64,000 nt of DNA, from positions 14,478,906-14,542,905 of the forward strand of contig NC_069135.1 in assembly GCF_026914265.1 (NCBI RefSeq), in the 5' to 3' direction. The notes under the pieces were generated by a model. It saw nothing but the letters and a program-made list of their open reading frames with translations, made no database searches and was not told where the DNA came from. Both the position numbers and the translations under genes were made by a program. How positions within the stretch are numbered: the stretch's first letter is position 1; each line of letters starts with the position of its first letter. Origin of the DNA: Mya arenaria (taxonomy: Eukaryota; Mollusca; Bivalvia; Myida; Myidae). This document shows positions 1 through 64,000 of the stretch, piece after piece.

Positions 1-55
1 CATTTATTGATTTTTGATATTAAGTGTGGCTAAAATGGTCTGTAAAAAGACTTAC

Positions 56-3000
56 TTTCCAGAAAAGATACACTTGAGTTTGAGTGTGGATCCTGCCTTG
101 AAGAACTGATCACTGGGTGACGTCCACAACTCAGTGGCCGCATGCTTCTGTTCCGTGGCTGAAATACAATTTTGGAATCATAAAAGGCATGAATTAAGTA
201 TTGACCTTTTACTGGATACATGTAACAGAGAAAATTCACATGGCACAAAGGAGCTCAATATTCACCCAACATTTTATAAAATTATCCCCTATCAGCTAAG
301 CTTCACTACGTATGAAAAAGTACATCAATTTAGTAAAAATTAACCCTTTTTTGAAGTCATTTAACTGAGAAAATTTACATAGCACAAAAGTATTTTCAAC
401 CATACTTTCATAATATTTGATATGGTTACAACAGTTCAGGCTACGAGGTATTTTTAAATTTTATGCTGCAATACAAATAAAATTACTGGGACTCAGAATT
501 CTACACTTTTTCACAAAGAGAAGTAAAAATCACTTGTTTCTTATACAATGTCACAATAAAATCCAAAATTTAGCCCTAAAGTCTGCCAACTTACTTCCTG
601 TAACCCTGATCTCAAATTCTGGCCCAATGGCGTTATCTCGCATGAAGTAGTTGAGTGCCATACAGGAGTACGCCCTGCCACCTTGCTCATCAGACTTTTT
701 CACATTTGTGAATCGAAGTCGACCTTGTTAAGAGATTATAGCAAGTATTTACAAGGTTTAACATGCATGTAGTTTCAATCCTGAATTTTTTTCAACCTAT
801 CTGCCAATTGTATTATGTGCGCAGCAGTATGTATCATACTTAAGAAATATTGAATATCTTTTCATTGATACAATAATTTTTTTATTTTTTTTCAGAACAC
901 TATGACCATTTACAATCCAGCTGCACACCACTGATACATTAACATGAAAAACATGAAACAAAAAAGGTGCTACTACAACTCTTCTGTGTAACAATATTTC
1001 AAATTAAATATTTATCAGTCCAAAACACTACACATTTTTGAAAAACAATACACTTGCAAAACTAAATATTTATGTTAAATGTAATTCATTATATATTTAC
1101 AGTGTCAACTTATTTCAAGTGGATAGTGGTCAAGAGCCATGTCACAAAATTACGCTCCAAGTTTTTCGCCCATGCGAGATGTTGTATAAAAAAATATCTT
1201 ACACAACGTAACTTGGATCATTTACAGATTGGCACACTACCAAACTGAAATATGGTATCAGCCTTTACATGACATATGATTTATGAGACAGTGGTAGTGC
1301 ATTAATTACAGAAAGTAAGTATATTTAATTTGGTCATGATTATGTCCTTTAAAAATCTTTAATTTCTTACCTTCAATATCCATACTGATGCGTTTGTCAA
1401 AGTTGATGGCCTGCCATCTGTTATCCCGCTCTTTGATCACCCAGTACACGTCGGCCGGGGGGAAACTCTGGGGTGGGGTACACTGCAAGGTCACTGCCTG
1501 ACCAGCCTCAGCGTATGTCACCTAAATAATCAATGTTAAGTTGCTCTCAAAATAAATTATTCTACGGTAACTTTAGTATACAGAAGCAATATATACACCA
1601 ACAAATCATATCAACATAAAGTTGACACTAAAATTAAATCAACATTAGCAAAGACAATGTTAAGTCAAGCCAAGTTTTCTTTTAAGAGGAATCTAATATT
1701 ATCATACTTGAAAGCAATTGGTGGAAACTGATAGCTATGCACAACAGGGATGCAACAGGGATGCAACAAAATCAGACTAATTTCCCATGAATGAGAACTT
1801 GACCTTTGACCTACTGACATGAGAATTGCACGCTACACACCGGCATCTAATTTAAAATATTTGTTTTAAGGTATTTATCAAATCTTCAAATGTATGGTCA
1901 CACTGCAGTCAAGACAAGCCATAAATAATTAAATACATGGAATGTTGACTAAATACATACATATGTAACCTTGAACTTTGACCTACAGACATAGGTCTTG
2001 CATGATTTAATCAAACTTTTCATGTTGAACATGTGTACCAAGTCATTTTTAAACCCAAAATGCATGGAAAATGAACAACTAAGACAAACCAACATACCAG
2101 TCATTTTGACCATCAACCCTTAAGTGTGACCTTGACTTTTACCAGCTGATGTGGGCTTTGCATGTGAATATTTATGCAAAGTTATTTTAAAATCTCCCAT
2201 TGCATGGCAAAGTTACAGGCAGGCTTAAGCTTAAATCGGACGGACTACATAGAGAGACAAGGACGAACACTAACAAACTCACGACCCACAACCCTCCTTA
2301 TGGCAACTCAAGTCACGCTCACTGAAAGCAGGCTACACAAAAATGGGCTTTTCTGAGAAGACAGTGTGAGACTCATAATTAATCATTTTTGTCTTCTTTC
2401 TACATAAGATTAAGATTTTGAAGCTTAAACAAAGTCATTTAAATTGAACAAAATGTCCTAGAAAATAACGTTTGCTTTTACCTTTCTCTCTTCATAGGGA
2501 AAACGAGCCAGTTTGGCCTCTCGAAAATTGACTCTTACAGATGCTGCCACACCGTAACCATTGTCAGCAAAACACTGGAATATACCCTCATCTTTGTCCT
2601 CAGGTGCGTTGAACACAATGGTACCTTGGTTCGGCAATTGCACAACACGATCATCGTTACCGCTCGGATTGAAATCTATATTATTTCGCTTCCATCGATA
2701 TCTGGAAATGTAATTCAGAAGTGTTCCTTCACTAGTGACTAGGTAGGATGGATAGAATCACAGTCTTTTAAAACTGATTGCATGTAAGTTGCACATTTTG
2801 TGTTTGCAGCGTTCAATTTTTTTCCATTTCAACTTAAGATTTATAAAAATTTAATAAACTATTGAAATAAAAATAAAATATGTTTCTGATATATATTATA
2901 ATTTTAAAACTTATGCCTTGAAATTTCTTTCTGTAATAAAGTTATCAGTTTGGAGCCAAACTTTAAAGCTGTACTCTCACAGATTTACTGTTTTGACAAC

Positions 3001-3974
3001 TTTTTTTGTCTTGGAATGAGTCAATTTCTGGGTAATATCTGCAAACCAGTGATATAATCCTGCTGACAAAGATCAGATTGCAGATTTTCATATTTACGTT
3101 TGAAAATGATTGTTTTATGGCTAAAAGTGTTACTAACGGAAGTGTTACTAACGGTTTAAGAAAAATGCATAAAACATCATTTTTTTAACTCAATAAATAT
3201 GAATACTGCTATCCAATGTTTTGTCAGCAGTGTTATATGACTGGTTCTCTTGCATGTTCGCATAAATTGGCTTGTTCGAAGACAAAAAATAAAACAGTTG
3301 TCAAAGCGTTTAATCTGTGAGCATGCAGCTTTAATAAATCTTCAATAGAAAATTGTATCCAGTAAAAATTATGATTTAGCATTAAAACTTACACAGGTTT
3401 GGGAATACCATCGGCAATACAGGCTATTTCCACCGACTCTCCAGGCTTGTACCAAATATTCTTCTCTGGATGCTTTACCATATTTGGTGGCCGATTCACT
3501 GATATAGAAATATGTGGGTTTATCAGTAAACATGGTAAAAGGGTATCATGAAAAACGCAGACAGGTACACATCTATTCTATCCAGACCCAATAATAATAT
3601 AAAACAATGCGTTTCCGATTTCACTGCCCTAAAATAATGGTTAGGTAAGGTCAGGACTTTGTTGGTAACGCCACCAACCTTTAATCCATGGTAACCCCTA
3701 ATAGTTACTAAATATGTTGAGACTGTTTCAATCTAAACAAATATTATGTCATGTATAAATTGAAGCATAAAACATTACTCTGAGCTTTCAGCAGTATTTA
3801 AAAAAAAATACTGTAAATTTTATATCATACAATGTGATCAACTGCCTGTTATTTTTTCATATTACTTTCATAGTATTGCTCAAAATTCTAGGTTATCAAT
3901 GTTCAATGAAAAACAGCCATACCTGCCATAGTGAAGGCCACTAAGAGCAAACATGTTATTGCTCTGAGAGACAT
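56..3974 (-). CDS. Nrg: L1CAM-family (neuroglian-like) cell adhesion protein, N-terminal exons
   Basis: Six coding exons read on the minus strand with GT-AG borders and matching phases: 3923-3974 (start, signal peptide), 3393-3498, 2482-2701, 1371-1521, 595-723 and 56-158; the gene continues beyond the left edge. The N-terminus MSLRAITCLLLVAFTMA is a signal peptide. Ig1 shows Cys in ACIADG, the core YRWKR, and Cys in GIFQCFADNGYG. Ig2 begins VTYAEAGQAVTLQC, has the L1-family signature PPQSFPPADVYWVI, then GRLRFTNV and AYSCMALN. Ig3 begins at KAGSTLKLKC. The order and wording match neuroglian/NrCAM/L1CAM Ig1-Ig3. Known family role: homophilic and heterophilic adhesion at the surface of neurons and epithelia, with an ankyrin-binding tail that would lie outside this window. 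The start is chosen because the ATG opens the signal peptide directly after an acceptor at 3982-3983. The paralogue within the L1 family is not certain. Confidence 0.88.
1790..2240. repeat. Three diverged tandem copies of an intronic repeat with TGACCTTTGACCT motifs
   Basis: Three blocks starting near 1797, 1966 and 2124 share a head (a variant of gaccttgacctttgacct), a 'gcatg/gcacg' stretch, then an 'aaat..catggnaaa' tail. They lie in the intron between 1521 and 2482 of the neuroglian-like gene. The first head is a perfect reversed AGGTCA-A-AGGTCA direct repeat (1800-1812); the second (1972-1984) differs at one position. Confidence 0.55.
2967..3330. mobile_element. piggyBac-type MITE with TTAA target duplication
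   Basis: A 364-bp element flanked by TTAA at 2963-2966 and 3331-3334. The ends are imperfect inverted repeats: AGCTGTACTCTCACAGATT on the left pairs with an AGCTGCATGCTCACAGATT-type end on the right, and the match continues inward through TTTGACAACT and TTTTTGTCTT. There is no coding capacity. It sits in an intron of the neuroglian-like gene. TTAA duplication is the known hallmark of piggyBac elements. Confidence 0.75.
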
Positions 3975-4082
3975 GTTGTATCTGAAGTTGAGAAAAAAGT
4001 TTCATTTAATTACCAATTTCATCCAAAGACACCAAAATTAATGATTATCATAGAGAAATAAAACAATATTCCCCCAGACATA

Positions 4083-4655
4083 ATCCACACATTTAGTGTT
4101 TACCAGACAATATCCACTCTTTGTGTTTACCAGACACTATCCACAGTTTGTGTTTACCAGACAATATCTCTTCTTTGTGTTAACCACCAGACTCTATCCA
4201 CTCTTTGTGTTTACCAGACACTATCCACAGTTTGTGTTTACCAGACACTATCCACAGTTTTTGTTTACCAGACATTATCCACTCTTTGTGTTTACCAGAC
4301 AGTATCCACTCTTTGTTTTTACCAGAAACTATCCACTCTTTGAGTTTACCAGACACTATCCACAGTTTGTGTTTACCAGACACTATCCACTCTTTGTGTT
4401 TACCAGACAATATCCACTCTTTGTGTTTACCAGACAATAACCACTCTTTGTGTTTTCCAGACACTATCCACTCTTTGTGTTTACCCTACACTATCCACAG
4501 TTTGTGTTTACCAGACAATATCTCTTCTTTGTGTTTACCAGACACTATCCACAGTTTGTGTTTACCAGACAATATCCACAGTTTGTGTTTACCAGACACT
4601 TTATAATCCACTCTTTGTGTTAACCAGACACCATCCACAGTTTGTGTTTACCAGA
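4083..4655. repeat. 27-bp minisatellite
   Basis: About 21 copies of a 27-bp unit built on 'tatccactctttgtgttta' plus 'ccagacaa', with two main variants (ccactcttt and ccacagttt). Because 27 is a multiple of three, frames stay open on both strands; these are not genes. It lies in the intron just upstream of the signal-peptide exon of the neuroglian-like gene. Confidence 0.92.
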
Positions 4656-5016
4656 GCATGTTTGAAACATAAAACAATTCATTTATGAACTTAATTGTTT
4701 AAAGACTGTTCAGTTTGTATTGTACATAAAGACTAACTATGTTGTATACATAAAGACTAAAAATGTAGCTGAAATGGTTGTAATTTTATATATGTAGCTT
4801 GCTGAGTGACAGGCTCTCGGCAATATAAACAGCCGCGTTGACAATTTTGTTTTGATGTCTCTACGGAAACATAATCAAAGTCAAAATGTTATAATAGTTC
4901 CATTAATCTGCAATATTGTGGCTAGCTCAGGCTCCATAATGATGGCCTAACTGAAACCAGGTATTTTATATGTATATAGCGGCACTTATACTGTCATGCT
5001 ATAAAGCTAGCTTTTA

Positions 5017-5260
5017 TAGCGATGCAATAGAGTGTACATTGCAGAGTGAGAGATCACTGGTGCAAACCCTGACAGGTGCACATAGCAATTCGTGCGGTCT
5101 GTTTTATTTGGCACCTAATGAGGGACCTATGTTGCAGGGGGAATGTGTAACCGGATTTTCCATCTATGTATATAGTGTCACGGTAGAGTGTCGGCTTGCA
5201 GAGCGAGAGGTCATAGGTTCTAACCCCTACAGGTGCCCATAGCAATTTGTGCAGTGGATT
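5017..5260 (+). mobile_element. Two tandem tRNA-derived SINE-like heads
   Basis: Two related blocks (about 5017-5100 and 5173-5258) share the layout 'tagagtgt..ttgcagag.gagag' followed by a B-box-like segment and 'acaggtgc.catagcaatt.gtgc'. The second has ggttctaaccc, close to the Pol III B box GGTTCGANNCC; the first is more decayed. They look like tRNA-related SINE heads in tandem. No functional tRNA cloverleaf is supported. Confidence 0.5.
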
Positions 5261-5811
5261 ACATAACTAATACAAACATGAAATGATGTATATATGATAA
5301 TCTGTATTCTTTACGGTGTTAGACTAAATATCTTTTCAGGCTTTTCAATTATTATAATAATAACATATATATTTTAATTTATTTGGCTTGGGACGAAAAT
5401 TTTGGATCACAAGTTTGATTATAAATAATAGATTTTTACAGGAAGTAACCACTAACCTGGTATGTTTTTGATTTTTTTCCAATTTGATGCTGGTGAAAAG
5501 CTGAACTGATCAACAAATATTTGTTTGAAGTTCAATTTTATTATTATATGAACTTTCTTATCATGAATTATTTCCTTGGTCTCTGAGATGGGGCTAGGTA
5601 AGTAGGCAAGAACAAACTACTGTTTTCATTTCGAGTGTAGGTGAACATGACTCACTTGCTCAGGTACAACTGTATGCAAATGTTTTCGTTCAAAATACTC
5701 AACATATTTACGAAGATCGCAATCATCCACGTGCAAGTTATGTTACACTTTTAATCTTTAATAGAAATATGCAGTTTTGAAGTGAAAATAAGCAAATTTA
5801 GCAAAACATAC

Positions 5812-5890
5812 CTGTGTTTACCTGTCACAATAGTTTGAACATCGAATTAGAGCACCGCCATCTTTGAAAGTTAGATCGTAAGACTTCGGC
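5812..5890 (-). other. Candidate 5' untranslated exon and promoter of the neuroglian-like gene
   Basis: On the minus strand an exon-like stretch ends at a GTATGT donor (5810-5811 read as GT), with a second possible GTAAAC donor at 5820-5821. It contains AAGATGGCGG (5855-5864 reversed), the YY1 motif typical of sites just downstream of transcription starts. Splicing from here to the acceptor at 3982-3983 would remove a 1.8-kb intron. The exon is inferred; the motif and donors are seen directly. Confidence 0.4.
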
Positions 5891-7129
5891 AATATCCGTG
5901 AAACAGAGCCAAATCTCAACCCCCGGTATCTAAATTATTTTCCTTTTATGTCAAACCCCTCCTGGGACATAGACATGTGCGCGTCAAGCTGCAATAATGT
6001 TAGTAAAGGTTGTGAAAAAACAGTACTTTTAAAATCAAAGTTAATATTCTAAGAAAATACAGATTAGGTTTCAAAAGTAAAAAGAGTTATACCTGTGCAG
6101 ACCAACAACAACAATAATAATAATGATAATGATAGTAATGTTGATAATAATAATAATAATAATAAAAATATATATATAAGTTAGCGGCAAGCAAAACACA
6201 TTTAACTTAAATGATACAAACAACATATATGGGTCACCAGGCATCCAAAGTTAGCAATTGACAGCCAAAGGCTTGATGTAATAACACACTTAACAGACAT
6301 CAATGGCGACCAATGGACCTGGTTTCTGTGTGACACAACTTTAATTACAGCGACTGTTGAAATTATCAGCGGATTCATCGCCACCCAAGAAGAAAATAAA
6401 AGCCCTGAGCGACAGGGCCTAACGTAATTAGGCCCTGTCGCTCAACCTTATGATAGATTTTAAATAGGTTCATCAGTGGTCTTCTTAGCAAAGAAGGCGT
6501 GAATGGACAAGCTGTTTAAGACTTAGTCTAACGTAATTAGGATCGCCTCGCTCATACGACTGTATGGAATGTTTTGCAAAGCTGTGAGTCTCTAAAAAAA
6601 AGGCTTGCCAGATCCTCACATGTGACGAAATCACGCACAAGAGGCGCCATCGAAATGGCCATCCTGTAACGTCTAGAGCAACAATATCCTCCACACGCAC
6701 CTTATGAGCACGACCGTCCTCAAAGAAAATTTAGGCAACACAATCCTTAAACTGTTGGGTGACAACATGGAAATAGAACAGGTCAAGTCGCTGGCTGAAG
6801 TTGACCCACGGGAAGCGGCTGGCTAATGCAGAGACCGTCGCGGCAAAGATCGGCTTGTCAATTTACTACACAAAAATAGACCGTGCGAACGGCGAATATA
6901 TATCCCTTCCATTGACAAACTTATAAAAAGCTAGAGAAAAAACTGTGAGCACTTTGATACGTCCAAGAGTTTTGCTAATTGTGAATCGGGCACTTAAAGT
7001 TTGTTAAGTTCTACCAGCAACGCCTTATAAATTAATGATTTTGTTGACGCTGACCACTCCGGAAACATTGCGCCTCAGAGGTTCAATGCACATCGCCAAT
7101 GTTTAGACATCATAAAGAAAATTATAGAC
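5891..7129. other. Intergenic stretch without a recognisable gene
   Basis: Holds an (AAC/AAT)n microsatellite (about 6108-6178) and a perfect 17-bp-arm hairpin (6407-6445). Short open frames near 6202-6384 and 6485-6700 on the minus strand show no recognised domain. The 6600-6900 part is richer in GC than its surroundings and may be a decayed transposon, but no family is identifiable. Confidence 0.5.
6407..6445. repeat. Perfect 17-bp inverted repeat with 5-nt loop
   Basis: Arm TGAGCGACAGGGCCTAA (6407-6423), loop cgtaa, and the exact reverse complement at 6429-6445. A partial echo, 'taacgtaattagg' followed by 'cgcctcgctca', recurs near 6530-6556, suggesting that this motif is a transposon end present more than once. 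Confidence 0.85.
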
Positions 7130-7858
<729 letters not shown>

Positions 7859-10637
7859 AGATGGCTTGATGAATCCGTTACAGACAACGAGGTAGCCATT
7901 CAGGGATACAACATTTCACGCAAGGACCGTAACAGGAATGGGGGAGGAGTGTGTTTATATATTAGAGAAGATGTTGCTTCACATTGAGAACTGACTTACA
8001 AGTTGATAATGTAGAAGCTGTATGAGCTGAACTGTTTTTATATAAAACTAAACCTATTTTAGTATCATCTTGTTATACACCTCCAAACCAGTTAGATTTT
8101 ACTGAACATTTTGAAAATATTTTATCATGTATACGTGCTGATAGCGAATGGTATATTTTAGGTGATTTTAATATATGTATGAAATATAAAAAATCTGCTC
8201 TCTACAGAAAATATCAACAATTATTAAATATGTTTAATTTAAACAGTTAATAACAGTTCCTACTAGAGTCACTGCTTTATCCTCAACTTTGATTGATCAT
8301 ATTTTATGTAGTCACAGTGACATGATCTCTCAGTCGGGTACATTACCAATAAACTTAAGTGATCATTTACCAATTTTTGCACAAGAAAAACTACCATGGT
8401 TAGGCCTAACAAACACAATACTATTAATGTAAGGTGTACCAAAAACTACAATGTTGATGATTTCATCAGTAAATTAAAACTTTGTGATTGGTCTGAAATG
8501 TTTAAGATGGAATCTGTACAATCGTCTTGGATTTTTTTTAAAGATACATTTTTATCAGTTTTAAATAACCGTGCTCCTATTAAAGAAATACGTTGAAAAC
8601 AAAGAAGTGAGCCTTGGATTGATTCTGATATATTGGACCTTATAAAGAATAGGGATTTTTATAAGTATAAGTTTAGGAAAACAGGCAATACAGATTTTTA
8701 CAAGCTCTTTTGCTCATTTAGAAATACAGATCAAAAGGCTGTTAAGAAAGCCAAATCTGAGTATATGTGCAACAAACTAGAAGAAAATAAACACAATCCA
8801 ACAAGTCTGTGGTCTCAGTTAAAGGATCTAGGATACAGTAATAGTAGTAAATCCTCACCTAATGTAGTTCTTAACAAAGGTGACAAACTGTTTTTTGACG
8901 CTAAAACAATAGTAAATCATTTTAATCATTTTTTACAACGGTCGCATCAGTTCTAGTGGAGAAACTGCCTGTTGCATCAAATATGTTCAGTGTTTCATCT
9001 AGTGTTTTTCAAAACTTCTACAAGCAGAGAAACCCTGAATCAAAATCCTTTAAACTACATACTGTTTCAGAGCAATTTGTCCTGAATGAATTATCCAAAC
9101 TAAATTGTTCAAAAAGCACTGGGCTTGATGATATTCCTGCTAGATTTCTAAAGGATGCGGCTCCTTTTATTAAGATACATATCACATTTTTAATAAATAG
9201 TTCTATTGTTAATGAAAGCGTGCCAAATGACTTAAAGAGTGCCAAGGTCAAACCGCTTTTTAAGAAAAATAGTAGGTCAGAAGTTTCAAATTATAGGCCT
9301 GTTAGCATTTTATCAATTGTGTCCAAAATTCTTGAGCGAGCTGTCTACACTCAGCTGGAACCCTTCTTAGTAAAAAATGGTTTGTTGTATGAATATCAAA
9401 GCGGGTTCCGTGGTAACTACTCTACCGACTCCTGCCTAATACACCTTACAGATTATATACGTAGACAATCTTCTAAAGATTTATTTACGGGCATGATCAT
9501 GTTGGATCTACAAAAAGCTTTCGACACAGTAGATCATGATATTGTATGCCGAAAGCTACAGGTCTTGGGTGTGGAGTCGGTGGAGTGGTTTCGCTCATAC
9601 CTAACCGACAGAAAACAGTCTGTTCATGTTAACAATACCAAATCAGATTTTGATCAAGTTGTGTGTGGTGTACCTCAAGGAAGTATATTAGGTCCTCTGC
9701 TGTTTTTATGCTACATTAATGACATGAATACAAGCATCAGTTCTAAATGCAAACTTATACTTTATGCTGATGACAGCGCTATCTTTTTTTCTCATAAAGA
9801 CCCTGTTTTAATTAGACAAGTTCTTGGTCAAGAATTGCAAAACTGCAGCATATGATAACAAATTATCCCTTCATTTAGGAAAGACCGAATGCATTCTTTT
9901 TGGCTCCAAACGTAAACTTGGCAAAATAGGGGATTTCAGCATTCAATGTAATGGCCATGAAATCAAGTCTCAAGATTCAGTCAAATATCTTGGGTCAATT
10001 TTGGACTCTGGTTTGTCAGGTACATCTACTGCGAACAATATTGTTAAGAAGGTTAACTCTAGAATCAAATGTTTATATAGACAACGTGAATTTTTAAACA
10101 AATCTCTTAGGAAAACTCGTTGTAATGCATATGTTCAATGTCATCTTGACTATGCTTCATCATCTTGGTACTGTGGCCTTACCATGAAGTCTAAAAATAC
10201 ACTCCAGGTGGCACAAAATAAAATTGTTCGTTTTATTAATAATTTTCATTGTAGAACCTCGCTTTCAGTGGCAAGTTTTGCTGATCTTGGTTTTTTTAAA
10301 TGTTGAACAAAGATGTAGACAACTTAGGCTAAATCATGTACACAAAATATTTTATGACAAGTGTCCAAGTTACATGAAGGATAATTTTGCCATATGTAAC
10401 GAAGTTCACTCATATGGCAGTAGATCCAACTTAAAATTTTATATCCCACATAATGGTGGTTTTAAAGCAGCTTCTTTTTATTTTAATGGTATACGGGATT
10501 GGAACATGCTTCAAAATAACATCAAAGACACAGAATCAAAGTATGTTTTTAAGAAATTAGTCAAAACTCACCTCTTAAATGAGATGGAGAAGTTTGAAAA
10601 AGTCTGTCTTTTTGTATTCATATTTTTGATGTATTAG
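7859..10637 (+). pseudogene. LINE ORF2 remnant: endonuclease and reverse transcriptase
   Basis: Endonuclease pieces include GGGVCLYIRED near 7945, GDFNI near 8161 and the terminal SDHLPI near 8360. Reverse transcriptase motifs lie in one frame over 8956-9855: NYRPVSILSIVSKILE, SGFRGNYSTDSC, MLDLQKAFDTVDHD, GVPQGSILGPLLFLCYIND and the catalytic LYADDSAIF. A C-terminal block (LRLNHVHKIFYDKCPSYM, SYGSRSNL, GIRDWNML) follows to 10637. Reading needs several frame changes (near 7980, 8956, 9840 and 10270) and passes in-frame stops in the endonuclease and near 8594, so this copy is dead. Confidence 0.88.
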
Positions 10638-11172
10638 ATAAATATAAGTGCGCTTTCTAGGAATACGCACAATTTTTATATAGTTGCTTTGGTAATTTTT
10701 AAATATTCCTTAACTATTTGTATAATTGTGTGGTATATTATATAATTATGTGATACTGATAGTAGTTTATTTGTGATGAATGTCATATATTAATTTAATT
10801 CATCTGAGTATATGATATAATATTATATAACACTGTTCACTAAATCATTAAATGCCAACTTTAATACCTTAGACATGGACCCCGTTGGAAATAAGCTTTT
10901 GTACTTGTGCAAATCTTTACGGGTTATCCTGTGCAATGTCATTTATTATGTTAAACTTGGTTATTTGGTAAAACTTTATTTGGTAATAAATTAGATAGCT
11001 TTATCATTAACACCAGAAGTAATACTTGTTTTAGTAGATCTAGTATTATGTATTTCATGTTAAACTTTCTGTGATATGACTTATTAGGACTCTAAATATC
11101 ATGCAAATACAATATGTGATATATCCTATATTGATGTAAAATGTACTGTTATTGACATAATGCACGAATAAA

Positions 11173-11227
<55 letters not shown>

Positions 11228-11235
11228 CTACTACT
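7859..11235 (+). mobile_element. CR1/L2-group non-LTR retrotransposon (LINE), 5'-truncated
   Basis: About 3.4 kb on the plus strand: the end of an AP-endonuclease domain, a reverse transcriptase, a C-terminal domain, an AATAAA at 11167-11172 and a 3' tail of (ACT)n with some ACG units (about 11172-11235). No first ORF is present, and the element starts inside the endonuclease, as expected of a 5'-truncated LINE copy. It is inserted in the TA/34-bp array described separately. The clade (CR1, L2, Daphne or Crack) is not resolved by eye. Confidence 0.88.
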
Positions 11236-11289
11236 ATATCCTGCTAGGTTATTATTGCGATTGGTGATAAAGCTGACCGGTAGCCGGTT

Positions 11290-11370
11290 TTTAGTTTACA
11301 ATAAAAGCGCCATCTGTGTCAATGAAATGGCTGATAGTTACTTCCGGAAAATTATGTTGTTGCTGTGAAG
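11290..11370 (+). other. Candidate noncoding first exon with promoter motifs
   Basis: A short stretch holds 'gaaatggc' (YY1-like) and the ETS site acttccgga (11340-11348), and ends GAAG followed by GTTAGT, a plausible donor at 11371. An ATG at 11327 opens only a 13-codon frame, ending TGA at 11366-11368. It could be a 5' exon of the plus-strand gene whose next visible exon has an acceptor at 14803. This is inference from motifs only. Confidence 0.22.
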
Positions 11371-11885
11371 GTTAGTTATTTTAGGTTAATTATTCGGTTA
11401 TATTCAAATTCATGTATGTATTAAATGCAGAATTCGTCACTGTTTGATTTAAAATCTAGTATGGCTCAGTAACAGCTGATTTTGTTTCCACTCCCTAGTG
11501 TATAATTGATTCTGCTTCAGTGCTTGGCGGATCAATTAAACTGCTGTTTCATGATTAAGGGTGTTCAGTTTGTACGTATGTATGTATGCATGTACATTAT
11601 TCAGATCTCTTGGTCTAGGACAGTCCTCAAAAACAATGAACTTATTAGACGCAGACTGGTGGCCGCATCTATAGTAGCCACAATAATGCGCGTTTAGGTC
11701 TTTAACATTTGGATATTCATTTTGTTCCCTAAACGCCACATAACACAACAAGTCAACTATTCCATATCAATGTAAAATATATTTTTCAACTGTAACTCCA
11801 CAAAACTTAACACTTCGCTGTTAAATAAAAACACAAAAGTTACACTGTTATTTTAGCTATATATTATTTTTACTTATTACACATG

Positions 11886-12516
11886 TACTGGTTGACGGTA
11901 CATTTCCGAACAGGACACAAATCCTGAACACCGACTAAAACACGCGTTTGTTTACCAAGATCGATTATTCAAAGACCTAGATCAATACAGAGGCTTGCCT
12001 TGGTCACACTTTCGAAGTTTCATCTTGTTATGTTAAGTATTTTCCTAAAAAATGCCATTCAATGTTTATACGCTTAAAGATCAAAATGTAGCACATGGGG
12101 GAATGACGTCAGAAGGCGCACGCGCATCTTTAGGTTTTGATGTTTATAAATAGAAATCAGGCTTTACATTTGAATTGCATGTTTTGAAAAACATTGGAAA
12201 CAATAAATAACTCTACAGCTAGGTGTTTATTTAATAAAGCATTCTTTATTCATTATAATTGTATGACCATGTATTTTCGCTTTGCAAGTGTTCGGTATTT
12301 GTGCCCTCCACAGCATAATTTTAAGGGTGATTTACTGTCCATAAAATGCATGATTTTTGACATAAAATTGATGAGGTCGTGATTCTGTATTTTGACAGAT
12401 GTTGTCACATTAACCAAAGATGTTTCATATGAAATTTTGACTTACTACAACAAAAACTCTCCAAGAAAATTGTGAAAAACCTCAAAAAGTGTTCGGATTT
12501 GTGACCGTAGCCAGTA
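11886..12516. mobile_element. TA-flanked inverted-repeat element (MITE)
   Basis: The left end TACTGGTTGACGGTACA and the right end, read reversed as TACTGGCTACGGTCACA, are imperfect inverted repeats, each followed by TCCGAACA. Further copies of the inner motif (CACAAATCCGAACAC and relatives) occur near 11914, 12284 and 12488. No transposase is present. TA ends suggest the Tc1/mariner superfamily. A CRE-like TGACGTCA (12104-12111) and TATAAATA (12145-12152) lie inside. Confidence 0.6.
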
Positions 12517-13034
12517 TAAGTTTTTAATGAATACAAATAATTAGTTTAATTTAAATCGAGTTCTGTCAGTAAAGCATCGCCATTTTGAAACCATCTAGCA
12601 GGTGTCCGTTATCTTTTAGCTCAATATACTTAGTGCTGGGATCTGTCATTCTTGGCTAGGAAAACAACAAGTGGGATATGGATTCGAAGAGTCGCCAAAC
12701 AAAAAATCGTCAAAGACTCTGAAGCGGCTGTTTATATGGACTACGTCCATAGATACTTCCAATTTTCAAATGACAATGGTCTATGGATAATTTTTTAAAT
12801 TGTTAAACAAGAGAATAATTATCAATAATTTCTTTCTTTCATGTTAGCCAGATGGCCATAACCAGGGCTTCTAAAATCGAACAAATTGCCGGTTTTGATC
12901 GCTTATAACAACAGTAGCCCAATTTCATTGCAGAAAATGGCTAATAAATTGGTTCTGTAGAAGAAAAAAAAATTCGGTTGAAATTGAGCTTAATAGTAAA
13001 AAATATACTTCATTTACCTTTTTGGTCTTTGACC
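12517..13034. other. Intergenic stretch, nothing recognised
   Basis: AT-rich sequence between two inverted-repeat elements. No open frame with recognisable protein similarity and no repeat structure was seen. Confidence 0.4.
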
Positions 13035-13910
13035 TACCGTATTTTCTCGACTATAAGACGGGGAAATTGGGTCCCGATTTTTACCCCCAAAGTAGGGGAC
13101 CCGTCTTATAAGCGAGTCGATAAAATATTAAAAAAGATTCAAGTCAAAATCAGTAAAATTTTACATATGGTATTCGTCTATCCAGTATATCGTCTGCTGA
13201 TAATAAGTATGGGGCAATTAAGTAAACAACAACACGAAATCTCTTCACCGCGCGTGCTCTGACGTCACACAGTGTACCGTTATATCTGCATTTTTTCTCA
13301 TGGCGCGTGTCGGTATAATTAGTTTGACAGATATATCAAATCAATAAATTGGAATCTTAATATGATGTAGGTACCTAACTGTCAATTTGATTAAGCAAAC
13401 AAATGACAATGCGAATATGAATCCTTTATGTTCGTCGCCAATCAAGGGACAATATTGCCTAAAGCATTATTGCTAAACAAACTCCTATTCATGCCTCGGC
13501 TTTTCGCAGTTATGTTATTGAAGCCATTTATTTTGCCGAAGAACTTCATTGGTGTCTTCAATAAAAAAATAAACTAAAACAAACATATGTTGTTAATGAT
13601 TAATTATTACAATTTCGATAAGTAACGACCTGTCCTGCAAACTTAATTATGTACTCATTTTTAACCTACCTCCAAATAGAGAGCTCACAGTTGACCGCCA
13701 TTTTCTTTGAGTAAAACAAAAACAGTTACCGCGAAAGTCGATAATTGTCCGTTGAGCTTGAACATTTTTACACATTAGGAAGAATTTTAGATTTGCTTAA
13801 AAATTGACCCCGTCTTATAAGCGAGTCGAAACAAAAGGCACCAGATTTCATGGGCAAAGTTAGGGGGCCGTCTTATAAGCGAATCGCCTTATAGTCGAGA
13901 AAATACGGTA
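13035..13910. mobile_element. TA-flanked MITE with TACCGTATTTTCTCGACTATAAG ends
   Basis: 876 bp with perfect inverted termini of about 23 bp (13035-13057 and 13888-13910), bounded by TA. The subterminal motif GTCTTATAAGCGAGTCGA occurs near 13103 and 13812, with a variant near 13871; its core CTTATAAG is a palindrome. No transposase frame is seen. The TA target and the end type fit a Tc1/mariner (pogo-like) nonautonomous element. Confidence 0.8.
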
Positions 13911-14479
13911 TTCCCCCACTAAATGTCTAAAGATAAACAACAGGCTGACACAACCATTGCTAATCTGTTATAAGGATCCATCAACATCTGTTAATTTGGA
14001 GTCAAAAGAGGTTGTACTTTACATGGAATACAATTGAACAAATTATGACATATGTTGACAGACATGGACCGATTGAATATCAAAATTTTAGCAGCTCTGT
14101 CTATAGGCCACACCAAATTTATGTTTCGTTCTGGGGATTTACCGCATCTATTTTTTGAAAATGTGAAAAAATATTTATAAAAATTGTACGACCGCACCTA
14201 TATTTTTATGGCAAACCTGATTTTTTGTGGTTATAATTTTAGAGGCTGAAAAATAATCAATTATGATTTCCTACGCTAGTTTAGGTGTTTTTTGTAAAGT
14301 TAAGTAAACGATGCGTGGCCAATGGTGAATGGTGCCAATTCTTTATTTTTTTATTGCTAAAATATGCTGAATATATAATGCAAATCTTTTGGATATTTTT
14401 TGCCTTTTGATTAGATATTGAAATGGCTCAATGCAATATTCTTGCCATATTGAACAAAGTGAGAGATGTGACTGGCAAC

Positions 14480-14645
14480 CCAAGATAAAATGGTAAGTGC
14501 ACACGTTTCTCACCTAGGTAGCGGGGTTTCAAATCACAGCCTGGGTGCATGTGAGTTTGATTTGTGGTCCTCAAATCTGACTGGTGGATTTTCTGAGGGA
14601 CAGTGTACTCTGGTCTCCCCCAAAGACCTCAATTATTTGCATGGT
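14480..14645 (+). mobile_element. SINE relic (tRNA-like head, conserved tail)
   Basis: A B-box-like ggtttcaaatc near 14526 is followed by 'cagcctgggtgcatgtgagt' and, after a gap, 'tactctggtctcccccaaag'. This order is typical of tRNA-derived SINEs in molluscs; recognition is from memory of the pattern, without a database match. The copy is decayed. Confidence 0.45.
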
Positions 14646-14803
14646 GTTTAGTGTAGTAACCAAGATCGATATTTTCTATTTTCACTATATTTTTTTATTG
14701 GTAACTCTGATTAAACCTCTTGACAAAATTGTTCATAAAAATTATAGAGCAGATCATTTTGGGGTAATCCTTTTGTCTTCAATCCTGTGATTGGTTGTTT
14801 CAG

Positions 14804-14878
14804 GTTTACCATAGACAAGACCCATGGCATCAGTCATTGATGAGCAGAAGCTGAAAGACTGGAAGGACAAATTCAAAA
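14804..14878 (+). other. Alternative first coding exon A of the adaptor-like gene
   Basis: The acceptor tttcag ends at 14803, a short leader follows, and ATG lies at 14824. The 18 codons read MASVIDEQKLKDWKDKFK plus one base, joined in phase 1 to the exon at 19551 (giving ..KFKNQWKYNKE). The donor is the uncommon GTTGGT at 14879. A leader spliced in from upstream implies a further noncoding exon. Confidence 0.55.
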
Positions 14879-17800
14879 GTTGGTTGCTTGCACAGTTTTT
14901 TTGAACTTCAACTACAATTAAATATTAAGGTCTTCGTTTTTTCTGTATTGTGATAGTCATGGTGTCGTTGGAGACATTCAAAACTTTAAAAGATTCAATA
15001 TAATCAAATGAAATTTAGTTCATCTGTTTAGCAAGGCTTATAACTACAGCTTAAGAAATTGTTGAGTTATGCTCCTTTTCAACTAAACAACCCCACCTAA
15101 TCCTTGCAGCTAGCATTTGCATATGGTTAGGGTTCCCTTGCTGAATTTATGGAAAGACATATTTATCTTTTCTGAGCATGTGTACATGTATTATATCATG
15201 AAGGGCTCATCATCCTAGGAAGTCCAGTATACACATACAATTAATTGAAATGAATGGTTTGAATAGCACTGAATTGGCAGTGTGTTGATTATAAGAGTCC
15301 TAAAGATAAAGAAACATTTGTCCTGAAGAAAAATACGGACTGGATTGTTCTTAAAAAAGTAGTTATTGTCTAATCAGAGAGCTAAAATGGATGTGTTAGC
15401 CAATTATACGTGTGCCATGAGGAAGAAATCTGGTACTACGGTTTCAAAATGTTCAGTATTTTTTTCTGACAAATTCAGCTACATGCCAAATGCTTAAACA
15501 AATAGTAGTAATACCCAAATGTTAATTAAAGTTGTATTCAAGATTTGAATTATTGTTAAAAAGTTACCCCTCCCTCCTGACCGCCCCCCCCCCCCCCCCC
15601 CCCCCCCTTCGCGCGAGTCTATTTTAGGTTAGAATTCGTGTATTCTATAAGAAGTTACAGGGAAAAAAACATAGTTTATTTTAGGTAAAACTAGCCTAAC
15701 TACTTGGGAGAACTTTGAAGAATATCTGGAAAGTGATAAACCAAATAGCCAATTTGCGAAAAATAAAGGTCCAAGTTCCAACCTTCGATTTCTTTATCAT
15801 AATTAATTTTGTTGATATATATAATAATTTTTAAGTTCTATAAAATCTGAGTCCTAAAGCAGTGAATCAAGGAACTGCCAAAATTTAACATAAGTATAAA
15901 TGAGAGCCCTACAGCACTGATCGTACATTAGGGAAAGAGGTAAAGAGTACTGTTTATTCTAAAGAAAATCAAGAGAAGCGATTTAGGACATATACTGTAA
16001 TTTGAAACTGTTTCAAAGATAGTAAAAATAGTTGTCAACTCACATCAATGATGTTTACAAGTGGTGCACATATAAAACTCAAAATTGACATCCTGCTCAT
16101 CAAGTGCTGACTCTGTTAATGAGTACATTGTGTACATCTGACTGAAACACTCACTTCTTAATGTTTGTATCGGTGACTCTTGACTTTGCTGGATGAAGAG
16201 CCCCCGTCACGATGTAGGTGACAAATAACTCAGTAACAGCCTTGGAGTTTGTAACTGACCCTAAGGTTACAAAAAATGTATTTCTGTGGAACAGTGAACA
16301 CCAAGTAGATAATGTTTACAAAATACCATTAGATGTATATAAAAAATGTGCGAAATTATTTATGTTTGGTCTTAAAGCATTTTATATTGAATAATTACAT
16401 GTACTTTCAATGTGTTACTCTTTTTGTTATAATATGTTTACAACTTTAACATCACTTATCGTTTTTTGTGCATGTCAAATTTATTGTTATCAAGATATTT
16501 ATATATGCTAGTCAGAATTTAAGGAATAAAATGCAGGAAAAAATACACTTTAAAACATAAAAGTAAATGAAAAAAACACACTTGATGGCATTGTATTATT
16601 CTTCATGCTCTATATCTTAAAGCTTGACATACTTATGGTAAAACCTATGTCACATTCCATTGTAATCATTTATTGGAACGAGAAGCCAAAGTGCAGTAAC
16701 ATCCAATGTAGAGTTGGGATGTTCATGGCTTGACATAGTTGTTTTGTGTGAAATCATTGAACTGACTCCATGTTTATCTGTGAAATTCGATACCTCAGCG
16801 CTTCTTTATAAAAGCATTCAAATAATACAGTGTTTTAGAGGAATTTGTAGCTTTTTCTATGCTCTGAGTACAGTGTAATGTTGATGTTTATTCAAAGAGT
16901 GAACTCAATTGAAGAACTTTGTATTGATCTTATTATATTCTATTCTGCCTGTGAATTCCCTGAACGGATCTGGTGTCCAGATCTGGTGACTGACAATGTT
17001 CTGTTTTATGACTTGCACATCAATTAACAATGCTGTAAAACAAGTATATGTATGCAGAATTTCTGCTTCTATAGAGTAACTTAAAAAAAATGATGATAAT
17101 TTGCAGTTAAGTTTCTTCCTCTGTTGCTTGACATTATTTCTCATGTTGATGTATGGTTTATATTGGGTAATAAAGTCTTATCTTAAGAAAATCAATTCCT
17201 AGACCTTAAAAGTGCTCCTGATTTTGAGGTTATTCTGATCCCACTGTTTGTAACTCCTACTGATTCTGTGTTGACTCACTGCACCATCCTAGATATGATT
17301 AATAAGCCTTGGAAATAATGTTTAGACCTGAAAATGTGTCGTAGTCGCCAAATGAAAGCAGGATTCAAACTCTATATACGCAAAACATTATAAAATGTGA
17401 CTTTAAAAATGACACTCATAATTATTGCTCTATATTAAAAAAACAACAAATCATTTAAATGTACAAAATAGTCAAAAGATAACTTAGACAACTTATCCAA
17501 GTTCTATACAATTGGCTGAAGCTGTTAGATATATGAACTATTATTAGCTCGTCAATGATTTTTGAAAAAAATGTCTTCGTCGAAGGAGGCTTTAAGTTTT
17601 GCTTTTAGGTCACTTACATGGAACCCATTGAACTTGTTCATCTAATACCCTTCTTCACATTGTACCCTGAAGATGCGGAGTCTTACCTGTTTTTTTTTGG
17701 TGAAAAACATAAATTTTGATGGATTTTGGTTGATTTTGAGAACTGGACATAGCTTCTTCAATTTTTGTTGGATTTATTTCATTTTTTTTCACAGACAATA

Positions 17801-20800
17801 AAAGGATAATGTCTTCATTATATCAAAAGGGTTTTTAAGTCACACATTTGGAAGGGTATGGGGGGATATTTTATTATATTTGGACTTTGCACTTTTTAGC
17901 TAGTCTGATTTTTTAAGTTAAGTTTTGTGTTTAGGGCACTTACATGGAAACTGTCAAAGCTATCACTTCGAAACTTGGGGAACTTGTTCATTTAATACCC
18001 TTCTTCACATTGTACCTTAAAGATGCTAAGTCCCAACTGTTTTTTTTTTTGGTAAACTCATGAATTTTGGTTGATTTTGAGAATTGGTCATAGCTTCCTT
18101 CATTTTTGTTGGATTTATTTCAATTTTTTTCACTTACAATAAATGGATAATGCCTACGATATATCAAACAGGTTTTTGGGTCACACATTTGGAAGGGAAG
18201 GGGGAGGGTGGGTGATAATTTAGTATTTTTTGAATTTTTTTTTTAGCTATTCTGATTTTATAAGTTTTGTGCTTAGGTCACTTACAAGCAAACTATCAAA
18301 GCAAACTATCAAAGCTATCACTTTCAAACTTTGGAATACCTGTTCATTATCAAATGTACAACATAAAAAAAAACAACGTAAAAGATAAAAGCGTTCAGCA
18401 CCCCCAGTCGGTGCTCTTGTCATTTTTATACAGACCATCCTATCAATATATTGAGTTCTTTATATGTGACTATTCTATTTATTTCATCATACTCATCCAC
18501 TCTAAATTACAGTGGGCACTCACATTATGAAATAAACATAGCATATACAGTTCCAGTGGCGTAGACAAATAGCATCAATGTACATTGTTAAAATAAGTAC
18601 TTTCAAATGGAAAACAATATGTTCCTTGGATAGATTTGTCAAAAGTTTCTTTACTTCAAGTAATAAACAAATGTATTACTGTACTTCCAACTAGTTTTGT
18701 ACAACACTTTTAGGCACATTGTGAAATTGTATGTATGATGAGCTACACCCTTGTATTTTTGTATGTAGAAAATAGGTCCATGATTGAGACGAGTGTGAGT
18801 GGCCATTTCCTGCCGTGTAAGAGGCAGCTGGAGGTTGGACCAAAAACTCGCTGTGAAAATAGCATTCAAATGACCAATTATGATATGAAAATCTCTATCA
18901 ATAAATCATTCATCAGGTTATTTAGTGGAAGTTCGAACATACCCATGTGTTTATCTGCTTTTGGATTTTTTTGGTTTATTGCACTTTTTAGATGGCGGAA
19001 TATAGTACATAGAAGTTATAGGATGTGATATAAGGACAACAAAAGTGTTTTTGAATAATATTTTTGTACTTGTAGTTTCGTTGTTTAACATACAATTCTA
19101 TCTTTGTGCAAGTTTATCTTATTGTCAACAGTTTGAATAATTATTGTGCCAGGATTCATTCATGTAAAATATTGACGTTTTGGAGATATTTTGCCTTCGA
19201 TATAATGTGTTCATAATGGATTGCAAAAGTTTGCAATGCGTTGAAAATATGAAGAAATTAGAGCAATGGAAGACAGAGTTAATAGGTTGGTTTTTCAGTA
19301 TAATAATAACAACTTAATAATGTATTTTTCATAAATTGCAAGTATGTTTATATTTTGTGGAAACACTCATCCAGAACAGTATACTGACTTTGCCCATTCG
19401 AAATAAGTATCATGTAATCTGGGAAGGAAATGACACTAGATTACATATCAAAGCAGCTCTTCACAGGATGGCAACAGTTGAATCAATAAACTTCATAAAT
19501 ATTGTTTGTAAGATGGTTGTAATGAACCTAACTTATTTGTTTGTTTTCAGATCAGTGGAAGTACAACAAGGAACTTGTGGTGTTCGAAGATGAAAACGGG
19601 AAGCAAATCACCCCATCAACAACAACAACAACAACCACAACCACCACCAGCACCACCCGAAAACCTAATGTCACCTCCATCAAGCCACCATTCACTAGTA
19701 ATGTCACCGTTTACATCACAACAGAAAGTAAGTGTAACAATTGTGATCCTGTGTTGTTTCACAGTAGTGCCATAAGTATTTACCCTTTAGTCAAACTTGG
19801 GATGATTTGAAGGCTTGGTTACATAATGAAGCCAGTGTGCTATCTGCATGCACTCAATAAACTATGGCTACAATTTCATCATGATTAACTAAACAACATC
19901 AAATCATTGTCTCATGTCACATAATGCAGTGGTTTAACTCTGATAAATTGTTACTCAATCATAATACAGAAACAAAATTAATGAACAATTAAAGAATTGA
20001 TTATTAACAAACGTATTAAGAACAGCCTACATGTTGCTTCTTGAATATTATCATATATGTGACAAATATGGCCACAGTTGGTCTGTTTCATATGGTTGAA
20101 TCAACTTGTTTAAACCTTGGAGTAGCTGCCATACATGCTTGGAGGACTGGTACCACGTTGGAGAGTGTTTTTGTTGTTTTTACCATATATTAACTACCAT
20201 AATGGATAATGTAGGCGGGGCCTAATTGGGCTATAAATATCATGCGAATAAATAACTACGCAATTCACTTAAGCATAAATAAATGTATGATGTTCAAAAG
20301 ATATATAAGGTGTCTGAAGAGATGGGAAGACAAGCATATATTATATGAGATCCTCTCTCTATGATGATGTTTACTTGTTCTGGATTGCTCAAAAAAAAGA
20401 TAATGGTGGTCATTGAAGGTTGTCCTTGACCACATAGTACAGTCGAAACTCGTTATGTCGACTTTGTCAGGACCTAGGAAAAAAAGTTGAGATAACGAAC
20501 ATTCAACACATCTGAATTTCAAAAAATATCACCAGCCCCAACACATTTGAGTTTGATTTATGTCCGACACTGACTTCTGCCACTGAACAGTCTTGTTACC
20601 ATCGTGCAAACAATATATTATTCAAAAATAAAGTGAAATAAAAATGAATTAGTTGTGTCAAATTTACTGGTTAAAACAAGTATGTTATGCCAGTTTGTTT
20701 TCTACATGCAATGAAAAGAAATTTATCATTACGTAACTGTTGTTGAATTTTCTGAGGATGTCATCGGCGTCCGTGTGCGTTTCAATGAATAGCTTGTGCA

Positions 20801-23800
20801 AAAAAATGTCCTTTAATCAAAAACATAAACAAACAACTTTAATTATCCACACTTACCAATTAATCTCAAATTATGACAGTTTGATATTTTGACATGCACA
20901 GTAATTTAGCAACATGCCGCAAACCGTCATTAATATTTCCGCACCTACAACCTGATCTACAGTTCGACATTAGAAACCAGAAAATGTGTGAAATTCAACC
21001 AAAGGGACTGAAATAGGAGGTCAACATATCGAAAAAATCGAGATAGAAAATCGACTCAAGCAGATTTATTTTATATAGAATAAGAAGGAATAAATTTGGG
21101 ACCAGAGAAAAAAGTCGACACAACCGGAAAGTTGAGATATCCAACGTCGGCATAGCGAGTTTGGACAGTATAAAACAGTTACTTCACCCACTACCTTCAT
21201 GAATTAAATTATTTACTTTTGCTGAAGCATTAGGTATATGCGAAAAAAGGAATAAAGGAATATTGGTGATAATGACACTTATCTAGACTTTTCTGTACTC
21301 AATATCCTTACTTAGTGATACACACATTCAAAACTGTTGTCATATCTTCAGGAAGCAGACTACCTAACTCAATTCCCACTAAAGTGCGCAGGCCATTAAT
21401 TGCAAAGAAACATAGTCATTAGTACAGCTACTTATTTTGGGAAGCAGTTTGGAATACTGTTTCCCCCCAAATAATAAATGTGATTTTGCTGATATTGTCA
21501 AAGTGAAACTGTAATATGACCTCAGCAGGATAAATAAGATATTGATTACCTCAGTACAATGATAACTCTGTTTAATTTCCAGCAGACTTCCAATAATTGT
21601 CTAAACATATGACATGGTACATGTTACAAGAAACAAATTGTTTATGGAAGTTCTGAGTATCTGCTTTCTGGGAAATAAAGTTAACTGTTATTCCCTGTTT
21701 GAATGCCTTCTTCTTAATGGTTGCTATTCACTCAAAATATTCCTAAAATCAACTGTGACAAAACATGCATGATAAAGTCATGGTGCCAGAATAAGGCAAA
21801 CATTTTTCTCAGGAGCTGAATACCATATTACCCTATAATTTCATGATATTGGGTTTCCTTCATTTGAAATAATCATTGCTATATGCCTTGACTCTTTCTG
21901 TTATTCCAAGGGTCGGTACACAATCATTGCTATATGCCCTGACTCTTCCTGTTATTTCCAGGGTCATGGAATAATCTGGTATAAGCCCTGACTATTCCTG
22001 TTATTTCCAGGGTCATGGAATAATCATTGCTATATGCCCTGACTCTTCCTGTTATTTCCAGGGTCATGGAATAATCATTGGTATATGCCCTGACTCTTCC
22101 TGTTATTTCCAGGGTCATGGAATAATCATTGGTATATGCCCTGACTCTTCCTGTTATTTCCAGGGTCATGGAATAATCATTGGTATATGCCCTGACTCTT
22201 CCCGTTATTTCCAGGGTCATGAAATAATCATTGGTATATGCCCTGACTCTTCCCGTTATTTCCAGGGTCATGAAATAATCATTGGTATATGCCCTGAGTC
22301 TTTCCGTTATTTCCAGGGTCAATAAATAATCATTGGTATATGCCCTGACTCTTCCTGTTATTTCCAGGGTCATGGAATAATCATTGGTATATGCCCTGAC
22401 TCTTCCTGTTATTTCCAGGGTCATGGAATAATCATTGGTATATGCCCTGACTCTTCCCGTTATTTCCAGCGTCATGAAATAATCATTGGTATATGCCATG
22501 ACTCTTCCCGTTATTTCCAGGGTCATGAAATAATCATTGGTATATGCCCTGACTCTTCCCGTTATTTCCAGGGTCATGAAATAATCATTGGTATATGCCC
22601 TGACTCTTCCTGTTATTTCCAGGGTCGGTAAATAATCTTTGGTATATGCCCTGACTCTTCCCATTATTTCCAGGGTCAGTAAGTAATCATTGGTATATGC
22701 CCTGACTCTTCCCGTTATTTCCAGGGTCATGAAATAATCATTGGTATATGCCCTGACTCTTCCCATATAATTCAAATGGTCTATAAATAATTATTGCTGT
22801 ATGCCCTGACTCTACATGTTATTTCCAGGCCCTGTTACACCAGCTGCAGCAACTGCAGAAACAACCCAGATTATAAGGATTGTAGGGATCAGCTGTGGAG
22901 TGTTTATCGGAATTATCCTGTTAGCCCTGTTGTGTATTTGTTGTTGTAGACGATCAGCAGCCAAGAGGAATAAACGGTCAGTGCAGGGTGTTACTTTGTT
23001 TACTATCTAATGTAGGAATTTTTATAGCACCTAATTTGTGCATGAATTTAGTCTTTCAAGTGCCTTAATTACCTATTGGCAAAGAAACCAAGTCAGTTTG
23101 CTCAAATAACCTCGTTAAATTTATGTTTGAGTGTCAGCACAAACATTGTGAGAAAGAATTTAACAGTTAGGAACACTACTGATAGTTGTTTTGTCATTTG
23201 CCGGCTTTTTAGGTCTAGAAGATAGGTAATTAACTGTAGGTTTTGTTCACATTAATTCATCTCTATACTAGACTGTTCATCGAATTAAGCAGATGAAGAT
23301 GAATGAGGAAAGATGGTACTCATTTAGTTCATAGGGTCCTCAAAAAAATGTGCCTGGTGCGTTTGATAGGAATTTCAGTAGCTTTATTTGAATGGAGAAA
23401 TAATAATACCGTAAATGACTGGGTATTAGACGCACTTTTTTCCCTCAGATTTTGATGCAAAAAAATGCCTGCGTATAATACCCAGTAACAATTTTTTGAA
23501 CTTTTTTTCTGATGTCAATTTCAAGCCGAGAGTTTGTTTAGATTTATGTAGAAAGGGATGTTACTCGCGTCATATTGATCGAGTATATACGGGTTAAAAC
23601 GGTAGTTGAAGATCGGGATACGGTATATCTTAAGACGTTTATAATTTCAACAAAAATATTTTATATTTGGACACCCATAATTATTTCCCAAAATAATTTA
23701 TTTTGCGTAGCTAATTTTCGGACACCCAAAGGACATCAATCATAACTTTCATAGTTACCAAGTTTCACAGACGAAGAATATTGATTTTTATCTTTACACT

Positions 23801-26800
23801 GCCTGGCTAGATTACCTAACCGTATACACCACTGTGACAATTTAATTAGTTACTACCCATCCTAAACGATTTATTGCCTGTTGAAAAGGAAGTGTGATAT
23901 ATTTATTTGAGGATTAAACAAACAACAAGGGCAATCAAGGGATTAAGAAAACATCGACATGGCATGTTTGTAAAACGATCTGCCAATAAGCTTTCAAACT
24001 TGTACCACACTTATAGACTATATGAAGCAATGATCGTACAGTTATACATTAATCCTGCATAGCAATGTCCATGCTCTCCACGAGATCCTCGTGGGCATAA
24101 CTGTAAGTTATGTGACGTCACACAGTGTGACTCTTTGATCTGAAGCCGATAGAATGTGTTTATTCAGTTCAGTGCATGTATAAAATGGTGTTTTAATTAA
24201 CTTCATCAAGGATTTACACTTATAGGCGTAATAAATAAGTTTATGACCATTGATTACTACGGATAAATTAATAAGTGGTAAAAAGCAAACATGAAGAAAA
24301 AAGGCAGGTTAAACAAACATGTAAATAAAATGTAAAAATGATAATTTTCTATGTATTGGGAGAGCGAAAAAAATAATTAATTTATGGTGTCCGAACTCTT
24401 GTGAATTACGGTATTCAATATTATTTTGAATAATAAATTGAATTAAACAATAATCAAACTTACATATAAAAAAGCAAAGTTGGGCACTGTCAAAATATTT
24501 TTTGCTTAACATAACTTTTCATTCTCGACAGTATGGTTTTAAAGATAACCATCGCCATTTTTACGAAAAAAATTTTTTTTGTCACTGTCAACAAACATGG
24601 TGGCTGAAAATGCCGGACGATTTTGACATTTTTTCTATGCGTCTTTTAACCAAAAACATAGATTAAAAGTTTTTTTCTCGGATTTTTCACAATTTTTTTT
24701 TCCTGCGTCTAATACCCCCTATCGTCTTATACCCAGTCATTTACGGTAATTATCCTTTCAAAATGCTCATTCATGATGATACTGTACTGGGTACATTACA
24801 GGATGACGGTGAGACGGCCACTGTTCCCAGCAGAACCAGAGACGGATCACATATATGCTGAAATAGAGCCACTGCAGGTATAAAGTCAACTAAATGGCAG
24901 ATTTATAAAGACATACCACAATACACTTTCTTCATCTAATGAAAACAATGCATACATACTTTATCCTGTTAGATGCTCAATTCTCATGATTATTTTGTCA
25001 AAATGGCATGCTTAAAAAGGCCCCAATAATATTTCTTTATTGCGGAACTTATTTTCAAAATCAAACTACTGATTACATTTATTCATTGACAAATAAAAGA
25101 CATCTGGACAAAATGAGTCATAGGGCCTCGAAAAATGTAAGTAATCCATGAAGATTCATAGTTTCTTGTAACAACATTACAGTTTGTCTTTTAGCAATAC
25201 AGCAGTTTGCATTGTTATGTTTTCGGAAGAACTGAATACAATGACATCAAATTATGTGGTCAACTGGAGGTTTTTAACGAAACAACAGAAGTTCTTATGA
25301 ATGGATGTGAATATTACAGAATATACAGAATTACGTATGATTTATGGTGTATACTTGCTTAACATTAAAATACACTGAAATAGAAAAAAAGTACAACATT
25401 CATGACTACTGTACTACTAATTGCAAGGCAAGCTGTTAAAACACATTATATTTTGGTTGACTCATCACAAATAGAAGTACAGTGGAAACTCACTAAACCG
25501 GATCTCCACAATTTTTCACAGTTCCGGTTTTCACCTTCTATTTTCAATGTAAAAAAATCCCTACAAAACCGAAACCCCGGAATTCCGGATACCGGACAAA
25601 AAATCGAGAAAGTTTGTTAGTTGTCAACATAATTTTACCTAAAAAAACGGACATTTATTTGTTCAAACATGTCAAAATAATTTTGTGTATTAGGAATTCG
25701 CGAATCGCGTGTCACTTTGTTTTGACAGCTGGCGCGTCGTTAAATATTACACCTGTGATGTTGTGTTAACTCCATTATGATGATTGCGCTGTGGATTGAC
25801 TGTCGCGCGATAAATCAAATGATAATCAAGCTTGTGAAAAGAATTTAATTGAAACATTTATTTATTTGTTGCAGAAAATAAAGAACTAGAAACGGTTTAT
25901 TAAGTGATCATTTTGGGGGGTTGTTTTATCTAAAGACTTCTATGATTGAATCAAATTAGAGCGGTGCATTAATTAAACTATCAAACATACTAAACAAGCA
26001 TTAAATTACGCAAATTGCTTTATTTCAAGACTTGGAAAAAAGATGATCATAAAAACGCAGAAATGTTTAATAATGCTTTTCACTTTTGCAAGTGCTTTAA
26101 TCATGTCTCAACCTCCGTCTATACGTCAGAAAATTGAACTGTCCCTAGAGGACAAAAGCCTTTAAAGGTTAACTCAGTTCATATTTTGAGTAAACTTACT
26201 CCGTACATCAAATCCCCACTAAACCGGAATAAATCGGAAATTTTGCCCAGTCCGGACCTTGTCCAGTTTAGTGAGTTTCCACTGTATATTAAAGCAGCTG
26301 ATTGAATATATTCTTGATAAGTTGTCCAAAGTTAAGCATTTGGCTAGTTTGCATATTTAAATTATTTGATTAGTTTGTAATAATAATTGGATAAAATTGG
26401 CCAATCAAAATACGTTTTGGCGCGTTAAATCAACCTTTTTACAAAATTTTACATTCTGATTTTACTATTGCTTTTATTGATACTGCCCATTGTATGTAAT
26501 CCACAGAGGCCAGGTGGTAGCGGCCAAGATGGAGCCACGGGAACATCTGCAGACGTTAAGCTGCCAAAGAAGAAAAAGCCGCGAAGATCAGGGGTGTCCA
26601 GCTTTCGTGCAATATCCACGCGCATTTATAAATTCTTTTCTGCAGACACTGATGATGAAGAGGCGGTGTCTTATAATCCCACTAGTCACAATGTTAACTT
26701 CTCTCCTCCAGTACCACCAGATAGAAATACTATAAATGGAAAGACTAAAAGTCGTACTGGTGTCTCACGTGGAGAATCTACTGCCTCTAGGAGGCCTTTA

Positions 26801-27856
26801 CTCCATGACGATTCAATAGATTCTAATGACAGAAGGTCACACATTTATAACCCTTTACAAAGAGAGAAGACAGAGAGAGCATCTGGGCCGTATGACCATC
26901 TGGCCGTGAGTAAAACAAGGTCGGGTCATGTAGAAGATCCAGAGAATTCTCCAGACTCACCACATGATTACTTTATGTTAGAGAAGAAAACAAGAGAATC
27001 ACAGGAGATGGATGATGAAGCTGAATATCGTGATTCAGACAATCTAATGGTTGAAAATGAAATTGAACATATGGATACTATAGATGAGGATGCCATGGAG
27101 GACTCTGAGACTCCAAAGTTACATGACTATTTTGTTCTGGAGCCTCATGAGAGGGTGGATGAGGGAAAGACAGGAGTTGTAAAACCTGCGCAAGGTAAAA
27201 GTAGTAGTATAAAATCTCAAAAGTCGCCTAGTAAGTCGCCAGCAAAAGTAGATTCTCTGAAGGACACAAAAGTTAAGCCTGAGGCTAAGCCTAGGGTCAC
27301 AAAACAAGCTAGTGCACAATCTCCTAACAGTTCTAAACATGATGATTCCCCTAAAAGGGAGAACATGGACAAAAATGAAGGGAGAAAGAGTGTAGATGAA
27401 TTGTATGTTCTGTCCAAAATGGGAGATGCCCCTCAACCACCGGACTCTGCAAATGAGACACATTCATCAGTTGATGATGATGAATACTTAACTCCTAAAG
27501 AAGTTCATAAACCAGATTATGTAGATGTAATTCCTGAGCCACCAGACAGGACTTCTTCATTAGAACCTCATGGCTCTCCTATTGTAAATATAGATAAAAA
27601 AGGGATACCTGTAAACAGTCCAAGATCGCCTACTCAAGGCCATGGGTCACCTTTGAAAAGCCCTAAGTCACCGACCAAGGGTGAAATCTCACCTGTGAAA
27701 AGTAAAGCATCATCTATCAAAGGTCAGGGCTCTCCAAGGAGTAATATGGGTTCACCTATAAGGAAAGGATCACCCACAAAAAGAACTCCTTCACCAGAAA
27801 AAACTGCTCTACATTCACCAGTGACTGTCACTAATTCAATTGTTACTGATGTTTAG
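14824..27856 (+). CDS. Single-pass transmembrane adaptor-like protein with tyrosine motifs and PDZ ligand
   Basis: Exons with consistent phases: first exon 14824-14878 or alternatively 19216-19285, then 19551-19727, 22829-22976, 24802-24877 and 26507-27856 (stop 27854-27856). The product is 601 or 606 residues. In the 606-residue form, residues 1-96 have no signal peptide but carry a Thr run (about 27-36) and N-glycosylation sequons NVT. A membrane span covers about 97-121 (VGISCGVFIGIILLALL), ending CICCCRRSAAKRNKR, with likely palmitoylated Cys and a basic stop-transfer. The tail has tyrosine motifs at 150 (YAEI), 213, 271 (YNPL), 286 (YDHL), 312 (HDYFMLE), 365 (HDYFVLE), 457 (YVLS), 484 (YLTP) and 495 (YVDV), then Ser-Pro-Lys-rich repeats (about 395-590) and C-terminal VTDV, a class I PDZ ligand. 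I recognise no named family. The layout matches transmembrane adaptors such as PAG/Cbp, possibly by convergence. Outside-in topology is inferred from the positive-inside rule. Confidence 0.8.
14879..19215. other. Long first intron (exon A to exon 2)
   Basis: AT-rich intron sequence. It contains a run of about 24 C bases (15583-15607), a repeat of about 330 bp in 2.3 tandem copies (17609-18350) and otherwise only short chance frames. No RNA gene or domain was seen. Confidence 0.5.
17609..18350. repeat. Tandem repeat of about 330 bp, 2.3 copies
   Basis: Copies begin with 'cacttacatggaa' or 'cacttacaagcaa' near 17609, 17937 and 18277. They share 'acttgttcat.taataccctt' plus 'cttcacattgtacc', 'ggatttatttca' and 'tcacacatttggaaggg'. 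Copies are diverged and the third is truncated. Confidence 0.75.
19216..19285 (+). other. Alternative first coding exon B of the adaptor-like gene
   Basis: ATG at 19216 opens MDCKSLQCVENMKKLEQWKT plus three residues, ending after one base of the next codon with donor GTTGGT at 19286, the same phase and the same unusual donor as exon A. The C-terminal halves resemble each other (LKDWKDKFK against LEQWKTELI), and both continue as xQWKYNKE in exon 2, so A and B look like duplicated first exons. No acceptor is evident before it, so it is probably transcription-start proximal. Confidence 0.5.
20438..21170. mobile_element. TA-flanked MITE, pogo/Tigger-like ends
   Basis: The left end TACAGTCGAAACTCGTTATG matches the reversed right end TACTGTCCAAACTCGCTATG. 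Related GTTGAGATA motifs lie just inside both ends (near 20487 and 21131). No transposase frame. It sits in the intron between exons 2 and 3 of the adaptor-like gene. Confidence 0.72.
21870..22828 (+). repeat. 51-bp minisatellite made of copies of the exon-3 splice acceptor
   Basis: About 18 units of 51 bp. Most contain 'atgccctgactcttcc', a pyrimidine tract, 'gttatttccag' and then 'ggtcatg'. The last unit runs directly into the true acceptor of exon 3 ('atgccctgac..gttatttccag' ending at 22828). Sixteen upstream units keep an intact pyrimidine tract and CAG. The 281-codon minus-strand frame across it is a product of the period being a multiple of three. Confidence 0.93.
23407..24748. mobile_element. 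TA-flanked inverted-repeat element of 1.3 kb
   Basis: The left end TACCGTAAATGACTGGGTAT continues TAGACGCA. The right end, reversed, reads TACCGTAAATGACTGGGTAT and then continues AAGACGATAGGGG before TATTAGACGCA, so the copies share the first 20 bases. A second inner inverted pair (ggacacccataatta near 23669 and the reverse near 24379) suggests a nested element. It ends 53 bp before exon 4 of the adaptor-like gene. Confidence 0.72.
25478..26286. mobile_element. TA-flanked MITE with TACAGTGGAAACTCACTAAAC ends
   Basis: Perfect 21-bp inverted termini, TACAGTGGAAACTCACTAAA(C) at 25478 and its reverse ending at 26286, bounded by TA. The subterminal motif cggaat/ccgga recurs near both ends. No transposase frame. 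It lies in the last intron of the adaptor-like gene. Confidence 0.82.
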
Positions 27857-28705
27857 ATTTCATAAATACTTATAATATTTTAAGTATCATGTGAAGTTAA
27901 TGTCCATTGTCATTATATATAGTTGTTGTGAAAGATCATGAAACCTCCAGACCAAGTATATTTTCCTGTGTAGTCTTTAAGCAGTGTTTAATGTTTTATT
28001 TATTCCGAAACTTCTATGACTCCTTTAAATTCTCAGGTTGCTGTCACATTCCAACCCCTTTTTCGCCTTCTTACTTAAGATGAATGAACTAAGGTCTGGC
28101 GCGGTAAACATAAAACTTCTTAAGTCATTTCTTAACTTTAGTCACCTTCCTTATTTTAGTATCTCTGAAGTCATATGAAACAAAATCTTAAGAATTTCCA
28201 AAATACATTATTTTTATTGACTGTATTGAAAGAAACATATTTGAATGTAAAAACACTTCTACATTTCTTTTAATTTGACTATGAAAGTTTTAAGAAATCG
28301 ACAAAAGTTAGGAAATGATGCTTTTTGAATATGACTTCTGGTTTAAAATAATCATGCTGTCACAAGGTTTGCCAATCCTGTTCACAATGTATTGTGCATA
28401 GTAGACATTGAGTTGAAGCCAGTTTATTTCAAATATCAAGTTCATTATAAATGTGACTTCTTGATATGTCTGTGCACATTATCAATTTAAGTGTGTTCAT
28501 TTGAATTTAATCAACATTGTAAAGTACCATTATAAATGTTTTCAATTAAATAGTGAGGAGATGTATGTGTATCGACCAACTGTTCTGTACATTGCCTCAA
28601 GTGCTGACTGTTACAAGAATATGAAGAGTAGCTGAAGATTATTTCAATGCACGGTAATAATCAAAACTGATGTGTGTATCATTTTTACTCTTACTTCAAA
28701 ATAAA
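27857..28705 (+). other. Likely 3' untranslated region of the adaptor-like gene
   Basis: AT-rich sequence after the stop codon with a polyadenylation signal AATAAA at 28700-28705. The true end could lie further right; other AT-rich signals follow. Confidence 0.45.
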
Positions 28706-29905
28706 ACTATTGTTTTACAACAGTTGTACATATACTATTATTTATACATTTTGGTGAAGTGCATTACAGGCAGATTCACATAACAATGTATTGTTTATTA
28801 TTCTATTCTTACTAAATTAACCTTAATCGTCCATCTAACCGGGTATTTTTAACAGATACAATTTCTAAAAGATGATTGATTATTCACCAGTAATGGTAAT
28901 GTAAGGAAATCAGAAGTGCTACATGGATTGCCTAAATAGCATAGAATCTAGTCACGTTTGGTTGCCTGCGCGATGCATGATGTGCAATGGCACTTTTGTC
29001 AAGGGAATTTTATGCATTTTAATGTTGTTTGAAGAGTTTTAAGTGGCATTCATACAATTGTGAACTTCTCATATTTCTGTATTTCTCATTGTGAACTTGA
29101 ATATGATGTTATATTAGTATGCATTGATGGTATTACTGTAAGAGATCCACGTGTTGCTATTGTACTCAGTTGGTATCGTACATTATATATTTTATCAAGA
29201 AGACATTTATCCACTATTATATTACATTATACATGTAAATTGTGTACTGTTTGTAAGTATTAACAACTGTATACTAAATGTTTCCATGGTTAAACATGAA
29301 GGGGCATGATAAATGGTGTGTCAGAATCTGTAGCAGGATTGGCTTCTAGGACAATACTGGGCAACAATATTTCAACCATTGTATTAAATGAAGGAAATTG
29401 TAACAGTGTAGCTGTCTGCACTGTCAGAAAGTTTTAAGATTGTTGGACACATATCAGGAGTTCTTACCTTGTCCTTAGTTAATAGTTATAGCTTGTGGTT
29501 TGTGTCATGTAGTATTCTAAGTTGAAAAGTTGATGAAATATTTTTAAAATCACAGTCATATGTTGACCAGAATTTATTTGAGGAATTTAATCTATTTTTT
29601 TATTCTGATCAACAGTGTGTTAGGAAATACCAGTAATATACTAATAATTATTAGGAATGATTGCTGAAGTGCAATGATCAGTTCTGAGTGACACCAGTGT
29701 TTTCAAGTTGACATTTCCTGTAAAATATACAACAGGGAATTGTTATATTGTAGGAAAATATTGTGTCATCCCAGTCAGTGTGTGTATACCACATGATAAA
29801 TTGGGTCCTAAATGCTACATCGGAAGGCAATATTTTGATTTGATTTAAAAAACTTTAAACAAAGATAACTTCACTATTTCTTCACCATTTTAAATAAAAC
29901 ATAGC
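28706..29905. other. Intergenic stretch, nothing recognised
   Basis: No coding frame of recognised similarity, no tandem repeat and no RNA gene seen; it may include further 3' untranslated sequence of the gene on its left. Confidence 0.4.
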
Positions 29906-30122
29906 GCAGTCTACGACACTTACAGAGCCCCACCTTTGATCTTTTACCAGAATTTGATTGCGAGTCTCGTTTCTTAAGACACTTCAAAAAACGGCCATCT
30001 GATGGCACACTGTCAAAACATTATTTTGAAAACAGGTTTGTCGAAGTGTTTCATGAAACTAATAACCTCATCAAACTTCAGAAATAAAACCATGATGGGA
30101 CTCTTTAAGCGACATAGACTGC
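29906..30122. mobile_element. Short inverted-repeat element relic
   Basis: The left end GCAGTCTACGACACTTACAG and the reversed right end GCAGTCTATGTCGCTTAAAG pair over about 29 bp and continue as AG.CCCA.C. The 217-bp element has no coding capacity. Superfamily uncertain. Confidence 0.5.
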
Positions 30123-30570
30123 CCTTAGTTTCATTTAAAATGGTGTTATAATGAAAAGTAATCTTTGATTGAAGTCTTCATTTTAAGGAAGTTTTTGCCT
30201 TTGGACGTAGCATATATGACGTAATTTATCACGTGGTATACACATACTGCCGAAGATTCTCACAGCATGCAGCCTCAGGTAATATGATTGTATTTCAGTG
30301 AATAGGATATTTTTTACTTTGATATAGATTTTTAATAAAGATAACTTGCTTTTTGTTGATGTTTTTTCCATCATTAGCAGGTGTACATACATTATACATA
30401 TGGTAGTTTACTCAGGGAAGGAGCTTAATGCATTCTTAGTGAAGTATAATATTCCAGAGAACCACTAACCAGTGTTTATGTCATGATTGTCGCAACCTTC
30501 ATTTACAGTGCAAATGTGTAACAGGTGACAAGTGGTTGGGTGTTTAATTATGGAATGTGTTATAATGTCT

Positions 30571-30745
30571 GAGGGTGAGAGTGGTCTAGTGGTACAGGGA
30601 TCAGCCTAAAGGTTAAAGGTTCGATCCCCACCAGTGGTACCTTCTCATGGCCTGTCAAAATGGACACCAGTACGGGCTACAGTGTGAGCCTATTAGCAGG
30701 CAGCTTTCGTCACTATTCAGCTAAAACAAATTAGTTTAAATTAAA
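30571..30745 (+). mobile_element. tRNA-derived SINE
   Basis: The head contains an A-box-like gtggtctagtggta and a perfect B box GGTTCGATCCC (30618-30628), followed by 'ccaccagtggtacc', a body with 'gacaccagtacgggctacag' and an AT-rich tail (aacaaattagtttaaatt). It was present before the tandem duplication, since unit 2 carries the same copy. Confidence 0.72.
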
Positions 30746-32020
30746 CTTATATGACGGTGATAAAACTGATAATCATTTTAATGTTATAAAATATTGAAAT
30801 GATGTAAAAAAAATGCAAAAAACTTATTGCCACATGCGAAGATAGTAACACCCTTGAAGTTAATTTTACAATTTTCTTTTAGTACAACATTTATAAGCAT
30901 TCATGATTGCTATTGGACTCCTTTGCTGTGTGTATTTCAATGCGGCTTGTGATGGTTTTGTTAAGCCAGTATTTATTTCAGATAGTAATACAAAATCATG
31001 AGCATTGAAACAGATAAATAATGCAAGCAAGCTTGCAATTCGCCATATGAATTCTGTACATCTGATATTGTTCTGATATATGCGCCTTTTCCCTGTGCTA
31101 TTCCATGACTACCAAGCTTGCTCACTGTTTATGTAGATTAGAGAAACATTGTTGCTTTTGTGTAATGGATAATACTTCTTGTTGTAGTTTTCATTTCAAA
31201 CAATGCTTAAACCTAAGTGTAGAATGGGACTTCTGACATATCTCACACAAGAGTGCCGTCTGTGTATTATACTTATAAGTGCCTGTAATTGTACACTGTA
31301 TGTGTGAAGAATTTACGTATACAGGGTTATCATGGAAAAATGAATACAAGTGTTCTTTGATGATGATTGCATAATGTTCGAACTGAAAATTCAAGCAATA
31401 TCATCCATGTAGCTTAAAAGCTGTTCGTCGATCTATCACTTCCTTTGATGAGACATTTTATTCTTTATGTTATTCATTGCATGATGCTGCAAGTTATGAT
31501 AAGTTTGTCAATAAATTGCCACCCATGCAAAGACCATGGTTTACAAGTCTTTTTTCAAATATAAATCTTTAACCTTTTTAGGATTTTTCCTCATGTGTCG
31601 TTGCAGTTTGCCTAGCTTCATCTATTTTAACATGGTTTTATAATGTTTCCATGTGCAATAAGTGTTTTATGATAACTATGAAAAAAATAAAGGATTATCC
31701 AGAATAGTTTGCTCTTTGTATTTCTTTTCCATCTTATTTACTACAGTATAACTTGCAGGTAGTTTGCATTGAAATGACTTCCTAGAAATAAATATAGTAT
31801 AAGTGTTTATATATGGTATGGTACAAGAATTCATACCATTGTTATTGGAGGAATTGAATGGTTTTGATGACTGAGTGGCTATAAAAACATAACAAAGGGA
31901 AGCTTATTGTTTTTCATACCATCCTTTTATGGACCTACTGGTTGCTTAAGCTGACAGTACTTGTATCAAATGCTATTACTTGAATACATAGCTAGATGTA
32001 CTAAATACACCTGCAGACTA

Positions 32021-32096
32021 ATGGTGGGGGAAGGAGTGAAAGTTCTGCACTTCACACTGGTGCTGGGGTTAGTTTTGTGTACAAGCAGTGTTCAAG
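32021..32096 (+). other. Candidate signal-peptide first exon, unit 1
   Basis: TATAAAAA at 31880-31887 lies about 140 bp upstream. ATG at 32021 opens MVGEGVKVLHFTLVLGLVLC then TSSVQ, a good signal peptide, followed by donor AAG/GTAATA at 32097 in phase 1. No downstream exon could be identified in the unit. Exon status rests on the TATA box, hydrophobic core and donor only. Confidence 0.33.
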
Positions 32097-33660
32097 GTAA
32101 TAGTGGTGCTTCCAGCTACAGAGGATTCAGATCAGTAAGATATTGTAGAAACTACTTGCACCTAGGTTGATTTGACCTTGTTTTCAGGTCTTGACCACCT
32201 GTGTCAGATCTTTGATATACCAAATTCAGTGGTCAACATATTAATTTGTCCAGTTAGAAGGCAACTTTTCTCAAGCTTTTCAATACACCTATTTCAGTTA
32301 TGCAGCAGTCAGCCATTATTGATTTCAGTCAGGTGAAGCGGTAGATATATACTGTGGCTGACTTAGTTAGAAAGTTGTTCACATATTATTATGTAGACCA
32401 CTCAAGAGGTTGAAGATTGTTGGTATGTACTTCTACGAAATAGATGGTTATGTGATACAGTGGCATACAAACCATTTGGTTTTTGTAAGTATGTACTAAC
32501 AATATGTAACTTATACTTAATATACCATTGAAATGCTTTAGAAATGTCTTCATTCATCACTTATAATGTGTATTTCTGTGCTCTTCTTATAGAAAAAAGT
32601 AAGTGACCTCTGAGATAGATTTATTGATAAAAATAAACTTCCATTAAAAGTACAAAACAACTTGCCAATAATATACTAGTATGTATTGTTGGACTATAGA
32701 ACTTAACAAAATAGTGATATTTGTAAACATTTGCCATGACTCAGCTGGTATTAAATAGTTTGAATCAAAGATAGAAGCACTAACAAGATAAGTAGCCTTG
32801 TTTGTACTGATGCTATCGATATATTTATTTGAAAATGACCCAAATTTTGAAATATGAACCACACAGAATTATATAACAAACAATGGACTTGAAATTTAAA
32901 GCACTACTTACAATAACCCGATACCCTAGCACACAGTCAGGTCATGATTGAGCTGTATAATAAGTATGTATAATAATAAATAAGACATGCATTTTGTGTA
33001 CTAAATAATAGATAAATAGCTTAAACACATCAGTATAGTTTCCATGGTTATAACAAATACAACAATATTATGCCTAGAAATTGCATTGTACAGCCCTCTC
33101 AATATTTCTTGCTGTATAGTATGTACATTTGTCCAGCTTTAACTTACTAACAAAGCAAGCAGGTACACCTAGAACAGAGTTAAACAACACCCTTATTGAT
33201 TAAAATTAGTGTTAGTTGAGCAAAATCTTATTCTTTGACATTAAAATAAATTTTGAGTACATTATTACCCCCCCCCTCCCCCCCCCCACCCCCTACACCT
33301 TACAGTTGAAAGCAATAAAAAAGTATAAAAATCAAATAATGAAATACAATCTTAATATCAATAAAAGTGAATTTGATCACAATTCATATGTTTAACATAA
33401 TATTGTATCTGGAAACTGAAAACTAGTTATATAAATACAATACAAATAAAATGAACATGCTTTTTTATAAGTTAGGAAAGTATTTTGGGCTTCAGATACA
33501 ATTAATATACAGTGTTTGCATTACATTAAAATTGTAAGGCACTTCATTCACATTCAACACAAGAACAATCCCTGATGTCATGAAATCAAAGCACCTTTCC
33601 TAGTTGTGTAGGACTATTTAAAATTACTGATATGGACAGCCTAACAAGGGTTGAGGGTAA

Positions 33661-33706
33661 AAAAGGTTCTAACTGACATTAAATATAGAAGCAGTTAGAA
33701 CCTTTT
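33661..33706. repeat. Perfect 15-bp hairpin, unit 1 (also in units 2-4)
   Basis: AAAAGGTTCTAACTG, a 16-nt loop, and the exact reverse complement. Identical hairpins lie at 42304-42349, 49712-49757 and 57232-57277, each about 650-715 bp beyond the dispanin stop codon on its strand, so possibly in the 3' untranslated region. Confidence 0.8.
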
Positions 33707-34374
33707 CGCTCTCACACCTTAAATTTGACTATCTAATAAGATCATACATACTAAATCTTAAACACAAAACCAGACTTATTTCATGCACACATATTCAGAA
33801 AAGCTCAATTATCATGGCTATATGTAAACATACCATGAATGCATTTGATCATATTCTTTAGTAAAACTTTCAAACAAAGTATTTGAGAACAAAGGTAAGA
33901 ATAGCATACATTGTAGATCAAAGGATGACCAGACAGCTTATAAGTTGACATAATTGTTACTGTACATGTATACCTAACAGGCGACATAAGCAGACACCCT
34001 ACATATAAACCAGTAATTAATTTCCTCAAACTAAAATGTACAATGTATAGTATCATTTGTCATCAGACAAATGTCTAAAGTCCAGAAGAGAATTGTATGT
34101 CTTCACGTTAATTCAATTAAGCAGATAAAAGGCACATCATAACATCCCGATGGGTTGCCGACAGCCCCTGGATAACCGGACGCTCTATTAATTTAACATT
34201 TGTTTCACCATTCCCAAAACATATCAACTCACACACTAAACACATGTTCGCAACAGTTTAGCTGCTCCAAGGTTTTGAATTTTAATTCAAATTATGTGAA
34301 TTCTGTGAATACGTGTAGCAAAAACTCGCACCTTGGTTTGTCAATTACAAATAATCTTTGCCATGTGTTAGGGG

Positions 34375-35144
34375 CTACGCCCCAGGACGTAGCGGTGATA
34401 ACGTGAAGAAGAGCGTCAACACCAGGACGTATGTAATTATTCCCGTGATGACGCCAAGTATAACAAATATCTTGGCCTTCTTCGCGTGACGTCGACACTC
34501 GACCTCGTCTCCCAATTGCCATGCGTTGTTGGCTTTCACTAGAAATACACAATATGGGGTTGAACCGTCTTATCAACATACGTTTGAACGGCTAGGCGAC
34601 AATAAAAGTCACCATTGAATAGGGTACAAAATATGTACACAGTAGGAGGCAAAACAAACTAGATATGAAGATAAGATAAAAACAACATATAATTAGGCAT
34701 TTGAATGAACGGATAATGACATGGTTATTAGAAATATGCTATCAGTTATCGGTGTTCTCTATAATACACGAGTCAACACACCACTATTTCTTATGTTGCA
34801 ACGACATTGTGTTGACTTTAATCATGTAGTCCGGAGTAGTTTCGATATTTGAACTAATGGTGTACTCACATCCGAAGTGCCATCCCGCGAGACCCCATAG
34901 AAAGTTGCAGAAGAGTATCACAAAACACGAGGTGACCACAAAGTCTTTGCACACCGGGCTCCCCCGCGTTACCCGTGCTGATAACGGTGGACTGAGAGCC
35001 CTGGGCACCCGATGAGACGCCAGGCGCTTGCTTCTTGGTGATGCCCACATGCACCTCGGTGTGGTCGATGGTGGCGGCGCTGTTCCGCTTCTCCTCCCCG
35101 CCGTTGGCCAGCGCATCAGCCACTTCAGGCGTGTCATCCATCAT
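34375..35144 (-). pseudogene. Dispanin/IFITM-like (CD225) gene, unit 1, frameshifted
   Basis: Exon 1 34870-35144 and exon 2 34375-34538 correspond to the intact copies, but exon 1 lacks 68 bp (equivalent to 43482-43549) between the GEPGV and DFVV segments. The loss is not a multiple of three and has no GT-AG ends, so the frame fails before the first membrane segment. Exon 2 remains open and almost unchanged, which suggests a recent loss. An assembly error is possible, since unit 3 is nearly identical apart from this gap. Confidence 0.78.
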
Positions 35145-36715
35145 CTGAATATATTTTAATCAAAGTGTGTAATTGTGTGTATATCTATTTATAAACATTT
35201 AGATAATACACTAAACAAGAATGGAATGTTCGTTACAGTATATTGATCATCCAGCATTATTCGATTAAATTCAACAATAATTTCTTAAAAAAAGGGACGT
35301 GCATAGATCTCTATCTGAATACAATAGCATTACAACCTCGTGGCCAAAAAGACATCTTACTATAGCATTGAACATAACATACATGATCATATAAAACAAC
35401 TAGGGGAGCCTTGGTGTCTATAATAAAGCATATTTCTAAGAAATAAATAGAACAATTCCATGGAAGTCTATTAGAACATATATGCGTTATTATGAACACT
35501 GTGGATCATTCGTGGTGTGGGGAATTTTGGGCTCCTCCCCCATTTTGTATTCTATTATCATTATTATCACGTCCGTCCGTGCGTGTGTGTGAGGGGTATC
35601 ATTTTAGTATAACATAGTGCTTCCTGCATGGTGTATGCTCTTGTTTTGTTTTCTACCATATTGACTTGAACAGTTTACTTAGACACTTAATTTTATGAGA
35701 CAGTTAATAGCGACCCAGTTAATAGTGTTTAGTATATTTGAGAGTCTGAGTGCCTAAAATGTCATTCAAGTCTAAGGACTTTATTTAGGTTTCGGTTGAC
35801 GGTAGTTGAACAACCAAAATGGTCCGATTTTTTCGTTGTAATTCTTTAAATACTTATCCCACTTGGTAAAAATGAGATTGACGCCTTCTTGAATACATTC
35901 CTTTTAAACTGTGATAGAGAAATGCGTGCATAACCTTACATGTTTACGCTAGATCGTTCTTTATAAAGGATGGGCCATACACTGATCAAACCTTTACAAA
36001 ACAGTGAATATCCTCTACCAAAAAGAATCTGCCTTTATATTTTGAGGCGCTAAAAGTTGGGTGGCACTCACGCATACATTATTCTGTTAGTATAAGCTAT
36101 ATGTGTTACTTTATCTATAGAAGTCATTGCATATATCAGTAATGGTACATTCTTTACGGTGTCGTGAACATTGTCATGTATACTTTTCAATTGTTTAATA
36201 CAGATATGTCAACCCTAAATAAACCCATCGATTGGGTTTAATTAAAGTTTGTAAATTTCAAACTGCTTCAAACTAGTTCCTTTCAAGTGAGATGAGGACG
36301 ACACGTTTCATACGAAGTAAGGAATAATTAATTATTTCACGAATGTTACCTTTTATATTTACAACTAATACAAGTATTTAAATACATACTAACAAATAAA
36401 ACGTGTCAAAACTAGTGAGTTATACCTTACAACATATATACGCCTCAATAATTTACCTTATTATCTCTTTAAGTATGTCTCCCAATTAAAGCTTAATTCC
36501 TTATATTTTGTCTTAATCATATTTAACCCTATGTTTACATCTTGAACAGTCAGTCCTTCACATTGAAGTGAATCAATCGGTAATTTGTCACACCTGTGGT
36601 ATACGTCATATATAGGTTACCTGTGAAATGACAAAGGGGAATAACCAGGCATAATAGATCACTGCACACCCTGGAAAACTGAGTATTATTAGCATCACAC
36701 GAGTTACGAACTTAC

Positions 36716-36800
36716 GTAGTTTCAGGAACTCGTGGAATGCATAGCAGAAATACTATTTGTGTTGACTTGACTGTTTTCACTTCCGAAAAAGTCAATGTTA
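36716..36800 (-). promoter_or_regulatory. Candidate 5' exon and promoter of the unit 1 dispanin copy
   Basis: A consensus GTAAGT donor (36714-36715 read as GT) ends a short exon-like stretch upstream of the coding-exon acceptor at 35145-35146. Just upstream, GGAAGTGAAA (36775-36784 reversed) fits the ETS-IRF composite consensus GGAANNGAAA. Matching donors and motifs occur in the other units (exon starts near 45300, 52829 and 60342). Transcription start not known. Confidence 0.4.
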
Positions 36801-37210
36801 TGATAAAACAATTAACCGAAACTGGGACCTCACCCAACACCCGATAACAAGGAAGCATTGTTGAAACTTGTATTAATCTGTCCATATTTTTGATATGATA
36901 TTATAATACTATAATAATCTGTAATTTACACTCCCTAATTGGACGTTTTTCTTCGGGTTTTTTTTTCTCATGTCGTATAAATCAAAGTTAAACTGTGGTT
37001 AAGTGATCAACGTGAACACCCTCTAAAACTCATCTAAAAACAGTTTCGATGTCAGAAGTATTTCGTTTAAAGCCAGAATTGTGCGAAATTTATACCAAAT
37101 TTGGAGTACACATCATGTACATGTCAAAAATCAACCGCAACAAATCCTTGAATAATTATATTATTCATCTCAATTGCAAATATATAAAATTATATATATA
37201 TACATTTCAT

Positions 37211-37318
37211 ATGCATTTTATTTCATATTTGTTCATGTACGTTAGTGTCTTAGCCATATCGATATTTATGCAATGTGTAAATGGCCAAGGCAAGATGCCG
37301 ATTTGCCAACAAAAACTT
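37211..37318 (+). other. Second candidate signal-peptide exon, unit 1 (frame-altered)
   Basis: Starts MHFISYLFMYVSVLAISIFM, then QCVNGQ, with a donor CTT/GTAAGA at 37319. One A is missing after 'ggccaa' relative to the other units, so the residues after the predicted cleavage site and the donor phase differ. It lies about 400 bp from, and divergent to, the dispanin 5' region. No downstream exon identified. Confidence 0.25.
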
Positions 37319-37798
37319 GTAAGAATTTTTATGTGTTTAATGTCAATTTCAAGGTTTTTGCCGTTGCTATTTAAGTCAACGAATTTCTCAATCCCATAAA
37401 ATTCTTATTAATCACTGTATTCAAGTTTTGTTCAATGTTTCAAGAGAAGTTTACGTTATTAAATAACAATTTAATGTAAAGTGATGTTTGATAGTATGAG
37501 TTAAGGTATTTTATAACCCAAAACCTTTTCAAAGTGCCCCGCACCCTTAGTTTCCATAGCATCGTTTACTAGAATACAATATGGTCGTATATTCACAATC
37601 TGTATCTTAAATGATCGACATAGATGACTTTTTGATCAACAACTATATTGATATTTAAAAATACAAACCCTGTTCATGAAGAACCACCCTTGCATATACC
37701 TCAAATACTTTTGTATAAAAATGAACCAAGAATCAAGGGTAAAAGGTCAAAGAAGAAAGGTCAATAACTTCAAAATACCTAAGACAGAGTTATGGTTC

Positions 37799-37901
37799 CT
37801 GTGCACTGTACTACTCCTCCATAATATATATGTATATATGTGTGTGTTGAACTGTGCACTGTACTATTCCTCCATAATATATATGTATATATGTGTGTGT
37901 T
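37799..37901. repeat. 53-bp VNTR, 2 units (unit 1)
   Basis: The unit starts 'ctgtgcactgtactactcct' and continues 'ccataatatatatgtatata' plus 'tgtgtgtgttgaa'. Two copies here and two each at 46382-46484 and 53904-54011. Confidence 0.8.
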
Positions 37902-38489
37902 TAGTTCAATTTAATATCTCAGATGTATGGAGTTATGCGCTGAAATATTTATATACATAGAGAATGAAACTATGTGCAACAACTTTGTGAATAAGAGATG
38001 GTCGACTATTGATTATTGCATTAGGCACTTCTCTTCTTTACCAGCTACTAATCACCCAAGATTCCTGTCAACATATTGAAAGGTGATGGAGAAATGCTAC
38101 CCCAAAACTTGTGTGACGGACATAAACACACATGCCTTTATTCTCAATAAATTCGTACTAATACAGCCTTTGGCAGGGGATAATTATATCAGCAAACAAC
38201 CATCACTCATGTTTCGTATTTTTATTTTATAATATAACGTTTCACCATTACAAGGTTATGATATATAAAACGTTCACATGTCATCAAAGACGAACAATAA
38301 AATTCACTCTTCATAAAGTCTTTCAAAAATAAATTACAGCAAATTCATACTTAAAAAGTGTAATTAGCACAAAGCAATGCTGCCTCTTTCTGAGATCAGA
38401 ATACAGACTTAATAAAGACTCAACAAAATATCCTTGTTATATTCCAACAAATACAATCAGTTGCAGATGATATGCTAAGTACTTGTATG

Positions 38490-38743
38490 TTGCTCCTTTG
38501 TTATGATAAGCTTGTCAAGGGCAATAACTCTACAATTGCTCCTTTGTTATGATAAGCTGATCAAGAGCAATAACTCTACAATTGCTCATATGTTATGATA
38601 AGCTGATCAAGGGTCATAACTCTACAATCGCTCATATGTTATGATCAGCTGATCAAGGGTCATAACTCTACAATTGATCATATGTTATGATAAGCTGATC
38701 AAGGGCCACAACTCTACAATTGCTCATATGTTATGATAAGCTA
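38490..38743. repeat. 46-bp minisatellite block at the end of unit 1
   Basis: About five and a half copies of the unit 'gataagctgatcaagggcaa' plus 'taactctacaattgctcctttgttat'. Truncated blocks of the same repeat (47090-47146 and 54604-54675) end units 2 and 3 at the fusion points. Confidence 0.85.
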
Positions 38744-39273
38744 ATACAACAAACTCAATCATTACAACTTTTAAAAAAGACATTCTTTAAAGTGATCAAT
38801 ATATTATGAAAAAGAATACCAGCTGTAATTTTTAAATTTGATGATGATGAAGCCAGTTTATTCCCTATTTTATGAGATCATTTGGAATGTGCTGCCGTAA
38901 GATGACTACCAAAATTGCTGCCTTTGGTTCTGGATGTAGTTTACTAACAAAAAGTCAAATACTACTTAATACACAAACGGTCTAAAAATAAGGCCATGGA
39001 TGTATGTAACAATATTGAAAACATTTATCGGTACTATTTAAAGAAAAACTATAATAACTTGCTTCTTACTGGTGGTGATGGTGATGCTGAAAATAACACA
39101 AGAGCAGTATGCAAATGTGACAAATATTTCTTTGATTGTCACTTATTTTAAAAAACCTTGGTTAATCTTATACATCAAAGTTTGAAAATAAACATATTTT
39201 CAACTCCATCCACAGTTAATAAACAGTTTGTTTGGCCATACCCACAACCAAATCTTTTTAAACATTTCAAAAC
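38744..39273. other. Non-duplicated spacer between units 1 and 2
   Basis: AT-rich sequence found once in the window. It ends where homology to the start of unit 1 begins. No gene recognised. Confidence 0.5.
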
Positions 39274-39483
39274 ATGTTTTTTCCATCATTAGCAGGTGTA
39301 CATACATTATACATATGGTAGTTTACTCAGGGAAGGAGCTTAATGCATTCTTAGTGAAGTATAATATTCCAGAGAACCACTAACCAGTGTTTATGTCATG
39401 ATTGTCGGAACCTTCATTTACAGTGCAAATGTGTAACAGGTGACAAGTGGTTGGGTGTTTCATTATGGAATGTGTTATAATGT

Positions 39484-39659
39484 CTGAGGGTGAGAGTGGT
39501 CTAGTGGTACAGGGATCAGCCTAAAGGTTATAGGTTCGATCCCCACCAGTGGTACCTTCTCATGGCCTGTCAAAATGGACACCAGTACGGGCTACAGTGT
39601 GAGCCTATTAGCAGGCAGCTTTCGTCACTATTCAGCTAAAACAAATTAGTTTAAATTAA
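39484..39659 (+). mobile_element. tRNA-derived SINE, duplicate of the copy in unit 1
   Basis: Near-identical to the 30571 copy, in the same place within unit 2, with the same B box and tail. Inherited by the segmental duplication, not a second insertion. Confidence 0.72.
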
Positions 39660-40678
39660 CTTATATGACGGTGATAAAACTGATAATCATTTTAATGTTA
39701 TAAAATATTGAAATGGTGTGATATTGTTCTGATATATGCGCCCTTTCCCTGTGCTATTCCATGACTACCAAGCTTGCTCACTGTTATTTATGTAGATTAG
39801 AGAAACATTGTTGCTTTTGTGTAATGGATAATACTTCTTGTTGTAGTTTTCATTTCAAACAATGCTTAAACCTAAGTGTAGAATGGGACTTCTGACATAT
39901 CTCACACAAGAGTGCCGTCTGTGTATTATACTTATAAGTGCCTGTAATTGTACACTGTATGTGTGAAGAATTTACGTATACAGGGTTATCATTGAAAAAT
40001 GAATACAAGTGTACTTTGGTGAGTGATTGCATAATTTTCGAACTGAAAATTCAAGCAATATCATCCATGTAGCTTAAAAGCTGTTGGTCGATCTATCACA
40101 TCCTTTGATGAGACATTTTATTCTTTATGTTATTCATTGCATGATGCTGCAAGTTATGATAAGTTTGTCAATAAATTGCCACCCGTGCAAAGACCATGGT
40201 TTACAAGTCTTTTTTCAAATATAAATCTTTAACCTTGTAGGATTTTTCCTGATGTGTTGTTGCAGTTTGCCTAGCTTCATCTATTTTAACATGGTTTTAT
40301 AATGTTTCCATGTGCAATAAGTGTTTTATGATAACTATGAAAAAATAAAGGATTATCCAGAATAGTTTGCTCTTTGTATTTCTTTTCCATCTTGTTTACT
40401 ACAGTATAACTTGCAGGTAGTTTGCATTAAAATGACTTCCTAGAAATAAATATGGTATAAGTGTTTATATATGGTATGGTACAAGAATTCATACCATTGT
40501 TATTGGAGGAATTGAATGGTTTTGATGACTGAGTGGCTATAAATACATAACAAAGGGAAGCTTATTGTTTTTCATACCATCCTTTTATGGACCTACTGGT
40601 TGCTTAAGCTGTCAATACTTGTATCAAATGCTATTATTTGAATACTTAGTTAGATGTACTAAATACACCTGCAGACTA

Positions 40679-40753
40679 ATGGTGGGGGAAGGAGTGAAAG
40701 TTCTGCACTTCACACTGGTGCTGTGGTTAGTTTGTGTACAAGCAGTGTTCAAG
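40679..40753 (+). other. Candidate signal-peptide first exon, unit 2
   Basis: Equivalent of 32021-32096 with one T missing, which changes the end to ..LWLVCVQAVFK and the donor phase from 1 to 0. Still hydrophobic. If the phase-1 donor is the functional one, this copy is out of frame. Confidence 0.28.
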
Positions 40754-43001
40754 GTAATAATGGTGCTTCCAGCTACAGAGGATTCAGATCAGTAAGATAT
40801 TGTAGAAACTACTTGCACCTAGGTTGATTTGACCTTGTTTTCAGGTCTTGACCACCTGTGTCAGATCTTTGATATACCAAATTCAGTCGTCAACATATTA
40901 ATTTGTCCAGTTAGAAGGCAACTTTTCTCAAGCTTTTCAATACACCTATTTCAGTTATGCAGCAGTCAGCCATTATTGATTTCAGTCAGGTGAAGCGATA
41001 GATATATACTGTGGCTGACTTAGTTAGAAAGTTGTTCACATATTATTATGTAGACCACTCAAGAGGTTGAAGATTGTTGGTATGTACTTCTACGAAATAG
41101 ATGGTTATGTGACACAGTGGCATACAAACCATTTGTTTTTTGTAAGTATGTACTAACAATATGTAACTTATACTTAATATACCATTGAAATGCTTTAGAA
41201 ATGTCTTCATTCATCACTTATAATGTGTATTTCTGTGCTCTTCTTATAGAAAAAAGTAAGTGACCTCTGAGATAGATTTATTGATAAAAATAAACTTCCA
41301 TTAAAAGTACAAAACAACTTGCCAATAATATACTAGTATGTATTGTTGGACTATAGAACTTAACAAAATAGTGATATTTGTAAACATTTGCCATGACTCA
41401 GCTGGTATTAAATAGTTTGAATCAAAGATAGAAGCACTAACAAGATAAGTAGCCTTGTTTGTACTGATGCTATCGATATATTTATTTGACAATGACCCAA
41501 ATTTTGAAATATGAACCACACAGAATAATATAACAAACAATGGACTTGAAATTTAAAGCAGTACTTACAATAACCCGATACCCTAGCACACAGTCAGGTC
41601 ATGATTGAGCTGTATAATAAGTATGTATAATAATAAATATGACATGCATTTTGTGTACTAAATAATAATGATAAATAGCTTAAACACATCTGTATAGTTT
41701 TCATGGATATAACAAATACAACAATATTATGCCTAGAAAGTGCATTGTAAAGCCCTCTCAATATTTCTTGCTGTATAGTATGTACATTTGTCCAGCTTTA
41801 ACTTACTAACAAAGCAAGCAGGTACACCTAGAACATAGTTAAACAACACCCTTATTGATTAAAATTAGTGTTAGTTGAGCAAAATCTTATTCTTTGACAT
41901 AAAAATAAACTTTGAGTACATTATTACCCCCCCCACCCCTACACCTTACAGTTGAAAGCAATAAAAAAGTATAAAAATCAAATAATGAAATACAATCTTA
42001 ATATCAATAAAGGTGAATTTGATCACAATTCATATGTATAACATAATATTGTATCTGGAAACTGAAAACTAGATATATAAATACAATACAAATAAAATGA
42101 ACATGCTTTTTTATAAGTTAGGAAAGTATTTTGGGCTTGATACACTTAATATACAGTGTTTGCATTACATTAAAATTGTAAGGCACTTCATTCACATTCA
42201 AAACAAGAACAATCCCTGATGTCATGAAATCAAAGCACCTTTCCTAGTTGTGTAGGACTGTTTAAATTTTTTGATATGGACAGCCTAACAAGGGTTGAGG
42301 GTAAAAAGGTTCTAACTGACATTAAATATAGAAGCAGTTAGAACCTTTTCGCTCTCACACCTTAGATTTGACTATCTAATAAGATCATACATACTAAATC
42401 TTAAACGCAAAACCTGACTTATTTCATGCACACATATTCAGAAAAGCTCAATTATCATGGCTATATGCAAACATACCATGAATGCATTTGATCATATTGT
42501 TTAGTAAAACTTTCAAACAAAGTATTTGAGAACAAAGGTAAGAATAGCATACATTGTAGATCAAAGGATGACCAGACAGCTTATAAGTTGACATAATTGT
42601 TACTGTACATGTATACCTAATAGGCGACATAAGCAGACACCCTACATATAAACCAGTAATTAATTTCCTCAAACTAAAATGTATAGTATCATTTGTCATC
42701 AGACAAATGTCTAATGTCCAGAAGAGAATTGTATGTCTTCACGTTAATTCGATTAAGCAGATAAAAGGCCCATCATAACATCCCGATGGGTTGCCGACAG
42801 CCCCTGGATAACCGGACGCTCTATTAATTTAACATTTGTTTCACCATTCCCAAAACATATCAACTCACACACTATACACATACACATGTACGCCACAGTT
42901 TAGCTGCTCCTAGGTTTTGAATTTTAATTCTGAAAATACGTGTAGCAAAAACTCGCACCTTGTTTTGTCAATTACAAGCAATCTTTGCCATGTGTTAGGG
43001 G

Positions 43002-43744
43002 CTACGCCCCTGGACGTAGCGGTGATAACGTGTAGAGGAGCGTCAACACCAGGACGTATGTAATTATTCCCGTGATGACGCCAAGTATAACAAATATCTT
43101 GGCCTTCTTCGCGTGACGTCGACACTCGACCTCGTCTCCCAATTGCCATGCGTTGTTGGCTTTCACTAGAAATACACAATATGGGGTTGAACCGATATGA
43201 AGATAAGATAAAAACAACATATAATTAGGCATTTGAATGAACGGATAATGACATGGTTATTAGAAATATGCTATCAGTTATCGGTGTTCTCTATAATACA
43301 CGAGTCAACACACCACTATTTCTTATGTTGCAACGACATTGTGTTGACTTTAATCATGTAGTCCGGAGTAGTTTCGATATTTGAACTAATGGTGTACTCA
43401 CATCCGAAGTGCCATCCCGCGAGACCCCATAGAAAGTTGCAGAAGAGTATCACAAAACACGAGGTGACCACAAAGTCTTTGGGCTTGTCCTCTGGGTTTG
43501 GCTTCTGCACGATAACCTGGGTGAGCCCGCTCTCCGTGGTCGAGTAACGCACACCGGGCTCCCCCGCGTTACCCGTGCTGATAACGGTGGACTGAGAGCC
43601 CTGGGCGCCCGATGAGACGCCAGGCGCGTGCTTCTTGGTGATGCCCACATGCACCTCGGTGTGGTCGATGGTGGCGGCGCTGTTTCGCTTCTCCCCCCCG
43701 CCGTTGTCCAGCGCATCAGCCACTTCAGGCGTGTCATCCATCAT
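43002..43744 (-). CDS. Dispanin/IFITM-like (CD225) membrane protein, unit 2
   Basis: Two coding exons, 43402-43744 and 43002-43165, joined in phase 1 (donor GTGAGT, acceptor TTTCTAG), giving 168 residues. Residues 1-87 are polar and probably cytosolic. The CD225 region is about 88-150: KPKDFVVTSCFVILFCNFLW, GLAGWHFG, then LKANNAWQLGDEVECRRHAK, KAKIF and a second membrane span about 138-160. Cys96, Cys102 and Cys129 are candidate palmitoylation sites. The pattern 'GD....R..AK.AK' in the loop is the family hallmark. Vertebrate members (IFITMs) restrict virus entry; others (SynDIG, PRRT) act at synapses; the role here is unknown. Differs from the other copies at Asp13, Gly17, His39, Leu158 and Tyr159. 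The start follows an acceptor directly (TTCAG/ATGATGG), so a noncoding exon lies upstream (near 45300). Confidence 0.83.
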
Positions 43745-45299
43745 CTGAATATATTTTAATCAAAGTGTGTAATTGTGTGTATATCTATTTATAAACATTT
43801 AGATAATACACTAAACAAGAATGGAGTGTTCGTTACAGTATATTGATCATCCAGCATTATTCGATTAAATTCAACAATAATTTCTTTAACAAAAAAGGGA
43901 CGTGCATAGATCTCTATCAGAATATACGACCTCGTGGCCAAAAAGACATCTTACTATAGCATTGAACATAACATACATGATCATATAAAACAACTAGGGG
44001 AGCCTTGGTGTCTATAATAAAGCATATTTCTAAGAAATAAATAGAACAATTCCATGGAAGTCTTTTAGAACATATATGCGTTATTATGAATACTGTGGAT
44101 CATTCGTGGTGTGGGGAATTTTGGGCTCCTCCCCCATTTTGTATTCTATTATCATTATTATCACGTCCGTCCGTGCGTGTGTGTGAGGGGTATCATTTTA
44201 GTATAACATAGTGCTTCCTGCATGGTGTATGCTCTTGTTTTGTTTTCTACCATATTGACTTGAACAGTTTACTTAGACACTTAATTTTATGAGACAGTTA
44301 ATAGCGACCCAGTTTATAGTGTTTAGTATATTTGAGAGTCTGAGTGCCTAAAATGTCATTCAAGTCTAAGGACTTTATTTAGGTTTCGGTTGACGGTAGT
44401 TGAACAACCAAAATGGTCCGATTTTTTCGTTGTAATTCTTTAAATACTTATCCCACTTGGTAAAAATGAGATTGACGCCTTCTTGAATACATTCCTTTCA
44501 AACTGTGATAGAGAAATGCGTGCATAACCTTACATGTTTACGCTAGATCGTTCTTTATAAAGGATGGGCCATACACTGATCAAACCTTTACAAAACAGTG
44601 AATATCCTCTACCAAAAAGAATCTGCCTTTATATTTTGAGGCGCTAAAAGTTGGGTGGCACTCACGCATACATTATTCTGTTAGTATAAGCTATATGTGT
44701 TACTTTATCTATAGAAGTCATTGCATATATCAGTAATGGTACATTCTTTACGGTGTCGTGAACATTGTCATGTATACTTTTCAATTGTTTAATACAGATA
44801 TGTCAACCCTAAATAAACCCATCGATTGGGTTTAATTAAAGTTTGTAAATTTCAAACTGCTTCAAACTAGTTCCTTTCAAGTGAGATGAGGACGACACGT
44901 TTCATACGAAGTAAGGAATAATTAATTATTTCACGAATGTTACCTTTTATATTTACAACTAATACAAGTATTTAAATACACACTAACAAATAAAACGTGT
45001 CAAAACTAGTGAGTTATACCTTACAACATATATACGCCTCAATAATTTACCTTATTATCTCTTTAAGTATGTCTCCCAATTAAAGCTTAATTCCTTATAT
45101 TTTGTCTTAATCATATTTAACCCTATGTTTACATCTTTAACAGTCAGTCCTTCACATTGAATCAATCGGTAATTTGTCACACCTGTGGTATACGTCATAT
45201 ATTGGTTACCTGTGAAATGACAAAGGGGAATAACCAGGCATAATAGATCACTGCACACCCTGGAAAGTATTATTAGCATCACACGAGTTACGAACTTAC

Positions 45300-45385
45300 G
45301 TAGTTTCAGGAACTCGTCGAATGCATAGCAGAAATACTATTTGTGTTGACTTGACTGTTTTCACTTCCGAAAAAGTCAATGTTAT
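45300..45385 (-). promoter_or_regulatory. Candidate 5' exon and promoter of the unit 2 dispanin gene
   Basis: Same GTAAGT donor (45298-45299) and ETS-IRF-like GGAAGTGAAA (45359-45368 reversed) as in unit 1; a 1.55-kb intron would join it to 43744. Confidence 0.4.
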
Positions 45386-45793
45386 GATAAAACAATTAAC
45401 CGAAACTGGGACCTCACCCAACACCCGATAACAAGGAAGCATTGTTGAAACTTGTATTAATCTGTCCATATGTTTGATATGATATTATAATACTATAATA
45501 ATCTGTAATTTACACTCCCTAATTGGACGTTTTTCTTCGGGTTTTTTTTCTCATGTCGTATTAATCAAAGTTAAACTGTGGTTAAGTGATCAACGTGAAC
45601 ACCCTCTAAAACTCATCTAAAAACAGTTTCGATGTCAGAAGTATTTCGTTTAAAGCCAGAATTGTGCGAAATTTATACCAAATTTGGAGTACACATCATG
45701 TACATGTCAAAAATCAACCGCAACAAATCCTTGAATAATTATATTATTCATCTCAATTGCAAATATATAAAATTATATATATATACATTTCAT

Positions 45794-45902
45794 ATGCATT
45801 TTATTTCATATTTGTTCATGTACGTTAGTGTCTTAGCCATATCGATATTTATGCAATGTGTAAATGGCCAAAGGCAAGATGCCGATTTGCCAACAAAAAC
45901 TT
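45794..45902 (+). other. Second candidate signal-peptide exon, unit 2
   Basis: MHFISYLFMYVSVLAISIFM followed by QCVNGQRQDADLPTKT and donor CTT/GTAAGA in phase 1. If unspliced, the frame ends shortly after, at a TAA near 45956. Strong hydrophobic core with a plausible cleavage after VNG. Confidence 0.32.
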
Positions 45903-48072
45903 GTAAGAATTTTTATGTGTTTAATGTCAATTTCAAGATTTTTGCCGTTGCTATTTAAGTCAACGAATTTCTCAATCCCATAAAATTCTTATTAATCACT
46001 ATATTCAAGTTTTGTTCAATGTTTCAAGAGAAGTCCACGTTATTAAATAACAATTTAATGTGAAGTGATGTTTGATAGTATGAGTTAAAGTATTTTATAA
46101 CCCAAAACCTTTTCAAAGTGCCCCGCACCCTTAGTTTCCATAGCATCGTTTACTAGAATACAATATGGTCGTATATTCACAATCTGTATCTTAAATGATC
46201 GACATAGATGACTTTTTATCAACAACTCTATTGGTATTTAAAAATACAAACCCTGTTCATGAAGAACCACCCTTGCATATACCTCAAATACTTTTGTATA
46301 AAAATGAACCAAGAATCAAGGGTAAAAGGTCAAAGAAGAAAGGTCAATAACTTCAAAATACCTAAGACAGAGTTATGGTTCCTGTGCACTGTACTACTCC
46401 TCCATAATATATATGTATATATGTGTGTGTTGAACTGTGCACTGTACTATTCCTCCATAATATATTTGTATATATGTGTGTTTAGTTCAATTTAATATCT
46501 CAGATGTATGGAGTTATGCGCTGAAAAATTTATATACATAGAGAATGAAACTATGTGCAACAACTTTGTGAATAAGAGATGGTCGACTATTGATTATTGC
46601 ATTAGGCACTTCTCTTCTTTACCAGCTACTAATCACCCAAGATTCCTGTCAACATATTGAAAGGTGATGGAGAAATGCTACCCCAAAACTTGTGTGACGG
46701 ACATAAACACACATGCCTTTATTCTCAATAAATTCGTACTAATACAGCCTTTGGCAGGGGATAATTATATCAGCAAACAACCATCACTCATGTTTCGTAT
46801 TTTTATTTTATAATATAACGTTTCACCATTACAAGGTTATGATATATAAAACGTTCACATGTCATCAAAGACGAACAATAAAATTCACTCTTCATAAAGT
46901 CTTTCAAAAATAAATTACAACAAATTCATACTTAAAAAGTGTAATTAGCACAAAGCAATGCTGCCTCTTTCTGAGATCAGAATACAGACTTAATAAAGAC
47001 TCAACAAAATATCCTTGTTATATTCCAACAAATACAATCAGTTGCAGATGATATGCTAAGTACTTGTATGTTGCTCCTTTGTTATGATAAGCTTGTCAAG
47101 GGCAATAACTCTACAATTGCTCCTTTGTTATGATAAGCTGATCAAGCTATTCCATGACTACCAAGCTTGCTCACTATTATTTATGTAGATTAGAGAAACA
47201 TTGTTGCTTTTGTGTAATGGATAATACTTCTTGTTGTAGTTTTCATTTCAAACAATGCTTAAACCTAAGTGTAGAATGGGACTTCTGACATATCTCACAC
47301 AAGAGTGCCGTCTGTGTATTATACTTATAAGTGCCTGTAATTGTACACTGTATGTGTGAAGAATTTACGTATACAGGGTTATCATGGAAAAATGAATACA
47401 AGTGTACTTTGGTGAGTGATTGCATAATTTTCGAACTGAAAATTCAAGCAATATCATCCATGTAGCTTAAAAGCTGTTGGTCGATCTATCACATCCTTTG
47501 ATGAGACATTTTATTCTTTATGTTATTCATTGCATGATGCTGCAAGTTATGGTAAGTTTGTCAATAAATTGCCACCCGTGCAAAGACCATGGTTTACAAG
47601 TCTTTTTCAAATATAAATCTTTAACCTTTTTAGGATTTTTCCTCATGTGTTGTTGCAGTTTGCCTAGCTTCATCTATTTTAACATGGTTTTATAATGTTT
47701 CCATGTGCAATAAGTGTTTTATGATAACTATGAAAAAAATAAAGGATTATCCAGAATAGTTTGCTCTTTGTATTTCTTTTCCATCTTGTTTACTACAGTA
47801 TAACTTGCAGGTAGTTTGCATTGAAATGACTTCCTAGAAATAAATATAGTATAAGTGTTTATATATGGTATGGTACAAGAATTCATACCATTGTTATTGG
47901 AGGAATTGAATGGTTTTGATGACTGAGTGGCTATAAATACATAACAAAGGGAAGCTTATTGTTTTTCATACCATCCTTTTATGGACCTACTGGTTGCTTA
48001 AGCTGACAGTACTTGTATCAAATGCTATTACTTGAATACTTAGCTAGATGTACTAAATACACCTGCAGACTA

Positions 48073-48148
48073 ATGGTGGGGGAAGGAGTGAAAGTTCTGC
48101 ACTTCACACTGGTGCTGGGGTTAGTTTTGTGTACAAGCAGTGTTCAAG
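48073..48148 (+). other. Candidate signal-peptide first exon, unit 3
   Basis: Same length, phase and encoded peptide as the unit 1 copy (..HFTLVLGLVLCTSSVQ), with TATAAATA upstream near 47933. Confidence 0.33.
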
Positions 48149-50425
48149 GTAATAGTGGTGCTTCCAGCTACAGAGGATTCAGATCAGTAAGATATTGTAG
48201 AAACTACTTGCACCTAGGTTGATTTGACCTTGTTTTCAGGTCTTGACCACCTGTGTCAGATCTTTGATATACCAAATTCAGTGGTCAACATATTAATTTG
48301 TCCAGTTAGAAGGCAACTTCTCTCAAGCTTTTCAATACACCTATTTCAGTTATGCAGCAGTCGGCCATTATTGATTTCAATCAGGTGAAGCGGTAGATAT
48401 ATACTGTGGCTGACTTAGTTAGAAAGTTGTTCACATATTATTATGTAGACCACTCAAGAGGTTGAAGATTGTTGGCATGTACTTCTACGAAATAGATGGT
48501 TATGTGACACAGTGGCATACAAACCATTTGTTTTTTGTAAGTATGTACTAACAATATGTAACTTATACTTAATATACCATTGAAATGCTTTAGAAATGTC
48601 TTCATTCATCACTTATAATGTGTATTTCTGTGCTCTTCTTATAGAAAAAAGTAAGTGACCTCTGAGATAGATTTATTGATAAAAATAAACTTTCATTAAA
48701 AGTACAAAACAACTCGCCTATAATATACTAGTATGTATTGTTGGACTATAGAACTTAACAAAATAGTGATATTTGTAAACATTTGCCATGACTCAGCTGG
48801 TATTAAATAGTTTGAATCAAAGATAGAAGCACTAACAAGATAAGTAGCCTTGTTTGTACTGATGCTATCGATATATTTATTTGAAAATGACCCAAATTTT
48901 GAAATATGAACCACACAGAATTATATAACAAACAATGGACTTGAAATTTAAAGCACTACTTACAATAACCCGATACCCTAGCACACAGTCAGGTCATGAT
49001 TGAGCTGTATAATAAGTATGTATAATAATAAATAAGACATGCATTTTGTGTACTAAATAATAGATAAATAGCTTAAACACATCAGTATAGTTTCCATGGT
49101 TATAACAAATACAACAATATTATGCCTAGAAATTGCATTGTACAGCCCTCTCAATATTTCTTGCTGTATAGTATGTACATTTGTCCAGCTTTAACTTACT
49201 AACAAATCAAGCAGGTACACCTAGAACATAGTTAAACAACACCCTTATTGATTAAAATTAGTGTTAGTTGAGCAAAATCTTATTCTTTGACATTAAAATA
49301 AATTTTGAGTACATTATTACCCCCCCCCCCCTCCCCCCACCCCCTACACCTTACAGTTGAAAGCAATAAAAAAGTATAAAAATCAAATAATGAAATACAA
49401 TCTTAATATCAATAAAAGTGAATTTGATCACAATTCATATGTTTAACATAATATTGTATCTGGAAACTGAAAACTAGTTATATAAATACAATACAAATAA
49501 AATGAACATGCTTTTTTATAAGTTAGGAAAGTATTTTGGGCTTCAGATACAATTAATATACAGTGTTTGCATTACATTAAAATTGTAAGGCACTTCATTC
49601 ACATTCAAAACAAGAACAATCCCTGATGTCATGAAATCAAAGCACCTTTCCTAGTTGTGTAGGACTATTTAAAATTACTGATATGGACAGCCTAACAAGG
49701 GTTGAGGGTAAAAAAGGTTCTAACTGACATTAAATATAGAAGCAGTTAGAACCTTTTCGCTCTCACACCTTAAATTTGACTATCTAATAAGATCATACAT
49801 ACTAAATCTTAAACACAAAACCAGACTTATTTCATGCACACATATTCAGAAAAGCTCAATTATCATGGCTATATGTAAACATACCATGAATGCATTTGAT
49901 CATATTCTTTAGTAAAACTTTCAAACAAAGTATTTGAGAACAAAGGTAAGAATAGCATACATTGTAGATCAAAGGATGACCAGACAGCTTATAAGTTGAC
50001 ATAATTGTTACTGTACATGTATACCTAACAGGCGACATAAGCAGACACCCTACATATAAACCAGTAATTAATTTCCTCAAACTAAAATGTACAATGTATA
50101 GTATCATTTGTCATCAGACAAATGTCTAAAGTCCAGAAGAGAATTGTATGTCTTCACGTTAATTCAATTAAGCAGATAAAAGGCACATCATAACATCCCG
50201 ATGGGTTGCCGACAGCCCCTGGATAACCGGACGCTCTATTAATTTAACATTTGTTTCACCATTCCCAAAACATATCAACTCACACACTAAACACATGTTC
50301 GCAACAGTTTAGCTGCTCCAAGGTTTTGAATTTTAATTCAAATTATGTGAATTCTGTGAATACGTGTAGCAAAAACTCGCACCTTGGTTTGTCAATTACA
50401 AATAATCTTTGCCATGTGTTAGGGG

Positions 50426-51263
50426 CTACGCCCCAGGACGTAGCGGTGATAACGTGAAGAAGAGCGTCAACACCAGGACGTATGTAATTATTCCCGTGAT
50501 GACGCCAAGTATAACAAATATCTTGGCCTTCTTCGCGTGACGTCGACACTCGACCTCGTCTCCCAATTGCCATGCGTTGTTGGCTTTCACTAGAAATACA
50601 CAATATGGGGTTGAACCGTCTTATCAACATACGTTTGAACGGCTAGGCGACAATAAAAGTCACCATTGAATAGGGTACAAAATATGTACACAGTAGGAGG
50701 CAAAACAAACTAGATATGAAGATAAGATAAAAACAACATATAATTAGGCATTTGAATGAACGGATAATGACATGGTTATTAGAAATATGCTATCAGTTAT
50801 CGGTGTTCTCTATAATACACGAGTCAACACACCACTATTTCTTATGTTGCAACGACATTGTGTTGACTTTAATCATGTAGTCCGGAGTAGTTTCGATATT
50901 TGAACTAATGGTGTACTCACATCCGAAGTGCCATCCCGCGAGACCCCATAGAAAGTTGCAGAAGAGTATCACAAAACACGAGGTGACCACAAAGTCTTTG
51001 GGCTTGTCCTCTGGGTTTGGCTTCTGCACGATAACCTGGGTGAGCCCGCTCTCCGTGGTCGAGTAACGCACACCGGGCTCCCCCGCGTTACCCGTGCTGA
51101 TAACGGTGGACTGAGAGCCCTGGGCACCCGATGAGACGCCAGGCGCTTGCTTCTTGGTGATGCCCACATGCACCTCGGTGTGGTCGATGGTGGCGGCGCT
51201 GTTCCGCTTCTCCTCCCCGCCGTTGGCCAGCGCATCAGCCACTTCAGGCGTGTCATCCATCAT
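50426..51263 (-). CDS. Dispanin/IFITM-like (CD225) membrane protein, unit 3
   Basis: Exons 50921-51263 and 50426-50589, same phase and length as the unit 2 gene, 168 residues, ending FFTLSPLRPGA. Protein identical to the surviving parts of unit 1. Both membrane segments, the three Cys and the GD-x4-R-x2-AK loop are intact. The intron is longer than in unit 2 by about 100 bp. The family identification is firm from motif order; which dispanin subfamily it belongs to cannot be told by eye. Confidence 0.83.
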
Positions 51264-52828
51264 CTGAATATATTTTAATCAAAGTGTGTAATTGTGTATA
51301 TATCTATTTATAAACATTTAGATAATACACTAAACAAGAATGGAATGTTCGTTACAGTATATTGATCATCCAGCATTATTCGATTAAATTCAACAATAAT
51401 TTCTTAAAAAAAGGGACGTGCATAGATCTCTATCTGAATATAATAGCATTACAACCTCGTGGCCAAAAAGACATCTTACTATAGCATTGAACATAACATA
51501 CATGATCATATAAAACAACTAGGGGAGCCTTGGTGTCTATAATAAAGCATATTTCTAAGAAATAAATAGAACAATTCCATGGAAGTCTATTAGAACATAT
51601 ATGCGTTATTATGAACACTGTGGATCATTCGTGGTGTGGGGAATTTTGGGCTCCTCCCCCATTTTGTATTCTATTATCATTATTATCACGTCCGTCCGTG
51701 CGTGTGTGTGAGGGGTATCATTTTAGTATAACATAGTGCTTCCTGCATGGTGTATGCTCTTGTTTTGTTTTCTACCATATTGACTTGAACAGTTTACTTA
51801 GACACTTAATTTTATGAGACAGTTAATAGCGACCCAGTTAATAGTGTTTAGTATATTTGAGAGTCTGAGTGCCTAAAATGTCATTCAAGTCTAAGGACTT
51901 TATTTAGGTTTCGGTTGACGGTAGTTGAACAACCAAAATGGTCCGATTCTTTCGTTGTAATTCTTTAAATACTTATCCCACTTGGTAAAAATGAGATTGA
52001 CGCCTTCTTGAATACATTCCTTTTAAACTGTGATAGAGAAATGCGTGCATAACCTTACATGTTTACGCTAGATCGTTCTTTATAAAGGATGGGCCATACA
52101 CTGATCAAACCTTTACAAAACAGTGAATATCCTCTACCAAAAAGAATCTGCCTTTATATTTTGAGGCGCTAAAAGTTGGGTGGCACTCACGCATACATTA
52201 TTCTGTTAGTATAAGCTATATGTGTTCTTTATCTATAGAAGTCAATGCATATATCAGTAATGGTACATTCTTTACGGTGTCGTGAACATTGTCATGTATA
52301 CTTTTCAATTGTTTAATACAGATATGTCAACCCTAAATAAACCCATCGATTGGGTTTAATTAAAGTTTGTAAATTTCAAACTGCTTCAAACTAGTACCTT
52401 TCAAGTGAGATGAGGACGACACGTTTCATACGAAGTAAGGAATAATTAATTATTTCACGAATGTTACCTTTTATATTTACAACTAATACAAGTATTTAAA
52501 TACACACTAACAAATAAAACGTGTCAAAACTAGTGAGTTATACCTTATAACATATATACGCCTCAATAATTTACCTTATTATCTCTTTAAGTATGTCTCC
52601 CAATTAAAGCTTAATTCCTTATATTTTGTCTTAATCATATTTAACCCTATGTTTACATCTTTAACAGTCAGTCCTTCACATTGAATCAATCGGTAATTTG
52701 TCACACCTGTGGTATACGTCATATATTGGTTACCTGTGAAATGACAAAGGGGAATAACCAGCCATAATAGATCACAGCACACCCTGGAACACTGAGTATT
52801 ATTAGCATCACACGAGTTACGAACTTAC

Positions 52829-52914
52829 GTAGTTTCAGGAACTCGTCGAATGCATAGCAGAAATACTATTTGTGTTGACTTGACTGTTTTCACTTCCGAA
52901 AAAGTCAATGTTAT
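52829..52914 (-). promoter_or_regulatory. Candidate 5' exon and promoter of the unit 3 dispanin gene
   Basis: Same donor (52827-52828) and motif (52888-52897 reversed) as the other units. Confidence 0.4.
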
Positions 52915-53314
52915 GATAGAACAATTAACCGAAACTGTGACCTCACCCAACACCCGATAACAAGGAAGCATTGTTGAAACTTGTATTAATCTGTCCATAT
53001 GTTTGATATGATATTATAATAATCTGTAATTTACACTCCCTAATTGGACGTTTTTCTTCGTTTTTTTTTTCTCTTGTCGTATTAATCAAAGTTAAACTGT
53101 GGTTAAGTGATCAACGTGAACACCCTCTAAAACTCATCTAAAAACAGTTTCGATGTCAGAAGTATTTTGTTTAAAGCCAGAATTGTGCGAAATTTATACC
53201 AAATTTGGAGTACACATCATGTACATGTCAAAAATCAACCGCAACAAATCCTTGAATAATTATATTATTCATCTCAATTGCAAATATATAAAATTATATA
53301 TATATACATTTCAT

Positions 53315-53423
53315 ATGCATTTTATTTCATATTTGTTCATGTACGTTAGTGTCTTGGCCATATCGATATTTATGCAATGTGTAAATGGCCAAAGGCAAGA
53401 TGCCGATTTGCCAACAAAAACTT
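53315..53423 (+). other. Second candidate signal-peptide exon, unit 3
   Basis: Encodes the same peptide and phase-1 donor as unit 2. Confidence 0.32.
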
Positions 53424-55601
53424 GTAAGAATTTTTATGTGTTTAATGTCAATTTCAAGGTTTTTGCCGTTGCTATTTAAGTCAACGAATTTCTCAATCCC
53501 ATAAAATTCTTATTAATCACTATATTCAAGTTTTGTTCAATGTTTCAAGAGAAGTTCACGTTATTAAATAACAATTTAATGTGAAGTGATGTTTGATAGT
53601 ATGAGTTAAAGTATTTTATAACCCAAAACCTTTTCAAAGTGCCCCGCACCCTTAGTTTCCATAGCATCGTTTACTAGAATACAATATGGTCGTATATTCA
53701 CAATCTGTATCTTAAATGATCGACATAGATGACTTTTTGATCAACAACTATATTGATATTTAAAAATACAAACCCTGTTCATGAAGAACCACCCTTGCAT
53801 ATACCTCAAATACTTTTGTATAAAAATGAACCAAGAATCAAGGGTAAAAGGTCAAAGAAGAAAGGTCAATAACTTCAAAATACCTAAGACAGAGTTATGG
53901 TTCCTGTGCACTGTACTACTCCTCCATAATATATATGTATATATGTATTGTGTGTGTTGAACTGTGCACTGTACTATTCCTCCATAATATATATGTATAT
54001 ATGTGTGTGTTTAGTTCAATTTAATATCTCAGATGTATGGAGTTATGCGCTGAAATATTTATATACATAGAGAATGAAACTATGTGCAACAACTTTGTGA
54101 ATAAGAGATGGTCGACTATTGGTTATTGCATTAGGCACTTCTATTCTTTTCCAGCTACCAATCACCCAAGATTCCTGTCAACATATTGAAAGGTGATGGA
54201 GAAATGCTACCCCAAAACTTGTGTGACGGACATAAACACACATGCCTTTATTCTCAATAAATTCGTACTAATACAGCCTTTGGCAGGGGATAATTATATC
54301 AGCAAACAACCATCACTCATGTTTCGTATTTTTATTTTATAATATAACGTTTCACCATTACAAGGTTATGATATATAAAACGTTCACATGTCATCAAAGA
54401 CGAACAATAAAATTCACTCTTCATAAAGTCTTTCAAAAATAAATTACAACAAATTCATACTTAAAAAGTGTAATTAGCACAAAGCAATGCTGCCTCTTTC
54501 TGAGATCAGAATACAGACTTAATAAAGACTCAACAAAATATCCTTGTTATATTCCAACAAATACAATCAGTTGCAGATGATATGCTAAGTACTTGTATGT
54601 TGCTCCTTTGTTATGATAAGCTTGTCAAGGGCAATAACTCTACAATTGCTCCTTTGTTATGATAAGCTGATCAAGCTATTCCATGACTACCAAGCTTGCT
54701 CACTATTATTTATGTAGATTAGAGAAACATTGTTGCTTTTGTGTAATGGATAATACTTCTTGTTGTAGTTTTCATTTCAAACAATGCTTAAACCTAAGTG
54801 TAGAATGGGACTTCTGACATATCTCACACAAGAGTGCCGTCTGTGTATTATACTTATAAGTGCCTGTAATTGTACACTGTATGTGTGAAGAATTTACGTA
54901 TACAGGGTTATCATGGAAAAATGAATACAAGTGTACTTTGGTGAGTGATTGCATAATGTTCGAACTGAAAATTCAAGCAATATCATCCATGTAGCTTAAA
55001 AGCTGTTCGTCGATCTATCACATCCTTTGATGAGACATTTTATTCTTTATGTTATTCATTGCATGATGCTGCAAGTTATGATAAGTTTGTCAATAAATTG
55101 CCACCCGTGCAAAGACCATGGTTTACAAGTCTTTTTTTCAAATATAAATCTTTAACCTTGTAGGATTTTTCCTGATGTGTTGTTGCAGTTTGCCTAGCTT
55201 CATCTATTTTAACACGGTTTTATAATGTTTCCATGTGCAATAAGTGTTTTATGATAACTATGAAAAAATAAAGGATTATCCAGAATAGTTTGCTCTTTGT
55301 ATTTCTTTTCCATCTTGTTTACTACAGTATAACTTGCATGTAGTTTGCATTAAAATGACTTCCTAGAAATAAATATGGTATAAGTGTTTATATATGGTAT
55401 GGTACAAGAATTCATACCATTGTTATTGGAGGAATTGAATGGTTTTGATGACTGAGTGGCTATAAAAACATAACAAAGGGAAGCTTATTGTTTTTCATAC
55501 CATCCTTTTATGGACCTACTGGTTGCTTAAGCTGTCAATACTTGTATCAAATGCTATTATTTGAATACTTAGCTAGATGTACTAAATACACCTGCAGACT
55601 A

Positions 55602-55676
55602 ATGGTGGGGGAAGGAGTGAAAGTTCTGCACTTCACACTGGTGCTGGGGTTAGTTTGTGTACAAGCAGTGTTCAAG
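55602..55676 (+). other. Candidate signal-peptide first exon, unit 4
   Basis: Carries the same one-base loss as unit 2 and so ends in phase 0 (..LGLVCVQAVFK). TATAAAAA lies upstream near 55461. Confidence 0.28.
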
Positions 55677-57938
55677 GTAATAATGGTGCTTCCAGCTACA
55701 GAGGATTCAGATCATTAAGATATTGTAGAAACTACTTGCACCTAGGTTGATTTGACCTTGTTTTCAGGTCTTGACCACCTGTGTCAGATCTTTGATATAC
55801 CAAATTCAGTCGTCAACATATTAATTTGTCCAGTTAGAAGGCAACTTTTCTCAAGCTTTTCAATACACCTATTTCAGTTATGCAGCAGTCAGCCATTATT
55901 GATTTCAGTCAGGTGAAGCGGTAGATATATACTGTGGCTGACTTAGTTAGAAAGTTGTTCACATATTATTATGTAGACCACTCAAGAGGTTGAAGATTGT
56001 TGGCACGTACTTCTACGAAATAGATGGTTATGTGATACAGTGGCATACAAACCATTTGGTTTTTGTAAGTATGTACTAACAATATGTAACTTATACTTAA
56101 TATACCATTGAAATGCTTTAGAAATGTCTTCATTCATCACTTATAATGTGTATTTCTGTGCTCTTCTTATAGAAAAAAGTAAGTGACCTCTGAGATAGAT
56201 TTATTGATAAAAATAAACTTCCATTAAAAGTACAAAACAACTCGCCTATAATATACTAGTATGTATTGTTGGACTATAGAACTTAACAAAATAGTGATAT
56301 TTGTAAACATTTGACTCAGCTGGTATTAAATAGTTTGAATCAAAGATAGAAGCACTAACAAGATAAGTAGCCTTGTTTGTACTGATGCTATCGATATATT
56401 TATTTGAAAATGACCCAAATTTTGAAATATGAACCACACAGAATTATATAACAAACAATGGACTTGAAATTTAAAGCACTACTTACAATAACCCGATACC
56501 CTAGCACACAGTCAGGTCATGATTGAGCTGTATAATAAGTATGTATAATAATAAATAAGACATGCATTTTGTGTACTAAATAATAGATAAATAGCTTAAA
56601 CACATCAGTATAGTTTCCATGGTTATAACAAATACAACAATATTATGCCTAGAAATTGCATTGTACAGCCCTCTCAATATTTCTTGCTGTATAGTATGTA
56701 CATTTGTCCAGCTTTAACTTACTAACAAATCAAGCAGGTACACCTAGAACATAGTTAAACAACACCCTTATTGATTAAAATTAGTGTTAGTTGAGCAAAA
56801 TCTTATTCTTTGACATTAAAATAAATTTTGAGTACATTATTACCCCCCCCCTCCCCCCACCCCCTACACCTTACAGTTGAAAGCAATAAAAAAGTATAAA
56901 AATCAAATAATGAAATACAATCTTAATATCAATAAAAGTGAATTTGATCACAATTCATATGTTTAACATAATATTGTATCTGGAAACTGAAAACTAGTTA
57001 TATAAATACAATACAAATAAAATGAACATGCTTTTTTATAAGTTAGGAAAGTATTTTGGGCTTCAGATACAATTAATATACAGTGTTTGCATTACATTAA
57101 AATTGTAAGGCACTTCATTCACATTCAAAACAAGAACAATCCCTGATGTCATGAAATCAAAGCACCTTTCCTAGTTGTGTAGGACTATTTAAAATTACTG
57201 ATATGGACAGCCTAACAAGGGTTGAGGGTAAAAAAGGTTCTAACTGACATTAAATATAGAAGCAGTTAGAACCTTTTCGCTCTCACACCTTAAATTTGAC
57301 TATCTAATAAGATCATACATACTAAATCTTAAACACAAAACCAGACTTATTTCATGCACACATATTCAGAAAAGCTCAATTATCATGGCTATATGTAAAC
57401 ATACCATGAATGCATTTGATCATATTCTTTAGTAAAACTTTCAAACAAAGTATTTGAGAACAAAGGTAAGAATAGCATACATTGTAGATCAAAGGATGAC
57501 CAGACAGCTTATAAGTTGACATAATTGTTACTGTACATGTATACCTAACAGGCGACATAAGCAGACACCCTACATATAAACCAGTAATTAATTTCCTCAA
57601 ACTACAATGTATGGTATCATTTGTCATCAGACAAATGTCTTAAGTCCAGAAGAGAATTGTATGTCTTCACGTTAATTCAATTAAGCAGATAAAAGGCACA
57701 TCATAACATCCCGATGGGTTGCCGACAGCCCCTGGATAACCGGACGCTCTATTAATTTAACATTTGTTTCACCATTCCCAAAACATATCAACTCGCACAC
57801 TATACACATGTGCGCAACAGTTTAGCTGCTCCTAGGTTTTGAATTTTAATTCAAATTATGTGAATTCTGTGAATACGTGTAGCAAAAACTCGCACCTTGT
57901 TTTGTCAATTACAAATAATCTTTGCCATGTGTTAGGGG

Positions 57939-58776
57939 CTACGCCCCAGGACGTAGCGGTGATAACGTGAAGAAGAGCGTCAACACCAGGACGTATGTAA
58001 TTATTCCCGTGATGACGCCAAGTATAACAAATATCTTGGCCTTCTTCGCGTGACGTCGACACTCGACCTCGTCTCCCAATTGCCATGCGTTGTTGGCTTT
58101 CACTAGAAATACACAATCTGGGGTTGAACCGTCTTATCAACATACGTTTGAACTGCTAGGCGACAATAAAAGTCACCATTGAATAGGGTACAAAATATGT
58201 GCACAGTAGGAGGCAAAACAAACTAGATATGAAGATAAGATAAAAACAACATATAATTAGGCATTTGAATGAACGGATAATGACATGGTTTTTAGAAATA
58301 TGCTATCAGTTATCGGTGTTCTCTATAATACACGAGTCAACACACCACTATTTCTTATGTTGCAACGACATTGTGTTGACTTTAATCATGTAGTCCGGAG
58401 TAGTTTCGATATTTGAACTAATGGTGTACTCACATCCGAAGTGCCATCCCGCGAGACCCCATAGAAAGTTGCAGAAGAGTATCACAAAACACGAGGTGAC
58501 CACAAAGTCTTTGGGCTTGTCCTCTGGGTTTGGCTTCTGCACGATAACCTGGGTGAGCCCGCTCTCCGTGGTCGAGTAACGCACACCGGGCTCCCCCGCG
58601 TTACCCGTGCTGATAACGGTGGACTGAGAGCCCTGGGCGCCCGATGAGACGCCAGGCGCTTGCTTCTTGGTGATGCCCACATGCACCTCGGTGTGGTCGA
58701 TGGTGGCGGCGCTGTTCCGCTTCTCCTCCCCGCCGTTGGCCAGCGCATCAGCCACTTCAGGCGTGTCATCCATCAT
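57939..58776 (-). CDS. Dispanin/IFITM-like (CD225) membrane protein, unit 4
   Basis: Exons 58434-58776 and 57939-58102, intact and phase-matched, 168 residues. Over the coding exons it reads like unit 3 (Ala13, Glu17, Gln39, Phe158-Phe159), although the left third of its unit is closer to unit 2. This mosaic pattern suggests conversion between copies. Confidence 0.83.
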
Positions 58777-60341
58777 CTGAATATATTTTAATCAAAGTGT
58801 GTAATTGTGTGTATATCTATTTATAAACATTTAGATAATACACTAAACAAGAATGGAATGTTCGTTACAGTATATTGATCATCCAGCATTATTCGATTAA
58901 ATTCAACAATAATTTCTTAAAAAAGGGACGTGCATAGATCTCTTTCTGAATATAATAGCATTACAACCTCGTGGCCAAAAAGACATCTTACTATAGCATT
59001 GAACATAACATACATGATCATATAAAACAACTAGGGGAGCCTTGGTGTCTATAATAAAGCATATTTCTAACAAATAAATAGAACAATTCCATGGAAGTCT
59101 ATTAGAACATATATGCGTTATTATGAATACTGTGGATCATTCGTGGTGTGGGGAATTTTGGGCTCCTCCCCCATTTTGTATTCTATTATCATTATTATCA
59201 CGTCCGTCCGTGCGTGTGTGTGAGGGGTATCATTTTAGTATAACATAGTGCTTCCTGCATGGTGTATGCTCTTGTTTTGTTTTCTACCATATTGACTTGA
59301 ACAGTTTACTTAGACACTTAATTTTATGAGACAGTTAATAGCGACCCAGTTTATAGTGTTTAGTATATTTGAGAGTCTGAGTGCCTAAATTGTCATTCAA
59401 GTCTAAGGACTTTATTTATGTTTCGGCTGGCGGTAGTTGAACAACCAAAATGGTCCGATTTTTTCGTTGTAATTCTTTAAATACTTATCCCACTTGGTAA
59501 AAATGAGATTGACGCCTTCTTGAATACATTCCTTTCAAACTGTGATAGAGAAATGCGTGCATAACCTTACATGTTTACGCTAGATCGTTCTTTATAAAGG
59601 ATGGGCCATACACTGATCAAACCTTTACAAAACAGTGAATATCCTCTACCAAAAAGAATCTGCCTTTATATTTTGAGGCGCTAAAAGTTGGGTGGCACTC
59701 ACGCATACATTATTCTGTTAGTATAAGCTATATGTGTTACTTTATCTATAGAAGTCATTGCATATATCAGTAATGGTACATTCTTTACGGTGTCGTGAAC
59801 ATTGTCATGTATACTTTTCAATTGTTTAATACAGATATGTCAACCCTAAATAAACCCATCGATTGGGTTTAATTAAAGTTTGTAAATTTCAAACTGCTTC
59901 AAACTAGTTCCTTTCAAGTGAGATGAGGACGACACGTTTCATACGAAGTAAGGAATAATTAATTATTTCACGAATGTTACCTTTTATATTTACAACTAAT
60001 ACAAGTATTTAAATACACACTAACAAATAAAACGTGTCAAAACTAGTGAGTTATACCTTACAACATATATACGCCTCAATAATTTACCTTATTATCTCTT
60101 TAAGTATGTCTCCCAATTAAAGCTTAATTCCTTATATTTTGTCTTAATCATATTTAACCCTATGTTTACATCTTTAACAGTCAGTCCTTCACATTGAATC
60201 AATCGGTAATTTGTCACACCTGTGGTATACGTCATATATTGGTTACCTGTGAAATGACAAAGGGGAATAACCAGGCATAATAGATCACTGCACACCCTGG
60301 AAAACTGAGTATTATTAGCATCACACGAGTTACGAACTTAC

Positions 60342-60427
60342 GTAGTTTCAGGAACTCGTCGAATGCATAGCAGAAATACTATTTGTGTTGACTTGACTGT
60401 TTTCACTTCCGAAAAAGTCAATGTTAT
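60342..60427 (-). promoter_or_regulatory. Candidate 5' exon and promoter of the unit 4 dispanin gene
   Basis: Same donor (60340-60341) and motif (60411-60420 reversed) as the other units. Confidence 0.4.
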
Positions 60428-60828
60428 GATAAAACAATTAACCGAAACTGTGACCTCACCCAACACCCGATAACAAGGAAGCATTGTTGAAACTTGTATT
60501 AATCTGTCCATATGTTTGATATGATATTATAATACTATAATAATCTGTAATTTACACTCCCTAATTGGACGTTTTTCTTCGGGTTTTTTTCTCATGTCGT
60601 ATTAATCAAAGTTAAACTGTGGTCAACGTGAACACCCTCTAAAACTCATCTAAAAACAGTTTCAATGTCAGAAGTATTTCGTTTAAAGCCAGAATTGTGC
60701 GAAATTTATACCAAATTTGGAGTACACATCATGTACACGTCAAAAATCAACCGCAACAAATCCTTGAATAATTATAATATTCATCTCAATTGCAAATATA
60801 TAAAATTATATATATATATACATTTCAT

Positions 60829-60937
60829 ATGCATTTAATTTCATATTTGTTCATGTACGTTAGTGTCTTGGCCATATCGATATTTATGCAATGTGTAAAT
60901 GGCCAAAGGCAAGATGCCGATTTGCCAATAAAAACTT
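60829..60937 (+). other. Second candidate signal-peptide exon, unit 4
   Basis: Reads MHLISYLFMYVSVLAISIFM and then QCVNGQRQDADLPIKT with the same donor and phase; two substitutions relative to unit 2. Confidence 0.32.
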
Positions 60938-61419
60938 GTAAGAATTTTTATGTGTTTAATGTCAATTTCAAGGTTTTTGCCGTTGCTATTTGAGTCAACG
61001 AATTTCTCAATCGCATAAAATTCTTATTAATCACTTTATTCAAGTTTTGTTTAATGTTTTAAGAGAAGTTCACGTTATTAAATAACAATTTAATGTGAAG
61101 TGATGTTTCATAGTATGAGTTAAAGTATTTTATAACCCAAAACCTTTTCAAAGTGCCCCGCACCCTTAGTTTCCATAGCATCGTTTACTAGAATACAATA
61201 TGGTCGTATATTCACAATCTGTATCTTAAATGATCGACATAGATGACTTTTTAATATCAACAACTCTATTGGTATTTAAAAATACAAACCCTGTTCATGA
61301 AGAACCACCCTTGCATATACCTCAAATACTTTTGTATAAAAATGAACCAAGAATCAAGGGTAAAAGGTCAAAGAAGAAAGGTCAATAACTTCAAAATACC
61401 TAAGACAGAGTTATGGTTC

Positions 61420-61677
61420 CTGTGCACTGTACTACTCCTCCATAATATATATGTATATATGTGTGTGTTGAACTGTGCACTGTACTACTCCTCCATAATA
61501 TATATGTATATATGTGTGTGTTGAACTGTGCACTGTACTACTCCTCCATAATATATATGTATATATGTGTGTGTTATTGTGCACTGTACTACTCCTCCAT
61601 AATATATATGTATATATGTGTGTGTTGAACTGGGCACTGTACTACTCCTCCATAATATATATATGTATATATGTGTT
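61420..61677. repeat. 53-bp VNTR, 5 units (unit 4)
   Basis: Same unit as in the other duplications but expanded to five copies, with small changes (ttattgtgcac in the fourth, tgggcac in the fifth). Confidence 0.85.
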
Positions 61678-62235
61678 TAGTTCAATTTAATATCTCAAAG
61701 ATGTATAGAGAATGAAACTATGTGCAACAACTTTGTGAATAAGAGATGGTCGACTATTGGTTATTGCATTAGGCACTTCTCTTCTTTTCCAGCTACCAAT
61801 CACCCAAGATTCCTGTCAACATATTGAAAGGTGATGGAGAAATGCTACCCCCAAACTTGTGTGACCGACATAAACACACATGCCTTTATTTTCAAAATTA
61901 AATTCGTACTAATACAGCCTTTGGCAGGGGATAATTATATCAGCATACAACCATCACTCATGTTTCGTATTTTTATTTTATAATATAACGTTTCACCATT
62001 ACAAGGTTATGATATATAAAACGTTCACATGTCATCAAAGACGAACAATAAAATTCACTCTTCATAAAATCTTTCAAAAATAAATTACAACAAATTCATA
62101 CTTAAAAAGTGTAATTAGCACAAAGCAATGCTGCCTCTTTCTGAGATCAGAATACAGACTTAATAAAGACTCAAAATATCTTTGTTATATTCCAACAAAT
62201 ACAATCAGTTGCAGATGATATGCTAAGTACTTGTA

Positions 62236-62990
62236 TGCATCATACTTTCTTTACCTTCTTTTAAGAGAAGTAATTTCAGTAAAAGCATTGCACTACAACA
62301 ATGAATAACAATGCTTGCAACAATTATGCTTGTCAATGTACAGTTATATATAATAAACATCATACAGGAATCATGATTTTTAGCGGATAGGATAATACTA
62401 TTGACTTTTACTATTATAATTAGCAAGTATTGCAAAAAGGTGAGGAGGAATAACCCAATACAGTCTTACTTATTCTTTTTTAAAAACATCAATAAATAAA
62501 ACAAAGTTTACCTTATATGTTTCCCCAATATTTTGTTTATACAGAAGATACAGTCAATAACAAAAAGAATGAGCACTTTTAATAATTATTTACCCAGAAA
62601 TAGTACATTTGTGACAACAATTGATACTACATTCCAACCCATATGTTTCTTAATGGACATTAAACATGAACACTTATGGCTCCTGCATTTGTCTATTACA
62701 ATCATTTTCATAAAAATGAACGAACATGCAAGTTATATGGGAAGACAAATATAAAGTGACAAAACATCAAAAGGAACAGTACAAATACATAATGAATGCC
62801 CTTAAAATATATTATTTCCCAACAAAACACACTTTCCATTACTTATCTACTGTTTTCAAGGGACTGAAATAATGAACTTATCTTCAAAATGGACACATTT
62901 GAATTTGTGACGCTAACAATTTACAACACATCAATTCTGATGTTTGCTCTAACAATTTCAAACGAGACTACTACAAACAGTTTATTCTAA
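62236..62990. other. Unique flank to the right of the duplication array
   Basis: Not present in units 1-3, where 'acttgtatg' joins straight to the 46-bp repeat instead. A 73-codon frame at 62533-62754 has no recognised similarity. No other structure seen. Confidence 0.5.
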
Positions 62991-64000
62991 TGCTCCTATG
63001 TTATTGTAAGCTGATCAAGGGCAATAACTCTAAAATTGCTCCTTCGTAATGCTTAGCTGATCAAGGGCAATAGCTCTACAATTGCTCCTTCGTAATGCTT
63101 AGCTGATCAAGGGCAATAACTCTACAATTGCTCCTTCGTAATGCTTAGCTGATCAAGGGCAATAGCTCTACAATTGCTCATATGTTTTTGTAAGCTGATC
63201 AAGGGTCATAACTCTACAATTGCTAAAATGTTACCATAAGTTAATCAAGGGCAATAACTGTACAATTGCTCATATGTTATGATAAGCTGATCAAGGGTCA
63301 CAACTCTACTATTGCTTGTTCGTTATGATAAGCTGGTCAAGGGCAATAACTCTACAATTGCTTATATGTTATGATAAGCTGATCAAGGGCCATAACTCTA
63401 CCATCACTCATATGTTATGATAAGCTGATCAAGGGCCACAACTCTACAATTGCTCATATGTTATGATAAGCTGATCAAGGGGAATAACTCTACAATTGCT
63501 CCTTTGTTATGATAAGCTGGTCAAGGGCAATAACTCTACAATTGCTCATATGTAATGATAAGCTGATCAAGGGTCACAACTCTAAAATTGCTCCTTCATT
63601 ATGATAAGCTTGTCAAGGGCAATAACTCTACAATTGCTCCTTCATTATGATGAGCTGGTCAATGGCAATAACTCTACATTTGCTCAAATGTTATGATAAC
63701 CTAGTCAAGGGTCTTAACTCTACAATTGCTCATATGTTATGAAAAGTTGGTCAAGGGTCAAAACTCTACAATTGCTCCTTGGTTATGATAAGCTGGTCAA
63801 GGGCAATAACTCTACAATTGCTCCTTTGTTATGATAAGCTGATCAAGGGCAATAACTCTACAATTGCTCCTTCGTTATGATGAGCTGGTCAAGGGCAATA
63901 ACTCTACAATTGCTCAAATGTTATGATAAGCTAGTTAAGGGTCATAACTCTACAATTGCTCCTTTGTTATGATAAGCTGATCAAGGGCAATAACTCTACA
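62991..64000. repeat. 46-bp minisatellite array, running off the window end
   Basis: About 22 copies of the 46-bp unit with core 'gctgatcaagggcaataact' plus 'ctacaattgctcc'. Variation is concentrated at 'ggcaata/gtcata/gccaca' and at 'cctttgtt/catatgtt/ccttcgtt'. There is no unique spacer between units, so it is a tandem array. Confidence 0.93.

Follow-up and report, generated by a model that had tools for sequence, protein, structure and literature searches.

We identified an array in which a 7.4–8.9 kb unit is repeated four times in tandem, as direct repeats with defined ends, within the window (the whole 64,000-nucleotide stretch of Mya arenaria DNA analysed here). A single minus-strand CD225-domain gene, with two predicted exons, is present in each unit. 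With a probability of roughly 0.7, we interpret the array as a recent tandem amplification of a single ordinary invertebrate CD225-family gene, with a 46-bp minisatellite as the seed and a two-step duplication that yielded mosaic copies of a gene with an inferred role in membrane trafficking. Self-comparison of the window bears out the original prediction of a tandem arrangement of four copies, and its limits of 30359-62235 proved correct to within 2 bases; the filter-feeding host that it proposed is supported as well, the species being Mya arenaria. Searches of the whole assembly (1.216 Gb in 18 contigs) located the array gene at four places only, namely these copies.

The coordinates of the units and their features are listed in Table 1. 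Copies 1 and 2 open with an extra left part that copies 3 and 4 lack. The same junction separates copy 2 from copy 3 and copy 3 from copy 4; it falls inside the minisatellite, matching its second unit, and the two junction types in the array differ. The array ends 824 bases beyond the right edge of the window, at position 824 of the right flank (L009). Within this flank, L009:48-824 matches 38490-39267 at 97.3% and thus supplies the right end that the long unit lacks inside the window, while the sequence beyond L009:824 is dissimilar. The stretch from copy 4 to the minisatellite (62238-62990) was found only once in the genome, and a repeated transposon at this place was therefore ruled out.

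Table 1. Positions of the repeat units, CD225 genes, and minisatellites in the window
Feature	Position	Strand	Remarks
Copy 1 (U1)	30359..39273		longest unit; contains left part 30359-31096
Copy 2 (U2)	39274..47146		
Copy 2 left part	39274-39752		common to copy 1 only; without 257 bases 30806-31062
Copy 3 (U3)	47147..54675		
Copy 4 (U4)	54676..62237		
Copy 1 CD225 gene, coding exon A	34870..35144	-	68-base deletion at ~34949, frame shifted
Copy 1 CD225 gene, coding exon B	34375..34538	-	out of frame relative to usual start
Copy 2 CD225 gene, coding exon A	43402..43744	-	ATG start at 43744
Copy 2 CD225 gene, coding exon B and stop	43002..43165	-	
Copy 2 intron	43166-43401	-	236 nt, shortened
Copy 3 CD225 gene, coding exon A	50921..51263	-	
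Copy 3 CD225 gene, coding exon B and stop	50426..50589	-	
Copy 3 intron	50590-50920	-	331 nt, GT..AG
Copy 4 CD225 gene, coding exon A	58434..58776	-	
Copy 4 CD225 gene, coding exon B and stop	57939..58102	-	
Copy 4 intron	58103-58433	-	
46-bp minisatellite, 5.5 units	38490..38742		right end of copy 1, followed by right tail
46-bp minisatellite array, right of copy 4	62991..64000		continues ~298 bases into L009

Given this anatomy, we propose that an 8.9 kb segment, at about 30359-39267, would have been duplicated in a first step. In the right-hand copy, a 7.5 kb segment extending from ‘CTATTCC’ (the equivalent of 31097) to the second minisatellite unit would have been duplicated in a second step, and the new junction may have been copied again via unequal crossing-over, giving rise to copies 2, 3, and 4. 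A two-step tandem model predicts a right flank of the kind observed, with the missing right end followed by unlike sequence, which counts in favor of the model.

The copies diverge from one another by 0.74–1.47%, in addition to indels, as expected from the recent expansion originally predicted. The copies are mosaics. All three classes of two-against-two sites are present (19, 10, and 5), and the singletons of copy 2 are clustered, with 46 of 52 falling within 3000 columns, a concentration reached by 0 of 2000 random placements. The singletons of copy 1 showed no clustering (P 0.08–0.92), which counts against the mosaic reading. Exchange between copies or alleles may have left this mosaic state. 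The coding sequence is as variable as the remainder of the unit (8 of 439 versus 154 of 6738 columns; Fisher P 0.62), and the coding changes between copies 2 and 3 comprise three synonymous and five non-synonymous ones. We observed no sign of purifying or positive selection in this comparison, in which 8 variable sites among 439 coding columns provide low power and selection could still be acting. The amplification was probably neutral or a change in dosage, and not an antiviral arms race.

The divergence between copies also bears on whether the four copies could partly be an assembly artefact, with heterozygous alleles or a mis-resolved repeat placed end to end. Heterozygosity in bivalves is of the same order as this divergence. 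Two further CD225 pairs in the genome, inverted on C1, show 97.9–98.9% and 99.87% identity, which likewise favors an artefact. The same is true of the published Mya arenaria genome (1.22 Gb, 17 chromosomes), which, according to the available portion of PMC10663159, was assembled from a single clam and needed FALCON-Unzip and purge_haplotigs because bivalve heterozygosity is high. However, the right flank fits the tandem model, and the array has two different types of junction and sits anchored within a single chromosome-sized contig. Private gaps of 68 bases in copy 1, 95 in copy 2, and 28 in copy 4 further make simple copying of one allele unlikely, although the copies could still be alleles. 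We therefore regard an artefactual origin of part of the array as unlikely and favor a recent tandem amplification.

The array gene belongs to the CD225 family only as far as the CD225 domain is concerned. The joined product of copies 3 and 4 scored 46.6 bits (E 3.7e-12) against PF04505, and the copy 2 product scored 46.5 bits. As 46.6 bits exceeds the curated cut-off of 27.1 bits, the outcome named in advance as fatal to the family assignment, the lack of a CD225 match, did not occur. With an exon join predicted from the sequence, copies 2–4 encode a putative protein of 168 residues, consisting of a polar N-terminal tail of 86 residues, two hydrophobic segments (1 and 2) separated by a basic loop (GDEVECRRHAKKAK), and a short tail at the end. 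Hydropathy peaks at residues 91–109 (2.12) and 138–156 (2.59) point to two membrane helices, as in dispanins. The anticipated family loop GD-x4-R-x2-AK reads GD-EVEC-R-RH-AK in all four copies, on the minus strand. The membrane-proximal cysteines that had been noted with it are present as C96 and C102, and they do not form a CC pair.

Using the dispanin features listed in the accessible part of PMC3282796, we compared the array gene with the family and with 11 other CD225 loci of the same genome. Similar to other family members, the array gene covers profile positions 1–67 of 68 and contains the G-D loop motif (G124-D125), a basic loop, an acidic residue before helix 1 (the flanking Asp, D90), glycines in helix 2 (G143 and G147), a predicted intron in the loop, a long N-terminal tail, and a short C-terminal tail. 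In contrast, helix 1 carries F101-C102 in place of the double cysteine (or C-F-C), and the loop carries C129-x6-A136 in place of A-X(6)-A. Among the 11 loci, eight have CC, two FC, and one neither, while A-X(6)-A is found in six and missing from five. The array gene also has G where all 11 loci carry the helix-1 alanine, with A109 located one residue before. Finally, its predicted GT..AG intron has phase 1 and is located 5 nt upstream of the position at which a phase-0 intron occurs in the 11 other loci with both exons read.

Copy 1 carries a 68-base deletion that shifts its frame, leaving three of the four genes intact, and its product in the usual frame gave no PF04505 match. Copy 1 could nevertheless be alive if the deletion joins a second frame to the CD225 domain, such that a third ATG would yield a protein of 143 residues whose N-terminal tail is quite different. 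This alternative frame is open, and its predicted join reaches a CD225 score of 43.9 bits. However, the protein would require scanning past two ATGs, the second of which has A at -3 and G at +4, and an open frame over ~63 G+C-rich codons may arise by chance; we consider a living copy 1 very unlikely.

The idea that the unit carries some other gene as cargo was rejected, since a Pfam scan of 10 further, longer open frames in copy 3 gave nothing that reached 0.1. The 37016-37396 frame of copy 1 matched DUF5904 below the cut-off (16.7 versus 25.7 bits). No solved structure matched the array gene in sequence at E up to 1, NCBIfam returned no match, Rfam gave none at the gathering score, and no tRNA was found. 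In the search for viral contigs, three stretches matched a pattern and none was confirmed.

The array gene is at most 30% identical to the 13 other CD225 domains that were compared, and it was left unplaced in a tree built from the genome's own members. Two sets of loci, L023-L026 (C3, 49.63-49.68 Mb) and L027-L030 (C3, 27.4-28.8 Mb), resemble the array in that their CD225 genes are grouped, but they are only 25–28% identical to the array gene. The first group is diverged, unlike the array, and the second extends across 1.4 Mb and includes stretches of DNA that are 74–97% alike. Among the literature matches listed, none described an expansion of CD225 genes in bivalves.

CD225 genes in tandem are mostly considered in the context of vertebrate IFITM immunity. 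The array resembles the vertebrate IFITM1-3 (DSPA) cluster in that its CD225 genes are arranged in tandem and are predicted to be interrupted by an intron in the loop. In contrast to that cluster, the array gene lacks matches to R85 and G95 and a CC pair, making it at most a cousin within the family. We take G91 of IFITM3 to be the G of the GD motif. With residue numbering from the available portions of PMC11730294 and PMC7665892, which report that R85Q and G95L abolish IFITM3 activity, the R85 position (the R-SNARE-like zero layer) is occupied by N, the sixth residue before GD, and the G91-xxx-G95 oligomerization motif is replaced by G-DEV-E, with E at G95. IFITM membership of the array gene was rejected on these residue tests (R85, G95, and CC). 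The initial description as ‘IFITM-like’ is weak because all three matches are missing from the array gene, while L032 and L033 in the same genome carry them.

An alternative view is that an IFITM-like antiviral restriction factor, which would stiffen membranes and block virus–cell fusion, has expanded specifically in this bivalve lineage. The presence of a CD225 domain is consistent with this view, as are the likewise tandem IFITM genes of the DSPA2 group and the 10 dispanin-family proteins in an Aplysia antiviral gene list, reported in the accessible sections of PMC3282796 and PMC9334734, respectively. However, R85 is replaced by N, G95 by E, and the double cysteine by F-C, one of four copies is frame-shifted, and the same part of PMC3282796 places invertebrate dispanins closer to DSPC/DSPD than to IFITM. 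We thus consider this view improbable. The immune role hinted at in the original prediction is unsupported, as the functional residues of IFITM3 are not conserved and one copy in four is frame-shifted. No ISRE-, IRF-, or NF-kB-like sites were detected in 35146-38565, which says little, given a chance expectation of just 0.03–0.15 each. The two GAS-like matches in this region come from a single palindrome, and 1.89 would be expected by chance.

Mya arenaria is a clam known for transmissible cancer. One could imagine a fusion-blocking factor, now amplifying and having independently arrived at an IFITM-like tandem copy number, that would act without R85, G95, and CC through a different CD225 chemistry against virus entry or foreign-cell contact, with copy 1 adding a variant with a frame-swapped tail; we consider this extremely unlikely. 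Under the favored recent amplification of an ordinary CD225-family gene, the array protein would reside in vesicle or plasma membranes and may modulate membrane trafficking or fusion, by analogy with other CD225 proteins. A CD225 gene without the known IFITM determinants can also undergo recent amplification, and tandem copy number by itself is therefore no argument for an antiviral role. For the antiviral question, L032 and L033 are the better candidates in this genome.

Local alignments resolved four direct repeats in the window, each carrying a CD225 loop on the minus strand, and the original prediction of a tandem four-copy cluster is thus borne out as assembled. The window lies at C14:14478906-14542905 of the Mya arenaria assembly, with a G+C content of 34%. 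The genome paper gives 1.22 Gb, 17 chromosomes and 35% G+C, and a mitogenome whose full length is 19,815 bp once the D-loop is extended from 845 to 2,727 bp (PMC10663159); subtracting the extension leaves 17,933 bp.

Repeat copies in the window and three CD225 loci on contig C1
Feature	Position	Basis or content
Copy 1	30359-39273	local alignment
Copy 2	39274-47146	local alignment
Copy 3	47147-54675	local alignment
Copy 4	54676-62237	local alignment
L032, L033	C1:40.71 and 41.56 Mb	CD225 genes
L034	C1:41.61 Mb	CD225 gene, only exon A read; CC there

Genome-wide searches covered the assembly of 1,216,080,610 bases in 18 contigs. The window gene protein gave nine exon matches and the DNA search six matches, every one inside the four copies. 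By tblastn, the protein had no match in the first 10 kb to the right (L009) or in the 10 kb to the left (L013), and one match in each of the three segments farther right, L010, L011 and L012 (three in total, E 2.3-5.3). At the start of L009 the 46-bp minisatellite carries on past the window edge and is followed by the right end of the 8.9 kb long unit (L009:48-824, 97.3% to 38490-39267) and then by unlike sequence, which puts the end of the assembled four-copy array at C14:14543729. The array is real and recent in this assembly, and the main open risk is an assembly error behind its copy number.

Modelled with two exons and a GT..AG intron, copies 2, 3 and 4 are each predicted to encode 168 residues; copies 3 and 4 yield one and the same protein, from which that of copy 2 differs at five residues. 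Family membership held against the profile: the predicted product of copies 3 and 4 scores 46.6 bits with PF04505 (E 3.7e-12, cut-off 27.1). Copy 1 is missing 68 bases of exon A, and its product in the usual frame matches nothing in Pfam up to E 1; starting at the third ATG, in a different frame, a 143-residue protein with a CD225 domain (43.9 bits) is predicted. In the array, three genes are intact, and they belong to a known domain family.

The left part of the long unit is present in copies 1 (30359-31096) and 2 (39274-39752) and absent from copies 3 and 4, the right end beyond the minisatellite occurs in copy 1 and again after copy 4, and the junction between copies 2 and 3 is the same as that between copies 3 and 4, both lying within the second 46-bp unit. 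Because this layout fits it, we propose that one tandem duplication of 8.9 kb may have been followed by an internal 7.5 kb amplification. Substitution between copy pairs amounts to 0.74-1.47%, with coding and other columns equally variable (8/439 vs 154/6738, P 0.62). Private gaps comprise 68, 95 and 28 bases in copies 1, 2 and 4, and a 155-157-base gap common to copies 1-3 stems from a 53-bp tandem array that is longer in copy 4. Two-against-two sites back every one of the three groupings (19, 10 and 5). Singletons are strongly clustered in copy 2 (46 of the 52 lie within 3000 columns, which none of 2000 random placements matched), clustered at some window sizes in copies 3 and 4 (with 1000 columns, P 0.0035 and 0.001), and not clustered in copy 1 (P 0.08-0.92). 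Given the support for all three groupings and this clustering, at least two copies, 2 and 4, appear to be mosaics. A stretch of 753 bases (62238-62990) separates copy 4 from the minisatellite; copy 1 does not have it, and the genome search located it a single time. It represents either inserted DNA or an ancestral segment that the other copies have lost.

Two stretches of the window gene protein are hydrophobic, peaking at 91-109 and 138-156; there are three cysteines, at 96, 102 and 129, a GD at 124-125 and no CC. When the genome was searched with the CD225 profile, 51 candidates were scored and 22 matches listed, which fall in 16 loci (L023-L038), all outside the window. The intron-split window genes are themselves missing among these matches, so further such genes can escape the search; in 14 control genomes it gave no match. 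Both exons could be read by eye in 11 loci (L023-L033), where the intron, also read by eye, is in phase 0 and falls between the residues eight and seven positions before GD, whereas that of the window gene is in phase 1, 5 nt farther upstream. The window gene has FC where 8 of the 11 have CC, N six residues before GD (R in two), E four after G (G in six), C-x6-A (A-x6-A in six) and G at the helix-1 alanine column (A in all 11). Its top identity is 30% among 13 other CD225 sequences compared, and its branch in the tree is long, its placement not being given by the tree.

Published work names the dispanin motifs and places invertebrate members closer to DSPC/DSPD than to IFITM (PMC3282796), ties CD225 function to SNARE binding via a central arginine missing from a subset of members (PMC11730294), shows that G91/G95 are needed (PMC7665892) and reports 10 dispanin proteins in Aplysia (PMC9334734). 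From family knowledge, the window gene product would modulate membrane trafficking. The immune role hinted at by analogy with vertebrate antiviral IFITM proteins is unsupported for the window gene. L032 and L033 combine CC, R at the zero layer, G-xxx-G and A-x6-A, none of which the window gene has. These two genes, together with L034, whose exon A has CC, are nearer IFITM3 than the window gene is; judged by residues, an antiviral role is less likely for the window gene than for L032 and L033. In the 3.4 kb upstream of the copy 1 gene (35146-38565) we found no ISRE-like, IRF-like or NF-kB-like sites, an absence that says little since 200 simulated sequences gave chance expectations of only 0.03, 0.15 and 0.12. 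Two GAS-like matches there form one palindrome (1.89 expected).

On C1, L032 and L033 lie in opposite orientation, 0.8 Mb apart, with 97.9-98.9% identity in two long blocks, and L037 and L038 likewise, 2.6 Mb apart, at 99.87%; each pair is either an inverted duplication or a retained haplotig. On C3, four diverged CD225 genes (L023-L026) occupy ~55 kb at 49.63-49.68 Mb, and four with nearly identical domains (L027-L030) span 1.4 Mb at 27.4-28.8 Mb, with DNA stretches 74-97% alike.

Elsewhere in the window, a reverse-transcriptase element is spread over several frames at 8597-10634 (+), with RVT_1 at 8926-9852 (106.3 bits). A Ser/Pro/Lys-rich open frame of 475 codons at 26429-27853 (+) matched no Pfam family up to E 1; another, short frame that includes a TM-like stretch has Pfam matches only under the curated cut-offs. 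Minisatellites at 4074-4655 (27-bp) and 21866-22829 (51-bp) have periods that are multiples of three, and long repetitive open frames result.
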